This document shows positions 1-64,000 of a stretch of 64,000 nt of DNA, piece by piece. Source of the DNA: Amycolatopsis balhimycina FH 1894 (GTDB lineage Bacteria; Actinomycetota; Actinomycetes; Mycobacteriales; Pseudonocardiaceae); the NCBI RefSeq assembly GCF_000384295.1, contig NZ_KB913037.1:1655975-1719974 (forward strand). The letters are read 5' to 3'. Numbering within the stretch: position 1 is the first letter of the stretch; each line of letters starts with the position of its first letter. The notes beneath the pieces were generated by a model. It worked only from the letters and a program-made list of their open reading frames with translations, was not told the origin of the DNA and ran no database searches. The position numbers were made by a program, and so were the translations under genes.

Positions 1-1050
1 TGCGAAGTGCGCGGCCTTGGTGAGGTTCTGCGCGTACATCAGCTTCGACACCGACATCTCCGGTCCCGGCGCCACCCCGGCCCGCATCCGTCGGATCGCC
101 CGCGCGTTCAGCTGCGCGGTGGCGGTCAGGTCGACGAGCAGTTCGGCCAGCCTGGCGCGCAGCGCGCCATCGTCTTCGTGACCGGCTGCCCGCATCAACG
201 CGGCCAGCCGGTCCGGCGTCAGAGCCGCGCTCACCGCGCCGACACCTTCGTTGCCGACCGTCGCCCGCTCGTTCATCAGGGTGGTCAGCGCGACCGTCCA
301 GCCCCCGTCGACGTCGCCGAGCCGATGGTCGTCGGGGACCCGGACGTCGGTCAGGAAGACCTCGTTGAAGTCGGCGCCGCCGGTCATCTGGCGCAGCGGC
401 CGGACCTCGACGCCGGGTGCGTCCATCGGCACGAGGAACGCGGTGATGCCGCGGTGCTTGGGGGCGTCCGGGTCGGTCCGGGCCAGGGCGAGGCCGATCT
501 GGCTGAGGTGCGCGACCGACGTCCACACCTTCTGTCCATTGAGGACCCAATCCGCGCCGTCACGCACCGCCGTAGTACGTACGGCCGCGAGGTCGGACCC
601 GGCGCCGGGCTCGCTGAACAGCTGGCAGGCGATGGCGTCGCCGCGGTACATCGCCGGCAGCCACCGGTCCTTCAGGTGCTGCCGCGCGTGGGCCAGGATG
701 GTCGGGCCGACCATCCCCAGCCCGACCACACCGATCGTGCCGGTGTCCGGCACGTCGTACTCCGCCTCGACGGCGTCGTAGAGCATGTCGTGGACGGCGG
801 TCAGGCCCCGCCCGCCGTACTCGGGCGGGCCGGTGATCCAGCCGAACCCGTTTTCGTACCGGGTCCGCTGCCAGGCCCGCGCGCGATCCACCGCGGCCCG
901 TTCGACGTCCGGCGGGTCGGCGCTGAAGTAGGCCACCCGGTCGTCGCCGTCACCCCAGCGGAACGCGGCGGGCTCGGGCCGGCGATCGGCGTGCGCGTCG
1001 AGGAACCGGCGGACCTCGTCGACGAAGTCCGGTTCGAGGTCGTGCTGCAT
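1..1050 (-). CDS. Acyl-CoA dehydrogenase, C-terminus off the window
   Basis: Probable FAD-dependent acyl-CoA dehydrogenase (alpha,beta-desaturation of an acyl-CoA). The 350 codons visible run open to the window edge, so the C-terminal helical domain end is missing. The ATG start gives MQHDLEPDFVDEV. Family signatures are PEYGGRGL near residue 77, FSEPGAGSD near 145 (flavin-contacting loop) and VLNGQKVWTS shortly after. It resembles the FadE-type ACADs at 11166 and 48510 more than short-chain ACADs. An AT-rich operator-like site lies 21-32 bases upstream of the start, so it probably belongs to the shared regulon rather than to the luxE-luxC transcript that ends just before it. Confidence 0.9.
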   Translation of the reverse strand, partial: MQHDLEPDFVDEVRRFLDAHADRRPEPAAFRWGDGDDRVAYFSADPPDVERAAVDRARAWQRTRYENGFGWITGPPEYGGRGLTAVHDMLYDAVEAEYDVPDTGTIGVVGLGMVGPTILAHARQHLKDRWLPAMYRGDAIACQLFSEPGAGSDLAAVRTTAVRDGADWVLNGQKVWTSVAHLSQIGLALARTDPDAPKHRGITAFLVPMDAPGVEVRPLRQMTGGADFNEVFLTDVRVPDDHRLGDVDGGWTVALTTLMNERATVGNEGVGAVSAALTPDRLAALMRAAGHEDDGALRARLAELLVDLTATAQLNARAIRRMRAGVAPGPEMSVSKLMYAQNLTKAAHFA

Positions 1051-1070
1051 CGGGCAACCCTATCATTAAT

Positions 1071-1082
1071 AGGTAGATAATT
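1071..1082 (+). promoter_or_regulatory. AT-rich operator-like site 1
   Basis: Core AGGTAGATAATT, followed by ACACTATC, in an AT-rich island spanning 1061-1090. It matches the recurrent core AGTTAGATAATT at 11 of 12 positions. It lies between the end of luxC and the start of the ACAD at 1050, so it would control the ACAD. Function as a repressor operator is inferred from recurrence in this window. Confidence 0.55.
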
Positions 1083-1085
1083 ACA

Positions 1086-2480
1086 CTATCCCTCGTCGCT
1101 GACCCAGCGGACCAGCCGCTGCAGCGGGTAGAAGCCGTCGTGCGGCAGCCCGGCCTCGACGACCGGAACGTGCCCGAGCGTCACGATGCGCTGGGCGCCC
1201 GCCGCGGCGAGCGCGTCCCGCAGCGACTCCTTGCGGGACGCGGGATAGACGCCGACGCTCTGCGTGGCGACGTTGATCCGGCCCAGCGCGTCCTCGAGCC
1301 GGTCCACCGGCACGACGTTCGCCACCTTGCACTCGGGATGGAAGTCGACCGGCTCCTCGGTGCGCACCACCAGCCCGTGGCCCTCGTAGCCACCGAACAC
1401 CCGGGCGTACGGCGCCAGGTCCCGCAGTGCTTCCACTTCGGCGCGGATCTCGGCGGGCACCGGGTTCCCCACCGCCGACCCGAGCCTGCGGGCGACGCCA
1501 AGCCGCGGGAGCAGCGCGGCAGCGAACCGGTCGGCGTCCTCGGCACTGCCCTCGACGTACTGGAACCGGCTGGCCGCGCACGCCTGCTGGTCCATCAGCA
1601 TGATGTCCTGCGCGGCGGCCTCCGCGGCTTCCGTCACCGCGGCGGCGGAACCGAACGCTTCCCGTCCGATCAGGGAAACCGACGTCTTGGGATCGAACGA
1701 CACCAGCTCGAAGCCGGGGCCCACGTAGGCGCGGGCACTGCGCAACGACGCCTCGCCGCCCCAGGCGGCGAGCTTGTCGAAGAACTGCGGCCGGAACAGC
1801 ACCGACTCGACCTCGGTGTCCCCGCCACGCCAGTAGGCGGCGGAGCACGAGCGGGTGGTCGGGTGGCCGGGCGCCACCGCGTGCAGGCCGGCGAGCAGCA
1901 GACTGGTCGAGTAGAGGTCGTTCGACGGCAGCTTGAACAGGTTGACCCCCTTGGTGAGGGCGGCCCGCAGCAGCGAAACCGCGCCGACACCGGGGGCGTT
2001 GCCCGCGAGCACGTGGACCACGCGGGCCGGGAACGCGCGGACCCGGACGGTGCGGCCGGACGGCGGGCCGGTGATCGTCCGCCAGCCGTCGAGGACGTCA
2101 GCGCCCCCAAGCTCCTGCTCGACCATGAACTCCATCGCGCGCCGGCTGAACGTCTTGCCCAACGAGGCGTACGCCTGGCTGAGCACCCCGGCCGGCAGCG
2201 GATTCGTCCGCCGGGCCGCCGCGAGCGCGTCGGCCACCAGGCCGTCCGGGTCCCGGTCCAGCCAGGAACCGAGTTCCCCCAGCAGGTCCATGATCTCGGC
2301 GACCGGCGTGCCGAAGGCCGGTCCCGGTTCGTTCCGCGGCCAGACCAGCGCGTCGAGGTCCAGCGCGGGCGTGACGAAGCGGTTCGCGCCGCTGCCGAAG
2401 GAGCGCTCGTCACCGCTGACCGGCACGCCGCGCTGCACGTGCCACACCCGGTTCGGGGTGTCCGTCTCGAGGGTGGTCAT
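1086..2480 (-). CDS. luxC: LuxC-family acyl reductase
   Basis: LuxC-family fatty-acyl reductase (464 aa), which in the luminescence system uses NADPH to reduce an acyl group handed over by LuxE to the aldehyde. The fold is ALDH-like. The expected nucleophile is Cys301 in DQQACAAS, close to the position of the LuxC catalytic cysteine. HVLAGNAPGVG near 156 and LFKLPSND near 181 are typical LuxC cofactor-domain segments. The start ATG overlaps the luxE stop (ATGA), so the two are translationally coupled. No luxAB is present, so light emission is not the role. The pair may form or consume an aldehyde intermediate in the surrounding acyl-CoA pathway (inference). Confidence 0.88.
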   Translation of the reverse strand: MTTLETDTPNRVWHVQRGVPVSGDERSFGSGANRFVTPALDLDALVWPRNEPGPAFGTPVAEIMDLLGELGSWLDRDPDGLVADALAAARRTNPLPAGVLSQAYASLGKTFSRRAMEFMVEQELGGADVLDGWRTITGPPSGRTVRVRAFPARVVHVLAGNAPGVGAVSLLRAALTKGVNLFKLPSNDLYSTSLLLAGLHAVAPGHPTTRSCSAAYWRGGDTEVESVLFRPQFFDKLAAWGGEASLRSARAYVGPGFELVSFDPKTSVSLIGREAFGSAAAVTEAAEAAAQDIMLMDQQACAASRFQYVEGSAEDADRFAAALLPRLGVARRLGSAVGNPVPAEIRAEVEALRDLAPYARVFGGYEGHGLVVRTEEPVDFHPECKVANVVPVDRLEDALGRINVATQSVGVYPASRKESLRDALAAAGAQRIVTLGHVPVVEAGLPHDGFYPLQRLVRWVSDEG

Positions 2481-3823
2481 GAGGCCAGCGCTCCCCGGAT
2501 GTAGCCGTCGATGGTGCCGGCGCACCCGATCGTGTCGTCGCCGGTCTGATACCGCGTGATGGTGTCGAGGATCGTCGGCCCGGGGCGGCCGCACAGACAC
2601 TGCTCTGCAGTGTCGAACTGCACCCGGTCGCTGGTGATCGTGCCGCTCCAGCGGCCGGTGATGGCGAAGTCCACGAACGCGAAGCGGCCTTCGACCACCT
2701 GCCCGCTGACGTCCTCGGTGTTCAGCAGCGTCTCGCCCGACTGGTCGAGCACGAGTGGCAGCAGGCCCGGCGGGATGTGGTAGCGCAGCTTCTCGCACCG
2801 GTTCATCAGCTGGAACATCTCGGTCATCCCGTAGGTGCCGGTGCGGACGACGTCGCCGTAGAACTGCGCGACCTGCTCCTGGTAGTCGTCCGGGAGGGCC
2901 ACGTTCTTGATCCCGCCGCCCGCGCTGACGATCGTCTCGGCGTGGAAAGCGCCGTCCGGGATACCCCGTTCCCGGGCCCGGTCGCGGACCAGCAGGTGCT
3001 GCGCCCAGGTGCCGGAGATGCTCAGCTTCTCGTTCCGCCGGTCCAGCAGGCGATCGATGAACGCGTCGATGCCGGGGTACAGCGCGGCGCTGCGGGCCTG
3101 CTGCTGCCGTTCGAAGGCGGCGATCTCGCCGGGGGTGGCCTGGCCGTCGGCCATCCGGCGGCGCATGGCCGCGAGGCGGCTGATGTCGGTCAGGCGCAAC
3201 CGCTCGTCGGTCAGGAAGAACGCGTTGTCCGGGGTGGACCACAGGCTCGCCCCGAGGTTCGCCGCATCCGTGGCGCTGTTCACCCCGACGTGCGGCCCCA
3301 GCCAGAAGTAGCTGCGGGAGCCGTCCGCGCGGGCGAAGGGCCAGCCGAGCTGGCGGGCGAAGGCGTCCACTTTGCGCGCGCGGTCTTCGGCGCTGTGCCG
3401 CAGGAACGAGCACTTGCCGGTGGTGCCGCTGGTGGCGATCACGAAGTGGCCGTTTTCCCGCAGCCGGTCGACCCACTCGTCCTCGTCGGCGACGCCGTCG
3501 AAGTCGACGCCGGTCACGTCGTCGGTGGACAAAGTGGTCAGCCAGCGCGCCAGATCCTTCCAGCGCTTCTTTTCCACGAAGCTCGCCGGGTAGGATTTGT
3601 AAGTCGAGTGCGGGAACAGCAACGGAACCAGGTCGCTCTTGCGGGAAATCCGGTCGACACCGGCCTCGCGGGCCCGGCGGTCGAGGATCGGCACCTGCTG
3701 CCGGCGCTCGGCGACCACGGCGTCCGCCGCGGCCAGGTGCAGCGGGAGCAACTCCGCCGCTGGATACCGGTAGAGCTCCGGCGCCTGCCCCAGCTCGAGC
3801 AGTGTGCGGCTGGCCTGGTCCAT
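2477..3823 (-). CDS. luxE: LuxE-family acyl-protein synthetase
   Basis: LuxE/acyl-protein synthetase family (448 aa): ATP-dependent activation of a carboxylic acid to acyl-AMP and transfer to an enzyme cysteine before reduction by LuxC. The adenylate-binding motif SGTTGK is at residues 132-137. The C-terminus has a CLCGRPGP segment (Cys409, Cys411) and Cys434, any of which could carry the acyl group. The start was chosen at the ATG preceded by AAGGAGG. A longer reading frame upstream has no ribosome site and would run over the divergent regulator's leader. It is the first gene of a two-gene operon with luxC. No AT-rich regulon site lies in front of it. Confidence 0.87.
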   Translation of the reverse strand: MDQASRTLLELGQAPELYRYPAAELLPLHLAAADAVVAERRQQVPILDRRAREAGVDRISRKSDLVPLLFPHSTYKSYPASFVEKKRWKDLARWLTTLSTDDVTGVDFDGVADEDEWVDRLRENGHFVIATSGTTGKCSFLRHSAEDRARKVDAFARQLGWPFARADGSRSYFWLGPHVGVNSATDAANLGASLWSTPDNAFFLTDERLRLTDISRLAAMRRRMADGQATPGEIAAFERQQQARSAALYPGIDAFIDRLLDRRNEKLSISGTWAQHLLVRDRARERGIPDGAFHAETIVSAGGGIKNVALPDDYQEQVAQFYGDVVRTGTYGMTEMFQLMNRCEKLRYHIPPGLLPLVLDQSGETLLNTEDVSGQVVEGRFAFVDFAITGRWSGTITSDRVQFDTAEQCLCGRPGPTILDTITRYQTGDDTIGCAGTIDGYIRGALAS

Positions 3824-3895
3824 CGGAAGCCTCCTTGGATCCCGGACGGGGGGTCGGCAGGAAGCGTGCGCCGGTACAGCGGCGGAAACCATGGG

Positions 3896-3923
3896 CGGAA
3901 CGGACGATACCGGCGCCGTTCCG
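3896..3923. promoter_or_regulatory. Inverted repeat between luxE and regulator
   Basis: Perfect 8-base inverted repeat, CGGAACGG and CCGTTCCG, separated by 12 bases, in the 130-base divergent gap between luxE and the AraC/GlxA-type gene. The spacing suits a dimeric regulator binding one face of the helix. It is a candidate operator for the neighbouring regulator. Evidence is symmetry and position only. Confidence 0.35.
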
Positions 3924-3953
3924 GCCACTTCGGACGGTGAGAGGCGGGCACGG

Positions 3954-4907
3954 ATGCGGCAGCAGGTCTTCATCGTCGCCTTCGAGGGAGTCCTCCTCGG
4001 CAGCCTCGGGCTGGTTTCGGACGCCATGGCGCTCTCGGACCGTTACCGCGGCCGGGTCTACGGCGGACACGCGTTCTACCCGTCGAGCACCGAGGTGACC
4101 GGCCTGCAGGTGCGGGTGCTGACCCCGACCGGCGACGGAGTGTGCGCGGCGGGCGGTGTCCGGCTGCTCGCCGACGGCCGCGTCGGCGGGGACACCATCG
4201 CGAAAGCCGTGGTGCTGCCTGCCTTCGGCGGCGACGTGCACCTGTCGCAGTGGGCGGTGGTCCTGCCCTGGCTCAGGCGGCAGCACGCGGGCGGGGCGCT
4301 CATCGCGGCCGCGGGCGCGTCCGTGCTGGCGCTGGCTGAGGCGGGGCTGCTGGACGGAGTCGAAGCGGTCGCCGACGAGCGCGTGGCACGACGTATCGAA
4401 ACACGCCATCCGGCCGTCTTGCTGCTGCCCGGGCTGCCGGTGCTGGCGACCGGGAACATCGTCACGGCCGCGACCATGGACGGCGAACAGGAGATGGTGC
4501 GCGAGCTGGTGCGCCGGATCGGCTCGCCGAACCAGCTGGACTGGGTGGACGAAGAACTCGGACGCCGGGCGGCGCACGACCCGGTGCCGGACGCGACGGT
4601 GGGGCGGTTCCTCCAGCTGGCCCGCGAGCACTACGCCGAACCGCGGTCCGTCGCGGCGATCGCGGCGGAACTCGGCACCACCGAACGGACGTTGCGCCGC
4701 CGGTGCCGCGCGGCGCTGGGCGAAAGCCCGAGCGACGTCCTGCGCCGGCTGCGCCTGGACGCGGCCCGGATCATGCTCAGCCGTTCTTCGATCCCGGTGG
4801 ACCGGGTGGGCGCGCTGGTCGGTTACGCCGACGCCGGGGCGTTCCGTGGCCAGTTCCGCAGGCGGTTCGGCCACGCGCCTTCAGCCGTCCGCCGCGGTGA
4901 AGGCTGA
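3954..4907 (+). CDS. GlxA-type AraC-family transcriptional regulator
   Basis: DNA-binding regulator of the GlxA type (317 aa). It has an N-terminal DJ-1/PfpI (class I glutamine-amidotransferase-like) sensor domain, roughly residues 1-185, and a C-terminal AraC double helix-turn-helix, roughly 215-315, including IAAELGTTERTLRRRCRAAL and a VGYADAGAFRGQFRRRFG second helix pair. The start was placed at MRQQVFIVAFEG because the domain begins there; upstream in-frame codons overlap the luxE ribosome site. It is transcribed divergently from luxE-luxC and is its likely regulator. The inverted repeat at 3896-3923 is a possible binding site. Confidence 0.87.
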   Translation: MRQQVFIVAFEGVLLGSLGLVSDAMALSDRYRGRVYGGHAFYPSSTEVTGLQVRVLTPTGDGVCAAGGVRLLADGRVGGDTIAKAVVLPAFGGDVHLSQWAVVLPWLRRQHAGGALIAAAGASVLALAEAGLLDGVEAVADERVARRIETRHPAVLLLPGLPVLATGNIVTAATMDGEQEMVRELVRRIGSPNQLDWVDEELGRRAAHDPVPDATVGRFLQLAREHYAEPRSVAAIAAELGTTERTLRRRCRAALGESPSDVLRRLRLDAARIMLSRSSIPVDRVGALVGYADAGAFRGQFRRRFGHAPSAVRRGEG

Positions 4908-4959
4908 CGGCAGCAGCCTCGGCCACTTCCCCTGGCCGGGCCGGCCGCTTCAGCGCGTT

Positions 4960-5475
4960 TCAGAAATAGCCCTTTGTGCCGTCGAGCAGTTCCCGGACGA
5001 TGTCCGCGTGCCCGGCGTGCCGCCCGGTCTCCTCGATGAGGTGGATCAGCATCCAGCGGAGGTTGGCGCCACCGGCGGTGAAGCCGCCGTGGCGGCCGAC
5101 GTCGTCCAGGGAGGCCGACTCGACGATCGCGTTGCTGCGGGCACACTGGGCCGCGTACTCCGCGATGAGTTCGGCGAGCGGGCGGCCTTCGGTGTGCCAG
5201 TCGGCATCCTCGGCCGACTCGTCGAACGACGGGTTCTGCTTCTCGTCGCCGCCGAGGAACAACACGTCCAGCCAAGTGTGTTCGGTCCAGCGCATGTGCG
5301 AGAGGAGACCGGCCATCGTCATGGCCGGCGAGGTCGGGATGACCGAGCGGTGCGCGTCGTCGTCGGTCAGCCCCTCGCATTTCCAGCGAAGGATCTGCCG
5401 CTGCAGGTCCAGCCAGCCGATGAGCGCGGTGCGTTCGTCCGCTTGGAGCGGGGGCCGTGCCAGTTTCGATGCCAT
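4960..5475 (-). CDS. DinB/DUF664 family protein
   Basis: DinB-like four-helix-bundle protein of the DUF664 group (171 aa), a superfamily that includes mycothiol- and bacillithiol-dependent transferases and hydrolases. Candidate metal-binding histidines are visible in LSHMRWTEHTW near residue 60 and in HLIEETGRHAGHAD near residues 142-155. No substrate can be assigned. It stands alone between the regulator (convergent) and an ACAD operon, with no AT-rich regulon site, and is probably a housekeeping or detoxification gene unrelated to the cluster. Confidence 0.75.
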   Translation of the reverse strand: MASKLARPPLQADERTALIGWLDLQRQILRWKCEGLTDDDAHRSVIPTSPAMTMAGLLSHMRWTEHTWLDVLFLGGDEKQNPSFDESAEDADWHTEGRPLAELIAEYAAQCARSNAIVESASLDDVGRHGGFTAGGANLRWMLIHLIEETGRHAGHADIVRELLDGTKGYF

Positions 5476-5532
5476 GCCGGCGAACGCTACCCGGGGCGGC
5501 GCGGAGCGGGCACCTGGTTTACGGGACCGCCC

Positions 5533-6684
5533 TCAGTAGGTGCGCAGGCCCATGCTCCGTGCGATGCCATTGCGCTGGATCTGGCTGGTGCCACCGGAGA
5601 TCGTGGCCACGATCGACTCCCGGTAGCGGAAGCTCATCACGCTCTCGGTGGAGAAGCCGTGCCCGGCGCAGACCTGCATGCCCAGCCGGGCGGCGGCGAC
5701 ATACGTCTCCGAGCCCTTCAGCTTCGCCATCGAGCCCTCGCGGGTGCACGGCTTGCCCTGGGCCAGGAGCCAGGCTGCCCGGTACGCGAGCAGCCGGGCC
5801 GAGTCGATCTCGGTCTGCAGGTCGGCGATGGCGTGCGCGATCGCCTGGAAGGTACCGACCGGGCGGCCGAACGCCTGCCGGGTGCGCGCGAACTCGAGCA
5901 TCTCGTCCAGCGTCGCCTGCGCCGCGCCGAGGTAGCCGCCGGTGATGATGACCTTCTCCAGCTCGATGTTGGACAGCATCACCTTCCAGCCTTCTCCGGC
6001 CGGTCCGACCAGGTTCTCCTTGGGCACCACGACGTCACCGAAGAAGACCTCGTTGGTCCCCAGGATGTGCCGGGCGAGGGTGGGGGTCCGGCGGACCTCC
6101 ACCCCCGGGCTCTCCGGGTCGATCAGCAGCAGGCTGATCCCGCTGTGCTTGGGTTCCCGCGGCCCGGTGCGCACGTACGTCGCGATCGTGGTGTCCGGCA
6201 GCCCGGCGCCCGTGCACCAGGCCTTCTGGCCACGGACCACGAAGTGGTCCCCGCGGTCCTCGGCCGTGGTGCGTAGCGCAGCCGCGTCCGACCCGCTGTC
6301 GGGCTCGCTCAGGCCGACCGCAAGCCGGTGCCGGCCGGTCATCACCTGGTCGCGGATGAAGTCCCGTTGCGGTTCGGTTCCCCAGCGGAACACGGTGATC
6401 CCCGGGATGAGCACGCCGATGTAGCACATGGCCACGTCGAAGCTGGCGCGGCCGAGTTCCTCCGCGAGCACGATCAGCTCCACCGGGCCGCCGCCGTCCC
6501 CGCCCTCTTCGGCGGGGAAGGGCAGGGAGAACCAGCCCAGGTCGGCCATGCCGGAGAACAGCTCCGGGGGCACGGCGGACTCCTCGTCCCACTTCTTGGC
6601 CTGTTCCGCCGGACAGACCTTCGCGACGAACTGACGCGCGGTCTCGCGCAACATCCGTTGCTCGTCGGTCAGCTCGAAGTCCAC
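5533..6684 (-). CDS. Acyl-CoA dehydrogenase
   Basis: ACAD (383 aa), FAD enzyme desaturating an acyl-CoA. Motifs include LPFPAEEGGDGGG (N-terminal domain), GLSEPDSGSDAA (flavin loop) and a C-terminal SGGTSQIQRN. The medium-chain catalytic Glu of the usual YEGT motif is replaced by Gly here, so the base must sit elsewhere, as in isovaleryl- and long-chain-type ACADs. The start is GTG (VDFELTDEQ), with a G-rich GGGGG ribosome site. An upstream TTG would lie inside the AT-rich operator-like region. It is monocistronic, with site 2 just upstream. Confidence 0.9.
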   Translation of the reverse strand: MDFELTDEQRMLRETARQFVAKVCPAEQAKKWDEESAVPPELFSGMADLGWFSLPFPAEEGGDGGGPVELIVLAEELGRASFDVAMCYIGVLIPGITVFRWGTEPQRDFIRDQVMTGRHRLAVGLSEPDSGSDAAALRTTAEDRGDHFVVRGQKAWCTGAGLPDTTIATYVRTGPREPKHSGISLLLIDPESPGVEVRRTPTLARHILGTNEVFFGDVVVPKENLVGPAGEGWKVMLSNIELEKVIITGGYLGAAQATLDEMLEFARTRQAFGRPVGTFQAIAHAIADLQTEIDSARLLAYRAAWLLAQGKPCTREGSMAKLKGSETYVAAARLGMQVCAGHGFSTESVMSFRYRESIVATISGGTSQIQRNGIARSMGLRTY

Positions 6685-6712
6685 GGCAGACCCCCATCGC
6701 TCAGGGATGAAC

Positions 6713-6724
6713 AATCATCTATCT
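6713..6724 (-). promoter_or_regulatory. AT-rich operator-like site 2
   Basis: On the minus strand the core reads AGATAGATGATT, with TAGTGCAAT beside it, in an AT-rich stretch at 6711-6740. It sits about 29 bases upstream of the GTG start of the ACAD and downstream of the GntR gene. The match to AGTTAGATAATT is imperfect, so this is one of the weaker members of the set. Confidence 0.4.
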
Positions 6725-6742
6725 CATTGCACTATATAGGTG

Positions 6743-7477
6743 TCAGCGCAGCAGGTCGAGGACCGTGGTCATCGACCGGTTCCCGAGCAGGTACTCGTGG
6801 GCCTGCTCCAGGTGCGACCGCCACACCAGGGTGGCCTCGGCCGCCTCGCCGGCGGTGACCAGCTCGACCAGCCGGACGTGTGCGCGGAAGCCGCTGAGGT
6901 TGGCCCGGACGTTCTCTTCGGTGCCCGCGTCGAGGTCGACGTGCGACCAGTTCGCCCGGTCGATGATGTGCCGCACCATGCCGTTGAGCAGGGCCAGCGT
7001 CTGGTTGCCCGAGAGCTCCACGACCAGGGCGTGGAACCGCATGTGCGCGCGGATGAACGCGGGCGGGTCGTCGATCAGCGACTCCGCCTCGGCGAGCGCG
7101 GTGTGCAGCCGGTCGAGATCGGCGGCGGTGCGCCGCCCCGCGAGGAGCCCGGCGCACGGCGCTTCGATCACGGTCCGGGCGGCATAGACGTCCTGCAGCG
7201 TCGCCGACCGGTGTTCGAGGATGAACCCGGCGTAGCGCGCGGCGACGGAACCGTCCGGGACGTGCACGCGCGCCCCGCCCCGAGCCCCGCGGCGGATGCT
7301 GATCAGCGACTCCGATTCCAGCACCCGGAACGCCTCCCGCAGTGTCGGCCGCGACACCGCGAACTCCGCCATCAGCTCGGCCTCGGCCGGCAGCGCGTCG
7401 CCTTCGGTCAGCTCGCCGCGGACGATCCGGCGGCGCAGCTCGAGCGCGACCAGTTCGGCCATCTTGGGTATCCGCAC
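6743..7477 (-). CDS. GntR-family regulator, FCD (FadR) subgroup
   Basis: GntR/FadR-type regulator (244 aa). It has an N-terminal winged helix at about residues 5-70, with FAVSRPTLREAFRVLESESLI as recognition region, and an all-helical FCD ligand domain from about 90 to 230. Histidines in RAHMRFHALV, GFRAHVRL and WRSHLEQAHEYL suit the usual FCD metal/ligand site. The start is GTG with AGGAAGG upstream. It is the last gene of the ligase-aldolase-DUF35-MaoC operon, 13 bases after MaoC, so it probably senses an acyl-CoA or acid intermediate of that module and regulates it (inference). Confidence 0.88.
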   Translation of the reverse strand: MRIPKMAELVALELRRRIVRGELTEGDALPAEAELMAEFAVSRPTLREAFRVLESESLISIRRGARGGARVHVPDGSVAARYAGFILEHRSATLQDVYAARTVIEAPCAGLLAGRRTAADLDRLHTALAEAESLIDDPPAFIRAHMRFHALVVELSGNQTLALLNGMVRHIIDRANWSHVDLDAGTEENVRANLSGFRAHVRLVELVTAGEAAEATLVWRSHLEQAHEYLLGNRSMTTVLDLLR

Positions 7478-7490
7478 GTGGTCCGCCTTC

Positions 7491-7946
7491 CTAGAAATAC
7501 TGGCGGCTGACGGTCTCGGCCACGCAGGCGGGCCGCTCGACGCCCTCGATCTCCACGGTCACGCGAAAGAACAGCTGGGCCGACGTGGCGTCCAGCGGCT
7601 GCGCGTCGACCAGTTCGGTGGTGCCGCGCAGCCGCGAGCCGACCGGCACCGGCGTGACGAAGCGGACCTTGTCCAGGCCGTAGTTGACCGCCATCCGGGC
7701 GCCTTCGACCCGGTAGACGGCGACCATGAACATCGGCAGCAGCGACAGGGTCAGGTAGCCGTGCGCGATCGTCGTGCCGAACGGCCCCGCCGCGGCACGC
7801 TCGGCGTCGACGTGGATCCACTGGTGGTCGCCGGTCGCCCCGGCGAACGCGTCGATCCGGTCCTGGTCGATCGTGACCCACTCGCTGCTGCCCAGGACGC
7901 TGCCTTTGGCGGCGAAGATCCCCTCGAGACCGGCTAAGACCTGCAT
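7491..7946 (-). CDS. MaoC-like enoyl-CoA hydratase
   Basis: Single-hotdog R-specific enoyl-CoA hydratase of the MaoC family (151 aa). The catalytic segment FAGATGDHQWIHVD carries Asp40 and His45 in the expected spacing, so it should be active, adding water to a trans-2-enoyl-CoA. It lies 9 bases after the DUF35 gene in the ligase-Ltp-DUF35-MaoC operon. In steroid side-chain degradation a MaoC pair (ChsH1-ChsH2) hydrates the enoyl-CoA that Ltp2 then cleaves. The same order of functions is present here, although the DUF35 is a separate protein rather than fused to a second MaoC. Confidence 0.85.
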   Translation of the reverse strand: MQVLAGLEGIFAAKGSVLGSSEWVTIDQDRIDAFAGATGDHQWIHVDAERAAAGPFGTTIAHGYLTLSLLPMFMVAVYRVEGARMAVNYGLDKVRFVTPVPVGSRLRGTTELVDAQPLDATSAQLFFRVTVEIEGVERPACVAETVSRQYF

Positions 7947-7955
7947 GGCACTCCC

Positions 7956-8348
7956 TTACGCGGGCACGAAATACGGCAAGGTGATCTCGGCGGTCAGTGG
8001 CCGGAAGTCGACCCGCACCCGCAGGCCGATGACGACGTCGTCCACCGGGCAGCCGACCACGTGGGACAGCAACGGCACGCCGTCGTCGAGGTCGACGATC
8101 GCCAGCGCGAACGGCACGTCGAAGCCGGGTCCGGGCGCGCGGTGGACGACCGTCACGGCGTACACCGTGCCGGTTCCCGTGCTCGGCACGTAAGTCCAGT
8201 TCCGGGAGAGGCAGCCCGGGCACGCGGGCTCGGGCGCGAAGAACGTGAGCCCGCAGTCCCCGCACTTCGGGAGGACGAGCCTGCCGTCGGCGGCCGCGTC
8301 CCAGAAGGGGCGGCTCAGTGTCGTCGGCTGGGGCACCGGACGGCTCAT
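7956..8348 (-). CDS. DUF35 zinc-ribbon/OB-fold protein
   Basis: Small DUF35 protein (130 aa): N-terminal rubredoxin-like zinc ribbon with Cys29, Cys32, Cys43 and Cys46, then an OB-fold. DUF35 proteins are obligate partners of thiolase-superfamily enzymes; the DUF35 domain of ChsH2 binds the aldolase Ltp2 and is needed for retro-aldol cleavage. Its ATG overlaps the stop of the Ltp2-like gene (ATGA), which predicts a stoichiometric complex of the two products. No enzymatic residues of its own are visible. Confidence 0.85.
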   Translation of the reverse strand: MSRPVPQPTTLSRPFWDAAADGRLVLPKCGDCGLTFFAPEPACPGCLSRNWTYVPSTGTGTVYAVTVVHRAPGPGFDVPFALAIVDLDDGVPLLSHVVGCPVDDVVIGLRVRVDFRPLTAEITLPYFVPA

Positions 8349-9496
8349 CAGATCCTCCCCAGAACGGACATCTCGTAGTGCTGGGCACCGGAGCCGGCGT
8401 TGCCGACGACGGCGACCTCGGCGCCGGTGACCTGGTGCACGGCGGTTCCGCGCAGCTGCCGCACGGCCTCCACGACCTTGAGCGTCATCTGCTGCGTCCC
8501 GTTCCAGGCATACGACAGGCAGCCGCCGTCCGGGTTCACCGGATACTTGCCGTCCACGGCGATCGCGCCCGTTTCCACCAGCGGGCCACCCTCCCCCTCC
8601 TCGCACACGCCCAGCGCTTCCAGCTGCCGGATGACCTCGAAGGAGTTCGGGTCGTACAGGGAAAAGACGTCCACCTCGGCAGGCCCGACCCCGGCGGTGC
8701 CGAACGCGCGGGCCGCGGCGTCCCGGCCGATCATGCCGACTTCGCGGTACAGCGCGGGATTCGCGTACGCGGCCTGGTGGAACTCCATCCCGCCGCCCAG
8801 GATCGCGACGGGCGACCGCGGCAGGTCGCGCGCGCGCTCGGCGGTGGTCACCACGAACGCGCCGCCACCCTCGCCGACGATGCAGCAGTCCAGGAGATGG
8901 AACGGCGTCGCGACCATCCGCGAGGCCAGGACATCGTCGGCGGTGTACGGACCCCGCCCGTACATCATCGCCTCCGGGTTCGTCGAACCGTTGTTCCGGA
9001 TCGTGGCCGCGACCTCGGCGAGCTGCCGTGGCGTCGTCCCGAACTGGTGCATGTGCCGGGCCGCCACCAGCGCGAACTGGGCCACGACGTAACTGCCCCA
9101 GACGTCGGCGAACTCGACGGGGACGCCCGCACCGACCGGTCCGGTGCCCCGGGAGACCAGCCGGCAGCCGCCGACGACGACCGTGTCGGCCAGCCCCGCC
9201 GACACCGCGGCGGCGGCCTTGAGCAGCCCGCGAGAGCCCGCGTTGTCCAGCATGGCGTCGCTGGTCCAGCGCAGGTTGCCGAGCAGCCGCGCCCACGAGC
9301 TGCCCTCCCCCGGCACGCCACCCGGCCCGGGCCAGTCGACCTGTGCACCGTCTACATCGGACGGGCGAAGGCCGGCGTCGGCGATCGCGCCGGTGACGGC
9401 TTCGAGCGCCAGGTCCATCGCGTCCCGGTGCGGCAGCGACAGCGCCTGCTCGGTGGCGTGGACGCCGACGACGACCGGCTGCCGGACCGTCTTCAC
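8348..9496 (-). CDS. Ltp2-like thiolase-fold aldolase
   Basis: Thiolase-superfamily protein (382 aa) of the lipid-transfer-protein/SCP-x group. The usual nucleophilic Cys is missing: the segment is DNAGSRG at 84-90. The usual GHP histidine motif is replaced by SYAWNG at 328-333. It therefore cannot be a conventional thiolase. Loss of these residues plus a coupled DUF35 partner is what is known for Ltp2, a retro-aldolase that shortens steroid side chains. Tyrosines at 329 and in FSLYDPNSF are candidate catalytic groups. The GTG start overlaps the ligase stop (GTGA). Confidence 0.82.
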   Translation of the reverse strand: MKTVRQPVVVGVHATEQALSLPHRDAMDLALEAVTGAIADAGLRPSDVDGAQVDWPGPGGVPGEGSSWARLLGNLRWTSDAMLDNAGSRGLLKAAAAVSAGLADTVVVGGCRLVSRGTGPVGAGVPVEFADVWGSYVVAQFALVAARHMHQFGTTPRQLAEVAATIRNNGSTNPEAMMYGRGPYTADDVLASRMVATPFHLLDCCIVGEGGGAFVVTTAERARDLPRSPVAILGGGMEFHQAAYANPALYREVGMIGRDAAARAFGTAGVGPAEVDVFSLYDPNSFEVIRQLEALGVCEEGEGGPLVETGAIAVDGKYPVNPDGGCLSYAWNGTQQMTLKVVEAVRQLRGTAVHQVTGAEVAVVGNAGSGAQHYEMSVLGRI

Positions 9497-11067
9497 CGGC
9501 CGGCTCCGAGCGTCTCGCCGCCGGGGTAGCCGCCACCACCGAACCGGGCGTCGAGCGCGGCGTAGTCCTTGGCGAACGCGGCGGTCCGCGGCAGCGCGTC
9601 CACGAACTCGACGGTCTTGGGCTTCTTGTACGACGCGATGCGCTCCCGGCAGTGCTCGATGATGTCCGCGGCAGATGCCTGATCGGGGCCGTGCAGCACG
9701 ACGACGGCCTTGACGTCCTGCGCCCAGCGCTCGTTCGGCACTCCGATCACGGCCGCCTCCTTGACCGCCGGATGCCCCTCGATGCAGTTCTCGACCTCGG
9801 CCGGGAAGATGTTCTCGGCGGCCGACTTGAGCATGCGGGTGGTGGTGCCGAGGAAGCTGATCGTGCCGTCCGGTTCCCGGCGGCCGAGGTCGGTCGTGTG
9901 CCACCAGCCGTCGCGGAAGCGGTGCTCGTTGACCTCGGGCCGGTTCCAGTAGCCCAGGTGCACCAGGTCCCCGCGCACGCAGATCTCCCCGGCCACGCCG
10001 GGCGCGCATTCGGTGCCGTCCTCGGCGACGATCCGCACGGCGACGAACGGGCCTGGGCGGCCGGCGTTGCCCAGGCCGGATCCGCCGAATCCGCCGGTGG
10101 TCGCGAACCCGGTGACCTCGGTCTGGCCGTAACCGCGGCCCTCGCCGCCGCCGTTGGCGGTGAACCGGCTCGTGTCGACCGTCACGGTGCCCTGCCACAG
10201 CTGGGGCGCCACGCTGGCCCGGAAGGCGGACAGGTCGTGCCCGGCCGTGGCGTTGAGCTTCACCAGCTCCACGATCGTCGGCGGCATCAGGTACCCGTGC
10301 GTGCACTTTTCCCCGGCCAGCAGCGGCAGCACCTCCTCGGCGACCACCCGCCGGACGATCACGTTCTTGCCGCCCTGGAGGAACGCCGGCACGCCCCAGA
10401 ACTGGTAGTTGCCGATGTGGAACATCGGGCCGGCGCTCAGGAACGCCGTGGTGTGGTCGATGTCGCCCAGCCACGCGCCGGTGGCGCCCATCGCCAGGAG
10501 GTTGCGGTGCGACAGCATCGACCCGCACTGCGTGCCGGACATCGCCGCCGTGTAGATGACCAGCAACGCCGCGTCGGGGTCGACGTCGAGCGCGGGATCC
10601 TCCAGCGCGCCTTCGGCGAGGAAGGATTCGTACCCGTCCTCACCGGCCGGGCTGTCATGCCGCAGCCAGCGCACGCCGGCCGGTTCGCCCAGCTCCGCCC
10701 GCGCCTTGGCCACCGTTTCGCCGATCTCCTCGTGCTGCCAGACGACGACCTTCGGATCGAAGTCCCGCACCGCGAAGGCCATCTCCGGCGCCGCCCACCG
10801 CCAGTAGCCGGGGCAGACCATCGCGCCGAGCTTGGCCGCCGCGCCGAGCAGCTCCCAGATCCGCACGGAGTTCTGCCCCAGCCACAGCACCCGGTCGCCG
10901 GCGCCGACCCCGTCCGCGGCCAAGGCGCTGGCCAGCCGGTTGGTGCGCTCGTCGAACTCGGTCCAGGTGAGACGGACGTCGCCGTCCACGAACGCGACCG
11001 CGTCCGCGAACGATCTGCGGTGCTCGCGGACGACGTCGGCGATGCTGAGGCGGCGGGCAGGGTGCAC
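9493..11067 (-). CDS. AMP-forming acyl-CoA ligase (FadD-like)
   Basis: ANL-superfamily acid:CoA ligase (524 aa), first gene of the aldolase operon, expected to activate the substrate or a pathway acid. The phosphate-binding loop is atypical, YTAAMSGTQCGSMLSH instead of TSGTTGxPKG. Other ANL motifs (GYGQTEVTG, WWHTTDLGR and the hinge-containing MLKSAAENIFPAEVE) are in place. The C-terminal lysine region reads LPRTAAFAKD. Similar degenerate loops occur in some actinobacterial FadD proteins (from memory). Start: the first GTG overlaps the AAGGAG ribosome site, so the next GTG (VHPARRLS), eight bases after it, was chosen. Confidence 0.85.
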   Translation of the reverse strand: MHPARRLSIADVVREHRRSFADAVAFVDGDVRLTWTEFDERTNRLASALAADGVGAGDRVLWLGQNSVRIWELLGAAAKLGAMVCPGYWRWAAPEMAFAVRDFDPKVVVWQHEEIGETVAKARAELGEPAGVRWLRHDSPAGEDGYESFLAEGALEDPALDVDPDAALLVIYTAAMSGTQCGSMLSHRNLLAMGATGAWLGDIDHTTAFLSAGPMFHIGNYQFWGVPAFLQGGKNVIVRRVVAEEVLPLLAGEKCTHGYLMPPTIVELVKLNATAGHDLSAFRASVAPQLWQGTVTVDTSRFTANGGGEGRGYGQTEVTGFATTGGFGGSGLGNAGRPGPFVAVRIVAEDGTECAPGVAGEICVRGDLVHLGYWNRPEVNEHRFRDGWWHTTDLGRREPDGTISFLGTTTRMLKSAAENIFPAEVENCIEGHPAVKEAAVIGVPNERWAQDVKAVVVLHGPDQASAADIIEHCRERIASYKKPKTVEFVDALPRTAAFAKDYAALDARFGGGGYPGGETLGAGR

Positions 11068-11110
11068 CGTGATCACTCCTTGGACCTGACACTCCGGAAA
11101 AGGCTAACCT

Positions 11111-11123
11111 ATTTAGCTGAACT
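11111..11123 (-). promoter_or_regulatory. AT-rich operator-like site 3
   Basis: On the minus strand AGTTCAGCTAAAT followed by AGGTTAG, about 45 bases upstream of the ligase start and behind the ACAD operon. One extra base is inserted relative to the core AGTTAGATAATT, so this is a weaker match. It is placed to control the ligase-Ltp-DUF35-MaoC-GntR operon. Confidence 0.42.
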
Positions 11124-11165
11124 AGTGATACCGGCGACGGCTGGTGACCGCTCGGCGCCGCTCGG

Positions 11166-12344
11166 TCATGGCCGCGGTTCCTTCGGCAGGCCCAGCAGCT
11201 GTTCGCCGATGATGTTCCGCTGGATCTCGCTGGAACCGCCGTAGATCGTCTCGGCCAGGGACAGCAGGAACGTGCGCTGGCGGACGTCGAGGTCGTAGTG
11301 CTCGCCGACGAGCTGCCCGGCCGGGCCGGCGACCTCGGCGGCGAGGTGTCCCATCCGCTGGTGCGACGTCGAGGCGAAGAGCTTGGCGATCCCAGCCTGC
11401 GGTCCGGGCGCGCGCCCGGCCAGGACCTCACCCAGCGTGCGGAGGTTGGTGGTGCGCATGAGGCGGACCGACATCCAGGCTTCGACGATCCGGTCCCGCG
11501 TCGACGCCGGCACGGCGTCACCCGCGTCCCGGGCGGCCTGCACCAGGTTCTCGACTTCGCGCTCGAACGACAGCTGCTGCGGCAGGAGGGTGACGCCGCG
11601 CTCGATGCCCAGCGTGCCCATCGCGGTCCGCCAGCCCTGGCCGACCTCGCCGACGACCAGGTCGGCGGCGGTGCGCGCGTCGTCGAAATAGACCTCGGCG
11701 AACTCGTCCTGCCCCGCCAGGTTCCGGATCACCCGCACGTCCACGCCCGGCTGGTGGCGCGGCACCAGCAGCATGCTCAGCCCCCGGTGCCGCTCGCTGT
11801 CCGGGTCGGTGCGCACCAGCACGTACAGCCAGTCCGCGGTGTGAGCCATCGTCGTCCACACCTTCTGGCCGTTGAGCACCCAGTGGTCGCCGTCCAGCTC
11901 CGCCCGGCAGCGCAGCGACGCGAGGTCGGAGCCCGCTCCCGGCTCACTGAAGCCCTGCCCCCACAGCTCCTCGACGCGCAGGATGGGCGGCAGGAACCGC
12001 TGCTTCTGCGCCGGCGTGCCCATGGCCAGCAGCATCGGCCCGAACAGGTCGAGGCCGCTGGTCGTGGCCCGATAAGGCGCGCCGGAGCGGGCGTATTCGT
12101 AGTTGAAGACGACCTCCTCCAGCAGGGTGAGGCCGCGGCCGCCGTACTCGACCGGCCAGCTCAGCCCGAGCCAGCCGCCCGCGGCCAGCTCGCGGTCCCA
12201 CGCCACCCGGACGTCCCACGCCTCCGAGTCGGCCGGTCCGCCGATCCCGCGGTGCGCGGCGAACTCGCCGACCAGGTGCCCGGCCAGCCAGTCGCGGACC
12301 TCCGCCCGGAAGTCCGCGACACTCGGCCCGAAGTCCAGGTCCAC
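11166..12344 (-). CDS. Acyl-CoA dehydrogenase, FadE29-like subunit
   Basis: ACAD (392 aa) ending with YGGSSEIQRNIIGEQLLGLPKEPR, a C-terminal signature of the FadE subunits that act as one half of alpha2beta2 dehydrogenases in steroid side-chain degradation. FSEPGAGSDLAS (flavin loop) and VLNGQKVWTT are intact. It starts at GTG with GAGAGGAG upstream and follows the partner ACAD by 23 bases, so the two are probably made together as a heterotetramer. Known pairs of this type (ChsE1-ChsE2 = FadE28-FadE29) desaturate short branched side chains of CoA thioesters. The ring substrate here is unknown. Confidence 0.88.
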   Translation of the reverse strand: MDLDFGPSVADFRAEVRDWLAGHLVGEFAAHRGIGGPADSEAWDVRVAWDRELAAGGWLGLSWPVEYGGRGLTLLEEVVFNYEYARSGAPYRATTSGLDLFGPMLLAMGTPAQKQRFLPPILRVEELWGQGFSEPGAGSDLASLRCRAELDGDHWVLNGQKVWTTMAHTADWLYVLVRTDPDSERHRGLSMLLVPRHQPGVDVRVIRNLAGQDEFAEVYFDDARTAADLVVGEVGQGWRTAMGTLGIERGVTLLPQQLSFEREVENLVQAARDAGDAVPASTRDRIVEAWMSVRLMRTTNLRTLGEVLAGRAPGPQAGIAKLFASTSHQRMGHLAAEVAGPAGQLVGEHYDLDVRQRTFLLSLAETIYGGSSEIQRNIIGEQLLGLPKEPRP

Positions 12345-12367
12345 CGAAAGCTCCTCTCGACGCGCGG

Positions 12368-13498
12368 TCACAGGCCCAGCCACCGGCCGAGCCGCGCGCG
12401 GTGCTCGGCCGGCGTGCCCAGCAGCAGCTCGGACGCCTTGGCGCGCTTGAAGTACAGCTGCACGGAGTGCTCCCAGGTGAAGCCGATGCCGCCGTGCACC
12501 TGGATGGCCCCGGCGGCCACCCGGGTGAACGCTTCCGAGCAGTACGCCTTCGCCACGGACGCGGCGATGGGCAGGTCTTCGGCGTCGGCCACCAGGGCGC
12601 GCAGACCGTCCTGCACCGCGGACCGGGCACACTCGACGTCGGTCAGCATGTCGGCCAGGCGGTGCTTGACGGCCTGGAACGAGCCGATCGCCCGGCCGTA
12701 CTGTTCGCGGATCTTCGCGTAGTCCACCGCCAGCTCCAGCGCGCGGGAAGCGCCGCCCAGCTGTTCGGCGGCGAGCAGGACGGCAGCGGTCGACAGCGTG
12801 CGCTCGATCGCGGGCCAGGCACTCCCGGCGTCGCCGATCAGCCGGGCCGGGGCCCCGGAAAAGTCCAGGCGGGCCTGCTTACGTGTCTGGTCGATGGTGC
12901 GCTCCGCGGTCCGCCGCAGACCGGGGGCCGAACCGTCGACGGCGAACAGACCCGTCCCCGCGTCCGTCCGGGCCACGACGAGCAGGAGATCCGCGGTGTG
13001 GCCGTCGAGGACATGGGTCTTGACCCCGCTCAGCTGCCAGTGGCCCGCGACCCGCTCGGCCCGGACGGTGATCCCGCCTTCGTCACGGCGCCCACCCGGC
13101 TCGGTGAGGGCGAGTGCCGCGATGGTCTCGCCCGCCGCGATCCCCGGCAGCAGGTCCTTGGCCGCCGACTCGTCCCCGGCGCGCAGGAGCACTTCGGCGG
13201 CGAGCGCGACGGTGCCGAAGTACGGCGCACACAGCAGCGCGCGGCCCGTCTCCTCGAACACGAGCCCGAGTTCGGCGTAGCCGAAGCCCGATCCGCCGTA
13301 TTCTTCGGGGATCGCGAGCCCTGGCAACCCGAGTTCGCCGCCGAGCTGTCGCCACACCCGCGTGTCGTAACCCTCGTCGGTCGCCATCAGGCGGCGCACG
13401 TCGGGCTCGGCGCTGTGTCTGTCCAGAAAGGTCCGCAGCACCTGGCGCAGCTGGAGCTGTTCGTCGCTCAGGACGCCGACCGAAGCCGTTTCCGTCAT
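12368..13498 (-). CDS. Acyl-CoA dehydrogenase, FadE28-like subunit
   Basis: ACAD (376 aa), first gene of the two-ACAD operon. Its flavin loop is shortened and altered (ALTEPGGRRDEG), while the C-terminal region (QVHGGIGFTWEHSVQLYFKR) is well conserved. This is the pattern of the partner subunit in heteromeric FadE28-FadE29-type enzymes. The start is MTETASV with GGGAAGG upstream; an earlier in-frame GTG lacks a ribosome site. It is divergent from the crotonase at 13587, and both share AT-rich site 4 in the 88-base gap. Confidence 0.87.
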   Translation of the reverse strand: MTETASVGVLSDEQLQLRQVLRTFLDRHSAEPDVRRLMATDEGYDTRVWRQLGGELGLPGLAIPEEYGGSGFGYAELGLVFEETGRALLCAPYFGTVALAAEVLLRAGDESAAKDLLPGIAAGETIAALALTEPGGRRDEGGITVRAERVAGHWQLSGVKTHVLDGHTADLLLVVARTDAGTGLFAVDGSAPGLRRTAERTIDQTRKQARLDFSGAPARLIGDAGSAWPAIERTLSTAAVLLAAEQLGGASRALELAVDYAKIREQYGRAIGSFQAVKHRLADMLTDVECARSAVQDGLRALVADAEDLPIAASVAKAYCSEAFTRVAAGAIQVHGGIGFTWEHSVQLYFKRAKASELLLGTPAEHRARLGRWLGL

Positions 13499-13519
13499 CC
13501 GGCACACCTTCCCGCAATC

Positions 13520-13531
13520 AGTTATATAATT
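13520..13531 (+). promoter_or_regulatory. AT-rich operator-like site 4
   Basis: Core AGTTATATAATT preceded by ATC and followed by ATAGTCTTA. It differs from AGTTAGATAATT at one base and is nearly palindromic. It sits midway in the divergent gap between the ACAD-pair operon and a crotonase gene, so one site could control both directions. Confidence 0.6.
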
Positions 13532-13586
13532 ATAGTCTTACCGGAGTGGCTTGAGTCAATGTCCCGGCGTCGCACGAGGAGTCCCG

Positions 13587-14399
13587 ATGAGTGATCGCTA
13601 CGACGAGTTCCCGTCCCTCACCTTCGACCGCCCCGCCCCCGGCGTGCTGCGGCTCGTGCTGGACGCGCCCAACCTCAACGCGGTGTCCCCCCGGATGCAC
13701 ACCGAACTCGCCGACGTCTGGCCGGTGATCGACCGCGACCCGGAGACCCGCGCGGTGCTCGTGCAGGGCGCGGGCAAGGCGTTCTCGGCCGGCGGCACCT
13801 TCGACTCGATCGAGGAGATGAGCCGCGACTACGTGGTGCGCGCCCGGGTGATGCGGGAGGCGCGGGACATGGTGTACGGGGTGCTGAACTGCTCGAAACC
13901 GGTCATCTCGGCCATCCACGGACCCGCGGTCGGGGCCGGGCTGGCGGTCGGCATGATGGCCGACATCTCCATCGTGGGCCGCCGGGCGAAGATCGTGGAC
14001 GGCCACACCCGCCTCGGCGTCGCCGCCGGCGACCACGCGGCGCTCTGCTGGCCGCTGCTGTGCGGGATGGCCAAGGCGAAGTACTACCTGCTCACCTGCG
14101 AGGTGCTCACCGGCGAGGAAGCCGAGCGGATCGGCCTGGTGTCCCGGTGCGTCGACGACGAAGGGGTGCACGCCGAGGCACTGCGGGTGGCCACCTCACT
14201 CGCCTCGGGCTCGGCCAGTGCGCTCGGCTGGACCAAGCGCTCGCTCAACCACTGGTACCGCACCGCTTCGCCGATCTTCGAATCGTCGCTGGGCCTGGAG
14301 TTCTTCGGCTTCGGCGGCCCCGACGTGCAGGAGGGGCTGGCGTCGCACCGGGAGAAGCGCAGCCCCGACTTCACCGCGGGCGCCGACCTCCCGCTGTAG
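13587..14399 (+). CDS. Enoyl-CoA hydratase/isomerase family protein (atypical)
   Basis: Crotonase-fold protein (270 aa). The oxyanion-hole segments are present ([23 protein letters not shown]). The two crotonase glutamates are absent: GLAVGMMAD replaces GCELAMMCD, and [14 protein letters not shown] replaces the PExxxGxxPGAG region. It is therefore unlikely to be a plain hydratase; isomerase, hydrolase or C-C-bond lyase activity is possible. The start is the ATG after GAGGAG. It is transcribed divergently from the ACAD pair under shared site 4 and ends at a pair of palindromes. Confidence 0.83.
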
Positions 14400-14418
14400 C
14401 GAGGCGCCGGGTGCGGGT

Positions 14419-14471
14419 GTCCTGAATGACTCATTCAGGACCTCGCAGGTCCTGAATGACTCATTCACGAC
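14419..14471. terminator. Two tandem palindromes between convergent genes
   Basis: Two copies of the near-perfect palindrome TCCTGAATGACTCATTCA, at 14419-14441 (11-base arms, one central base) and 14449-14471 (one mismatch). They lie between the stops of the convergent crotonase genes. They are probably hairpins acting as bidirectional terminators. The TGAATGACTCATTCA unit is also familiar as an intergenic repeat in Amycolatopsis genomes (from memory). Confidence 0.6.
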
Positions 14472-14486
14472 CTTCGGGAGCCGCGC

Positions 14487-15284
14487 TTACACCCCGCGGA
14501 AGTCGGCGGGGCGGCGCTCGCGGAAGGCTCGCAGCCCCTCAGCCCGGTCCTCGGCGGTGAACATGACGGATACGGTCTCCCGTTCGGCGGCGATCCCGGC
14601 GGCGAGGTCGCCGTCGATGCGGTCCACCAGGGCCTTGCCCGCCGCCAGGGCCAGCGGGGCGCCCGCCGCGAGGCGACCGGCCAGCGCCGTCGCCACGCGC
14701 AGCCCCTCGCCCGGCTCCACCAGCTCGTTCACCAAGCCCACCGCGTAGGCGCGCTCGGCGTCGATCGGCTCGCCGGTGAGGATCATCTGCTTGGCAATCC
14801 CCGGCGGCACCAGCCGGGGCAGCCGCTGGGTCCCGCCCGCTCCGGGCAGCACGCCGAGCTTCATCTCCGGCAGGCCGAGCTTGGCGCCGCGCTCGGCGAC
14901 CCGGAGGTCGCAGGCGAGGGCGAGTTCGAGACCACCGCCGAGGGCGAACCCGTGGATCGCGGCCACCGACGGCTTGGCGAACGCCTGCAGCCGGCCGAAC
15001 ACCTCGGTCAGCCGTCCCACGAAGGCGCGGAACTCGTAGGCGGTCCGCAGCGCCTCGATCTCGTCGAGGTCGGCTCCCGCGGAGAAGCCGCGGCCCGCCC
15101 CGGTGAACACCAGCGCCCGCACCGACGGGTCGGCCCGCAGTTCGTCCAATGTGGACTCGATGCGGTCCGCCGTCGCGGTTCCGATGGCGTTGAGCCGCTC
15201 CGGGCGGTCGAGGGTGAGCACGGCGACGCGGTCCGCCACGTCGACGCGCAGCAGGTCTGCCACGACTGGATTCCCTTCGGTCAC
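14487..15284 (-). CDS. Enoyl-CoA hydratase
   Basis: Crotonase-family enoyl-CoA hydratase (265 aa) with both catalytic glutamates in place, in GGLELALACD and LPEMKLGVLPGAGG, and the oxyanion-hole loop GRGFSAGADLD. It should hydrate a trans-2-enoyl-CoA to the S-3-hydroxyacyl-CoA. The GTG start overlaps the stop of the upstream SDR (GTGA), so hydratase and dehydrogenase are coupled. In a benzoate/cyclohexanecarboxylate-type route, a hydratase (BadK-like) and an SDR (BadH-like) act in sequence, and this pair could do the same (inference). Confidence 0.88.
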   Translation of the reverse strand: MTEGNPVVADLLRVDVADRVAVLTLDRPERLNAIGTATADRIESTLDELRADPSVRALVFTGAGRGFSAGADLDEIEALRTAYEFRAFVGRLTEVFGRLQAFAKPSVAAIHGFALGGGLELALACDLRVAERGAKLGLPEMKLGVLPGAGGTQRLPRLVPPGIAKQMILTGEPIDAERAYAVGLVNELVEPGEGLRVATALAGRLAAGAPLALAAGKALVDRIDGDLAAGIAAERETVSVMFTAEDRAEGLRAFRERRPADFRGV

Positions 15285-16036
15285 AACATGGTGAGACCGC
15301 CGCTGACCGAGATCGACTGCCCGGTCAGGTAGGCGGCCGCGTCGGAAGCCAGGAAGCCCACCACGCCGGCGATGTCGGTCGGCTGGGCGACCCGGCGCAG
15401 CGGGATCGCGCGGACGGTCGCCTCGTACATCCGCCGGCTGTACTCGGCCACCTGCCCGAGCAACGCGGTGTCGGTCGGGCCGGGGCAGACGCTGTTGACC
15501 GTGATGCCGTGCCGGGCGACCTCTCGGGCCAGTGCCTTGCCGAACGCGATGATCCCGCCCTTGGTCGCGGAGTAGACCACCTCACCGGAGGAGCCGACCC
15601 GGCCGGCGTCGGAGGCGATGTGGATGATCCGCCCGCGCTCGCGCCCGATCATCCCGTCCAGCACGGCCCTGGTCACCGTGATGGTGCCCCGCAGGTTCAC
15701 CCCGATGATCCGGTCCCAGTCCCGTTCGGTGCTGTCGACAAATCGACCGAGGACGTCGATGGCGGCGTTGTTCACCAGCACGTCCACCGGGCCGAGCCCG
15801 GCCTCCACTTCGGTGACCGCGGCCCGGACCGCCTCGCCGTCGGCGATGTCCGCGACGACCGCCGCCGTCTTCACACCGTGTTCGTCGGCGATGGCCGCGG
15901 CAGTGTCGTTCGCCGCGGCCCGGTCGACGTCGCACACCGCGATCCGGTGGCCGCGCGCGGCCAGTTCGGCGGCGATGGCCGCGCCGATGCCGCGCCCGGC
16001 TCCGGTGACGAGCGCGACCTTGTCGGGTGTGTCCAC
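15281..16036 (-). CDS. SDR, 2-hydroxycyclohexanecarboxyl-CoA dehydrogenase-like
   Basis: Classical SDR (251 aa): TGAGRGIG nucleotide loop near residue 10, NNAA, catalytic Ser, YSATK (Tyr/Lys) and VCPGPTDTALL. The stretch ARHGITVNSVCPGPTDTALL is very like the BadH family, which oxidises 2-hydroxycyclohexane-1-carbonyl-CoA (comparison from memory). The start is GTG with GGAGG upstream. It is the middle gene of an operon with a degenerate serine-hydrolase-fold protein upstream and a hydratase downstream. An alicyclic or straight-chain 3-hydroxyacyl-CoA are both possible substrates. Confidence 0.85.
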   Translation of the reverse strand: MDTPDKVALVTGAGRGIGAAIAAELAARGHRIAVCDVDRAAANDTAAAIADEHGVKTAAVVADIADGEAVRAAVTEVEAGLGPVDVLVNNAAIDVLGRFVDSTERDWDRIIGVNLRGTITVTRAVLDGMIGRERGRIIHIASDAGRVGSSGEVVYSATKGGIIAFGKALAREVARHGITVNSVCPGPTDTALLGQVAEYSRRMYEATVRAIPLRRVAQPTDIAGVVGFLASDAAAYLTGQSISVSGGLTML

Positions 16037-16047
16037 GAAATCCTCCG

Positions 16048-17148
16048 TCAGGTCAGGTCCGCGGCGAGGTCGGCGATGGTGCGCATCATCGACCGGCCGC
16101 GTTCGGACAGGTCGTAGCCGGCGAGCGGGTATCCGTTGCACAGCAACGCGAACGACACTCCACTGACCGGATCCAGGAAGCCGAGCTGGTAGGCGGCGCC
16201 GCTGTTGCCGAACAGTGCCGGGGACCCGGTGGACGGCAGACCACCGCCGGCCACGGTCACGAAGAGCCCCATGCTGACCGGAGTGCCGCCGCCATAGGCC
16301 TCTTCTCCGGCCGGTCGCCGCGTGAACCGGATCCGGGACCCTTCGGTGACAGCGTCGGCAGGCCAGCGTCCGGAGTGGACCAGCGCCTGGAAGAACAGCG
16401 CCACGTCCGCCGCCGTGCCGACGAGCGCATGGCTCGGTTCTCCGGCGGCGAGCACGCGAGGGTCGGACAGGTACCACGGGCCCCAGGGGTCGGGCTCCTG
16501 GTCGTCGCCAGTGCGGTCGGTGGCGAGCATCGGCAGGACAGTGTCCGCCGAAACCCCCAGGTCGAGGGAGGACAGGCCGAGCGGGCCGGTGAGTTCGGCG
16601 CGCAGGTACTCGGCGAAGGTCAGGCCGGTGCGCCGGTGCACGATCTCGCCGATCAGCCAGGCCGCCGACGTCAGGTGAAACTGAAACTTGGTGCCGGGCG
16701 GGTAGTCCAGGCGCCAGCGGGCGAACGCGGCCAGCCGCTGCTCGCGGTCGAGCATCTTCGGGTAGCCGAGCGGGGCGAACGGGAACCCGGCGGTGTGGGT
16801 CAGCACGTGCTCGACGGTCACGGCGTCCTTGCCGTTCGCGCCGAACCCGGGAACGATCTCGGCGACGCGCTCGCCGAGGTCGAGCAGTCCCCTGCCGATC
16901 AGGTGCCACACCACGCCCGCGACGATCGACCGGCCGACGGACTGCAGCACGTACCGGTCCCGGCCGGTGGCGTCGCCGAAGGTCTCGAACGCCGCCAGCC
17001 TGCCCTGCCGGGCCACGGCCACCTGCATCGAGGGCAGCGGCATCTCGGCCACCGCATGCCGGACGTGCCGCAGCAGAACGTCGAGCCGGCCGGGGTCGAC
17101 GCCGACGGCGGCCGGACCGGCCACCTCGTGCTGTGCCACTTCGGTCAT
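16048..17148 (-). CDS. Beta-lactamase/EstB-fold protein lacking catalytic Lys and Tyr
   Basis: Serine beta-lactamase-like/class C esterase-fold protein (366 aa), with the family motif VEHVLTHTAGFPF near 112-124 and PPGTKFQFHLTSAAWLIG at about 150-167. The SxxK nucleophile motif reads Ser70-Val-Gly-Arg73, so Lys is replaced by Arg. The YxN motif is FHL at 157-159, so Tyr and Asn are both lost. It may be inactive, a binding protein, or a hydrolase with altered chemistry. No signal peptide is seen, so it is cytoplasmic. It is the first gene of the SDR-hydratase operon, with GAGGAGGGC before its ATG and site 5 upstream. Confidence 0.8.
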   Translation of the reverse strand: MTEVAQHEVAGPAAVGVDPGRLDVLLRHVRHAVAEMPLPSMQVAVARQGRLAAFETFGDATGRDRYVLQSVGRSIVAGVVWHLIGRGLLDLGERVAEIVPGFGANGKDAVTVEHVLTHTAGFPFAPLGYPKMLDREQRLAAFARWRLDYPPGTKFQFHLTSAAWLIGEIVHRRTGLTFAEYLRAELTGPLGLSSLDLGVSADTVLPMLATDRTGDDQEPDPWGPWYLSDPRVLAAGEPSHALVGTAADVALFFQALVHSGRWPADAVTEGSRIRFTRRPAGEEAYGGGTPVSMGLFVTVAGGGLPSTGSPALFGNSGAAYQLGFLDPVSGVSFALLCNGYPLAGYDLSERGRSMMRTIADLAADLT

Positions 17149-17199
17149 CCGCCCTCCTCGACTCGGCCCGCTCCACAAGCTAGCATAAAGAATAAGATT

Positions 17200-17211
17200 A
17201 GTTAACTGATT
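17200..17211 (+). promoter_or_regulatory. AT-rich operator-like site 5
   Basis: Core AGTTAACTGATT, with ATT before it forming an imperfect palindrome, in the 72-base gap between the divergent serine-hydrolase-fold operon and the SDR at 17221. It shares the AGTTAACTGAT form with site 11. It lies only nine bases before the SDR start, so binding there would block that gene's initiation region. Confidence 0.58.
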
Positions 17212-17220
17212 GGAGCGGCT

Positions 17221-18126
17221 GTGGGCATCCTCGACGGCAAGGTGGCCATCGTGACCGGCGGCGGCCGGGGGCTCGGCAGGGCACACTGCCTCGCCCTCGC
17301 CGAGGCGGGCGCGACGGTCGTGGTCAACGATCTCGGGTCGGGCCTCCACGGCGAACAGACCGGCGAGTCCCCGGCCGACGACGTCGCGACGGAGATCGTC
17401 AAGCTGGGCGGGACGGCGACCACGAACCACGCGTCGGTGACCGACTGGGCCGCGACCGAGGCGATGGTCGCCGACACGGTCGCCGAGTTCGGCCGGCTCG
17501 ACATCGTGGTGAACAACGCCGGGATCGTCCGCGACCGCATGCTCTTTTCCATGTCCGAAGAGGAGTTCGACGCGGTGATCGCGGTCCACCTCAAGGGCAC
17601 CTTCGCGCTCACCCGGCACGCCTGCGCGTACTGGCGGGCCGCGGCCAAGCGCGGCGAACGGGTCGCCGGCCGGGTGATCAACACGACGTCGGGCACCGGC
17701 CTGTTCGGCAACGCGGGACAGGCGAACTATGGCGCCGCGAAGGCCGGTATCGCCGGCCTGACCGTTATCACCGCCCTGGAGATGCGCCGCTACGGCGTGA
17801 CGGCGAACGCGATCTCGCCGATCGCGGCCACCCGGATGACCGCCGACCTGGCGGTGGCCGGCACGGGCAGCGACGCCGCCGGGTTCGATCCGCGCGATCC
17901 CGCCAACGCGTCCGGTGCGGTCGTCTACCTCGCCTCGGACGCGGCCGGCTGGCTGACCGGCCAGGTGCTGCGCATCGACGGCGCCACGGTCAACCGCCTG
18001 CAGGGCTGGACGGTGATCGGCAGCCACCCGAGCAGCACCGGGAAGGCGGTCACCGCCGACGAACTCACCGAGGCCCTCCCCCAGCTCTACGGCACCGCCC
18101 CGACCGGCCGGCCCGCGCAGCTCTGA
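17221..18126 (+). CDS. SDR, HSD17B4/MFE2-type 3-hydroxyacyl-CoA dehydrogenase-like
   Basis: SDR (301 aa) with TGGGRGLGRAH, NNAGIVRDRM and YGAAKAGIAGLT (catalytic Tyr/Lys). The RGLGRAH and GIxRDR features and the C-terminal acidic/hydrophobic tail are typical of the dehydrogenase domain of peroxisomal multifunctional enzyme 2 and its actinobacterial relatives, which oxidise 3R-hydroxyacyl-CoA, the product of MaoC-type hydratases. It starts at GTG after GGAG. It is a single gene divergent from the serine-hydrolase-fold operon, ending at a 55-base palindrome. Confidence 0.87.
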   Translation: MGILDGKVAIVTGGGRGLGRAHCLALAEAGATVVVNDLGSGLHGEQTGESPADDVATEIVKLGGTATTNHASVTDWAATEAMVADTVAEFGRLDIVVNNAGIVRDRMLFSMSEEEFDAVIAVHLKGTFALTRHACAYWRAAAKRGERVAGRVINTTSGTGLFGNAGQANYGAAKAGIAGLTVITALEMRRYGVTANAISPIAATRMTADLAVAGTGSDAAGFDPRDPANASGAVVYLASDAAGWLTGQVLRIDGATVNRLQGWTVIGSHPSSTGKAVTADELTEALPQLYGTAPTGRPAQL

Positions 18127-18181
18127 GTCCGTGAATGGCACATTGAGAGACTTGAAGTCTCTCAATGTGCCATTCACGGAC
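18127..18181. terminator. Perfect 27-base-arm hairpin between convergent genes
   Basis: A perfect inverted repeat with 27-base arms around a single central G, beginning immediately after the SDR stop and reaching the stop codon of the convergent thioesterase. The arms start GTCCGTGAATGGCACATTGA. It can form a very stable hairpin on either transcript and probably terminates both. The GTGAATGGCACATT element looks like a family repeat distinct from the one at 14419. Confidence 0.7.
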
Positions 18182-18633
18182 TACTCGCTCGTGTCGCGGG
18201 GCGCGTCCTGCTCGGCGAGCCAGCGTTGGTGACGGTCGAAGTGCGCCGGGTCCCGCCGCACCCAGATGCCCGACGCCTTGGCCAGCAGCGCCCGGCCGGG
18301 CAGCAGCACCATCTCGCCCTGGATGTACCAGCGGGAGCCCGCCCGGCGTTCCACCCAGGCACGTACCTCGATCGGCCGCTCGACGGGCACCGGCTTGACG
18401 AAGCTGACGCTCAGCTCGGCAGTGACCGTGAGGACACCTTGCAGCAGGGCGATGTGCCCGAGGCACTCGTCGAGCACCGCGGCGGTCCAGCCGCCGTGGG
18501 CGACGTCGGGGCCGCCTTCCTGGTCACGCGGGCAGCGGACGTCGAACAGGGCGGTGTCGGGGCCGTCCAGCCGTTCGTGCTCGACACCCAGCCGGCACAC
18601 GCCGGTCAGGCGGCAGGCTCCGCACAGCGCCAC
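18181..18633 (-). CDS. PaaI-like hotdog thioesterase (start uncertain)
   Basis: Hotdog-fold acyl-CoA thioesterase-like protein (about 150 aa). DVAHGGWTAAVLDECLGHIA contains the HGG turn and the acidic residue on the central helix expected of PaaI/4HBT enzymes. VSFVKPVPVERPIEV is the following beta strand pair. The N-terminus has CGACRLTGVC, a possible metal-binding cysteine cluster. No ATG exists in the upstream part; the GTG at VALCGAC with GAAGG before it was chosen. The coding-like residues before it (PERHWVGSDF) suggest the true start could be a rarer codon close to the crotonase stop. It is last in the DUF35-to-thioesterase operon. Confidence 0.72.
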   Translation of the reverse strand: MALCGACRLTGVCRLGVEHERLDGPDTALFDVRCPRDQEGGPDVAHGGWTAAVLDECLGHIALLQGVLTVTAELSVSFVKPVPVERPIEVRAWVERRAGSRWYIQGEMVLLPGRALLAKASGIWVRRDPAHFDRHQRWLAEQDAPRDTSE

Positions 18634-18695
18634 CCCGCCTTCGGTCCGCGGCGGCTCCTGGAAGTCGGAGCCGACCCAGTGCCGCTCCGGGCGGT

Positions 18696-19460
18696 TCAGC
18701 GTCCGCTCCAGACCGGCTGCCGCTTCTCGGCGAACGCGCGGGCACCCTCGACGGCGTCGGCCGAGGCGAACACCGGATCGGTCACCACGCGCTGGCGTTC
18801 CCACTGCTCGGTGGCCGGCCACTCGCCCGCCTCCGCCACGATCTGCTTGGTCGCGCACACGGCCAGGGGGCCGTTCGCCGCGATCCGCGCGGCCAGTTCG
18901 CGCGCCGCGGCCAGCGCGCCGCCCGGCTCGGTCAGCCGGTTCACCATGCCCCACCGCGACGCCTCCTCGGCCCCGAACTGGTCGCCGGTGAGCGCGTACT
19001 CCAGGGCGATCCCCCGCGGGATCCGCTGGGGCAGGCGCAGGAGCCCGCCGCCCCCGGCGACAAGCCCGCGTTTCGTCTCCGGCAGCCCGAACCGGGCGTC
19101 GCGCGCGGCTACGATCAGATCGCAGGCCAGGGCGATCTCGCAGCCGCCGGCGAGCGCGTACCCCTCGACGGCGGCGATGATCGGCTTGACCGGCGGGCAG
19201 GCGGCGAGCCCCAGCAGCCCGCGGCCCGGGATGTCCGGGGTGTCGCCGGTGAGGAACGCCTTCAGATCCATTCCGGAACTGAAGTTCCCGCCGGCGCCCG
19301 TGAGCACGGCGGTGACGAGGGAATGGTCCTCGTCGAGCCGGTCCAGTGCGTCCGCGACACCGCGCGCGAGCGCGCCGTTCGCCGCGTTGCGCACCGCCGG
19401 CCGGTTCATCGTGATGATCAGGGTCGCGCCGTCGCGTTCCAGGAGGACTTCGTCAGCCAT
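18696..19460 (-). CDS. Enoyl-CoA hydratase
   Basis: Crotonase-family protein (254 aa) with both catalytic glutamates, in GGCEIALACD and LPETKRGLVAGGGG, and the oxyanion loop GNFSSGMDLKAF. It probably hydrates an enoyl-CoA in the beta-oxidation cycle formed with the adjacent thiolase and SDR. The ATG start has GAAGG upstream. It follows the thiolase by 20 bases in the seven-gene operon that begins at 23493. Confidence 0.88.
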   Translation of the reverse strand: MADEVLLERDGATLIITMNRPAVRNAANGALARGVADALDRLDEDHSLVTAVLTGAGGNFSSGMDLKAFLTGDTPDIPGRGLLGLAACPPVKPIIAAVEGYALAGGCEIALACDLIVAARDARFGLPETKRGLVAGGGGLLRLPQRIPRGIALEYALTGDQFGAEEASRWGMVNRLTEPGGALAAARELAARIAANGPLAVCATKQIVAEAGEWPATEQWERQRVVTDPVFASADAVEGARAFAEKRQPVWSGR

Positions 19461-19480
19461 GTCGTGCCTTCTTCCCCGGC

Positions 19481-20629
19481 TCAGCCGAGCAGTTCCAGGA
19501 TGGTGGCGTTGGCCTGACCGCCACCCTCGCACATCGTCTGGAGTCCGTAGCGGATCCCGTGGTCCCGTATGTGGTGCACCAGCGTCGTCATCAGCCGCGC
19601 GCCGGATCCGCCCAGCGGGTGCCCCAGCGCGATCGCCCCGCCGTTCGGGTTGAGCGCCTTGACGTCCGCGCCGAGGTCGCCCAGCCAGGCGAGCGGCACC
19701 GGCGCGAACGCCTCGTTCACCTCGAACGCGCCGATCTCCTCGATCGCCAGGCCGCTCCGCGCGAGCGCCTTCCGGGTCGCCTCGATCGGCGCCGTCAGCA
19801 TGATCACCGGGTCCCCTGCGGCCAGCACGGCCGTGTGCACCCGGGCGAGCGGCCGCAGTCCCAGCTCCGCCGCCTTGGCACTCGTCGTGATCAGGAGGGC
19901 GGCCGATCCGTCGGAGATCTGCGAGGAATTCCCCGCGGTGATCGTCCCGTTCTCGTCGAACGCCGTCCGCAGCCCGGCCAGGGACTCGAGGGTCCCGCCG
20001 CGGCGGATGCCCTCGTCCAAGGCCACGACCGTGCCGTCTTCGAGGGTGACCGGCTCGATCTGCGCGTCGAACCTTCCCTCGTCCTGGGCCGCCGCGGCCT
20101 TCTCGTGACTGCCGAGGGAGAACTCGTCCAGCCGGGTCCGGCTGAGCCCCCACTGCCGCGCGATCATCTCCGCGCCGATCCCCTGGTTCGGGTACGCGCC
20201 GTCGTACCGGGCGAGGTAGCGCGGGCCGTACGGGTCCTGCCCCATCGCCGAGGAGCCCATGGGCACGCGGGACATCGACTCGACGCCACCGGCGACGACC
20301 ACGTCGTACTGCCCGGAGACGACCCCCGCGGCGGCGAAGTGCACGGCCTGCTGCGACGAACCGCACTGGCGATCGACGGTCACGCCGGGCACCGACTCGG
20401 GCCAGCCCGCCGCCAGGACCGACGTGCGCGCGATGTCCGCGGTCTGCTCGCCCGCCTGCCCGACGCAGCCCCACACCACGTCGTCGACCAGGGCCGGATC
20501 GAGCCCGCTGCGCTCGGCGAGCGCGGTCAGCACGTGCGCCGAGAGGTCCACCGGGTGCACTCCGGACAACCCGCCGCCCCGCTTGCCGACCGGCGTCCGC
20601 ACCGCTTCGACGATCACCGCGTCACGCAT
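19481..20629 (-). CDS. Acetyl-CoA acyltransferase (thiolase)
   Basis: Canonical degradative thiolase (382 aa): nucleophile Cys89 in RQCGSSQQ, His337 in GHPLGGSG and the second Cys367 in MCEGGGQAN. It also has the NEAFAPVPLAW segment. It should cleave 3-ketoacyl-CoA with CoA. The start was set at MRDAVIVEAVRTP with AAGGAG before it. Operon neighbours are DoxX, an HSD10-like SDR and an Ltp/DUF35 pair upstream and a hydratase downstream, so a complete hydration-oxidation-thiolysis set is encoded here. Confidence 0.92.
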   Translation of the reverse strand: MRDAVIVEAVRTPVGKRGGGLSGVHPVDLSAHVLTALAERSGLDPALVDDVVWGCVGQAGEQTADIARTSVLAAGWPESVPGVTVDRQCGSSQQAVHFAAAGVVSGQYDVVVAGGVESMSRVPMGSSAMGQDPYGPRYLARYDGAYPNQGIGAEMIARQWGLSRTRLDEFSLGSHEKAAAAQDEGRFDAQIEPVTLEDGTVVALDEGIRRGGTLESLAGLRTAFDENGTITAGNSSQISDGSAALLITTSAKAAELGLRPLARVHTAVLAAGDPVIMLTAPIEATRKALARSGLAIEEIGAFEVNEAFAPVPLAWLGDLGADVKALNPNGGAIALGHPLGGSGARLMTTLVHHIRDHGIRYGLQTMCEGGGQANATILELLG

Positions 20630-20645
20630 GCCTGCTCCTTGCTCG

Positions 20646-21158
20646 TCACTTTGCTGCTTCGATCCGCGCGGGCCGCCAGGTCGCGGCGAGCAGCGCCGCG
20701 GCACCGAGCACGCCACCGCCGGCGGCGACCGCCAGCCCGGCCCCGCCCGACAACGCGCCGTCCCAGCCGAGGGCGTGGTCCAGCGAGAACCCGCCCGGCC
20801 CGGTGAGCGCGAGCGCCGCGCAGATCACCGCGATCATCAGGACGTACTCGTAGCCGTCCTTGAACACGAAGAACCCGTTGGCCCGGTGGGCGGTGACCCC
20901 GGCGACCGCCATCGTGCCGACCACGAACGCCGCGGCGAGCGGCGTCAGGAAGCCGGCGGCGAGCGCCGCGCCCGCGGCCAGCTCGCCGGCCCCGCTGAGC
21001 ACCGCGTGCAGCCGGGCCGGGCGCATGCCGAGCGAGGCGAACCAGCGGGCGGTGCCGGCGACCCCGCCGCCGCCCCAGAGGTGGTTGTACCCGTGCGCGG
21101 CCATCGTCGCCCCGACCACCAGCCGGACGAGCAACGCCGCGGTGTCCGCCGCGGTCAT
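20646..21158 (-). CDS. DoxX-family membrane protein
   Basis: Integral membrane protein (170 aa) with about four transmembrane helices. The DoxX-type start LLVRLVVGATMAAHGYNHLWG is at residues 9-29, followed by GTARWFASLGM. DoxX proteins are associated with redox or sulfur/quinone processes, but no firm activity is known for this branch. The ATG overlaps the SDR stop (ATGA), so it is translated with the operon. It could link an electron-transfer step of the pathway to the membrane, which is speculation. Confidence 0.82.
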   Translation of the reverse strand: MTAADTAALLVRLVVGATMAAHGYNHLWGGGGVAGTARWFASLGMRPARLHAVLSGAGELAAGAALAAGFLTPLAAAFVVGTMAVAGVTAHRANGFFVFKDGYEYVLMIAVICAALALTGPGGFSLDHALGWDGALSGGAGLAVAAGGGVLGAAALLAATWRPARIEAAK

Positions 21159-21916
21159 CGCGGGCTCATCCGGATCGCGCCGTCGAGCCGGATCACTTCG
21201 CCGTTGAGCATCGGGTTGGCCACGACGTGGGCGACCAGGGCGGCGAACTCGGCCGGATCGCCGAGCCGGGACGGGTGCGGCACCTGCTTGCCCAGCGCAG
21301 CGCGCAACTCCTCGGGCGCGGCCGCCATCGGCGGGGTGTCGAACAGCCCCGGCGCGATGGTGACCACCCGGATCTGCTGCCCGGCCAGGTCTCGCGCGAT
21401 CGGCAGGGTCATGCCCGCGACGCCGGCCTTCGACGCGGAGTAGGCCGCCTGGCCGATCTGCCCGTCGAAGGCCGCCACCGACGCGGTGTTGACCACCACG
21501 CCGCGCTCCTCGCCCGAGAGTTCCTGTTTCGCCATGCGTTCGGCGGCCAGCCGGATCACGTTGAAGGTGCCGATCAGGTTGATCTCGACGATCTTCGTGA
21601 ACTCCGGCAGCGGGAACACCCCGGTGCGGCCGAGGATCCGGACGGCGTTGCCGGTGCCCGCGCAGTTGACCGCCACGCGCAGCGCACCGAGCGAGTCCGC
21701 GACGTCGAGGGCGGCCGCGACCTGCTCGGGATCCCGGACGTCGGCGGGGGCGAACCGGACGCCGTCGCCGAGCCCGGTGGCCACCTGCTCGCCGTCCGAG
21801 CCGGGCAGGTCGAGGATCACCACGCGGGCGCCCGCGCCGAGGAGGGCCTGGGTGGTCGCCAGGCCGAGCCCGGACGCTCCGCCGGTCACCACGGCGACCC
21901 CGTCACGGATATCCAT
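21155..21916 (-). CDS. SDR, HSD10-type 3-hydroxyacyl-CoA dehydrogenase-like
   Basis: SDR (253 aa) resembling type II 3-hydroxyacyl-CoA dehydrogenase (HSD17B10): TGGASGLGLAT, NCAGTGNAVRI, NTASVAAFDGQIGQAAYSAS with YSASK, APGLFDTPPM and the C-terminal LNGEVIRLDGAIRM. These are close family marks and suggest oxidation of an S-3-hydroxyacyl-CoA to the 3-keto thioester for the thiolase downstream. The start is the ATG eight bases after GAAAGG; an upstream in-frame GTG overlaps that ribosome site. Confidence 0.9.
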   Translation of the reverse strand: MDIRDGVAVVTGGASGLGLATTQALLGAGARVVILDLPGSDGEQVATGLGDGVRFAPADVRDPEQVAAALDVADSLGALRVAVNCAGTGNAVRILGRTGVFPLPEFTKIVEINLIGTFNVIRLAAERMAKQELSGEERGVVVNTASVAAFDGQIGQAAYSASKAGVAGMTLPIARDLAGQQIRVVTIAPGLFDTPPMAAAPEELRAALGKQVPHPSRLGDPAEFAALVAHVVANPMLNGEVIRLDGAIRMSPR

Positions 21917-21940
21917 TGCCGTCACCTTTCGTCTGCGGAG

Positions 21941-23092
21941 CTAGCGGGACAGGATCGTCACCGCGGACGCGCCGGGCGCGCCGTAGAGGTGGGTGTAGCC
22001 GACCCGCGGGTCGCCGCCGACCTGGCGGGCGCCGGCGCGGCCCTGCAGCTGGAGCACGATTTCGTAGATCTGGCGGAGGCCGGAGGCACCGATCGGCTCG
22101 CCGTGGGCGATGAGGCCGCCGTCGGTGTTCACCGGCAGCCTGCCGCCGATCTCGGTGGCCCCCTCGGCGAGCCAGCGTTCCTGCTCGCCGTCGGCGCAGA
22201 ACCCGTTCTCCGCCAGGTGGATCAGTTCGGAACCGGCGTCGGTGTCCTGCAGCTGGGCGACCCGCACGTCGTCCGGGCCGATGCCCGCGACCTCGTAGGC
22301 GGCCCGGGACGCGTCGACCGTGGGGCTCGGCGTACTGGTCAGCGGCAGCGACGGGCTCTGCAGCTCGAAGGCGCCGAACCGCCGGGACCGCAGCTCGGCG
22401 GCACGCACGTACACCGGCGACGACGTGAACTCCCGGGCGAGGTCACCCCGGCACAGCACGACGGCCGCGGCGCCTTCGTCCGGCCCGCAGTACATGTACC
22501 GCGTCAGGGGGTGGTTCACCACCGGAGCGTCGAGGATTTCGCGCTCGGACAGCGGCTTCTGGCGCCAGGCGTGCGGGGTGATCGAGCCGTTGCGCAGGTT
22601 CTTGGCGGCGATCTTGGCCAGGCTTTCGACCGACACACCGTGGTCGTGCAGGTACTTGCCGATCTTCGTGCCGAAGAAGTGGGTGGTGAGGAACAGGCCG
22701 GTCCGGCCGTACCAGGCGGGCAGCCCGGCCACCGCGGGGTCGGCGGCGAACGCGCCGCGCGGGTGCTTGTCCATCCCGATCGCCATCGCGACGTCGGCCT
22801 CGCCGTGCCGGATGGCCGCCGCGGCCGCCTGCAGTGACGTCCCCCCAGTGGCGCAGCCGTTGAAGACGCCGCGCACCGGGATGCCGGTGAGCCCCAGCAG
22901 GCCGACGATCGCGTCGGGGTTCGACACCTCGTAGCTGCCGACGTACGCCGCCTGGACCCGGGGCCACTCGGTGCCGGCGTCGGCCAGCGCCGCCCGTGCG
23001 GCCTCGGCGCCCATCTGCAGCGCTTGCTTGTCGCCGTGCCTGCCGAACGGATGCAGGCCGACACCGATGATCGCCACGTCCGGCGTGCTCAT
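21941..23092 (-). CDS. Ltp/SCP-x-type thiolase-fold protein
   Basis: Thiolase-superfamily lipid-transfer-protein group (383 aa). It keeps a Cys80 in FNGCATGGTS at the nucleophile position. The usual GHP histidine is changed to HGEP at 330-333 (Glu332 in place of His), so full thiolase chemistry is doubtful. An aldolase or beta-ketothiolase with changed mechanism is possible. The ATG overlaps the stop of the DUF35 gene upstream (ATGA), which predicts a heteromeric complex like Ltp2-DUF35. It differs from the aldolase at 8348, which has neither Cys nor His. Confidence 0.82.
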   Translation of the reverse strand: MSTPDVAIIGVGLHPFGRHGDKQALQMGAEAARAALADAGTEWPRVQAAYVGSYEVSNPDAIVGLLGLTGIPVRGVFNGCATGGTSLQAAAAAIRHGEADVAMAIGMDKHPRGAFAADPAVAGLPAWYGRTGLFLTTHFFGTKIGKYLHDHGVSVESLAKIAAKNLRNGSITPHAWRQKPLSEREILDAPVVNHPLTRYMYCGPDEGAAAVVLCRGDLAREFTSSPVYVRAAELRSRRFGAFELQSPSLPLTSTPSPTVDASRAAYEVAGIGPDDVRVAQLQDTDAGSELIHLAENGFCADGEQERWLAEGATEIGGRLPVNTDGGLIAHGEPIGASGLRQIYEIVLQLQGRAGARQVGGDPRVGYTHLYGAPGASAVTILSR

Positions 23093-23493
23093 GACGCCAC
23101 CGGCTCGAATGCGTAGGTGAGCACTTCGGTGCCGTCCTCCCGGGTGGTGTACGGGACTATCCGCAGCTCCATCGGCTGCCCGATCCGCAGCTTCGCCGGA
23201 TCGGACTCGGTGAACCGCGCCTGCACCAGCAGCTCGCCGGGCAGCTCGACGTACCCCAGCGCGTACGGCTGGAACGTTTCGTCGGTGTCATTGCCGTCGT
23301 ACGGCGGCGAAGGCGGCCGGAACTGCTGGGTCGTGAACGCCCAGAGCGTGCCACGCCGGCCGAGCAGGTACTGCTCCTCGCCGGGGCGGGCGGGGAACGA
23401 CAGGACACCGTCGTCCCCGCGGGATGCGATCAGCCTGGGTTCGGCGGAGGGCCACGTGAACAGGCCGTCCGCGACGGCCACCTGCGTCGTCAT
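23089..23493 (-). CDS. DUF35 OB-fold protein without zinc ribbon
   Basis: DUF35-type protein (134 aa), first gene of the seven-gene operon and coupled to the Ltp-type gene. The OB-fold C-terminal half (ALGYVELPGELLVQARF, RIGQPMELRIV) is recognisable, but the rubredoxin-like CxxC pairs are absent; the corresponding segment is FPARPGEEQYLLGRRGTLW. It contains no cysteine at all, so it cannot bind zinc in the normal way. It probably serves as the structural partner of the Ltp-type protein. Site 6 lies in its promoter region. Confidence 0.75.
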   Translation of the reverse strand: MTTQVAVADGLFTWPSAEPRLIASRGDDGVLSFPARPGEEQYLLGRRGTLWAFTTQQFRPPSPPYDGNDTDETFQPYALGYVELPGELLVQARFTESDPAKLRIGQPMELRIVPYTTREDGTEVLTYAFEPVAS

Positions 23494-23537
23494 GCCGCCG
23501 ATGCTAGCAGTCGTTCATTCATCTATCCATATCTATT

Positions 23538-23549
23538 AGTTAGATAATT
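23538..23549 (+). promoter_or_regulatory. AT-rich operator-like site 6 (best match)
   Basis: Exact core AGTTAGATAATT within ATCTATTAGTTAGATAATTT, in the 105-base gap between the divergent DUF35 operon and the TetR gene at 23599. It could regulate both directions. It serves as the reference sequence for the set. Confidence 0.65.
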
Positions 23550-23598
23550 TAGCCGATGCTCTTGTGAGAGTCTCTCAGCCCGACATAGCATCGCAGCC

Positions 23599-24174
23599 AT
23601 GACACTGCGGGAGCGGAACCGGCTGCGGACCGCGGCCGACGTCGAGGCGGCCGCGCTCGAACTGTTCGAACGGCACGGTTACGACCACACCACCGTGGAG
23701 CAGATCGCCGTCCGGGCCGGGATCTCCAGCGCGACGTTCTTCCGGTACTTCCGGGCCAAGGAGGACGTGCTCTTCAGCGGGGAGGACGCGTCGGCGGGCG
23801 CACTGGTCGCCCTGGTGGCCCAGCGGCGCGACCGCCGGCGCACGGTGGCCGCGCTCGCGGAACCGGTGTGCCGGTTCGCCCACGGCTCGGTCGCCGGTCC
23901 GGCCACCAGCGGCCAGCGGCTGACCCACCTCGTCATGACCACGCCGGCGCTGGAGTCCCGCAGCCTCCGGCTCCGGCTGCGCTGGGAACGCGAGGTCGCG
24001 GCCCAGCTGGCGCGCGAAGCCGGCACCGGCCGGCCGGACCTGGGCCAGACGCTGGCCGCGGCGATCGCGGTGTCCTGCCTCACCAGCGCGCTTCGGGCCG
24101 GCCACCACAGCGGCGGCTCGATCGCCCACCTGACCCGGCGGGCGTTCGCCCACTGCGCCGACCTCACCCGCTGA
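23599..24174 (+). CDS. TetR-family transcriptional regulator
   Basis: TetR repressor (191 aa). The helix-turn-helix at about residues 12-55 includes TTVEQIAVRAGISSATFFRYF, and an arginine-rich helical ligand domain follows. It is divergent from the DUF35-Ltp-thiolase operon and lies 41 bases upstream of an amidohydrolase gene, with which it is probably cotranscribed. An exact AT-rich core lies in front of it, so it is either autoregulated or a target of the general regulator. Its ligand is not evident. Confidence 0.87.
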   Translation: MTLRERNRLRTAADVEAAALELFERHGYDHTTVEQIAVRAGISSATFFRYFRAKEDVLFSGEDASAGALVALVAQRRDRRRTVAALAEPVCRFAHGSVAGPATSGQRLTHLVMTTPALESRSLRLRLRWEREVAAQLAREAGTGRPDLGQTLAAAIAVSCLTSALRAGHHSGGSIAHLTRRAFAHCADLTR

Positions 24175-24215
24175 ACCCGCTGAACCTGCTGACCGAGAAG
24201 ACAAGGAGACCGACG

Positions 24216-25400
24216 ATGGCCGACAAGCTGCCCTACCAGATGATCGACTTCGACACCCATTCCTACGAGACCGAGGACTGCTTCACGCGGTTCATGCCGG
24301 AGGCCAAGAAGGACTCCGCGATCCAGACGGTGCGGCTGGCGTCCGGCAAGAAGGTCCTGCTCGCCAACCACAAGATCGTCAACGCGCTCGAGAACGACCT
24401 CGACAAGGCGTACGTGCCGGGTTCACTGGCCGAGATGCTGCGGCAGCGGTCGCAGGGCGAGCAGTCCGATTCCGAGCGCTTCTTCGAGGACATCAAGGAC
24501 GAGTACCTCCGGCACGACGCCCGGCTGGCCAAGATGGACGAGCAGCAGATCGAACGCGGGCTCATGTACCCGGGCGGCTGGGCGCTGATGGCCGAGGCGT
24601 ACCTGGACGGGATCGACCCGCTCTACGACAACCTCCATTCGTTCAACCGCTGGATCGACGAGGACTGGGGCTTCAACTACAAGGACCGGATCTACGCGCC
24701 GGCGATGCTGTCGCTGCGCGACCTCGACCGGGCCGTGGCCGAGCTGGACACGGTGCTCGCCGCCGGCGCCCGGTTCGTCCTGCTGCCCGCCGGGCCGGCC
24801 TACGGCCGCTCCCCCGGCGACCCGTACTTCGACCCGATCTGGTCGCGGATCAACGAGGCCAAGGCGCGCGTGGCCTTCCACATCTCCGAGTTCCACTACC
24901 AGTCCAATGTGGCGTCGCAGTGGGGCTGGGGGCTCGTGCCGCCGTTCCAGTTCTCGGCCTGGCAGTGGCAGAACACCTACGGCGAGCGGCCGATCACCGA
25001 CACGCTGTCGGCGCTGATCTTCGACAACCTCTTCGGCCGGTTCCCGGACATCCAGCTCGTGGTGAGCGAGTTCGGGGCCGAGTGGGTGCCACACTTCCTG
25101 AAGCACATGGACAAGAGCCGCGGCATGGGCCGCAACGGCATCTGGCTCGGCGGCCAGCTGCCGGAGCGCCCGAGCCGGATCTTCCACAAGCACGTCAAGG
25201 TGGTGCCCTACCCCGAGGACGACATCGTGGGTCTCGTCGACCGGCTGGGTACCGCGGATTCGCTCGTGATGGGCTCGGACTGGCCGCACGCCGAAGGACT
25301 GGCCGAGCCGGCCGACTTCTACGACCGGCTGAGCGGACTCGGCGACGAGAACCGCAAGAAGTTCCTGCGGGACAACGCGCTTTCGGTGCTGGTGGACTGA
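24216..25400 (+). CDS. Amidohydrolase_2-family metal-dependent hydrolase/decarboxylase
   Basis: TIM-barrel amidohydrolase_2 protein (394 aa), the family of ACMSD-type decarboxylases and C-C or C-N hydrolases. The first strand motif is IDFDTHSYET at residues 10-19; barrel histidines appear in FHISEFHYQ; the C-terminal catalytic Asp is in MGSDWPHAEG. The N-terminal HxH of ACMSD is reduced to DTH, as in related actinobacterial proteins. The ATG has AAGGAG upstream. A carboxylated or ring-opened intermediate is a plausible substrate. A second family member lies at 27466. A 15-base-arm terminator follows. Confidence 0.83.
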   Translation: MADKLPYQMIDFDTHSYETEDCFTRFMPEAKKDSAIQTVRLASGKKVLLANHKIVNALENDLDKAYVPGSLAEMLRQRSQGEQSDSERFFEDIKDEYLRHDARLAKMDEQQIERGLMYPGGWALMAEAYLDGIDPLYDNLHSFNRWIDEDWGFNYKDRIYAPAMLSLRDLDRAVAELDTVLAAGARFVLLPAGPAYGRSPGDPYFDPIWSRINEAKARVAFHISEFHYQSNVASQWGWGLVPPFQFSAWQWQNTYGERPITDTLSALIFDNLFGRFPDIQLVVSEFGAEWVPHFLKHMDKSRGMGRNGIWLGGQLPERPSRIFHKHVKVVPYPEDDIVGLVDRLGTADSLVMGSDWPHAEGLAEPADFYDRLSGLGDENRKKFLRDNALSVLVD

Positions 25401-25404
25401 GCCC

Positions 25405-25443
25405 CACGGCCACCTTGCCCCCATCCCCGGCAAGGTGGCCGTG
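25405..25443. terminator. Hairpin terminator between convergent genes
   Basis: Perfect inverted repeat with 15-base arms (CACGGCCACCTTGCC and its complement) and a 9-base loop. It lies between the amidohydrolase stop and the stop of the convergent ACAD, so it should terminate transcription from both sides. Confidence 0.72.
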
Positions 25444-25452
25444 CCGCTCGGG

Positions 25453-26595
25453 TTACATGCCCAGTGACCGGCCGATCAGGTCCTTCATGATCTCCGTGGT
25501 CCCGCCGTACAGCCGTTGCACCCGGGCGTCCCGCCACAACCGGGCGATCTCGTACTCGTTGACGTAGCCGTATCCGCCGTGCAGCTGGAGGCAGCGGTCG
25601 AGGATCTCCCACTGTGTCTCGGTGGTCCACCACTTCGCGCCGGCGGCCTCCTCCGCGGTCAGCTCACCCGCGTTCGCCGCCAGGATGCACTGGTCGAGGT
25701 AGGTGCCCATGACGTCGATCTTGGTCCGCATCTCGGCGAGCGCGTGCCGGTTGACCTGGAACTTCCCGATCGGCTGGCCGAACGCCTCCCGGTCGCCGGC
25801 GTACGCGAGGGTGATCTCGTAGGCCCGCCGCGCGCTCGCGACGGCGTGCACGGCGATGCCGAGCCGCTCCTTCGGCAGGTTCTGCATCAGGTGGTAGAAC
25901 CCGCGGTTCTCCTCGCCGACGAGGTTTTCGACCGGCACCCGGACGTCGGTGAAGATCAGCTCGGCGGTGTCGGCCGAGCGCTGCCCGATCTTGTCCAGCT
26001 TGCGGCCACGGGAGAAACCGGGGGTCCCGGACTCCACCGCGATCAGGCTGATGCCGCGGTGCCCGGCCGCGGGGTCGGTCTTGCACGCGACCATGACGAG
26101 GTCGGCGAGGAGCCCGTTCGAGATGAACGTCTTCGTCCCGTTGATCACGTAGTGGTCGCCGTCGCGGCGGGCGGTCGTGCGCAGGCCGCGCACGTCGGAC
26201 CCGGCGCCCGGCTCCGACATCGCGATGGCGGTGATGATCTCCCCCGAGCAGAACCCCGGCAGCCACCGCCGCCGCTGCTCCGGCGTCGTCAAGTTGATCA
26301 GGTAGGGCGCCATGATGTCGTTCTGCAGGCCGAGCCCGATGCCCACCGCGCCGCTCGCCCAGTACTCCTCGGTGAGGATCGCGTTGAACCGGAAGTCGCC
26401 GACCCCGGAGCCGCCGTACTCCTCGGGCACCTCCCAGCCGAGCAGGCCCTGCTCGCCGGCCTTCAGCCAGGCCTCGCGGCTGACCTTGCCGTCGGCCTCC
26501 CACTCGTCGACGAACGGCACGCACTCCTTCTCGAAGTACGTCCTGGCGGAGCGGCGGAACAGCTCGTGTTCCTCGCTGAATATGGTCCGGCGCAT
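25453..26595 (-). CDS. Acyl-CoA dehydrogenase
   Basis: ACAD (380 aa) closest in layout to short/branched-chain enzymes: EVPEEYGGSGVGDFRF, AMSEPGAGSDVRGL (flavin loop), VINGTKTFISNG and QLHGGYGYVNEYEIARLWRD. The C-terminus YGGTTEIMKDLI has Gly where medium-chain enzymes carry the catalytic Glu. It is a single gene divergent from the TetR at 26746, with AT-rich site 7 between them. Confidence 0.92.
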   Translation of the reverse strand: MRRTIFSEEHELFRRSARTYFEKECVPFVDEWEADGKVSREAWLKAGEQGLLGWEVPEEYGGSGVGDFRFNAILTEEYWASGAVGIGLGLQNDIMAPYLINLTTPEQRRRWLPGFCSGEIITAIAMSEPGAGSDVRGLRTTARRDGDHYVINGTKTFISNGLLADLVMVACKTDPAAGHRGISLIAVESGTPGFSRGRKLDKIGQRSADTAELIFTDVRVPVENLVGEENRGFYHLMQNLPKERLGIAVHAVASARRAYEITLAYAGDREAFGQPIGKFQVNRHALAEMRTKIDVMGTYLDQCILAANAGELTAEEAAGAKWWTTETQWEILDRCLQLHGGYGYVNEYEIARLWRDARVQRLYGGTTEIMKDLIGRSLGM

Positions 26596-26646
26596 CTGGG
26601 CCGACTCCTCGTCCCGGCCTGGTCAGCCGTTGCCGTCGGGTCATTC

Positions 26647-26658
26647 AGTTAGCTAATT
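26647..26658 (+). promoter_or_regulatory. AT-rich operator-like site 7
   Basis: Core AGTTAGCTAATT, one base from the reference and with a perfect TTAGCTAA centre, followed by AAACTATAAC. It lies between the divergent ACAD (start at 26595) and TetR (start at 26746) genes, nearer the ACAD. Confidence 0.6.
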
Positions 26659-26745
26659 AAACTATAACGACCACTGTCAAGGTCGACGGCGGCCGGCGCA
26701 CGCCTGCTCTAGGCTGTGACGAGAGTTCGACAAGGGAGGGGCGGC

Positions 26746-27342
26746 GTGGATCAGTCGTCGGAACGCGATCGGATCATCGACGCCGCGTACCGCGCCCTGG
26801 CGGCCACGGGCGGCACCAGCCTGTCGGTGAACGAGGTGCTGCGGTCCGCCGGGCTGTCCACCCGCGCGTTCTACCGCCTCTTCGACTCGAAGGACGAACT
26901 GCTGCTCGCCCTGTTCCGGCAGGACTCCGACCGGGTGGCCGCCCGCCTGCGCCGCGCCGCGGCCGCCGAGCCTCCCGCCGCCGCCCTCCTGTCCTTCGTG
27001 CAGGCCATGCTGCGGATCACCGCCGATCCGCGCCGGCGCCAGCGCGTCCTGGTCATGTCCTCCGAGGAGATCGCGCGCGCGAAGGGGTACCTCACCGAGC
27101 GTCAGCGCTACCACGCGCTCGTGCAGGGCGAACTGGTCCACATCCTCGAACGCGGCCGAGCCGACGGCACGTTTCCGCTGGCCCAGCCGACCTCGGACGC
27201 CGGCTGGATCCGCGCCGCGATCCAGCATGCCTTCGACGAGCAGATCGCCGGGACCGCCCCGGCCACCCCGAACGAGACGGCCGAGTTGCTGACCGGCTTC
27301 GCGCTGCGCGCCCTCGGCGCGCAGGCACCCGCCATCTCCTGA
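26746..27342 (+). CDS. TetR-family transcriptional regulator
   Basis: TetR-family repressor (198 aa): HTH at about residues 10-52, including SVNEVLRSAGLSTRAFYRLF, then a helical ligand-binding domain ending in ELLTGFALRALG. The start was chosen at GTG (VDQSSERDRI) because AAGGGAGGGG precedes it; an earlier in-frame GTG has no ribosome site. It sits between an ACAD (divergent) and an amidohydrolase-TesB operon (same strand). A TGAAAA/TTTTCA inverted repeat over the next promoter is a possible target. Confidence 0.87.
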   Translation: MDQSSERDRIIDAAYRALAATGGTSLSVNEVLRSAGLSTRAFYRLFDSKDELLLALFRQDSDRVAARLRRAAAAEPPAAALLSFVQAMLRITADPRRRQRVLVMSSEEIARAKGYLTERQRYHALVQGELVHILERGRADGTFPLAQPTSDAGWIRAAIQHAFDEQIAGTAPATPNETAELLTGFALRALGAQAPAIS

Positions 27343-27368
27343 AGCCACAGATCGACAGCCCCCGGGTG

Positions 27369-27413
27369 TTGACAGCCTGGCGTTCAAGGACTCTACTGAA
27401 AACGTCATTTTCA
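27369..27413 (+). promoter_or_regulatory. Promoter with overlapping inverted repeat
   Basis: TTGACA at 27369-27374, a 17-base spacer, then TCTACT at 27392-27397 form a reasonable housekeeping-type promoter about 70 bases upstream of the amidohydrolase. A 6-5-6 inverted repeat, TGAAAA-CGTCA-TTTTCA (27397-27413), covers the expected start point and could be a repressor operator. It is different from the AT-rich regulon core. Confidence 0.42.
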
Positions 27414-27465
27414 CCCGTCGGGAGCCACTGCCGGGTGCCGTGGACCCTGGGAAGAAGGATTTCCG

Positions 27466-28590
27466 ATGGAGAAGATCTGGGCGAACTCCGGTGACTCGCA
27501 CTTCCTCGAGCCCGAAGAACTCTGGCGAGAGAATCTGCCGGCGCGGCTGGCCGAGCTCGTCCCGCGCGCCGAGAAGGACCCGGACGGCGAGTGGGAGACC
27601 GTGCACATCGACGGCATGTCCTTCCGCCGCAAGCTGCCGACCGGCCGCAACAAGGAGTTCCTCGAGGCGACGCACCGGGCGCCGGGCGCCCGTGACCTCG
27701 CCAAGCGCATGGTCGACCTGGACAACGAGGGCGTCTGGGCGGAACTGGTCTTCCCGTCGCTGGGCATGTGGAGCTCGTCGTTCCGCACGCCCGAGGTCCT
27801 GCGGGAGGCGCTCCGGGTCAGCAACGACTGGGCCTGGGACGCGATCGAGGACTTCTCGCCGCGGCTGGTCACCACCGCTCAGGTGTCCACCCTGGACATC
27901 GGCGACGCGGTGGCGGAGCTGGAGCGCGTCGCCGAAATGGGCTACCGCGCGGTCTACCTCCCGGTCGCGCCGCACCCGCTGCAGAAGGACTACAACCAGG
28001 ACGCGTGGGAGCCGTTCTGGACGGCTGCCGAGCGGGCGAACATGGTGCTCGCGTTCCACATCGGCACCGACCCCATCGACCTGTCCAAGGGCGGCGCGTC
28101 CGGAGTGGTCTACCGGGGCCCGGGCGGCGCGGTGCTGAACTACACCGAGACGACCTTCGGCGGTCAGCGCGCCGTGATGAAGCTGGTCGCCTCCGGCGCG
28201 CTCGATCGCCACCCGGACCTGCGGGTCCTGGTGTCCGAGGGCGGCGCCACCTGGGTGCCGTTCGTCGCCGACCGGATGGAGGAGGGGTACCGCCAGCACG
28301 CGATGGCGGTGCGGCCCAAGCTCAAGCGGTCGCCGAAGGAGATCATCTACTCGCAGGTGTACGCCTCGTTCCAGCACGACGAGTCCGCCATCGCCGCGTG
28401 CACCGCGATGGGGTACCGGAACGTCATGTGGGGCAGCGACTACCCGCACATGGAAGGCACCTACGGGCACACGCAGGACACGCTGCACCACCTGTTCGAC
28501 GGCGTGGACCCGAAGGTCCGGCACCGCATCACCGTCGGCGCCTTCACCGAGCTGTTCCCCGACGTGCCGCCGCTGCCGGCCGCGGCCTGA
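27466..28590 (+). CDS. Amidohydrolase_2-family protein
   Basis: Second TIM-barrel amidohydrolase_2 protein (374 aa). Motifs are SGDSHFLEPEELW at residues 8-20 (the actinobacterial variant DSHxxEP of the metal site), AFHIGTDP mid-barrel, LVSEGGATWVP, and MWGSDYPHMEG with the catalytic Asp. Family members decarboxylate or hydrolyse carboxylated ring or ring-cleavage products; no specific substrate can be read. The ATG follows GAAGAAGGA. It is the first gene of an operon with a small cysteine protein and a TesB thioesterase. Confidence 0.85.
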   Translation: MEKIWANSGDSHFLEPEELWRENLPARLAELVPRAEKDPDGEWETVHIDGMSFRRKLPTGRNKEFLEATHRAPGARDLAKRMVDLDNEGVWAELVFPSLGMWSSSFRTPEVLREALRVSNDWAWDAIEDFSPRLVTTAQVSTLDIGDAVAELERVAEMGYRAVYLPVAPHPLQKDYNQDAWEPFWTAAERANMVLAFHIGTDPIDLSKGGASGVVYRGPGGAVLNYTETTFGGQRAVMKLVASGALDRHPDLRVLVSEGGATWVPFVADRMEEGYRQHAMAVRPKLKRSPKEIIYSQVYASFQHDESAIAACTAMGYRNVMWGSDYPHMEGTYGHTQDTLHHLFDGVDPKVRHRITVGAFTELFPDVPPLPAAA

Positions 28591-28607
28591 CCGGGGAGCG
28601 CGGCGAC

Positions 28608-28817
28608 GTGAGTGACGACACCGTTCTGTATGACTCCCCCACGGAGTTCCTGCACGAGGTGGCCGAGAAAACCGGCCATTGCGTGGCCCAGTCCGTGATC
28701 CCGCGGGACGACGGCACCTACGTGTGCGCGTGCTCGTGCGAGCGCTGGGAGGTGATCGCGCCCAGCCGCACCGAAGGGCTGCGGCTCGCCCGCGAGCACA
28801 CCGGCTCGCTCCCGTGA
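28608..28817 (+). CDS. Small cysteine-containing protein, unknown function
   Basis: Conserved-looking 69-residue protein with Cys25 and a CACSC cluster (Cys40, 42, 44), acidic N-terminus and a basic ending. I do not recognise the family. It begins at GTG with GGGGAG upstream and its stop overlaps the TesB start (GTGA), which supports real translation in the operon. The cysteine spacing could bind a metal, but this is inference. Confidence 0.6.
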   Translation: MSDDTVLYDSPTEFLHEVAEKTGHCVAQSVIPRDDGTYVCACSCERWEVIAPSRTEGLRLAREHTGSLP

Positions 28818-29704
28818 CGGGCGCGCCCACCCGGCCCGTGCACGATCCCGCGCGGGCCGCACTGCTGGAGCTGGTCGGCGAAATCCTGGACCTGGAGCAC
28901 CTCGAGGTGGACCTCTTCCGCGGGCGGAGCCCACGGAAGGCCACCCAGCGGGTGTTCGGCGGCCAGGTCGCCGGGCAGGCGCTGGTGGCCGCGGGCCGAA
29001 CGGTCGCACGGGACCGGCCGGTGCACAGCCTGCACGGCTATTTCGTGCGGCCCGGCCGGCCCGCGACCCCCATCGTCTACCGCGTCCACCGCATCCGGGA
29101 CGGCCGGTCGTTCACCACCCGCCGGGTGGACGCGCTGCAGCACGGCGAAACGATCTTCACGATGTCGGCGAGTTTCCACGGCGACGAACCGGGCCTCGCC
29201 CACCAGGAGACGATGCCGGCCGCCCCGCCGCCGGAATCACTACCCACCCCACGCGAAGCGTTCCTGCTGGCCGGCCGGGACACCCCGCGCAACATCCTCC
29301 CGTTCGACCTGCGCCGGGTCGGCGAGGACGGCTGGCGGGCCGGGACGGATCCGGCACGCACCACCCAGGTCTGGCTGCGGGCGGCCGACGACCTCGGCGA
29401 CGACCCGCTGCTGCACGCCTGCCTGCTGACCTACGCCAGCGACCTGACCCTGCTCAGCGGCGTCACCTACGCCCACCGGCTGGAGGCGTTCGGCGCGGAC
29501 GACGGCCGAGTCGCCATGGCCAGCCTGGATCACGCGATCTGGTTCCACCGCCCGTTCCGGGTGGACGACTGGCTGCTGTTCGACCAGGACTCCCCGACCG
29601 CCGGCGGCGGCCGCGGGCTGGCGCGCGGGCACTTCTTCGACCGCGACGGACGGCACGTGGCCAGCGCGGTCCAGGAAGGACTCGTGCGCGTCCGTCCTCA
29701 GTAG
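28814..29704 (+). CDS. tesB: TesB-family acyl-CoA thioesterase
   Basis: Double-hotdog acyl-CoA thioesterase II (296 aa). N-terminal hotdog with RVFGGQVAGQALVAAGRTV and VHSLHGYFVRPG; C-terminal hotdog with ASLDHAIWFHRPF, where Asp239 corresponds to the catalytic Asp of E. coli TesB, and VASAVQEGLVR. It should release free acid and CoA from medium or branched acyl-CoA. The GTG start overlaps the stop of the small protein. Compare the second TesB-type gene at 46144, where this Asp is Asn. Confidence 0.9.
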   Translation: MTGAPTRPVHDPARAALLELVGEILDLEHLEVDLFRGRSPRKATQRVFGGQVAGQALVAAGRTVARDRPVHSLHGYFVRPGRPATPIVYRVHRIRDGRSFTTRRVDALQHGETIFTMSASFHGDEPGLAHQETMPAAPPPESLPTPREAFLLAGRDTPRNILPFDLRRVGEDGWRAGTDPARTTQVWLRAADDLGDDPLLHACLLTYASDLTLLSGVTYAHRLEAFGADDGRVAMASLDHAIWFHRPFRVDDWLLFDQDSPTAGGGRGLARGHFFDRDGRHVASAVQEGLVRVRPQ

Positions 29705-29736
29705 CCACCCTTCCGGTCGGCCACCCTCTCGGATAT

Positions 29737-29749
29737 AGTTAGATGAATT
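29737..29749 (+). promoter_or_regulatory. AT-rich operator-like site 8
   Basis: AGTTAGATGAATT followed by GACTATTAG, which is the core with one inserted base. It lies 35 bases before the chosen start of the MmgE/PrpD gene and would control that four-gene operon. Confidence 0.55.
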
Positions 29750-29783
29750 GACTATTAGTCTTCCAGTCGAGGGCGGTCTCCGA

Positions 29784-31154
29784 GTGCATGACGGTTCCGG
29801 TGCGACGGCGCAGCTGGCCGAGTGGGTCCACGGCATGCAGCGGGCCACACTGGACGCCGCGGTCGCCCATCAGGCCAGAAGGCTCGTCCTGGACTGCCTC
29901 GCGGCCACGATCGCCGGCTCGGCGACGCCGGTGGCGGCCGCGGTCCGCGACCTCGTCGCCGAGATGTACCCGGGCGAGCACGCGCGGGTCGTCGGCGGGG
30001 GTCGCGCGTCGGCCGCCGGGGCGGCGCTGGCCAACGGCACCGCGGCGCACGCGCTGGACATCGACGACGGCTACACCCCGGGCTCGGTGCACCCGAGCGC
30101 GCCGACGATCCCGGCCGTCCTGGCGGCGGCCGAGAGCACCGGCGCCCCGGCGGACACCGTGCTGCGGGCCGTCGCGACCGCCGTGGAGGTGACCTGCCGG
30201 CTGGCCCGCGCCGCCCACCCGGCGACCCGGGAGGCCGGGTTCCACAACACCGCGCTGGCCGGGGTGCTGGGCGCCGCGGCCGGGGTGTCGGTGGTGCTCG
30301 GCCTCGACCGGGCCGACGTCGTCTCGGCACTGGGGGTCGCGGGCTCCCACTCGGGCGGGCTGTTCGAGTTCCTGGGCAGCGGCGCCGAGGTCAAGCGGCT
30401 GCACGCCGGCAAGGCGGCCCGCGACGGCCTGCTGTCCGCTCACTTCGCCCGGCTGGGCGTCAGCGGCCCGGCGACGGTGCTCGAAGGCACCAACGGCTAC
30501 TTCCCCGCGTTCGCCCGCGGCGCGTGGCGCCCCGCCGACCTGCTCGACGGGCTCGGCGAGCAGTGGGCGCTGCGGGACACCTACGTCAAGGTCCACCCGT
30601 GTTGCCGGCACCTGCACGGCGCGATCGACGCGCTGCTGGAGCTGCAGGCGGAACACGACCTCGCCGCGGCGACGGCGGTGCGCGTCGAGACCTACTCGGT
30701 CGCCGCGGCCCACGCGCACACGACGTTCGGCAGCTTCATCGACGCCCAGATGAGCCTGCCCTTCGCCGTGGCGGTGACCCTGCTCGACGGAGAGGTCGGC
30801 CTGCCGCAGTTCGACGAGGCCCACCGGGCGTCACCGGCGGTCGCCGCCCTGGCGGCCCGGGTCGAGGTCGTCGCCGGCGCCGAGTTCGACGCCCGCTACC
30901 CCGGCGAGCGCCCGGCCCGCGTCACCGTGCACCGCGCCGGGCGGCCGTCGCTGAGCCGTGAGGTCGCCCAGCCGCGCGGCGAACCGAGCCGGCCGCTGGA
31001 CGACGAAGAACTCACGGCGAAGTTCCGGCTGCTCGCCGATCCGGTCCTGGGCGCCGGGCGCGCGGCCGAGGTGGCCGCCGCTGTGTGGGCGTTCGACGAC
31101 ATCGCCGCCGTCATGTCCGAGCTGTCGGACGAGCAGGAAGGAAAGTCCCGATGA
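29784..31154 (+). CDS. MmgE/PrpD-family dehydratase/decarboxylase-like protein
   Basis: MmgE/PrpD family (456 aa), the fold of 2-methylcitrate dehydratase and cis-aconitate decarboxylase. Family features visible are GTAAHALDIDDGY (active-site HxxDxDD) at about 92-104, HPSAPTIPAVLAAAES, EGTNGYFPAF, and KVHPCCRHLHGAID. The true substrate is likely a hydroxylated tricarboxylate-like or other acid; it is not necessarily methylcitrate, since no methylcitrate synthase is nearby. The start is GTG with GAGGG upstream; an earlier TTG lies inside the AT-rich site. First of four coupled genes. Confidence 0.85.
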   Translation: MHDGSGATAQLAEWVHGMQRATLDAAVAHQARRLVLDCLAATIAGSATPVAAAVRDLVAEMYPGEHARVVGGGRASAAGAALANGTAAHALDIDDGYTPGSVHPSAPTIPAVLAAAESTGAPADTVLRAVATAVEVTCRLARAAHPATREAGFHNTALAGVLGAAAGVSVVLGLDRADVVSALGVAGSHSGGLFEFLGSGAEVKRLHAGKAARDGLLSAHFARLGVSGPATVLEGTNGYFPAFARGAWRPADLLDGLGEQWALRDTYVKVHPCCRHLHGAIDALLELQAEHDLAAATAVRVETYSVAAAHAHTTFGSFIDAQMSLPFAVAVTLLDGEVGLPQFDEAHRASPAVAALAARVEVVAGAEFDARYPGERPARVTVHRAGRPSLSREVAQPRGEPSRPLDDEELTAKFRLLADPVLGAGRAAEVAAAVWAFDDIAAVMSELSDEQEGKSR

Positions 31155-32299
31155 CCACCAGCACCGAGGACCGGACGGCGTTCGCCGAGTCGGTCCGCGC
31201 GTTCGCCCATGACCGGCTGGCGGCGGGCGCCCTCGAACGGGCGCACGACCCCGGGTACCCGTGGGACATCGCGGAACTGCTGGCGCGGCAGGGCCTCCTC
31301 GGGCTCACCGTGCCGGAACGCGACGGTGGCCAGGGCGCCACCCTGCTCGACGCGGTGACGGCCATCCGGGAAGTCGGCCTCGTCTGCCCGAAGAGCGCCG
31401 ACGTCGTGCAGGCCGGCAACTTCGGGGCGTTGCGGACCTTCGCGGAGTACGCCGACGACGACCAGAAAGCTCGCTTCCTGCCCGGGTTCCTGGCCGGCAA
31501 GACGCTGCTGGGCCTGGCGATGAGCGAGCCGGAGGCCGGTTCGGCGGTCACCGACCTGACCACGAGCGCCGAGCCGGACGGCGACGGGTACGTCGTCAAC
31601 GGCACCAAGATCTGGTCCACCCACAGCGTCGAGGCGAACGTGTTCCTCGTCTACGTCCGCTTCGGACCCGGCGTCGGCGGGATCGGCTCGGTGCTGGTCG
31701 AACGCGGCACCCCCGGCCTGGAGATCGGCAAGCCGTCGGAGTACATGAGCGGCGAGCAGTGGGCCCCGCTGTACTTCGACAACTGCCGCATCCCCGCGGA
31801 AAACGTGCTGCTGGGTCCCGGCGGCTTCAAGAAGCAGATCAGCGGGTTCAACGTCGAGCGGCTCGGCAATGCCGCGCGCTCGCTCGCCCTGGGCAGGCTG
31901 GCGTTCGGCATCGCCCGCGACCACGTGCTGCAGCGCGAGCAGTTCGGCCGCACCCTTGCCGACTTCCAGGGCGTCCAGTGGAAGTTCGCCGACATGGCCG
32001 TGGCTTTGGACGGCGCGGACCTGCTGCTGGAGCGTGCCGCGGCCAACGCGGCCGACGGTCTGCCCTCGGCCTACGAGACGTCGGTCGCCAAGCTGGCGGC
32101 CAACCAGGCTGGCTTCCAGGCCGCCGACCAGGCCATGCAGGTGATGGGCGCGATGGGCTACAGCACCGAGACTCTGGTCGAGTACTGTTTCCGCCGCACG
32201 CGAGGCTGGATGATCGCCGGTGGCTCCCTCGAGGTCCTGCGCAACCGGATCGCCGAGGGCGTGCTGGGCCGCCGGTTCAGCCAGCGGGCCCCGAAGTGA
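31151..32299 (+). CDS. Acyl-CoA dehydrogenase
   Basis: ACAD (382 aa): TVPERDGGQGATL, AMSEPEAGSAVTDL (modified flavin loop), VVNGTKIWSTHS and GAMGYSTETLVEYCFRRTRG. The C-terminal motif is IAGGSLEVLRN, without the medium-chain Glu. The ATG overlaps the MmgE/PrpD stop (ATGA), and its own stop overlaps the next gene. It acts in the operon that also makes an ADP-forming CoA ligase and an ALDH. Confidence 0.9.
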   Translation: MTTSTEDRTAFAESVRAFAHDRLAAGALERAHDPGYPWDIAELLARQGLLGLTVPERDGGQGATLLDAVTAIREVGLVCPKSADVVQAGNFGALRTFAEYADDDQKARFLPGFLAGKTLLGLAMSEPEAGSAVTDLTTSAEPDGDGYVVNGTKIWSTHSVEANVFLVYVRFGPGVGGIGSVLVERGTPGLEIGKPSEYMSGEQWAPLYFDNCRIPAENVLLGPGGFKKQISGFNVERLGNAARSLALGRLAFGIARDHVLQREQFGRTLADFQGVQWKFADMAVALDGADLLLERAAANAADGLPSAYETSVAKLAANQAGFQAADQAMQVMGAMGYSTETLVEYCFRRTRGWMIAGGSLEVLRNRIAEGVLGRRFSQRAPK

Positions 32300-34353
32300 C
32301 CGCCGAGCTCGCCGCCGCGCTGTTCGCGCCGCGCAGTGTGGCGCTGGTCGGCGCTTCGGCGGATCCCGCGAAGGCGTCGTCGCGGCCGCTGCGGTTCCTG
32401 CGGCGCAGCGGGTTCGCCGGCGCCGTCTACCCGGTCAACACCCGGGTCACCGAGATCGACGGCGAGCCGGCCTTCCCCTCGCTCGACGCCCTGCCCGAGG
32501 TGCCCGAGCACGCGTTCCTGATGACCCCGGCGGCGGCCACCGTCGACGCCGTCCGGCAGTGCGGCCGGCTGGGCGTGCCCGTGGTGACCGTCCTGTCCGG
32601 CGGCTTCGCCGAAGCCGGACCCGAGGGCGCCGCCCGGCAGCGGGAGCTCGTGGCCGTCGCCCGGGAGTCCGGCACCCGCGTCGTCGGACCGAGCAGCCTC
32701 GGCCTGGTCAACACCCGCACCGGCCTGACGCTCACCGCCAATGCGGCGTTCGCCGATCCGGACCTGAAGCAGGGCGGCATCTTCGTCGCCTCGCACTCCG
32801 GCAGCCTCATCGGCGCCTTGCTGTCCCGTGGCGCCGCGTGTTCCCACCTGGTGTCGGTCGGCGGCGAGGCCGACCTCGGAATCGGCGAGATCTGCGGCAC
32901 GGCCGTGGCCGACCCGGACGTCACCGGGTTCCTGCTGTTCCTGGAAAACCTCCGCCACGCCGACGGCCTGCGCACCTTCGCCCGGGCGGCCGCGGCCCAC
33001 GGAAAGCCGGTGCTGGCCTACAAACTGGGCCGCTCCCGCGCCGCGGCCGAGCTGGCCGTGTCCCACACCGGCTCCCTCGCGGGCGAGGACGACGTCGCCG
33101 CGGCCTTCCTCGCCGACTGCGGCATCGCCCGCGCCCACACCCTCGACGGCCTGCTCGAAGGACTGCCGCTGCTCGCACGGACACCGGTGTCGGGCGGCGC
33201 TCGCGTCGGCGTGGTGACGACCACCGGCGGGGGCGCCGCGATGGTCGTCGACCAGCTGGGCGTGCTGGGCATCGACGTCGCCGGGCCCACGCCGGCCACG
33301 CTGGCCCGGCTCGCCGACGCCGGAGCGCCCGCCGCGCCGGGGGTGATCGTCGACCTCACGCTGGCGGGCACCCGGTACGCAGTGATGTCCGCCGCCTTGG
33401 ATGTGCTGCTGTCCTGCGGTGAGTTCGACCTCGTCGTCGCCGTGGTCGGGTCCTCGGCCCGGTTCGAGCCCGAGGTCGCGGTGCGCCCGATCGTCGACCG
33501 CGCCGACCGTCCCGGCCTGGCCGCGTTCCTGGTGCCCCACGCACCGGAGGCCCTCGCGATGCTCGCCGCGGCCGGTGTCCCTGCCTTCCGAACGCCCGAA
33601 TCCTGCGCCGACGCGACCGCCGCGGCGCTCGCCCGCCAGGCCCCCCGCAGCGTGTCACCGCCCGCGCCCCGCGGGACCGGGCCGGTCCGACCGCTCGACG
33701 AGGCCGAGTCGTACGCCGTGCTGGCCGAAGTGGGAATCGAGGCCGCACCCCATCGGGTGCTCCCGGTGGACAGCCCGGACGCGGACGGCCTGCGGTTCCC
33801 GGTCGCGGTCAAGGCGTTGTCCGCCGCGCTCGGGCACAAGAGCGACGTCGGTGGCGTGGTGCTGGCGGTGGACACTGCCGCAGGGGTCCGCGAGGCGTCG
33901 GCACGGATTCGCGCCGACGTCGCCGCGCGAGCCGGGGTCGAGATTTCCGCGGTGCTGGTGCAGTCGATGGAGGCAGGCCTCGGCGAGGTGCTCGTGGGCT
34001 ACCGCGTCGACCCGGATGTCGGGCCGCTCGTGCTGGTTGCCGCGGGCGGGGTGCTCACCGAGATCTACGCCGACCGCAGCCTGCGTCCGGCCCCGGTGGA
34101 CCTCGACACCGCGCATCGCCTGCTCGGCGAGGTGAAGGGCATCGCGGCACTGCGGGGCCATCGTGGCGCCCCACGCGGTGACCTCGGCGCGCTGGCCCGG
34201 CTGGTCATGGCGGTGTCGGAACTGGCCATGCGCGGCGACGTCGTCGAAGCCGAGATCAACCCCGTGCTCGTCCGCCCGGACGGCGAAGGCGTCGTCGCGC
34301 TCGACGCCGTGGTCCGGTTGCGCGACGGGTCGACGAACGGAGACGCAGCGTGA
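32296..34353 (+). CDS. ADP-forming acyl-CoA synthetase (acetate-CoA ligase type)
   Basis: Single-chain NDP-forming acyl-CoA synthetase (685 aa): CoA-binding/ligase domains (about 1-450) followed by an ATP-grasp domain (about 470-685, with AVKALSAALGHKSDVGGV). The phosphorylated His is His257 in VSHTGSLAGEDD. It makes or consumes acyl-CoA reversibly with ATP/ADP and phosphate, unlike AMP-forming ligases. In the operon it could activate the acid made by the ALDH that follows, or conserve energy as ATP from an acyl-CoA. The GTG start overlaps the ACAD stop. Confidence 0.9.
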   Translation: MTAELAAALFAPRSVALVGASADPAKASSRPLRFLRRSGFAGAVYPVNTRVTEIDGEPAFPSLDALPEVPEHAFLMTPAAATVDAVRQCGRLGVPVVTVLSGGFAEAGPEGAARQRELVAVARESGTRVVGPSSLGLVNTRTGLTLTANAAFADPDLKQGGIFVASHSGSLIGALLSRGAACSHLVSVGGEADLGIGEICGTAVADPDVTGFLLFLENLRHADGLRTFARAAAAHGKPVLAYKLGRSRAAAELAVSHTGSLAGEDDVAAAFLADCGIARAHTLDGLLEGLPLLARTPVSGGARVGVVTTTGGGAAMVVDQLGVLGIDVAGPTPATLARLADAGAPAAPGVIVDLTLAGTRYAVMSAALDVLLSCGEFDLVVAVVGSSARFEPEVAVRPIVDRADRPGLAAFLVPHAPEALAMLAAAGVPAFRTPESCADATAAALARQAPRSVSPPAPRGTGPVRPLDEAESYAVLAEVGIEAAPHRVLPVDSPDADGLRFPVAVKALSAALGHKSDVGGVVLAVDTAAGVREASARIRADVAARAGVEISAVLVQSMEAGLGEVLVGYRVDPDVGPLVLVAAGGVLTEIYADRSLRPAPVDLDTAHRLLGEVKGIAALRGHRGAPRGDLGALARLVMAVSELAMRGDVVEAEINPVLVRPDGEGVVALDAVVRLRDGSTNGDAA

Positions 34354-35783
34354 TCCCCCACCCCGAACCCCGGATGCTCATCGACGGCCGCTGGACCCGG
34401 GGATCCGGGACGGAAACCCGCCCGGTCGAGAACCCGGCAACCGGCGAAACCCTCGCCGACCTACCGGTCGCCACCGCCGCGGACCTCGACGAGGCCCTGG
34501 ACGCCGCGCGCCGGGCGTTCCCCGGCTGGCGCCGGACCTCCCCGCTCGAGCGGAGCCGGGTGCTGCGCGACGGCGCCCGGCTGATCCGCGACCGGGCCGG
34601 CGACCTGGCCATGGTCATCACCCTCGAGCTGGGCAAGCCCCTGGCCGAGTCGCGCGCGGAGGTCCTGCTGGCCGCCGAGCACCTCGAATGGGCGGCCGAA
34701 GAGGCCCGCCGCTCGTACGGCCTGGTCATCCCGGCGCGTGATCCGGACACCGTGCAGCACACCGTGCTCGAACCGGTCGGCGTGGTCGCGGCGTTCGCGC
34801 CGTGGAACGCGCCGGCGGTGACGCCGTCGCGCAAGATCGGCGGCGCGCTGGCCGCTGGGTGCTCGATGATCCTCAAACCGGCCGAGGAAACCCCGACGGC
34901 GGCGCTGATGATGGCCGCGGCGCTGGCGGAAGCCGGGCTCCCCGGCGGCGTGCTCAACGTGGTGTTCGGCGACCCGCCGATGATCGGGCGCCACCTGGTG
35001 ACCTCGCCGACCGTGCAGGCGGTCACCTTCACCGGCTCCACCGCGGTCGGCGCCGAACTGCGGACGCTGGGCGCCCCATCGATGACCCGGATGACCATGG
35101 AGCTCGGCGGGCATGCGCCGGTCCTGGTGCTCGCCGACGCCGACGTCGAGTCGGTCGCGCGGTCGGCCGTGCCGGCGTGCTACCGCAACTCCGGCCAGGT
35201 GTGTACCTCCCCCACCCGGTTCCTCGTCCACGCCGCCGTGTACGACCGGTTCCTGTCCGCGTTCGTCGACGCGGTCCGCGGCCGCAAGGTCGGCGACGGC
35301 CGGGCCGACGGTGTCCAGATGGGACCGGTCGCGACCGAACGGCGGCTGCGGGCGCTGACCGAAATGACGGCCGACGCGCGCGCTCGCGGCGCCGTCGTGG
35401 AGACCGGCGGCGAGCGGATCGGCGACACCGGGTGGTTCTTCGCCCCGGCCGTGCTGACGTCGGTGCCGCCGCATTCCCTCGCCGGCACGGTCGAGCCGTT
35501 CGGCCCGCTGAAGACCGTGACCCCGTTCGACGACCTGGACGAGGCACTGGCGGAAGCGAACCGGCTGCCGTACGGCTTGGCGTCGTACGCGTGGACTGCC
35601 GACTCACGCGCGGCGGCGCACATCACGCGTGAGCTGGAAGCCGGGTCAGTGGCGGTCAACAGCTGGCGGCCCTCTCTGCCGGAAACCCCGTTCGGTGGCT
35701 TCCACCTCAGCGGCGTCGGCACCGAGGGCGGGGCGGAGGGCCTGCGCGGCTTCCAGCGGCTCAAGTACGTGAGCCGGAGCTGA
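34350..35783 (+). CDS. NAD(P)-dependent aldehyde dehydrogenase
   Basis: ALDH (477 aa) with the general-base Glu in TMELGGHAPVL, the nucleophilic Cys in NSGQVCTSPTR, FTGSTAVG cofactor motif and APWNAPAV. It is near the succinate-semialdehyde dehydrogenase branch. It oxidises an aldehyde to acid, possibly the aldehyde released by retro-aldol cleavage elsewhere in the cluster. The GTG start overlaps the upstream stop (GTGA). The gene ends directly against the stop of the convergent HNH gene, with no terminator visible. Confidence 0.9.
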   Translation: MIPHPEPRMLIDGRWTRGSGTETRPVENPATGETLADLPVATAADLDEALDAARRAFPGWRRTSPLERSRVLRDGARLIRDRAGDLAMVITLELGKPLAESRAEVLLAAEHLEWAAEEARRSYGLVIPARDPDTVQHTVLEPVGVVAAFAPWNAPAVTPSRKIGGALAAGCSMILKPAEETPTAALMMAAALAEAGLPGGVLNVVFGDPPMIGRHLVTSPTVQAVTFTGSTAVGAELRTLGAPSMTRMTMELGGHAPVLVLADADVESVARSAVPACYRNSGQVCTSPTRFLVHAAVYDRFLSAFVDAVRGRKVGDGRADGVQMGPVATERRLRALTEMTADARARGAVVETGGERIGDTGWFFAPAVLTSVPPHSLAGTVEPFGPLKTVTPFDDLDEALAEANRLPYGLASYAWTADSRAAAHITRELEAGSVAVNSWRPSLPETPFGGFHLSGVGTEGGAEGLRGFQRLKYVSRS

Positions 35784-37010
35784 TCATGCCGCAGCCTGGA
35801 AGCGTGGCGGGTCGTGGGCTTTGTTGCGTAAGGGTCTTCGCTGCGGATCCAGCCAGGCGGGCGGAATCCAGTAGACCACTCCGCGGTCGAGCCGGATGTC
35901 CCAGCCGCCGTGGTGGATCAGGTGGTGGCACCGTTCGCAGACGAGCGCGAGATCGTTGAGGTTCGTCTTGCCGCCCTGCGTCGCCCAGAAAATGATGTGG
36001 TGTGGCGTTGTCCACTTCGGACCGCGGTCGCAGCCGGGCCGGGTGCATCCCTTGTCCCGGATCGCCAACGCCCGTCGCTGCGCCGAAGTCGCGGTGCGTG
36101 CGGCACGGCCGAGGTCGAGGACTTGACCTTCGCCACCCAGCACCGCCGGGTAGATCTTGGCGTCGCACAGCAGCCGCCGCAGCTGTGACGTGGTCATCGT
36201 GTCGCCGTTGTCCAGCGGCACCGACCCTGCCTCGCGCCGCAGATCTTCCAGCTGGACCGTCACGGTCGCGACGGCGCGTTCGCCGGCCCGCAACGGCAGG
36301 TCCTCGGCTCGTGCGGCCAGTTCGAAGATCGCCGCGACGGCGTCGCCCTGGCGTTCGGCGGTGGTGCGGGCGTCCGGTTCGCCGTGCTCGTCCTTCGGCT
36401 CCGGTTTCGCCAGTGGCACGAAGAGATCCTCGGCGAGGCGCCCGGTTTCGGAGTCGAACTCGCCGGAGAACCGCAGGCGCCCGTCACGCGTCCAGTGGTA
36501 ACGGAACTCCCGCTTCGGCCGCGCCAGCTCCTCCTCGCGGTCCTTCGGTTCCTTGCGCTCCAGATCCCAGTAGGCAAGCAGGCGTTGTCCGGCTTTGCGC
36601 ACGGTCGACGGAATCGCTTGCCGGGCCAGGGCTACCAGGGTCGCCTCGTCCTCGGCAAGCTGCGGCGTCTCGAGCGTGCCCGGGGCCTGAGCCAGTACCG
36701 CGACGATCTCCGCGGCATGTTCGGCGGCGATCTCTCCCGCGGCGAGCGCTGCCCGCACCAGTGGAAGACCGGAAGTGGCGATCGCCACCCGGGCACGGGC
36801 CTCCTGCCATGACACCCGCAGGTTCCCCACCAGGAACGCCGCGGTGTCCCGGCAGCCGTTCGACGGACCGAGGCCGCGCCGGTCGGCCTCGGCCACCAGC
36901 TCCAGGTTCCGTGCATACGCGATCCGCAGGCGTTTCTCGGTGGCACAAAGCATCGAGGCGAGCTCTCCGTCGGAGAGCTGCCACGCTGCGGTCTGCTCGG
37001 TCTCGGCCAT
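35784..37010 (-). CDS. DUF222 (13E12-type) HNH endonuclease
   Basis: DUF222 plus HNH nuclease protein (408 aa) of the 13E12-repeat group common in actinobacteria. The DUF222 helical region covers about residues 1-300. The HNH domain at about 330-385 has CTRPGCDRGPKWTTPHHIIFW, then NLNDLALVCERCHHLIHHGGW, with two Cys pairs and the HH catalytic motif. It is not part of the catabolic pathway. A LexA-type box lies 14-29 bases before the ATG, and 13E12 genes of M. tuberculosis are known members of the LexA regulon. The ribosome site GGAGG is only one base from the ATG, which is unusually close. Confidence 0.88.
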   Translation of the reverse strand: MAETEQTAAWQLSDGELASMLCATEKRLRIAYARNLELVAEADRRGLGPSNGCRDTAAFLVGNLRVSWQEARARVAIATSGLPLVRAALAAGEIAAEHAAEIVAVLAQAPGTLETPQLAEDEATLVALARQAIPSTVRKAGQRLLAYWDLERKEPKDREEELARPKREFRYHWTRDGRLRFSGEFDSETGRLAEDLFVPLAKPEPKDEHGEPDARTTAERQGDAVAAIFELAARAEDLPLRAGERAVATVTVQLEDLRREAGSVPLDNGDTMTTSQLRRLLCDAKIYPAVLGGEGQVLDLGRAARTATSAQRRALAIRDKGCTRPGCDRGPKWTTPHHIIFWATQGGKTNLNDLALVCERCHHLIHHGGWDIRLDRGVVYWIPPAWLDPQRRPLRNKAHDPPRFQAAA

Positions 37011-37023
37011 ACCTCCAAGCTAC

Positions 37024-37039
37024 GCGAACGCGTGTTCGA
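37024..37039. promoter_or_regulatory. LexA-type SOS box
   Basis: GCGAACGCGTGTTCGA matches the actinobacterial LexA consensus TCGAAC-N4-GTTCGA at 11 of 12 defined positions, with a perfect GAAC-N4-GTTC core. It lies directly in front of the DUF222-HNH gene and probably makes it DNA-damage inducible. Confidence 0.7.
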
Positions 37040-37094
37040 CCACCATCACACGATCAGGTAGATCACGACCGTCTGTCCACATTAGACGTCCGAC

Positions 37095-37951
37095 CTACAG
37101 CCCTGCCCACTCCTGGTACACCTTGAGCACGGCGACGACATCCTCGTTCCCGAGGCCTTTGGCGCGGGCCATCTCGAAGATCTGGTGCACGATGCTCGCC
37201 GCCGGCATCACGTAGTCACTGTCGTGGGCCAGTTCCAGCCCGAGCCGGATGTCCTTCTCCCCCAGCGCCACGGCGAACCGGGCGTGGTAGTCGTCGGCCA
37301 GCGCGTACGGCCAGCGCTTGAGGAAGTGGAACGAGCGACCCCCCGAGCGGCTCAGCACGTCGAACAGCTCGTGCCGGTCCAAACCGAGGCGCACGCCGAG
37401 GGTGAACGCCTCCGCGGCGACCACGATGCTGCCCATGGCCATCAGGTTGTTGAGCAGCTTCACCGTCTTGCCGTGGCCGACCGCGCCGACGTGCTCGATC
37501 GAGCCGAGGGCCTCCAGCACCGGCCGGGCACGCTCCAAGGCGTCGTCGGAGGCCCCGACGAGCTGGACGAGCTTGCCGGAGAGGGCTTCGCCCGGGCCGC
37601 CGCTGACCGGGCAGTCGACGACCGCGACCTCGTGCGGCCGGGCCGCGTCGGCGACCGCCTTGACCGTGTCGGGCAGGGTCGTGCTCAGCTCGACCAGGAC
37701 GCGGCCCGCCCAGCTTTTCAGGACGCCGCTGCCGATCACGGCGTCGCGGACGATCCGGTCGTTGGGCAGGCTGGTGACGATCACGTCCGCCGCTCCGGCG
37801 CCGGCCGGGTCGCACGCCGTGGCCCCCAGCTCGACGAGCCGGGCGACGGCCGCCGGATCGATGTCGTGGACGAGCGTGGGAAAGCCGCAGGAAAGCAGCC
37901 GTTCCGCCACCGCCCCGCCCATGGTGCCCAGGCCGATCACCGCGGTACTGA

Positions 37952-37955
<4 letters not shown>
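37095..37955 (-). CDS. 3-hydroxyisobutyrate dehydrogenase-family oxidoreductase
   Basis: Beta-hydroxyacid dehydrogenase family (286 aa): Rossmann loop VIGLGTMGGAVA at residues 6-17, substrate motif DCPVSGGPGEA near 114-124 and the catalytic Lys166 in GHGKTVKLLNN. It probably oxidises a 3-hydroxyacid (3-hydroxyisobutyrate-like) to a semialdehyde with NAD(P). Its ATG overlaps the stop of the MBL gene. It ends the flavoprotein-MBL-dehydrogenase operon. Confidence 0.88.
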
Positions 37956-40999
<3,044 letters not shown>

Positions 41000-41000
<1 letters not shown>

Positions 41001-42148
41001 TGCCCGGACCGCTCGACGGGATCCGGGTGCTGGAGCTCGCCGGGCTCGGCCCGGCGCCCTACACCGCCATGATGCTGGCCGACATGGGCGCGGACGTCCT
41101 GCGCGTCGACCGCCCGGTGTCCACCCTCAAGGGCGACCCGGCCAAGGCCGTGCTCAACCGCGGACGGCGGTCCGTGGTCGTCGACCTCAAGGCACCCGGG
41201 GGCGCGGAAACGGTCCTGCGGCTGGCCGAACGCGCGGACGTGCTCGTCGAGGGCTTCCGGCCCGGCGTCATGGAACGGCTGGGCCTCGGCCCCGACGTGT
41301 GCCTGCACCGCAACCCGCGCCTGGTCTACGGCCGGATGACCGGCTGGGGTCAGCACGGCCCGCTGGCCCCGGCCGCCGGTCACGACCTCAACTACCTCGC
41401 CCTGTCAGGGGCCCTGCGGCTGTTCGCGCGGCGCGGGCAACCTCCGGCGACCCCGCCCGGGCTGGTCGCCGACTTCGGCGGTGGCGGGATGATGCTGGCC
41501 TTCGGCGTCGTCTGCGCGCTGCTCGAAACGTCCCGTTCGGGCCTCGGCCAGGTGATCGACGCGGCGATGATCGACGGGGTGGCCTCGCTCACCGCGATGC
41601 TGCACGGCTTCCTCGCCCAGGACCGCTGGGTGGACGAGGTCGGGGTCAACTTCTCCGACGGCGGCTCCCCGCACTACGACGTCCACGAAACCGCGGACGG
41701 CCGGTTTGTCGCGGTCGCCGCCGCGGAGCCGCAGTTCTACACCGAGTTCCTGGAACTGCTGGGTCTCGATCCGCGAGCGGTCCCCGATCGCGACGACCCG
41801 GCCCAGCGGGAAGCGCTGCGCGAGATCATCGCCGACGTCCTGCGTTCACGGACCCGGGACGAGTGGGAGAAGGTGTTCGACGGCACCGACGCCTGTGTCA
41901 CGCCGGTGCTGAGCCTGACCGAGGCACCAGCCCACCCGCACAACCGGGCCCGGGAGGTGTTCACGACGGCGTTCGACGTGGTGCAGCCGGCCCCGGCGCC
42001 ACGCCTGGAGCGCACGCCGGGCGCGATCGCGGGCCCGCCGCCGCGCCCGGGCGAGGGTTCGGTGTCCGCCCTGCGCGACTGGGGGCTGGCCGACGACGAG
42101 ATCGCGAAACTCCGGGACGAAGGCGTGATCGGCGCCGAACCGGCTTGA
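41000..42148 (+). CDS. Alpha-methylacyl-CoA racemase (CaiB/BaiF family)
   Basis: CaiB/BaiF-family protein (382 aa) with the racemase active-site set: His128 in AGHDLNYLAL, Asp158 in VADFGGGGMM and Glu243 in AAAEPQFY, at positions like those of M. tuberculosis MCR. It interconverts 2R- and 2S-methylacyl-CoA so that ACADs, which use the S form, can continue. This indicates a methyl-branched substrate. It is cotranscribed with a thiolase and followed by a hairpin terminator. Confidence 0.9.
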
Positions 42149-42150
42149 AC

Positions 42151-42193
42151 TCCCGGTGTCCTGCCCGTCGAGCGACTGGGCAGGACACCGGGA
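42151..42193. terminator. Hairpin terminator between convergent genes
   Basis: Perfect 16-base arms (TCCCGGTGTCCTGCCC and its complement) with an 11-base loop, just after the racemase stop and before the stop of the convergent ALDH. It is a likely bidirectional terminator. Confidence 0.75.
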
Positions 42194-42204
42194 AGCATTT
42201 CCGG

Positions 42205-43683
42205 TCAGGCCGGGGTCGCGATGGTTTTGGCCTGGAGGTACTCGCGGAAGCCGTCCTCACCGTGCTCGCGGCCGACGCCGCTGATGCCGTAGCCCCCGAA
42301 CGGCGTGTCCGGCGAGAGGTAGAACGACGGGCCGATATTGACGGTGCCCGCCTTCATGCGGTTCGCCAGCCGCAAGGCCCGCTCGGGGTCCCGGGTCTGG
42401 ATGTAGGAGGAGAGCCCGTACCGGGAGTTGTTGGCGACCCGCACCGCTTCGTCGTCATCTCCGTCGTAGCGCACCACGGTCAGCACGGGACCGAAGACCT
42501 CGGTCTGCGCGAGCTCGGCGTTCTCGTCGACGTCGGCGACCAGGGTCGGCTCGTACCAGAAACCCCGGCCACCGGTCGGCGAGTCGCCGCGGCGGCCGCC
42601 GGCGAGCACCCGCGCGCCCGCGTCGCGTGCCCGGTCCACCAGTCCCGTCATCCGCGCGAGTTGAGCCGCGTTGATGATCGGGCCGACGAAATTGACCGGG
42701 TCCGTCGGGTCGCCCCACGGCAGCCCCTTGATGGCGGCGGTCAGCGCGTCGAGCACCTCGTCGTACCGCGAGGCGTGGACGACCAGCCGGGTCGCGAGCG
42801 CGCAGCCCTGCCCGCTGTTGGACATGCACATGCCGATGGTCATCGGGAGGGCGACGGCCAGGTCGGCGTCGTCGAGGATGATGTTGGCGGACTTGCCGCC
42901 GAGCTCCAGGCAGACCTTGCGGATGCCGGCGGCGCCGCGCTCGTAGATCCGCTGCCCCACCGCCGGCGAGCCGGTGAAGTGGTACATGTCCACCCGCGGA
43001 TCACCGGTCAGCGCCTCACCCGCCACCGCCTTGTCGCGCGAGCTGAGCACGTTCAGCACGCCGGGCGGCAGGTCCGTCTGCTCGTGCGCGATCCTGGCGA
43101 TGAAGGCGCCGGTCAGCGGCGTGTCCGGAGCCGTCTTGAGCACGACGGTGTTGCCGGTGGCCAGCGCGTGCTGGATCTTCCAGATGTCGGTCATGAACGG
43201 CGCGTTCCACGGCGTGATCGCGCCGACGACACCGTACGGCTCGTACCGGACCCGGCGGTTGCTCAGCGGTCCGACACCCTGGTGCGGGCCGGAGTCGCGC
43301 TCCCACGGGAACCGCTCGACCAGGTCGTTGAAGAAGGACATGTCCTCGATCATCACGTCGATGTGCGCGGCGATGTTCGAGATCGGGGTACCGGCTTCGG
43401 CGATCTGGATCGACGCGGCCGTGGCGCTTTCCTTGCGCAGCGCCTCTTGTAACTGGCGCAGGACGCGTGCGCGGAACGCGTGCTCGGTGGCCCACGAGGT
43501 CTCGTCGGCGGCACGCCGGGCGGCGGTGACCGCGGCGGCGACGTCGTCGGGCCCGCCGTCGGCGGCCATGCCGACGAGCGACTCGTCGGCCGGGTTCAGG
43601 ACTTCGAACCGCCCGCCTCCCGCCGCTTCGCGGAACTCCCCGTCGATGTACAACCGGCCCTCGGGCTCTGCGTCGAGTGTCAT
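42205..43683 (-). CDS. NAD(P)-dependent aldehyde dehydrogenase
   Basis: ALDH (492 aa): ITPWNAPFMTDIWK, FTGSPAVGQRI, Glu in CLELGGKSAN and Cys in NSGQGCALATR, EVFGPVLTVV and PFGGYGISGVGRE. It oxidises an aldehyde to the acid. The ATG overlaps the ACAD stop (ATGA). It is last in the hotdog-crotonase-ACAD-ALDH operon under site 10, so it may clear an aldehyde produced by the pathway. Confidence 0.92.
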   Translation of the reverse strand: MTLDAEPEGRLYIDGEFREAAGGGRFEVLNPADESLVGMAADGGPDDVAAAVTAARRAADETSWATEHAFRARVLRQLQEALRKESATAASIQIAEAGTPISNIAAHIDVMIEDMSFFNDLVERFPWERDSGPHQGVGPLSNRRVRYEPYGVVGAITPWNAPFMTDIWKIQHALATGNTVVLKTAPDTPLTGAFIARIAHEQTDLPPGVLNVLSSRDKAVAGEALTGDPRVDMYHFTGSPAVGQRIYERGAAGIRKVCLELGGKSANIILDDADLAVALPMTIGMCMSNSGQGCALATRLVVHASRYDEVLDALTAAIKGLPWGDPTDPVNFVGPIINAAQLARMTGLVDRARDAGARVLAGGRRGDSPTGGRGFWYEPTLVADVDENAELAQTEVFGPVLTVVRYDGDDDEAVRVANNSRYGLSSYIQTRDPERALRLANRMKAGTVNIGPSFYLSPDTPFGGYGISGVGREHGEDGFREYLQAKTIATPA

Positions 43684-44825
43684 GGGTTCCTCCGGACTTC
43701 GTTGTCGGCTTGGATTCCGATGCGCTGGGCGAGTTGTTCGCGGTGGAAGTCCGGGCCGCCGAGGAACAGGGCGCTGTTCTTCGCCCGCTTGAAGTACAGG
43801 TGGGCCGGGTGTTCCCAGGTGTAGCCGATGCCGCCGTGGATCTGGATGTTCTCCCCCGCCGTCAGCAGGTAGGCATCGGAGCAGAACGCTTTGGTGAGGC
43901 TGGCCGTCGCGGCCAGGTCGGGCGCGTCCGTCGCGGCGGCCCACAGCGCGTAGTAGACCGCCGACCGGGCCGCCTCGATCTCCACCAGCATCGTGGCGCA
44001 CTTGTGCTTGATCGCCTGGAAGGAGCCGATCGGGCGGCCGAACTGTTCCCGCACACCGGCGTAGGCCACCGCCATGTCGAGGGTTCGTTGCGCGCCGCCT
44101 AGCATCTCCGCGCTCACCGCGATGGCCGTCAGGTCCAGCATCCGGTCGACGGCGGCCCAGCCGTCGTCGAGAGTGCCGATCAGCCGGGCAGAGGTGGCGA
44201 TACAGGTCAACCGCCCCTGCTTGCGCGTCTGGTCCAGCACCGGCAGCGGCTGCCGATCCAGCCCCGCGGCTCCCGGCTCGACGGCGAAGACCCCGAGACC
44301 GGCCTCGGCCCGCGCGACCACCAGCACGAGGTCGGCGCTCAGCAGGTCCAGGACGAACGACTTGTGGCCGTCGAGCACCCAGCCTTCGCCGGTGTGCGCA
44401 GCCCGCATCCCGACGCTCTCGCTCGTCCACTTCCCGCCGTCCTCGGCGAGCGCGACGGTGCCGATCAGCCGCCCGTCGGCCAGCCCGGGCAGGTAGTCGC
44501 GCTTCGCCGCCTCGTCGCCGGTGGCCAGCAGCAGGGTCGTGGCCATCACAACGGACGCGAGGAACGGGGTGACCGCCAGCGCCCGGCCCAGCTCCTCCAG
44601 CACGACACCGAGTTCGACGAAGGTGTACCCGGCGCCGCCGTACTCCTCCGGCACCGCCAGCCCGGCGAGGCCCAGCTCGCCGCACATCTTCGTCCACATC
44701 GGACGATCATGGAGCTCGTCGGCGGCCATCAGCCGCCGCACGACCGGTTCCGGCGAGAAGTCCGCCAGGAACTCCCGCACGACCGACTGCAGCTCTCCCT
44801 GCTCCTTGTCCAGCGCGAACCGCAC
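43680..44825 (-). CDS. Acyl-CoA dehydrogenase, FadE28-like subunit type
   Basis: ACAD (381 aa) of the same type as the gene at 12368: its flavin loop is degenerate (ALAEDGGKWTSE) and the C-terminus has QIHGGIGYTWEHPAHLYFKR followed by LFLGGPDFHREQLA. Such proteins usually pair with a second ACAD subunit. None is next to it; the ACAD at 48510, in an operon with the same type of promoter site, is the most likely partner (inference). It starts at GTG after CGGAGGT. Confidence 0.87.
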   Translation of the reverse strand: MRFALDKEQGELQSVVREFLADFSPEPVVRRLMAADELHDRPMWTKMCGELGLAGLAVPEEYGGAGYTFVELGVVLEELGRALAVTPFLASVVMATTLLLATGDEAAKRDYLPGLADGRLIGTVALAEDGGKWTSESVGMRAAHTGEGWVLDGHKSFVLDLLSADLVLVVARAEAGLGVFAVEPGAAGLDRQPLPVLDQTRKQGRLTCIATSARLIGTLDDGWAAVDRMLDLTAIAVSAEMLGGAQRTLDMAVAYAGVREQFGRPIGSFQAIKHKCATMLVEIEAARSAVYYALWAAATDAPDLAATASLTKAFCSDAYLLTAGENIQIHGGIGYTWEHPAHLYFKRAKNSALFLGGPDFHREQLAQRIGIQADNEVRRNP

Positions 44826-44841
44826 GGCCGACCTCCGAGGC

Positions 44842-45618
44842 TCAGGGTTTGCGGGCGGACCGCGCGCGGAACGCCTCGGGGACGGCGCGGAACTCCGCGG
44901 TGTCGTGCGACTGGCTTTCGGCGGCCAGCCCGTAGCCCAGCACCGAGACCGCCGCCTGGCGGACCCATTGGTTGAGCACCGCCTTGGTGTCCTGGATCGC
45001 CTGCGGGGGCAGCGCGGCGAGCCGGTGGGCGAACGCGAGCGCGTCGGCCAGCAGCGACTCGGCGGGCACGACCCGGTTGGCGAGCCCCAGCTCGACGGCA
45101 GTCGCGGCCGGCACCCGGTCGCCGGTCAACAGGAACTCCTTGGCGCGCAACAGGCCCGTGTTCAGGGGCCAGGTCGCCGCGGCGCCGTCCCCGGCGACCA
45201 GCGCCACCGTGACGTGCGGGTCGGCGAGGAAGGCGTGCTCGGCGATGAAGACCATGTCGCAGGCGGTGACCAGGGTCGCGCCCAGGCCGACCGCCGGGCC
45301 GTTGACGGCCGCGACGACCGGCAGGTGCAGGCCGACCAGCTCGTCGAACAGGCGGCGCCCGACGCGCAGCGTCCGACGGCGTTCCTCGATGTCGTTCGCG
45401 TGCCGTTCGAAGGTTTCCAGATCGCCGCCCGCGCTGAACGCCCGACCGGCGCCGGTCAGCACGACCGCGCGCGCGTCGCGGTCCAGGCTCAGGTCGGCCA
45501 GCACCCGGGGCAGCGCGTGGTGCAGTTCGGCGTCGAACGCGTTGAGCGTGTCCGGCCGGTTGAGGGTCAGCACCCGGACCGGGCCGTCGGCGGTGACCAG
45601 GACGGCGTCGTCGGCCAT
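44842..45618 (-). CDS. Enoyl-CoA hydratase/isomerase family protein (atypical)
   Basis: Crotonase-fold protein (258 aa) with the oxyanion loop GRAFSAGGDLETF and NGPAVGLGATLVTACD. Neither hydratase glutamate is present: Thr in GATLVT, and DPHVTVALVAGDGAA in the second region. It resembles the crotonase at 13587 in this respect and may be an isomerase or hydrolase. The start MADDAVLVTA is chosen because the fold begins there; the ribosome site is weak. One base separates its start from the stop of the hotdog gene. Confidence 0.82.
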   Translation of the reverse strand: MADDAVLVTADGPVRVLTLNRPDTLNAFDAELHHALPRVLADLSLDRDARAVVLTGAGRAFSAGGDLETFERHANDIEERRRTLRVGRRLFDELVGLHLPVVAAVNGPAVGLGATLVTACDMVFIAEHAFLADPHVTVALVAGDGAAATWPLNTGLLRAKEFLLTGDRVPAATAVELGLANRVVPAESLLADALAFAHRLAALPPQAIQDTKAVLNQWVRQAAVSVLGYGLAAESQSHDTAEFRAVPEAFRARSARKP

Positions 45619-45619
45619 T

Positions 45620-46120
45620 TCACGCCCCCGTCTCGGCGAAGTCGGCGCCGCGGATGAGCCGGACCGGCCGGTACACCGCGACTTCCTCACCCCGCTGGTT
45701 CCGGATCGAACAGCGGCTGGTGACAACCCCGCGCCCCGGCTTGCTGGACGGGCGCGACTCGATCGTCCGCACCACGACGTGCAGCGTGTCGCCGACGTAG
45801 GTGGGCTCCGCGATGTCGAGATCCACGTGCACCAGGGCCAGCCCGGTGCCGTGCAGCGCGTTCGTCTGCAGTACCAGCCCTTCGGCGAACACGTAGACCA
45901 GGCCGCCCGGGACCAGCCGGCCCGAGTAGCCGCCCGCCTTCGCGTGCCCGGCGTCGTAGAACAACGGCTCGGTGAAGCCGCCCAGCGCGACGAAGTTGAC
46001 CAGGTCGGTCTCGGTGATGGTGCGTGCCGAGGTCCGGAAGGCCGAGCCCACCGCCATCCGGTCCCAGGTCAGTCCGGCCGCCAGCAGCGGAGCTTCACCG
46101 TCGTCTGTCACGTCGGACAT
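45620..46120 (-). CDS. MaoC-like hotdog protein lacking the catalytic dyad
   Basis: Hotdog protein (166 aa) of MaoC-like layout, but the hydratase motif GDxxxxH is FTEPLF at 49-54: Asp and His are both replaced (Phe49, Phe54). LVPGGLVYVFAEGLVLQ is the central helix. It is therefore unlikely to hydrate enoyl-CoA by the usual mechanism, and could be a subunit partner or thioesterase-like. It is the first gene of the four-gene operon, with site 10 directly upstream. Confidence 0.8.
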   Translation of the reverse strand: MSDVTDDGEAPLLAAGLTWDRMAVGSAFRTSARTITETDLVNFVALGGFTEPLFYDAGHAKAGGYSGRLVPGGLVYVFAEGLVLQTNALHGTGLALVHVDLDIAEPTYVGDTLHVVVRTIESRPSSKPGRGVVTSRCSIRNQRGEEVAVYRPVRLIRGADFAETGA

Positions 46121-46127
46121 CCCTTCT

Positions 46128-46139
46128 AATTATCTAACC
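46128..46139 (-). promoter_or_regulatory. AT-rich operator-like site 10
   Basis: On the minus strand GGTTAGATAATT, one base from the reference, followed by AGAAGGG, a likely ribosome site for the hotdog gene. The site is only eight bases upstream of the ATG, so bound protein would block initiation of the 46120-42205 operon. Confidence 0.6.
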
Positions 46140-46143
46140 TATC

Positions 46144-46986
46144 TTACTGTTTATACACCGACGGGATCGGCGAAGCGAGCCCCTCCTGCGCAAGACTGGA
46201 CACGAGCTCCCCGCCGCGGGTGAAGACCTTCCCGGACGCGAGGCCACGGCCGTCGCAGGCACGGGACGACCGCTGCACCACCAGATGCCATTCGTCGACC
46301 CCGAACGGCCGATGGAACCAGACGGTGTGGTTGAGGGAGGTCATCAGCCATGTCTTGCGCGAACCGCGTTCGTGCGGCAGCCGGATCGAGGCGACCAGGG
46401 TCAGGTCGCTGGCGTATAGCCACCGGCACGCGTGGATCGCGGGATCGTCCGGCACCGGGCCGGCGGCGCGGTACCACAGCGCCCGGGTGCCTGCCTGGTC
46501 CGCGCCGGCCGGCACCGGTCGCAGCTCCACCGACGGATCGCCGAGGAGCCACTGCGGCCACACGGCGGCCGCTTCGGTCCAGCCTTCGACGCCGCCGAGT
46601 TCCTCGGGCGCCGGAACCACCGGCATCCGGTCGCCGTGCTCGAACGCCCCCGATCCGGCGTGGAACGAGAACATCGCCGTGAAGATGAGCCTGCCCTCCT
46701 GCTCGACGTCCACCCGGCGCTGGGAAAACGCCCGGCCGTCGCGCAGCCGGGCGACGCGAAGCCACAGTGGCACGGAGGGATTGCCGGGGCGCAGGTAACT
46801 CGCCTGCGCGACGTGCACCGCCCGATCGGCGGACACCGTGCCCTGCGCGGCCGCCAAGGCTCGCGCGGCGGCCTCGCCGCCGAACATCCGGGCGGAGCGA
46901 CCCGACGGCGACGCGACGAAGACGTCCCCCTCCAGGCGTTCCAGCTCCGACAGCCAGGCGAGCGGGTCGGTCAGCGAGCGGTTCAC
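46144..46986 (-). CDS. TesB-like double-hotdog protein with Asp-to-Asn change
   Basis: Acyl-CoA thioesterase II-like protein (280 aa): RMFGGEAAARALAAAQGTV and VHVAQASYLRPG in the first hotdog, TSLNHTVWFHRPFGVDEW in the second. The catalytic Asp of TesB is Asn219 here (codon AAC on the coding strand), whereas the cluster's other TesB keeps Asp239. Activity may be low or altered. It starts at GTG after AGGAGG. Site 11 lies between it and the divergent ligase gene. It ends four bases after site 10. Confidence 0.84.
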   Translation of the reverse strand: MNRSLTDPLAWLSELERLEGDVFVASPSGRSARMFGGEAAARALAAAQGTVSADRAVHVAQASYLRPGNPSVPLWLRVARLRDGRAFSQRRVDVEQEGRLIFTAMFSFHAGSGAFEHGDRMPVVPAPEELGGVEGWTEAAAVWPQWLLGDPSVELRPVPAGADQAGTRALWYRAAGPVPDDPAIHACRWLYASDLTLVASIRLPHERGSRKTWLMTSLNHTVWFHRPFGVDEWHLVVQRSSRACDGRGLASGKVFTRGGELVSSLAQEGLASPIPSVYKQ

Positions 46987-46995
46987 TTGGCCTCC

Positions 46996-47011
46996 TATCA
47001 GTTAACTGATA
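46996..47011. promoter_or_regulatory. AT-rich operator-like site 11 (perfect palindrome)
   Basis: TATCAGTTAACTGATA is a perfect 16-base palindrome containing the AGTTAACTGATA form of the core, followed by TAGATAATAG. It lies in the 60-base gap between the divergent TesB-like and CoA-ligase genes. The symmetry is the strongest evidence that a dimeric regulator binds these sites. Confidence 0.65.
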
Positions 47012-47046
47012 TAGATAATAGAGCGACTTGAGCGCGGAGGACAGGG

Positions 47047-48498
47047 ATGACAGATCGCACGCCGTTGTGGATCGACCTCGTGGCCGAGGCCATCGAGGCC
47101 GGCCGCGACCGGGTCCTGGTCGTCCCGGGGGACGATCCCGGCGCCGGCTGGACCGGCGCCGAGTTCACCCGGCGGATCGGCGGCGCGGCGGCCCTGCTCG
47201 ACCGGGCCGGCTGCCCGCCCGGCACCGTCGTCCCGGCGCTGATAACGACCCGGCCCGAGGCCATGGCGGTCGTCGTCGCCGGTGCCGTGACCCGGCGACC
47301 GGTCGCTCCCCTGTCCCCGCGGCTCACGGTGGCCGAACTCGCGGACTGCGTCGGCGATCTCGACTCCCCGGTCGTCCTGTGCGAACCCGGTTCCCTCGAC
47401 CTTGGCCGGGCTTTGGCCGAGGTATGCGGACGGGAGCTGGTGCCGGTCGGAGAACTGGCCCCGGCGACGCCGCCGCCCCTGTCCGCCGCCGCGGACGCCA
47501 CCGCGTTCGTACTGCACACGTCCGGCACCACCGGGCGGCCACGGCGGGTCGACGTCCGCCAGGACCGGATGGGCGCCCGCGCGGTCGTCAACGCCCGGCT
47601 GACCCGGCTCGACGCCGGCAGCGTCTACAGCGCGAGCTCGCCGTTCCACCACATCGGCGGGCTCGGTGCCTTCGCGGTGGCGCTGGCCACCGGCGCCCGG
47701 ATCGTGACGTTCCCCCGGTTCACCGTGGACGCCTGGCAGAGCCTGGGCCGCCTCGGCGTCACCCACGCGCAGGCGGTGCCGTCGATGATCGAGATGCTGC
47801 TGCGAGCGGACGCCTTCGCGCTCCCCACCTTGCGGCTGCTGCAGTACGGCGCGTCCCCGATCCACCCCGGCACGCTGCGCCGGGCACTGGCCGCGATGCC
47901 CGGAGCCGCCTTCGTGAACCTCTTCGGGCAGACCGAGGGCGCACCCCTCACCTGCCTGTCCCCCGAAGACCACGAGCGGGCGGCGGACGGCGACGAAGAA
48001 CTGCTGAAGTCCGTCGGGACGCCCGTCGACGAAGTCGAGCTGACGGTGCACGAGCCGGACGAAGAGGGTGTCGGCGAGGTGTGGGCGCGCGGTGCGCACC
48101 TGTTCGCCCCGGGAGCCGACGGGTGGCTGCGCACGGGCGACCTCGGCCGCGTCGACGAGCGCGGGTACGTGTTCCTGGCCGGCCGCAAGGGCGACATGAT
48201 CATCCGCGGCGGGGAGAACGTCTACCCCCTCGAGGTAGAGCAGACCCTCACCCGCCACGACGACGTCGAAGAGGCCGCCGTGGTCGGTGTGCCCGACGAA
48301 CGGGTCGGCGAGGCCGTGAAGGCGTTCGTCGTCCCCCGCGACCTCTCGGCCCCGCCGGATCCCGGCGAGCTGCGCGCCTTCGCCCGGACGACGCTCGCCG
48401 GGTTCAAGGTGCCCGAGCTGTGGGAGTTCGTGCCCGCCCTGCCCCGAAACCCGAACGGCAAGGTCCTGCGCCGAGCCCTCACCCAGCCCACTCGTTGA
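47047..48498 (+). CDS. AMP-forming acyl-CoA ligase
   Basis: ANL-superfamily CoA ligase (483 aa). The phosphate loop is HTSGTTGRPRRVDV (Lys of PKG changed to Arg). The A5-type motif is FGQTEGAPL, A7-A8 GWLRTGDLGRVDERG with GRKGDMIIRGGENVYPLEVE, and the C-terminal catalytic Lys lies in NPNGKVLRRAL. It should convert a carboxylic acid to its CoA thioester. It starts at ATG after GGAGG. It is first in the ligase-ACAD-crotonase operon. Confidence 0.9.
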   Translation: MTDRTPLWIDLVAEAIEAGRDRVLVVPGDDPGAGWTGAEFTRRIGGAAALLDRAGCPPGTVVPALITTRPEAMAVVVAGAVTRRPVAPLSPRLTVAELADCVGDLDSPVVLCEPGSLDLGRALAEVCGRELVPVGELAPATPPPLSAAADATAFVLHTSGTTGRPRRVDVRQDRMGARAVVNARLTRLDAGSVYSASSPFHHIGGLGAFAVALATGARIVTFPRFTVDAWQSLGRLGVTHAQAVPSMIEMLLRADAFALPTLRLLQYGASPIHPGTLRRALAAMPGAAFVNLFGQTEGAPLTCLSPEDHERAADGDEELLKSVGTPVDEVELTVHEPDEEGVGEVWARGAHLFAPGADGWLRTGDLGRVDERGYVFLAGRKGDMIIRGGENVYPLEVEQTLTRHDDVEEAAVVGVPDERVGEAVKAFVVPRDLSAPPDPGELRAFARTTLAGFKVPELWEFVPALPRNPNGKVLRRALTQPTR

Positions 48499-48509
48499 CG
48501 GAGGCCAGC

Positions 48510-49742
48510 GTGGACCTGAGCTACCCACCCGAGGTGCAGCAGTTCCGGGACGAGGTGCGGGCGTTCATCGCCGCCAACGTTCCACCGGACTGGCACGGTC
48601 TTGGCGCACTCGACACCGACGAGGCGAAGGCATTCGTCGAGCAGTGGCGCCGGGTGCTCGCCGAGCACGGCTATCTGGCCCCCGCGTGGCCGGTCGAGTA
48701 CGGCGGCGGCGGGATGGACCGGCTGCGGCAGGTGGTCCTCGTCGAGGAGCTGGCGAAGGCGGGACTCCCGGCGAGTGGGTCCCAGGACGTCTTCGGCATC
48801 AAGATGATCGGCAACCTGCTGCTCCGGTACGGCACCGACGAGCAGAAGCGGTACTTCCTCCCCCGCATCATCAGCGGCGAGGACAGGTGGTGCCAAGGCT
48901 TCTCCGAGCCCGGCGCCGGCTCCGACCTGGCGGCCCTGCGTACCCGTGCCGCGCTGGTGGACGGCGAGTGGGTCGTCGACGGGCAGAAAGTGTGGACGTC
49001 ACAGGCCCAGAGTGCCGACTGGATCTTCCTGCTCGCCCGCACCGACCCCGCCGCCGGCCGCCACCGCGGCATCACGATGCTGCTGGTCCCGCTGGACCAG
49101 TCCGGAGTGGACATCCGCCCGATCACCATGATCACCGGCGACACCGGGTTCAACGAAGTCTTCTTCACCGGCGTACGCACCGCCGAAGCGAACGTCGTCG
49201 GCGAGGTCGGCGAAGGCTGGGCTGTCGCCATGAGCCTGCTGGGCCTCGAACGCGGCGACGAAGCGGCGACCAACCCGATCATGTTCCGGGCCGAGATCGA
49301 CCGGCTCATCGAGCTGGCGCGCGAACGCGGCGTCGACGGCGACCCGGTCGTCCGGCAGCGGCTGGCCCGCTGCTACAGCCGCGCCGAGATCATGCGGCAC
49401 CTCGGCAACCGCGTCCTGACGCGCTGGCTGCGCGGCGAGCCGACGGGCACCGAAGCGTCGGTGTCGAAGCTGTACTGGAGCGAGCACCACCGGGCGGTCA
49501 CCGAGCTGGCCATGGACATCCTCGGGCCCGAGTCGATGGTGCCGACCGGCCGCGGCCCGCTGCGCCACTACCGCACCGACGACCCCGGCGCCCCCAACTC
49601 GACGGCGTCCTGGGCCACGGTGTGGCTGCACGCGGTGTCCGGCACGATCTACGCCGGCACGTCGGAAGTGCAGCGCAACATCCTGGCCGAGTCGGCACTG
49701 GGCATGCCGCGTGAACCCCGACCGGACAGGAGCCCCCGATGA
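48510..49742 (+). CDS. Acyl-CoA dehydrogenase, FadE29-like type
   Basis: ACAD (410 aa): APAWPVEYGGGGMDRL, FSEPGAGSDLAAL (intact flavin loop), VVDGQKVWTSQAQ and the C-terminus YAGTSEVQRNILAESALGMPREPR. It is similar in type to the genes at 11166 and 1. It starts at GTG after GGAGG. It follows the CoA ligase by 12 bases, and its stop overlaps the crotonase start. It may pair with the FadE28-type subunit at 43680. Confidence 0.9.
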   Translation: MDLSYPPEVQQFRDEVRAFIAANVPPDWHGLGALDTDEAKAFVEQWRRVLAEHGYLAPAWPVEYGGGGMDRLRQVVLVEELAKAGLPASGSQDVFGIKMIGNLLLRYGTDEQKRYFLPRIISGEDRWCQGFSEPGAGSDLAALRTRAALVDGEWVVDGQKVWTSQAQSADWIFLLARTDPAAGRHRGITMLLVPLDQSGVDIRPITMITGDTGFNEVFFTGVRTAEANVVGEVGEGWAVAMSLLGLERGDEAATNPIMFRAEIDRLIELARERGVDGDPVVRQRLARCYSRAEIMRHLGNRVLTRWLRGEPTGTEASVSKLYWSEHHRAVTELAMDILGPESMVPTGRGPLRHYRTDDPGAPNSTASWATVWLHAVSGTIYAGTSEVQRNILAESALGMPREPRPDRSPR

Positions 49743-50653
49743 GCGAAATCGTCACCCGGACCGTGGCCGACGGCGTCGCCGTCCTGACCTTGAACCGGCC
49801 GGAACGGCACAACGCGTGGTCGGTCGAGCTGGAGAACCGGTACTACGACTTGCTGCGCGAGGCCGAGCGCGACCCGGACGTCCGGGTCGTCGTGGTCACC
49901 GGCGCGGGCCGCAGTTTCTGCCCGGGCATGGACACGGCCGCGCTGGCCGACCAGGTGGCCACCGGCATCTCGACCAACCCCCACCTGCGGCAGCCGATGA
50001 CCACGCCGACGAGGATCGCCAAGCCCGTGATCGCCGCTGTCAACGGGGCCTGCGCCGGGATCGGCCTGATCGCCGCGCTCAACTGCGACCTCCGGTTCGT
50101 CTCCGCCACGGCGAAGCTGACGACGGCGTTCGTCCAGCGCGGGATCATGGCCGAGCACGGGCTGGCCTGGACGCTCCCCCGGCTGATCGGCACTTCGCGC
50201 GCGCTGGACCTGCTGCTCTCGGGCCGGGTCGTGCTCGGCGAAGAGGCCGTCGCGTTGGGGCTGGCGGATCGGGTCTTCGCCCCTGCCGAGCTGATGCCGA
50301 AGACCCTGGACTACGCCAAGTCGTTGGCGGCGAACAGTTCGCCGGTGGCGATGGGGACCATCAAGCGGCAGGTCTACGCGAGCTGGGAGACCTCGATGGA
50401 GGAGTCCCGGGTGACGGCGATCCGGTTCTGGATGGGGCACCTGCGCGGCCACCCCGACTTCAAGGAAGGCGTCGAAAGCTTCCTCGAGAAGCGGCCGTCG
50501 CTGTTCGAGCCGTGGGACCCGGCGATGCCCGCCGAGCCCGACCCCCTGCCGGGGAACCAGCCCGGACGGCCCGGTCGGGATCCATCGACCGGGCCGTCCG
50601 AACAGGGCCACCGCAACGAGTGGCCAGGACGCAAGAACCCTAGTGATCGTTGA
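49739..50653 (+). CDS. Enoyl-CoA hydratase family protein with C-terminal read-through tail
   Basis: Crotonase-family protein (304 aa). Core features: GAGRSFCPGMDTAAL, NGACAGIGLIAALNCD, RGIMAEHGLAWTLPRLIG and FLEKRPSLFEPW. In this branch the second acidic residue lies in MAEHG. The normal fold ends near residue 260 (FEPW). About 43 further residues, proline- and glycine-rich, are translated through a strong hairpin (50563-50600), and the stop overlaps the convergent secreted-protein gene by 14 bases. The natural stop may have been lost, or the tail is real. The ATG overlaps the ACAD stop. Confidence 0.85.
   Translation: MSEIVTRTVADGVAVLTLNRPERHNAWSVELENRYYDLLREAERDPDVRVVVVTGAGRSFCPGMDTAALADQVATGISTNPHLRQPMTTPTRIAKPVIAAVNGACAGIGLIAALNCDLRFVSATAKLTTAFVQRGIMAEHGLAWTLPRLIGTSRALDLLLSGRVVLGEEAVALGLADRVFAPAELMPKTLDYAKSLAANSSPVAMGTIKRQVYASWETSMEESRVTAIRFWMGHLRGHPDFKEGVESFLEKRPSLFEPWDPAMPAEPDPLPGNQPGRPGRDPSTGPSEQGHRNEWPGRKNPSDR
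50563..50600. terminator. Hairpin terminator inside a CDS end
   Basis: Perfect 15-base arms (CGGACGGCCCGGTCG and its complement) with an 8-base loop. It has the form of the other terminators in this window but lies within the last codons of the crotonase frame rather than after the stop, and before the convergent secreted-protein gene. Confidence 0.65.
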
Positions 50654-51068
50654 GGTAGTAGTGGGTGCTCGCGTGCTGGAAGTTCGTACCCAGGTAGACC
50701 GTGACGCCGATGTTCACGTGTTCCGGGAGGTCGTGCTTGCCGCCATCAGAAGCCCTGGCCGTGGCGCAAGATCCCAATCCACCGGAGGCGACGAGCAAGT
50801 AACGTTCGGGGTAGGCGCCCGAACTGTCCTGGACGGCGATACTGGCCCGGGCAGCGAGTCCGTCGGCCGCCGAGTCGCAGACGGACACGACGTCGCCGTT
50901 CTCTTCAACGTAGACAGTGCCACCCTTGTCGGCGTCCGTGGTTTTCCACGTGTGGTCCCAGCTGCCGCCGGGCGGGTCCACGGTCGCCGATGCCGACGTC
51001 GCGGTCATGAGTGTCCCGCCGGCGACGAAAGCAGTCGTTGCGACCAAAGCCGCGATCTTGTTACGCAT
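50640..51068 (-). CDS. Small secreted protein, unknown function
   Basis: 142-residue secreted protein. The signal peptide has basic MRNK, a hydrophobic core and an ATSASA cleavage region near residue 28. The mature part of about 114 residues has two cysteines (CDSAADG, GSCATA), which could form a disulfide. I do not recognise the family. It has GGGAG upstream of its ATG. Probably not part of the catabolic cluster, and its codon use is lower in GC. Confidence 0.72.
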   Translation of the reverse strand: MRNKIAALVATTAFVAGGTLMTATSASATVDPPGGSWDHTWKTTDADKGGTVYVEENGDVVSVCDSAADGLAARASIAVQDSSGAYPERYLLVASGGLGSCATARASDGGKHDLPEHVNIGVTVYLGTNFQHASTHYYLNDH

Positions 51069-51144
51069 CGTATGACTCCCATTCTCATACTCGCACAGGG
51101 AAATTCGGGCGAGCTGTATTTGATTCAGGCTTTTCCGGCCGGCG

Positions 51145-51828
51145 TCAGGGCTTCTCGAAGTGCTGGTAGTCGATCGGGGTGTCCCAGGAGCCGCCCCAGG
51201 TCCAGCCGCGGGTGGTGAAGGCCCGCTCGGTGACGTCGCCCGCGTGGATCATGCCCGGCACGTTCTGCGTGCGGTCGACGTAAGGCGCCCCGTTGGGCGG
51301 GTAGACCGTGCCGCTGCCGGAGATGTAGGGGTTCTGCACGGTGTTGATGTCGATGGCGCGGCCGTAGGAGTGGTTGGACCACGCCGTGCCGCCGGTGATC
51401 GCCCGGCAGTTGAACGCCGAGGTGTTGTTCGCCGCCATCGAGGCGTCGTCGTCGGAGTTGTACTTCTCGACGGTCTCCATCCGCTCGATGGGGAACCGCC
51501 CGAAGTACAGGTCGGCGAAGACGCGGGCGACCTCGGTGGCGCGATCGGCGCTGACGACCAGCTCGCCGCGGTGCACCGCGCCGTCGAAGCCGAGGAAGCT
51601 CAGGTTGATCAGCCGCAGCTGATCGGGACCGACCGGGCACCCCTCGTGCCAGCTGTTCCCGAGCCGCTCCGCGCTGACGGGCTTGATGACGGCGACATAG
51701 GGCGCAAGCCCGCTACCAGCCGGAGCGGCGACCTCCACGGTCTGGGCCGTGGCGGCCGGCGCCGGCGCGGCCACAGCCACGACCGCCGACAGCGCGAACG
51801 TGACAATGGCAAGAACTCTGGTTCTCAT
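51145..51828 (-). CDS. Secreted M15-family peptidase (D-Ala-D-Ala carboxypeptidase-like)
   Basis: Secreted metallopeptidase (227 aa) of the M15 D-alanyl-D-alanine carboxypeptidase group. Signal peptide MRTRVLAIVTFALSAVVAVA with APAPA cleavage region. The zinc motif SNHSYGRAIDINTVQNPY (His and Asp ligands) and the C-terminal DYQHFEKP (third ligand His) are present. The likely role is trimming peptidoglycan stem peptides outside the membrane. The start was placed at the ATG of the signal peptide; no good ribosome site is visible. A long non-coding leader precedes it. Confidence 0.85.
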   Translation of the reverse strand: MRTRVLAIVTFALSAVVAVAAPAPAATAQTVEVAAPAGSGLAPYVAVIKPVSAERLGNSWHEGCPVGPDQLRLINLSFLGFDGAVHRGELVVSADRATEVARVFADLYFGRFPIERMETVEKYNSDDDASMAANNTSAFNCRAITGGTAWSNHSYGRAIDINTVQNPYISGSGTVYPPNGAPYVDRTQNVPGMIHAGDVTERAFTTRGWTWGGSWDTPIDYQHFEKP

Positions 51829-52527
51829 ATTCACTGCGAAAGTCGCTTTCTTTCGATTTTCTGCTGCCGCAGAGGACCCCACTGCGGTTCGGGCGCCACC
51901 GCATGAACACTTCCTCGCTGAAGACGCTCCCCCGAGGGGGACAGCCGGAATGCGTGCGCCCGCGAAGTCAGTGGATGTGACGCGGCTCGGACAGGGTGGG
52001 TTCAGCACCTGGAAGGATTACGCGGATCATTTCTTCTCCGCCGAAGAAAGCCGTTTCCGTGCCGCTCGACCTACGCAGCTCGGCCGGCCCCCGGTCGGAC
52101 GAGCGCGCATGCCGTCGTCACGGCGCCCCCGTCTCGGCGGGACACACGCGGCTTCCCTCCGCCATCCAGTCTTCCGCCTTCCCCCGTAAATCAACCCCAG
52201 TTACCGAGAGTGCCGAAATCATCACCACTGCCGACCCGGCCGGTGAGACACTCTCGCCAGGCCGACCGTGCCAGCCGGGACCGGACGACGTCAAGCGCCC
52301 CGAAACGTTTTACCCCTGCCCGAAGGGTCCCCGAAAACGGCAACCTTTGCGCGTCGTGCCGCGACCTGCGAAATCGGCATCACGGGGGCCTCGGCGATCG
52401 TCCACAAAGGCGCAGGAGTCCGAATAGCAGCTTGCGGCCCTGCTCACAAGCCAGGTGTGCAGCCGCCGGCGCCGGAACGTCGCGCTACGGCCTCCCAGCC
52501 GATCCCCTGCCGGGCGCCTGAGCCAGG
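51829..52527. other. Non-coding stretch upstream of the M15 peptidase
   Basis: About 700 bases with no convincing gene: the short frames present have poor codon structure and no ribosome sites. The half nearest the peptidase gene would be its 5' leader and contains stem-forming segments (for example CGAAAG at 51837 pairing with CTTTCG at 51850). The half towards livF shows nothing I can assign. The stretch is less GC-rich than its surroundings in places and separates the secreted-protein pair from the Liv importer. Confidence 0.55.
51930..52035 (-). promoter_or_regulatory. Possible c-di-AMP (ydaO-type) riboswitch remnant
   Basis: On the minus strand, 100-200 bases before the M15 peptidase, the leader contains TAATCC, then GAACCCACC (51995-52003), then CACTGACTTCGCGGGCG (51957-51973). 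These resemble, in order, conserved pieces of ydaO-type leaders that control cell-wall hydrolases in actinobacteria. The match was judged by eye and several conserved blocks are missing, so this is a weak candidate. Confidence 0.2.
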
Positions 52528-53265
52528 TCAGCCCGCCTGCCCGCCGAGGTAGGAGTCGAACAGTTCGGCGTTCAGCAGGTCCGCGGCCGGTCCGCCGTGC
52601 ACGATCCGGCCGCGGCGCAGGATGTACGCGTGCCCGGCCATCGCGAGCGCTCGCCGGGCGAACTGGTCGACGATCAGCAAGGCCGTGCCCTCGGCAGCAC
52701 GCTGCTGAAGGAACCCGAAGATCTCGTCGACGATGATCGGCGCGAGCCCCAGCGACGCCTCGTCGACCAGCACCAGATCCGGGCTCCGGACGTACGCGGC
52801 CGCCATCGCCAGCATCTGCTGCTGCCCGCCGCTGAGGGTGCCCGCCTGCTGGCTCAGCCGTTCTCCGAGGATCGGGAAAGCGGCCACCGCCCGCTCGACG
52901 GCGTCGTCCTCCCGCCCGGCGGCGCCCTGGAGGACGAGGTTCTCCCGGACGGTCAGCCCGCGGAAGACGCCCCGGCCCTCCGGGACGTGACAGAGCCCGC
53001 GCGCGAACCGCCGCGGGGCACGCTCACCCGTGACGTCGCGGCCCGCGATCCGGATCGTGCCCGAGCGCACCGGAAGCAGGCCGGACACCGCGCGCAGCAC
53101 CGTGGTCTTGCCCGCGCCGTTCGAGCCGAGCAGGGCGACGACCGAGCCGGCAGGCACCACCAAGGAGACCTCGCGCAGGACGGTGGTCTGCCCGTAGCCC
53201 GCCGACACGCCGTCGACCTCGAGGGCCGGCGGCGCGATCGACGGGGCGTCGAGGGTGCTGGTCAT
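52528..53265 (-). CDS. livF: Branched-chain amino-acid-type ABC transporter ATPase LivF
   Basis: LivF-type ABC ATPase (245 aa): Walker A GSNGAGKTT near residue 48, LSGGQQQM signature, Walker B LVLVDEASLGLAP (Ala in place of the usual Pro), and D-loop region. It energises uptake with the fused LivH-LivM-LivG protein. The ATG overlaps the stop of that gene (ATGA). In catabolic clusters Liv-type systems often import carboxylic acids rather than amino acids. Confidence 0.92.
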   Translation of the reverse strand: MTSTLDAPSIAPPALEVDGVSAGYGQTTVLREVSLVVPAGSVVALLGSNGAGKTTVLRAVSGLLPVRSGTIRIAGRDVTGERAPRRFARGLCHVPEGRGVFRGLTVRENLVLQGAAGREDDAVERAVAAFPILGERLSQQAGTLSGGQQQMLAMAAAYVRSPDLVLVDEASLGLAPIIVDEIFGFLQQRAAEGTALLIVDQFARRALAMAGHAYILRRGRIVHGGPAADLLNAELFDSYLGGQAG

Positions 53266-55943
53266 CGGACCTCCGATTCGGCCAGGGATTCGTCCGACCC
53301 GAGATAGGCGGCCTGCACGACCGGGCTGGCCGCGACCTCGGCCGGGGTTCCGTGGAAGAGCAGGCGGCCGAAGTCGAGGACGTAGATGTCGGTGCAGATC
53401 CCCATCACCAGGGCGATGTCGTGCTCGACGAGCAGCACGCCGACGCCGCGCTCCTCGACCACCCGCTGGAGGATTTCCCCGAAGCGGCCGGTCTCTTCGT
53501 GATCCAGGCCGGACGACGGCTCGTCGAGCAGCAGCACGTCGAACGGCCCGGCCAGGCAGCGGGCCAGCTCGACGAGACGGCGCTGCCCGGTCGACAGCGC
53601 GCCGGCCTGTTCGTCGGCCAGGTGCGTGATCCCGCACAGCTCCATCGCCGACCACGCCGCGGCTTCGGCCGCCTTCCACTCCGCCGGGCGCGCCGCGAGC
53701 TGCGCGAGGACACCGGAACCCGCTTGCGCGCATTCCCGTCCCAGCAGCACGTTCTGCGCCACGGTGAGCGTTTCGCAGAGTTCCATGCGCTGGAACGTCC
53801 GGCCGATGCCGCTGCGGCCGCGCTGCGCGGGCGGCATCCGGGTGATGTCGCGGTCGTGCAGCAGCACCTGACCGCCGAACCGCCGGTTCAGGCCGCTGCA
53901 GACGTTGAACGTGGTGGTCTTTCCCGCGCCGTTGGGGCCGATCAGCCCGGTGATCCGGCCGAGCGGCGCGTCGAAGCTGAGGTTCTCCACAGCGGTCAGG
54001 CCGCCGAAGGACACCGACAGGCCGCGCACGGAAACGCCGCTTCCGGCGGCGACCCGGCGCGGCGGCACTTCGGCCACGACGGGCGCCCGCCGCCGGCCGC
54101 CGAGGCGGTCGAGCAGGACGCGCAACCGGTGCGGCATCGGTGGACCGCCGCCCCGCACGGCGACGAGAACCGCGGACACGCCGAAGACGATCCCGAGGAC
54201 CTCCGTGACCCCGTCACCCGGGACATAGCCGGGGATCACGTTCGTCAGCGCGATCAACGCGTACCACGGCTCGGCCAGGGTCGCCAGGCTCAGCTGGGCG
54301 AGCAGTTGCAGGGAAGCGAAGGGCTGGAAGAACGCGTCCGACCCGACCGCGAACATCCGGGCGACGCCGAGCAGTGCCCCGGCGATCCCGGCCAGGAACG
54401 CCGACACGCAGAAGACGATCACCTTGGACACGGTGGTGCTCAGGCCCATCGACGTGACGGCCGTCGGCGAGTCCGCCATCCCCTGCAGCAGCCGGCCGAG
54501 CCGGCCCCGCTGGATCAGCACCAGCAGCACCGCGACCACCACCAGCACGGCCAGCACGACGTAGTAGTAGCCGCCGTCGTCCGGCGCGAAGTCCGGCCGC
54601 GGCATCGTGCGGCCCTGGGACAGCGACGTGAACATGTACTGCTCGTGGTAGAGCAGTTGCTGCACGAGAATGCCGAACCCGAACGTCGCCAGGGCCAGGA
54701 ACAGGCCCGAGAGCCGGATCGCGGGCAACGCGACCAGCGCGCCCACCGGCACCACGACCAGCCCGCCCAGCACGAGGGCGACCACCCACGGCAGGCCGAG
54801 GTCGACGGCGAACTGGGAGAACGCCACCGCACCGATCGCCGCGAACGCCGCGTGGCACAGCGAAACCTGGCCCGAGGTGCGCACCAGCAGGCCGAGCGAG
54901 AGCAGCATGATCGCGCTGACCAGCGCGGCGATCCAGAACGGGAGATTGTCCGGGCCGACGAGCTGCGGCAGCAAGAGCAGCACCACCACGACGAGCACGC
55001 CGGTGGCCAGCCGCACCCGGCCGGGCGCGCGGTAGGACGGCGGTGGCCGTCTCTCCACTGTGGACGGCCGGACCAGCTTGCGCTTGGGCAGCACCAGCAA
55101 CGTCACGAAGAGCACGAGGAACGGCAACGCGGACGGCAGCCCGCTCAGCCACGGCACGTCGAGGACGTAGTGCTGGGAAACGGCCGAGGCGACGCCGATC
55201 ACCAGGCCACCGGCGAACGTCAGCGGGATGTTGCCGAACGCGCCGACCGCGGCCGCGCCGAACGCCTGCACCACGAGGAAGGTCAGGCCGACGGCGTCCA
55301 AGCCGATCAGTGGCATGACCAGCACCCCGGACAAAGCCGTGAATGTCGATCCGATGATCCACGCGATCCGCCGGACGCGCCGGGGGTCGGTGGCCTGCAT
55401 CGCCAGCAGGTCCGGGTCGTCGACGACGGCTCGCATGGCCAGGCCGATCCGGGCGAACCGGAACATCGCGTACAGCGCCGCGACCGCGACCACCGCGATG
55501 GCCACGATGGTGACCTGGCCCCACGCGACCACCGCGCCGAACAGGCGGAAGCTCGCCTGCCCGGCCGGCAGCCACGGCTCGACCTGGATGGTGTTCGCTC
55601 CGTACCGCAGGGTGGCCAGGCCCTGCACCGCCAGGATGATGCCGACCGTGCCGACGATCTGCAGGGCGATCCGCTGCGGCGCCAGCCGGGCCGCGATGCG
55701 CTCCATCAGCAACCCGATCACCGGGCCCACGAGCCCCACGCTGACGATCAGGGCGACCGTCCAATGCAGACCGAACTCGGTGTGCAGCGCGTAGAACACG
55801 TAGGCCGCGACAGTGGCGATCGCGCCGTGGCCGAAGTTGAAGATGCCCGATGACTTGTAGGTCAGCACCAGGCCCGTCCCGGCCAGGCCGTAGATCGCCC
55901 CGGCGGCGATCCCGGCGACGACGAAGGGCAGCAGCTGCAGCAC
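53262..55943 (-). CDS. Fused LivH-LivM-LivG transporter protein
   Basis: A single 893-residue chain with three parts. LivH-type permease (about 1-295; FNFGHGAIATVAAYV, NIPLTFAGGLVIG); LivM-type permease (about 310-610; GQVSLCHAAFAAIGA, ALPAIRLSGLFLALATFGFG); and LivG-type ATPase (about 645-893; Walker A GPNGAGKTTT near 672, LSTGQRRL signature, LLLDEPSSGLD). I see no internal stop or frameshift. The fusion fixes the permease and ATPase stoichiometry. It starts at GTG after AGGAAGG, 12 bases downstream of the livK stop. Confidence 0.92.
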   Translation of the reverse strand: MLQLLPFVVAGIAAGAIYGLAGTGLVLTYKSSGIFNFGHGAIATVAAYVFYALHTEFGLHWTVALIVSVGLVGPVIGLLMERIAARLAPQRIALQIVGTVGIILAVQGLATLRYGANTIQVEPWLPAGQASFRLFGAVVAWGQVTIVAIAVVAVAALYAMFRFARIGLAMRAVVDDPDLLAMQATDPRRVRRIAWIIGSTFTALSGVLVMPLIGLDAVGLTFLVVQAFGAAAVGAFGNIPLTFAGGLVIGVASAVSQHYVLDVPWLSGLPSALPFLVLFVTLLVLPKRKLVRPSTVERRPPPSYRAPGRVRLATGVLVVVVLLLLPQLVGPDNLPFWIAALVSAIMLLSLGLLVRTSGQVSLCHAAFAAIGAVAFSQFAVDLGLPWVVALVLGGLVVVPVGALVALPAIRLSGLFLALATFGFGILVQQLLYHEQYMFTSLSQGRTMPRPDFAPDDGGYYYVVLAVLVVVAVLLVLIQRGRLGRLLQGMADSPTAVTSMGLSTTVSKVIVFCVSAFLAGIAGALLGVARMFAVGSDAFFQPFASLQLLAQLSLATLAEPWYALIALTNVIPGYVPGDGVTEVLGIVFGVSAVLVAVRGGGPPMPHRLRVLLDRLGGRRRAPVVAEVPPRRVAAGSGVSVRGLSVSFGGLTAVENLSFDAPLGRITGLIGPNGAGKTTTFNVCSGLNRRFGGQVLLHDRDITRMPPAQRGRSGIGRTFQRMELCETLTVAQNVLLGRECAQAGSGVLAQLAARPAEWKAAEAAAWSAMELCGITHLADEQAGALSTGQRRLVELARCLAGPFDVLLLDEPSSGLDHEETGRFGEILQRVVEERGVGVLLVEHDIALVMGICTDIYVLDFGRLLFHGTPAEVAASPVVQAAYLGSDESLAESEVR

Positions 55944-55955
55944 GGTGGCGCCTTC

Positions 55956-57173
55956 CTAGCTGGGGCAGGTGGGCTGGGCGGAGCCGGCGAACGCGCCGTT
56001 CTGGTACTGGTACAGCCAGTAGCAGTTCACCGGCGGGGCGGGCTGGTCGGCCGTGAAGGTGATCGGCTGCGGCAGCAGGCCGTCCAGCGTCTCGCCCTTG
56101 ACCTTGCCGTAGGCGGCCAGCACGGCCTGCCGGGTGACGGTGTCCGTCGCCTGGCCCGCCGCCGGGGTCAGCGCCTTCTTGAACAGCTCGCCGCTGGCCC
56201 ACAGCGCGGTCGACGCGGGCTGCCCGGAATCGCTGTCCGCCACGCCCTCCTCGGACATCGCCGCCCGGTAGGCCTTGACCGGTGCCGTGTCGGCCCACCA
56301 CGGGAACGCGTTGAGCGCGCCGGCCAGCTTGATGTTCGGCGCGTGGTACAGCGTCGGGGAAATCGCCGACGCCGACGACCCGAAGTAGCCCGTGTAGCCC
56401 TGCGCCTGGCAGTCCTTGACGACCCGCACGCCCACCGCGGGCGAGATCGACAGCTGGACGAAGTCGACCTTGCGGTTGACCAGGTCCAGGCACTGCGCGG
56501 TGTAGTTCGGGGCGGCGGCCGCGACCTGCATCGTGCCCGAGTAGGTGTTGCCCGCGGCCTTGGCCGCCGCCTCGAACAGCGGCACGGCCGCCACGCAGGC
56601 GGGCTCCTCCGCGCACGCGACCACCGAGATGGCGTTGCCGCCGACCGGCTTCGCCGAGGCGATCTGCATGTTGACCACCTGCGGGAAGGTGGTGGTGATG
56701 CCGAACCAGTTCTTCAGCTTGCCCCACACCGTCGGGTTGTAGCCGATGCCGCCGGTGACCGGCAGCCCGGAGTCGGCGAGGATGGCCCCCACCGCGGGGT
56801 CGGTACTGGTGCTCGCCGCCACCACGGCGACGACGGACTTGTCGGAGATCAGCGACCGGGCGGCGGCCGCCGCGGTCGGTGCGTCCTCCTTGGTGTCCTT
56901 GACGACCACCTGCACCGGGTGCCCGGCGAGGCCGCCGGCCTTGTTGGTGTGCGTGGCCCAGGCCTGGAACACCTTCGTGGCCGACGCTTCGGACGCCCCG
57001 GTGGGGCCGCTGACGTTGGCCAGCACGCCGATCTTGATCGGCGTCCCGGTCAGGCCGTGGGTGTCGGTCGACGCCGACCCGCTGGCCCCGCACGCGGTGC
57101 TCGCGAGCGCGACGGCCGCCAGGCCGGCCGCCCAGCGGAACCGTTTCAGGGCGCGAATTCTCTTCGGGTTCAT
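55956..57173 (-). CDS. Liv-type substrate-binding lipoprotein
   Basis: Periplasmic-binding-protein type I (LivK-like) lipoprotein (405 aa). N-terminal signal with lipobox ASTAC giving a lipidated Cys at residue 29, then IKIGVLANVSGPTGASEAS, the standard start of the family's first lobe. The C-terminal WLYQYQNGAFAGSAQPTC carries another Cys. It binds the imported substrate outside the membrane and delivers it to the fused LivHMG-LivF transporter. The start is the ATG with GAGGAAAA upstream. No AT-rich regulon site lies ahead of it. Confidence 0.9.
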   Translation of the reverse strand: MNPKRIRALKRFRWAAGLAAVALASTACGASGSASTDTHGLTGTPIKIGVLANVSGPTGASEASATKVFQAWATHTNKAGGLAGHPVQVVVKDTKEDAPTAAAAARSLISDKSVVAVVAASTSTDPAVGAILADSGLPVTGGIGYNPTVWGKLKNWFGITTTFPQVVNMQIASAKPVGGNAISVVACAEEPACVAAVPLFEAAAKAAGNTYSGTMQVAAAAPNYTAQCLDLVNRKVDFVQLSISPAVGVRVVKDCQAQGYTGYFGSSASAISPTLYHAPNIKLAGALNAFPWWADTAPVKAYRAAMSEEGVADSDSGQPASTALWASGELFKKALTPAAGQATDTVTRQAVLAAYGKVKGETLDGLLPQPITFTADQPAPPVNCYWLYQYQNGAFAGSAQPTCPS

Positions 57174-57253
57174 GGTTTTCCTCGGATTCTGGGTACGGCG
57201 GCGGCACCGGCACGCAAGCGCGCGGTGTGTTCGTGTTCGGGTAGGGCCGGGGA

Positions 57254-57979
57254 TTACCCGGCCGGCCGCAACGGCGGGGGGTCGACGACCCGGATGCGGG
57301 GTCCGGGAAGTCCGCAGGGGCACGGCGTGTGGTCGAGCGCGGCGGTCCGGCCGACCACGAGGTCCCGCACGACGTGGGCGCGGTCGCCCGCGGTGCTCAG
57401 GGTGACCCCGTCGGGGCCCTCCGCCAGCCGCCACTCGGCCGGATCGACGTGGGCACCCGATCGGTGCGGGCACTCGAGGCCGAGCGCGGGGCCCAGCATC
57501 GCGAAGACGGCCGGGTCCAGGCCCGCGTCGCGCAACGGGTGGATCGCCTCCGGCCGGGCCCAGATCGGGGCCAGCGCGGCCAGTGACCCGGCGCAGTCCG
57601 GCTCTTTCAGCAGCCCCACGGCGGTCTCCCCGGACATGCCGAGGTACGCCCGGAACGGGAGCAACCGGAGGAAGGTCGCGGACCGCCGCACGTCCCAGCC
57701 GTACGGTTCGGCGTTGCTGTGGACGACCCGGCGGTCACGCAGGGCACGCACCACCGGACTCGCCCACGGCCCCTCGAAGTTGGGCGTGCTGATGAGCACG
57801 TGGTCGGCTTCGCCGATGTCCCAGACGTCCAGGACCTGGGCCGCCCACCGCACGTCACGGTCGAATTCGGCCCAGCCGATGTCGAACGGGACCTGCCGGT
57901 CACCGTCGAGGTACAGCCCGATGCCGAACAGCGGGGACACCGGGCCCCGCAACGCCGCGGCCATGCTGACCCTGCTCAT
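57254..57979 (-). CDS. Half-sized PaaK/LuxE-like protein
   Basis: 241-residue protein that I cannot assign to a named family. Its last third (VVRDLVVGRTAALDH, then TPCPCGLPGPRIRV) matches the CxCGxxGPxI segment seen near the end of the LuxE protein and in PaaK-type ligases. The ATP-binding SGTTG motif is lacking; LGMSGETAVG near 116 is only faintly similar. It overlaps the PaaK-type gene by four bases (ATGA), so it may be an accessory or regulatory subunit of that ligase, or a degenerate copy. Confidence 0.6.
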   Translation of the reverse strand: MSRVSMAAALRGPVSPLFGIGLYLDGDRQVPFDIGWAEFDRDVRWAAQVLDVWDIGEADHVLISTPNFEGPWASPVVRALRDRRVVHSNAEPYGWDVRRSATFLRLLPFRAYLGMSGETAVGLLKEPDCAGSLAALAPIWARPEAIHPLRDAGLDPAVFAMLGPALGLECPHRSGAHVDPAEWRLAEGPDGVTLSTAGDRAHVVRDLVVGRTAALDHTPCPCGLPGPRIRVVDPPPLRPAG

Positions 57980-59337
57980 GCCTTCACCACCCGGGGGAAC
58001 TTGGCCACGCTGGAACTGCGGGACAGGAGGTCGTCGACGGTGACGAGGTCGAGGTCGGGCTCGACGCCGACCCGGTCCAGCACGGCGTGCCGCAACCGGG
58101 CCCGCAGTTCGGTGACGTCGGCGGTGCGGGCCGGTTCGTAGCCGACCCTCAGCCGCAACCTGTCCACAATGGCCGATTCACGGATGATCTGGAACATGCC
58201 GTCCTTCGTCTCGGGCTGGGATTCGACGGCGGCCCAGACCTCACCGAGCACGACCGGGACGCCGGCGACCGTCGTCTCCTCGCCGCACCGGCCCACCACC
58301 CACTGCCGGGCGTGGGTCCGCCCGCAGCCGCACGGCTGCCGGTCGATCCGGACGAGATCGCCGCTGCGGTACCGGATCAGCGGTGCCGCGCGGTTGTCCA
58401 GGTCGGTGGCCACCAGCTCGCCGACCGTGCCCTCGCCGGTCGCTTCGCCGGAGGCCGGGTCGAGACTTTCGGCCAGGACGAGGTCCTCCCAGAGGTGGTA
58501 GCCGTCGTGTTCGCGGCACTCCCAGCACGTCCCGGTGTCACCCGCGCTGCTGTAGGTGAACATCTCGACGCCCCAGTCGTCGCGCACCTTTTCGGCGAGC
58601 GCCCGGCCGAGCGGCTGCCCGGCGAACGAGGCGCCCTTGAGGGACGACAGCGCGTCCCGGATGTCGTAGGTGTGCTCCAGCCGTTCGAGCTCGAGCACGG
58701 TCGGCATCATCAGCTGCAGGTAGGCGGGCCGGAACCGCAGCAGGGCCTGGACGATCTCCTCGCCCTTGCCGATCCAGGTGTCCACGAAGATCGGCACCAG
58801 GCCCATGCCGTGGTAGAAGGTGTCGTAGAAGCCCCGGAACGAGCCGGCCGACACGAGGACCTTGTCGCCCGGTCGCAGCCCGATCTCCCACAGGTCGCGC
58901 GCCGAACACAGCTGCAGCGGCGGGTAGGCGTCCCAGATCTCCGGGATCAGCTCGGGATCGCTGGTCGTCCCGGAGGTGGACATGATCGACGACAGCCCGG
59001 ACGGTGGCCCGAACAGCATCCCGCCGAACGGGTCGCCGGTGCGTTCCCGATAGGCCTGGACGTCCTTCTTGGTGAACGTCGGCACCAGCCGGCGGAAGTC
59101 GGCCAGCGAGCGGATCTCGCCGGGGTCGACCCCGGCGGCGGACCACAGCTCGCGGTAGAAGGCTGATTGCGCGTAGGCCTCGGGCACCAGTTCGAGAACG
59201 CGTCGCTGCTGGAACGCCTCCAGTTCCGCGCGGGACGCCGTTTCGAGCTCGGGCTCCAGGTAGCGGCGCGCGTCGCCGGCTGCCACCGCCGGTTCCAGCA
59301 CTGTGGGCTGCGTGTCGGCCACGGTGAGTACCTCCAT
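57976..59337 (-). CDS. PaaK-type phenylacetate-CoA ligase-like protein
   Basis: PaaK/LuxE-superfamily adenylating enzyme (453 aa): IMSTSGTTSDPELIP near 118-132 is the adenylate-binding motif. SSAGDTGTCWECREHDGYHLWED follows the PaaK pattern, and APLIRYRSGDLVRID is the A8-type hinge. PCGCGRTHARQWVVGRCGE is a zinc-like cysteine segment. It should form an aryl- or alicyclic acyl-CoA (or acyl-AMP). The start is the ATG after AAGGG. It is divergent from the TetR gene at 59561, with sites 12 and 13 in between. Confidence 0.85.
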   Translation of the reverse strand: MEVLTVADTQPTVLEPAVAAGDARRYLEPELETASRAELEAFQQRRVLELVPEAYAQSAFYRELWSAAGVDPGEIRSLADFRRLVPTFTKKDVQAYRERTGDPFGGMLFGPPSGLSSIMSTSGTTSDPELIPEIWDAYPPLQLCSARDLWEIGLRPGDKVLVSAGSFRGFYDTFYHGMGLVPIFVDTWIGKGEEIVQALLRFRPAYLQLMMPTVLELERLEHTYDIRDALSSLKGASFAGQPLGRALAEKVRDDWGVEMFTYSSAGDTGTCWECREHDGYHLWEDLVLAESLDPASGEATGEGTVGELVATDLDNRAAPLIRYRSGDLVRIDRQPCGCGRTHARQWVVGRCGEETTVAGVPVVLGEVWAAVESQPETKDGMFQIIRESAIVDRLRLRVGYEPARTADVTELRARLRHAVLDRVGVEPDLDLVTVDDLLSRSSSVAKFPRVVKA

Positions 59338-59356
59338 CGATCGCCCTTGACCAAAG

Positions 59357-59368
59357 AGTTAGAAGATT
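59357..59368 (+). promoter_or_regulatory. AT-rich operator-like site 12
   Basis: AGTTAGAAGATT, with AGAGATTTAGG following, 20 bases upstream of the PaaK-type ligase start. Two bases differ from the reference core. It is the nearer of two sites in the 223-base gap to the TetR gene. Confidence 0.5.
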
Positions 59369-59520
59369 AAGAGATTTAGGTCACGACCGTAACCTCCACG
59401 ATCCGGGAGGCCCAGGGAACGGCGTTCCCGCCATTCGACCCGTTGACGGTCGACGACATCGGTCTCTTCGTGGAGATCAAGTGCCGTCCGCGACGCTTGG
59501 AAGTCGCGCCGCCATAGTGT

Positions 59521-59533
59521 AATTTATTTAACT
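59521..59533 (-). promoter_or_regulatory. AT-rich operator-like site 13
   Basis: On the minus strand AGTTAAATAAATT followed by ACACTATGG; the ACACTAT suffix is shared with site 1. It lies 28 bases before the TetR start and would allow autoregulation by that TetR. Confidence 0.55.
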
Positions 59534-59560
59534 ATTAGAGACGTCCTGAGCGGAGGTGCG

Positions 59561-60250
59561 ATGTCGCAGCTTGCCGTCGTCGAAGGTCCCCACGTGCCGG
59601 TGATGACCTCGGTACCGTCCGATGCGGACTCGCCCGGGGACGCCGAAACCGCGCGCATCCTGCGCGCGGCGTGGGCCGTGCTCGAGCGGTCGCACTTCCG
59701 TTCGCTGAAGATACGCCAGGTGCTGACCGCGTCCAACACGTCCGCGAGCACCTTCTACCGGTCGTTTCCCAGCAAGGCCCACCTCCTGCTCGCCCTGCTG
59801 GCCGACGAGACCGCCCGGGGGGACCGCCTGCTCGCGGCGCGGATCGCCGAAGCGGACTCGGCCGAGGGCCGGTTGCGGGCCTGGTTGAAGTTCAACATCC
59901 GGACGATCTACCGGCGGGAGCTCGCGGAGCGCGCCCGGCTCTTCCTCGACACGGGACTGCTCGAAGAACTCCCCGAAGAGGTGCACCGGCTCTACGGCGT
60001 GCCGGGCAGGCGGCTCGCGGAGGTGATCCGCGGCGGCATGGCGGATCGGGTGTTCCGGGCCGGCGACCCGGTCGCCGACGCCGCGATGGTGGGTCACCTG
60101 ATGCGCGGACTGCTCGCCGACGGTCTGGACGGCCAGCTCGCCATGACCGAGGACCAGGCCCTGGACACCGCGTCGGACTTCGTGCTCCGGGCCCTGCGCC
60201 CGGCCTCCTCCGACACCCGGGAAGAACGCACCCTGCGTGCCCTCCCCTGA
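59561..60250 (+). CDS. TetR-family regulator, candidate regulon master
   Basis: TetR-family repressor (229 aa) with a 28-residue N-terminal extension before the HTH (about 30-75, including FRSLKIRQVLTASNTSASTFYRSF), then a helical ligand domain ending in ASDFVLRALRPA. It starts at ATG after CGGAGG. It has an AT-rich site in its own leader and a second in front of the divergent ligase. This position makes it the best candidate for the protein that binds all 13 sites, though the two other TetR genes also neighbour sites. Confidence 0.87.
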   Translation: MSQLAVVEGPHVPVMTSVPSDADSPGDAETARILRAAWAVLERSHFRSLKIRQVLTASNTSASTFYRSFPSKAHLLLALLADETARGDRLLAARIAEADSAEGRLRAWLKFNIRTIYRRELAERARLFLDTGLLEELPEEVHRLYGVPGRRLAEVIRGGMADRVFRAGDPVADAAMVGHLMRGLLADGLDGQLAMTEDQALDTASDFVLRALRPASSDTREERTLRALP

Positions 60251-60251
60251 C

Positions 60252-60794
60252 TCACCGTGACAAAGGATGGCCGTCCGGCGCCCAGAACCGGTTCCAGGCC
60301 GGGTCGGCGGCCGGCAGCGCGGGCGGACCACCGGTGCCCCAGCTGTCGAACCCCACGGCCTGCGGGTGCTCGGCCAGGTCCGCGGCGTACCAGTGGCGCT
60401 CACGACGTCGTTCGAACAGCCAGTCGCCGTCCACCAGCCGGTAGGTGTCGTCGTAGCGGATCGCCATCACGATCCACCGGTCGCCGACCTCGTGCTCGGC
60501 CCGGCAGTACACCTGGCCGGTCGCCGTGACCGGCTCCTCCCCCGGGCCGAGTTCGATCCGGTGACCGGCCAGCAGGTGCACCGAGCGGTAGAACCAGCGC
60601 AGCTGCGGCTCGATGTAGTCACGCAGCGCCTGCCGCCCGGCACCCCGGCGGCCCATGTCGACGTCGGGCACGAACAGCGCCACCCAGGCGTCGAGGTCCC
60701 GCTGGTCCACGGCCAGGGCGTAGCGGATCGGCAGCTGGCCGATGTCGAGCTGCGCCTCGATGCGGGCCAGCCGCTGCTCGGACGTCCCGGCCAT
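60252..60794 (-). CDS. SnoaL-like (NTF2-fold) protein
   Basis: SnoaL_4-type NTF2-like protein (180 aa): ARIEAQLDIGQLPIRYALAVDQRDLDAW with LFVPDVDMGRRG, then HLLAGHRIELG and RAEHEVGDRWIVMAIRYDDTY strands. Members act as hydratases, isomerases or dehydratases on ring compounds, often beside SDRs. The start overlaps the stop of the upstream SDR by one base, so they are coupled. Convergent with the TetR, one base apart from its stop. Confidence 0.82.
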   Translation of the reverse strand: MAGTSEQRLARIEAQLDIGQLPIRYALAVDQRDLDAWVALFVPDVDMGRRGAGRQALRDYIEPQLRWFYRSVHLLAGHRIELGPGEEPVTATGQVYCRAEHEVGDRWIVMAIRYDDTYRLVDGDWLFERRRERHWYAADLAEHPQAVGFDSWGTGGPPALPAADPAWNRFWAPDGHPLSR

Positions 60795-61552
60795 CAGGCG
60801 CCTCCGGTCAGCATCAGCGTGTCACCGGTCAGGTACGCGAGGTCGTCGCTCACCAGGGCGACGACCGCCCGCCCGATGTCGGTCTCCGGGTCGCCCATGC
60901 GGCCCAGCGGCATGGTCCTGGTCAGCTTCCGGAACCGCTCGGGCTCGTCCTTGCTGAACTGCTCGGCGGCGGGCGAGAGCGCGTTGGGCACGACCACGTT
61001 CACCCGGATGCCGTAGCGGCCCCACTCGCGGGCGGCGACCCGGGACAACCCGCGGATCGCCTCCTTGGCCATCGCGTACGCACCGAAGGTCACGTTGCCG
61101 TCGATGGCGGTGCTGGACCCGAAGTTCACGATCGAGCCGCCCCGGACCCGCAACAGCGGGAGTGCCGCCTGCATCGCGTGCAACGTGGCCAGTGGCCCGC
61201 TGCGCCAGCACACGTCCACGTCCTCGGGCGTCGTCTCGGCGAGCAATCGCTGGACCGACGTCTGGGCGTTGTTGACGAGCGCGTCGAGACCGCCGAAGCG
61301 GGCGGCCGTCTCGGCGATCACGGCCTCGAGCTGAGCGCGATCGGTGACGTCGCAGGCGAGCGCGATCGAGGAGCCGCCGAAGGCGTCGATCTCGGCCGCC
61401 ACCGCCTCGCACTTCGCGACCGTGCGCCCGGCCAGCGCGACGCAGGCGCCCTCGCGGGCCAGCGCCAGCGCGGTGCCTCGCCCGACGCCCTGCCCGGCCC
61501 CGGTCACCAGCACGACCTTGCCTGCCAACCTTGCCCGCGTCAGCTCCGGCAT
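60794..61552 (-). CDS. Short-chain dehydrogenase/reductase
   Basis: SDR (252 aa): TGAGQGVGRGTA, CDVTDRAQLEAV, NNAQTS in place of NNAG, and YAMAKEAIRGLSRV (Tyr/Lys). PNALSPAAEQFSKDEPERF is the substrate loop and GDTLMLTGGA the end. Specificity unknown; a hydroxyl or keto group on a ring or acyl chain is likely. It starts at ATG after AGGAGG and overlaps the upstream SDR gene by 13 bases. Middle gene of the SDR-SDR-SnoaL operon. Confidence 0.88.
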   Translation of the reverse strand: MPELTRARLAGKVVLVTGAGQGVGRGTALALAREGACVALAGRTVAKCEAVAAEIDAFGGSSIALACDVTDRAQLEAVIAETAARFGGLDALVNNAQTSVQRLLAETTPEDVDVCWRSGPLATLHAMQAALPLLRVRGGSIVNFGSSTAIDGNVTFGAYAMAKEAIRGLSRVAAREWGRYGIRVNVVVPNALSPAAEQFSKDEPERFRKLTRTMPLGRMGDPETDIGRAVVALVSDDLAYLTGDTLMLTGGA

Positions 61553-62388
61553 CCGTGGTCCTCCTGTCCGTTCACCCGTCGCACGAGCGGGCTGTCGGCT
61601 TCACGGCGAAGCCGGTACTCGCGGACCTCGCCGCCCGCCGCGTGCACGACACGCCCGGTCACGTCGGCCGCCGCCTCGGCGACGAGGGCCAGCACGACGC
61701 GGGACACGTGTTCGGGCGCCAGGTCGAGATCGCTGCCGTCGCGGTCGAGGTGCGCCCCCGACATCCGGGTCCGGGCGCCGGGAGACACCGCGTTCACCGT
61801 GATGCCGTACGGCGCCGCCTCGTCGGACAGGGCCATCGTCAGACCCCACAGCGCCGCCTTCGCCGCCGCGTACGCCGCACCCGCGTGGCAGCCTGTCCGC
61901 AGGCCCGCCTCGGAGATGGTGTTGACCACCCGGCCGTAGCGCCGGCCGCGCATGTGCTCGAAGGCCGCGCGGACCGTCCCGGCGCTCCCGATCACGTTGA
62001 CCGCGAGGCAGCGCTCCAATTCCTCTTGCGACAGTTCTCCCACCCCGGTGCCGGTGAAGATTCCCGCGTTGTTGACCACGATGTCCAGTCCACCGAAGTT
62101 CTCGAGTGCGCACCGCACCGCCGTCGCGGCTCCGCGGAAGCAGGAGACGTCGGAGCGATCGGCGAAGGCTTTGCCGCCCGCGGCAACGATTTCCGCGACC
62201 GTCCGCGTGGCCAGGTCGTATTCCTCGGCGGTGGTCCCGTCGACCGAAACGGAGATGTCGTTGACGACCACCGCCGCACCCGCCGCGGCGAGCGCCATGG
62301 CGTGCGCCCGGCCGAGCCCCCGGCCCGCGCCGGTGACGAGCGCGACGCGTCCGGCCAAGGATTCCCCGCCCGTCTCGTACTCCGCCAT
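61540..62388 (-). CDS. Short-chain dehydrogenase/reductase, MFE2-like
   Basis: SDR (282 aa) with TGAGRGLGRAHAMALAAAGA, VVVNDI, NNAGIFTGTG, NTISEAG (Ser) and YAAAKAALWGLT (Tyr/Lys). The RGLGRAH and VVNDI features resemble the SDR at 17221 and MFE2-type 3R-hydroxyacyl-CoA dehydrogenases. It has a C-terminal extension (READSPLVRRVNGQEDHG) that overlaps the next gene. First gene of its operon; the gap upstream to the luciferase-like gene is 62 bases, with no AT-rich site. Confidence 0.86.
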   Translation of the reverse strand: MAEYETGGESLAGRVALVTGAGRGLGRAHAMALAAAGAAVVVNDISVSVDGTTAEEYDLATRTVAEIVAAGGKAFADRSDVSCFRGAATAVRCALENFGGLDIVVNNAGIFTGTGVGELSQEELERCLAVNVIGSAGTVRAAFEHMRGRRYGRVVNTISEAGLRTGCHAGAAYAAAKAALWGLTMALSDEAAPYGITVNAVSPGARTRMSGAHLDRDGSDLDLAPEHVSRVVLALVAEAAADVTGRVVHAAGGEVREYRLRREADSPLVRRVNGQEDHGCRS

Positions 62389-62450
62389 GTCCCGACGGTA
62401 GCCCGCCGGCCGGGCCCGACGGGGTCATCGCGACGGGAACCGAGTTCTTG

Positions 62451-63425
62451 TCAGCCGGCCTCGCGCAGCAGTGGCGCGAGCCGGGTCGCAATGGTGTTGA
62501 TGTGCCGGGCGACCAGGTCCCGGCTCATGCCCGCCAGGCCCGCCCAGAGGTACACCCCGTCGACCGGCGCACCCGCGGTGTAGTCCAGGATCCGGGCCGC
62601 CACGTCTTCCGCGGTGCCGTAGAAGAAGTAGTTCAGCGACGTCCGCGGTTCCCCGGCCCGGAGCCGGTCGGGATCGACCGGACGCGGGGGTGGCAGCTCA
62701 GTGCCCTGGCGGGCGTGCCGGGCGTAGGAGTCGACCTGGGCGGCCAGGTGCCGGGAGACGACCGGCCAGTCCCCATCGGGATCGTCGGTCACCCAAGCCT
62801 GGACGCCACCGGCCATCCGGCCGCCGGCCGGATCGTGACCGCCCTCCACCAGCGCCGCACGGTAGGGCTCCCAGAGCCGGGCGTCCGCCGAGAGCAGGCA
62901 CTCCCCCAGCAGCCCGGCCCGCCGCGCACCCTTCGGGCCGAGGTACCCCATCCAGATCGGCAGCCGCGGCTGCGCCGGCTTCGGCGTCACCGCACCCGAC
63001 CGCCACAGCTCACGCACTTCCCTGGCCCGCGCGTCGTTCTCGGCGTACCGGGCGCGCAGGGAAGCGCCGTACAGCTCGAATTCGGCCGGGCGATACCCGG
63101 CCCCGAGCCCGAGGTCCAGCCGGCCGCCGCTGAGGAGGTCGACGACCGCGGCCTGCTCGGCGATCTCGGCCGCCCGGTGCAGGGGCGCGACCACGACGCC
63201 GGTCCCCAGCCGGATCCGGGTGGTCCGCGCGGCGGCCGCGGCGAGCAGTGTCAGCGGGGTCGGCAGGTAGTCGTCGTCGAAGCCGTGGTGTTCGGTCACC
63301 CACACCGAGTCGAGCCCCAGCCGCTCGGCTTCCTCGCACAGCTCGAGGAATTCGCCGTAGAGCCGAACCGGGTCCCGGCGCCAGGCCACGGGATTGCGCA
63401 TGTCGAAGTACAGGCCGGTTCGCAT
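62451..63425 (-). CDS. Luciferase-like monooxygenase-family protein
   Basis: TIM-barrel bacterial-luciferase-superfamily protein (324 aa): SVWVTEHHGFDDDYLPTP near residue 40, RIRLGTGVVVAPLHRAAEIAEQAAVVDLLSGGRLDLGLGAGY, and PIWMGYLGPKGARRAG. These proteins use FMNH2 or F420; an oxygenase and a dehydrogenase are both possible. No LuxA partner features are present. It follows the SDR at 63432 by six bases and is probably cotranscribed with it. Confidence 0.86.
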   Translation of the reverse strand: MRTGLYFDMRNPVAWRRDPVRLYGEFLELCEEAERLGLDSVWVTEHHGFDDDYLPTPLTLLAAAAARTTRIRLGTGVVVAPLHRAAEIAEQAAVVDLLSGGRLDLGLGAGYRPAEFELYGASLRARYAENDARAREVRELWRSGAVTPKPAQPRLPIWMGYLGPKGARRAGLLGECLLSADARLWEPYRAALVEGGHDPAGGRMAGGVQAWVTDDPDGDWPVVSRHLAAQVDSYARHARQGTELPPPRPVDPDRLRAGEPRTSLNYFFYGTAEDVAARILDYTAGAPVDGVYLWAGLAGMSRDLVARHINTIATRLAPLLREAG

Positions 63426-63431
63426 GGCCGT

Positions 63432-64000
63432 TCAGCCGACCGTCGGCTGGTACATGACCGCGCTCTGGCCACAGTCGACCGGGATGGCGACGCCGGTGAT
63501 GGCGGCGGCGTCGTCGGAAGCGAGGAAGGCCACCAGATTGGCGATGTCGCCGGGCTCGACCATCCGCCGAAGCGGCAGTTGCTGGACGTAGGCGTCGAAA
63601 TCCGAACCGAAGAAGGCCTCCAGCGACGGGGTGCGGACCGATCCCGGCACGACGGCGTTGACCCGGACGCCGAACTCCCCGGCTTCGACCGCGGCCTCGC
63701 GGGTGAGCTGGATGACGCCGGCTTTCGCGACGCCGTAGTAAGGCGTCACACCCGGCACCTTCGCCAGCCCGGCGAGGGACGAGGTGTTGATCACCGAGCC
63801 CCGGCGGCGGGGAGCCATCACCCGCAGCGCCGCCCGCACGCCCCGGAAGGTGGCGCCGAGGTTGCCGTCGATGCCGCGCGCCCAGGTCTCGTCGGCGACG
63901 TCCACAATGGCGGCCCGGCGCCCGAAACCCACGTTGTTGTGCACGATGTCGACCCGACCGTGCTGGGCGACGACCTTGTCGAACAACTCGTCGATGAAGC
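63432..64000 (-). CDS. Short-chain dehydrogenase/reductase, N-terminus off the window
   Basis: C-terminal part of an SDR (about 188 codons visible, open to the window edge, so the cofactor loop is missing). Visible are VDIVHNNVGFGRRA (NNxG motif), NTSSLAGLAKVPGVTPYYGVAKAG (Ser, Tyr, Lys), AVVPGSVRTP and ITGVAIPVDCGQSAV. It is probably NAD(P)-dependent and in an operon with the luciferase-like protein. A shorter start inside the window (TTG) is not credible, because the reading frame continues coding-like to the end. Confidence 0.85.
   Translation of the reverse strand, partial: FIDELFDKVVAQHGRVDIVHNNVGFGRRAAIVDVADETWARGIDGNLGATFRGVRAALRVMAPRRRGSVINTSSLAGLAKVPGVTPYYGVAKAGVIQLTREAAVEAGEFGVRVNAVVPGSVRTPSLEAFFGSDFDAYVQQLPLRRMVEPGDIANLVAFLASDDAAAITGVAIPVDCGQSAVMYQPTVG

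Follow-up and report, generated by a model that had tools for sequence, protein, structure and literature searches.

The repeated AT-rich element of the catabolic island described here is, with a probability of roughly 0.8 and as judged from sequence comparison, the operator of a GntR/FCD-family repressor. The window, a 64,000-nucleotide stretch of the Amycolatopsis balhimycina FH 1894 genome, holds 13 sites, and the island reaches ~5 kb further upstream, where it holds a 14th site and a second GntR gene. Together with its relatives in other genomes, the island appears to constitute a conserved regulon with a consistently asymmetric operator and a repressor of a known kind. The recurrence of the element, first reported in an earlier note on this DNA, is confirmed by a mismatch search, a matrix, a whole-genome scan and comparison with sister islands. 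The sites in the window are listed below with their matrix scores, where gene starts and intergenic status rest on our own gene caller.

1067..1082, + strand: operator upstream of an acyl-CoA dehydrogenase-type gene (start 1050, − strand; named from its R. jostii ortholog); score 23.6; in both sister islands
6713..6728, − strand: operator upstream of acyl-CoA dehydrogenase-type gene 5533-6684(−); score 24.1
11107..11122, − strand: weak operator candidate upstream of CoA-ligase-type gene 9493-11076(−); score 15.3, leave-one-out 12.1
13516..13531, + strand: operator in divergent gap 12368-13498(−) / 13587-14399(+); score 29.6
17196..17211, + strand: operator in divergent gap 16048-17148(−) / 17221-18126(+); score 27.8
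23534..23549, + strand: operator with exact core, in divergent gap OB-fold protein 23089-23493(−) / TetR56 23599-24174(+); score 30.7
26643..26658, + strand: operator in divergent gap acyl-CoA dehydrogenase-type 25453-26595(−) / TetR59 26746-27342(+); score 28.2
29733..29748, + strand: operator upstream of MmgE/PrpD-family gene 29784-31154(+); score 24.7
39774..39789, + strand: operator in divergent gap 38761-39735(−) / 39840-41000(+, thiolase-like by eye); score 24.5
46128..46143, − strand: operator upstream of MaoC-like gene 45620-46120(−); score 19.3
46996..47011, no strand: operator, perfect 16-base palindrome, in divergent gap thioesterase-type 46144-46986(−) / CoA-ligase-type 47047-48498(+); score 26.7
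59353..59368, + strand: operator near PaaK-like ligase gene 57976-59337(−); score 19.9
59522..59537, − strand: operator directly upstream of TetR88 59561-60250(+); score 28.1

The operator reads approximately AATYAGTTA-RMTRATT, a pseudo-palindrome of 16 bases, and at the 13 sites of this island its centre is 15–55 bases upstream of the nearest start codon. All 13 are intergenic, in agreement with the promoter-gap placement first proposed. Eleven of them were recovered where the earlier note had put them, with 0–3 mismatches to AGTTAGATAATT, although the last begins at 59522 and not at 59521. The site at 46996 is indeed a perfect 16-base palindrome, TATCAGTTAACTGATA, too far from AGTTAGATAATT to be listed at up to three mismatches; the one given as 11111(−) is likewise absent from that list, and is weak and poorly conserved. 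The dyad symmetry claimed for 39778 did not hold, in that this site is not a good dyad and most sites are asymmetric. At up to three mismatches AGTTAGATAATT occurs 17 times in the window against 1.07 (s.d. 0.98), with none of 100 shuffles reaching 17, and when 29 promoter gaps are scored by the matrix, 13 reach at least 15.6 and 16 score 4.2 or below. In G318 C27, a region of a relative, the orthologs of gene 5533-6684(−) and of the CoA-ligase-type gene 9493-11076(−) also have sites, the latter at 52892.

The element is nearly confined to the island. Within one mismatch of AGTTAGATAATT, all seven places in the 10.86-Mb genome fall inside it, one of them just upstream of the window, and a reversed-pattern control gives none. 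At up to two mismatches 11 of 15 places are in the island, the control giving 11, and a looser 16-base pattern at up to three mismatches matches 89 times genome-wide versus 65 for its control, which speaks against exclusivity. The best matrix score in the 64 kb of the same genome adjoining the island is 9.6. Thirteen off-island loci were fetched and scored, four of which reach at least 15 (23.6, 18.2, 15.8 and 15.8); the open reading frames of the first, L023, were listed. As originally stated, no site precedes the luxE-luxC, DinB, HNH, Liv or secreted-protein genes of this island. In the relative G318 there are sites upstream of Liv-like genes (18.3 and 18.7) and, more weakly (15.0), of a luxE-like gene. 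The idea that a single operator-like motif unites most of the island in a regulon is supported, except that the right-end Liv, SDR and luciferase-like genes, which lack a GntR-type site by promoter-gap matrix score, stand outside it.

The form of the sites was examined at scores of at least 17 across 13 regions: the present island (G000), G318, G318 C27, G441, DMU1, Streptomyces NBC_00564, M. branderi, G746, G781, G699, G612, G801 and G721a, leaving aside negative regions, G541b and G065. By our own gene calls, 117 of 118 such sites are intergenic, and 116 of these 117 lie within 300 bases upstream of a start. It is highly improbable that the element is simply an AT-rich −10 box or the island's own promoter type for a special sigma factor; its halves GATAAT and TATAAT do resemble −10 boxes, and the sites are close to start codons, but conservation is two-sided across the 16 bases, a single site often serves the gap between two divergent genes, and the element at up to one mismatch is confined to the island within the 10.86 Mb. 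Moreover, the −10-like half shows no preference for gene direction, pointing toward the gene in 22 asymmetric sites with one flanking gene and away from it in 15, and toward the nearer gene in only 16 of 47 sites in divergent gaps, so −10 elements as the sole explanation, a possibility raised at the outset, are not supported.

Operators of GntR proteins are generally of the form GT-N-AC. In the present sites AC occurs in both halves in 12 of 118, including the perfect palindrome, giving the full form, and in one half in 68; the argument from this likeness is weak, because AC is missing from both halves in the other 38. At position 3 of the half-site, 84 of 117 sites combine an A in one half with a C in the other; the expected number is 54.6 (0 of 5000 shuffles). 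Since G746, G781 and G699 have many sites in common, a count with one genome per clade was made, in which 49 of 68 sites are of this A/C form against 32.0 expected (again 0 of 5000). Such asymmetry, together with the presence of two or more GntR28/37-type genes in many fetched islands, might point to a heterodimer of two GntR paralogs, one on each half. This is unlikely, however, as the paralogs have their recognition stretch in common and, in G441, where only one is visible, all eight sites are of the A/C form.

The operator read by a GntR/FCD repressor, the reading preferred here, is retained beyond this genome. In two sister islands, G040 and G045 (used for conservation and not counted as independent sites), the sites stand out as blocks of conservation. 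The matrix also finds the operator in reshuffled relatives from several genera, among them named plasmids of Rhodococcus, Streptomyces and Mycobacterium, and there it almost always precedes a gene start. The own-island matrix beats every column-permuted control in G318, G318 C27, G441 and DMU1 (0/300 each), narrowly in DMU1 (154.4 versus a control maximum of 152.6), where the flanks of the stretch are weak or negative (3/300 and 164/300). The same is true of the Streptomyces NBC_00564 and M. branderi plasmids (0/300), of G065 (0/300), and of G746, G781, G699, G612, G801, G721a and G541b (0/200), the last by a narrow 100.5 to 100.0. The region of G242 near a TetR88-like gene is negative with the matrix (129/300), and G475, with a weak TetR88 hit, has no site by mismatch pattern, the only scan applied to it.

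Two paralogous regulators of the island are the proposed binders:

6743..7462, − strand: GntR37, GntR/FCD regulator (Pfam GntR 1.1e-17, FCD 1.3e-19), proposed from co-occurrence and a recognition stretch common with GntR28
genome 1653001-1653756, 3 kb upstream of the window: GntR28, its paralog (Pfam GntR and FCD), proposed binder

Against Pfam cut-offs of 27 (GntR) and 24.3 (FCD) bits, GntR37 scores 63.8 and 71.2, and GntR28 61.3 and 78.6. An alignment, from which six duplicate loci and sequences of up to 150 residues were left out, gives both the recognition stretch SRPTLREAF, and the two probably read the same sites. The promoter gap of GntR28 contains an operator site; GntR37 lacks one immediately upstream and belongs to the gene run behind the weak 11107 site. 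Among five candidate regulators, only the GntR28/37 type is present in every motif-bearing relative fetched, and the fetched stretches of each control-beating genome encode such a protein, the best copy being 47–76% identical; the stretch from G318 shows only GntR37 and that from G441 only GntR28. The type occurs in four of 80 Amycolatopsis genomes, three being the known array carriers and the fourth G065, which was picked by its GntR alone and then found to be motif-bearing (the matrix scan left out the other 76).

Altogether, 10 of 16 regions picked by GntR exceed all controls. Four of these ten (G699, G612, G801 and G541b) were not blind, because a site near the GntR gene was already known before fetching; for G746 and G781 no such site had been seen. 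The six negative regions are G544 (36/200), G721b (46/200), G541a (46/200), R. rhodochrous (66/300), R. sp. BH4 (17/300) and G242b (6/300), and G544 has the same recognition stretch as GntR28/37. A strong site lies within 1.5 kb of the GntR37-type gene in only 7 of 29 non-own loci, the set total being reached by 1 of 200 controls. A GntR tree was also made, without support values and leaving out redundant sequences and those of up to 200 residues.

The earlier note had put forward a GntR and three TetR proteins as candidate binders; co-occurrence favours the GntR, while the three TetR proteins are missing from many motif-bearing stretches.

23599..24174, + strand: TetR56 (domain search); the motif does not accompany its ortholog in R. 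jostii pRHL2
26746..27342, + strand: TetR59 (domain search); likewise, no motif accompanies its R. jostii pRHL2 ortholog
59561..60250, + strand: TetR88, a remote KstR relative (domain and model searches); a regulon member that may have its own operator

That one of these is the binder is quite improbable. Each TetR gene has an operator site at its own promoter, and G318 and G441 retain TetR88 and TetR56 despite the reshuffling of their islands. Among 80 Amycolatopsis genomes, TetR88 is present in 3, namely the array carriers known at that point. None of the three, however, is found (tblastn, 1e-12) in the motif-bearing fetched stretches of Streptomyces NBC_00564, M. branderi, G746, G781, G699, G801, G721a or G541b, nor (1e-8) in the 60 kb of G065, and the stretch from G612 has only a 56-residue TetR56-like piece. 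Conversely, TetR56 and TetR59 have orthologs in the related pRHL2 cluster of R. jostii RHA1, in which the matrix detects no operator array (50/300; 39/300 in a second test), a single such case; both are probably regulon members rather than binders. A search of plasmid records at 1e-5 gives no match to TetR88, though the DMU1 plasmid bears the motif, and all six promoters of TetR88 carry a different element. TetR88 was at first favoured because it was found in the same genomes as the array, a view overturned by the motif-bearing plasmids and stretches without it. TetR56 was also set aside: pRHL2 carries it but not the motif, and DMU1, which carries both, also has two GntR28-type genes.

In the proposed mechanism, a GntR/FCD dimer would bind the 16-base pseudo-palindrome and, by overlapping the promoter or transcript start, would block transcription. 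A pathway intermediate, perhaps an acid or CoA ester, would then bind the FCD domain such that the repressor leaves and the 13 promoter gaps (14 sites, 13 in the window) open together. Acid and histidine residues of FCD domains can form a metal site; the candidate residues for it in the GntR set are conserved at E100 (100%), H144 (96%), H195 (73%) and H217 (98%), the histidines aligning with those of NanR. The FadR-subfamily repressors NanR and PdhR have, like GntR37 and GntR28, Pfam GntR and FCD domains, and are the best solved relatives (8.2e-17 and 1.7e-9). GntR37 nonetheless falls below the NCBIfam cut-offs for NanR (113.5 of 260 bits), LldR (64 of 311) and PdhR (59.7 of 330), and NanR- and PdhR-type operators and target genes differ from those here.

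In layout, the island resembles the KstR and KstR2 steroid regulons, where one factor has operators before many β-oxidation operons of a large cluster. In those regulons the binder is a TetR protein, whereas here a GntR is proposed; the main operator differs from TNNAACNNGTTNNA, the KstR site as quoted in the earlier note, and TetR88 misses the KstR model (37.4 of 280 bits). Many enzymes of the island have orthologs in the pRHL2 cluster (45–76% identity for the closer ones), but the cluster has only distant GntRs (30–36%). Among the matches listed for 20 further island proteins, a single NCBIfam model scored above its cut-off, that for general crotonases, PRK07327 (gene 13587-14399).

For a family of uncharacterised catabolic islands, the analysis supplies an operator that can be tested and puts a name to its proposed repressor; the islands also offer a natural example of an operator maintained while genes were strongly shuffled. 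Where the cluster has been split, promoters could serve to identify genes of the pathway, and the inducer, once found, would point to the substrate of the island. A wider proposition, which we regard as doubtful, is that the regulon is portable: across four or more actinobacterial families (f1, f8, f32 and f33, with f27 borderline) the asymmetric GntR/FCD operator would mark the promoters of freely reshuffled CoA-ester catabolic genes, operator and repressor rather than gene order would define the module, and paralogous repressors would act on the asymmetric site as heterodimers or competing homodimers.

TetR88 may have an operator of its own, of the GGAACNNNGTTCC type, for which there are two candidates in the window:

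59416..59428, no strand: putative TetR88 operator, GGAACGGCGTTCC
62436..62448, no strand: second putative TetR88 operator (one mismatch), in the gap upstream of SDR-type gene 61540-62388(−)

At up to one mismatch GGAACNNNGTTCC lies within 300 bases upstream of all six TetR88 orthologs (five genomes), a count made on a pattern chosen after seeing part of the data, since it was noticed on reading three of those gap sequences. Single copies mean little, because 135 kb of the same genome contain 10 matches at up to one mismatch, six of them coding (one exact). Another palindrome, GGTNACGNNCGTNACC in the 87/88 gap, was rejected as background-like among the matches listed in all regions scanned. Some of the right-end Liv, SDR or luciferase-like genes may belong to a regulon of TetR88, and in both sister islands the gap aligned with that of the 62436 element contains an exact GGAACCCGGTTCC.

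The AT-rich operator-like motif is indeed repeated, as the earlier note had claimed, in the window, which spans bases 1655975–1719974 of the genome: AGTTAGATAATT is matched there 17 times with three mismatches or fewer, against 1.07 expected. In the whole genome (10.86 Mb, one contig) the picture depends on stringency: all seven places with at most one mismatch to AGTTAGATAATT lie inside the island, including one that is 3.1 kb outside the window on its upstream side, and 11 of 15 do so at up to two mismatches, where the reversed control also gives 11 matches, but a looser 16-base pattern at up to three mismatches is not specific, since it yields 89 matches against 65 for its control. A symmetrised 16-column scoring matrix was built from 14 sites, whose leave-one-out scores range from 12.1 to 30.1. 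From gene 25 to gene 94 (numbers from our own gene caller, run on the surrounding 135 kb), 29 gaps that precede a gene start are 20 bases or longer; 13 of them score at least 15.6 and 16 at most 4.2. Of the 13 off-island loci fetched, four score at least 15 (best 23.6). This best match, L023 1501–1516 (genome 9519123), adjoins another near-match.

In this gene set the regulators are genes 28 and 37 (GntR/FCD) and genes 56, 59 and 88 (TetR). In R. jostii RHA1, a plasmid-borne cluster carries orthologs of TetR56 (52%), TetR59 (44%) and many of the island's enzymes, with GntRs at 30–36% only, and the matrix scan finds no motif in it (50 of 300 column-permuted control matrices reach its summed score). 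GntR28/37-type proteins at 1e-35 occur in four of 80 Amycolatopsis genomes, and matrix scanning was confined to these four; the three known array carriers have two copies each and the fourth, G065, has one (47%). An earlier 12-base count in G065 had given nothing notable (6 matches, control 5). In the 60 kb around its GntR gene, the scan finds AATCAGCTAACTGATT (28.0), TATTATATAACTGATT (27.4) and others (0/300), while none of TetR56, TetR59 and TetR88 was found there. This array, in a genome picked by GntR, is the strongest single result, and is near-blind. TetR56 and TetR59 thus occur without the motif in R. jostii, and the motif without a match to any of the three TetRs in the 60 kb of G065, which makes a TetR an unlikely binder. 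The island is very probably one regulon of a predicted GntR/FCD repressor, under which the TetR proteins would, very probably, be regulated, second-tier regulators.

A plasmid of Rhodococcus sp. DMU1 has the motif (0/300, narrowly) with two GntR28-type genes and TetR56, and no TetR88 match was found in it. Plasmids of Streptomyces NBC_00564 and M. branderi, chosen for carrying both GntR types, both have the motif (0/300 each), with none of the three TetRs within the fetched 40 kb. R. rhodochrous (66/300) and R. sp. BH4 (17/300), where the GntRs are at 38–43%, are without it; their best matches hint at a variant operator, ACTTAGTTAACTAAGT. At loci L166 and L167 this possible variant lies alongside a sister GntR clade with a different wing. 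A GntR37-type protein at 1e-40 is present in 57 of 394 genomes of the class, own included, and ten regions were fetched from eight of these. Seven are motif-positive (G746, G781, G699, G612, G801, G721a, G541b) and three negative in the matrix scan (G544, G721b, G541a); a site near the GntR had been seen before fetching in G699, G612, G801 and G541, and none in G746 and G781. At L182, L188 and L192, GTCTGTTAACATAA recurs some 300 bases upstream of GntR37-type genes without the main motif nearby. In another genus (L227 10137–10152; region as a whole 6/300), AAACAGTTAGTTGATT stands 57 bases before the first gene of a tandem GntR28-type pair, which suggests autoregulation.

With TetR88 as probe, G318 and G441 were reached, which share a genus and belong to a different family of the same order; the island is heavily reshuffled in both. 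In every region there, the sites found by the Amycolatopsis matrix reach a summed score above that of any of the 300 column-permuted matrices, and sites are kept at orthologs in stretch C27 of G318 (for example genes 27, 36, 41, 44, 58 and 87). The number of top-12 matches falling in gaps (12, 12 and 11, against control means of 8.6, 9.5 and 7.6) is a weak test, because control matrices land in gaps too.

Of the 118 sites that score 17 or more across 13 regions, 117 are intergenic, and for 116 of those 117 a gene starts no more than 300 bases downstream. The half-site consensus is approximately A-N-[C/A]-T-R-A-T-T, and at its third position (n = 117) the two halves pair C with A at 84 sites, both carry C at 25 and both carry A at four, with T present at four; 54.6 A/C sites are expected, and none of 5000 shuffles reaches 84. 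This asymmetry does not track gene direction, pointing toward the only flanking gene in 22 cases and away in 15, and toward the nearer gene in 16 of 47 divergent gaps. GntR28 and GntR37 occupy separate parts of the tree, yet share a recognition stretch. A strict requirement for a heterodimer of the two at asymmetric sites is argued against by G441, where eight of eight sites are of the A/C type with GntR28 alone seen.

TetR88 may have an element of its own. GGAACNNNGTTCC, with at most one mismatch, is found within 300 bases upstream of all six TetR88 orthologs identified (G000, the genome under study; the sister islands G040 and G045; G441; two in G318), each time intergenic. Its copies here are:

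59416–59428, GGAACNNNGTTCC, putative TetR88 element
62436, one-mismatch copy, before gene 91
64289, just past the window, one-mismatch copy, before gene 93

The copy at 62436 aligns with exact GGAACNNNGTTCC in both sister islands, where the 13-mer before gene 93 is also present, our own gene calls labelling some copies coding. Matrix scoring finds no GntR operator in the gaps before genes 91 and 93, and TetR88 may therefore govern them. As the pattern was picked by eye, the element is a lead rather than a test.

In G040 and G045 the order of genes 26–93 is kept almost throughout, and the sites in the alignments listed form conserved blocks inside otherwise diverging gaps, that at 11111 being an exception. 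An HNH-type gene (35784–37010, minus strand) is mobile with respect to the island, lying elsewhere in G040 and having no ortholog within the G045 stretch. At 14400–14486, where two genes converge, palindromic units resembling CCTGAATGACTCATTCAGG are repeated; neither sister island has them. AT skew peaks at 0.435 and then 0.246 per kb at 54001–56000, inside the Liv-type gene 53262–55943. Around the 59353 site, a block of some 45 bases (59349–59393) that takes in GGTCACGACCGTAACC has hardly changed among three Amycolatopsis and is retained in part in G318 and G441, a conservation that exceeds the needs of the operator.
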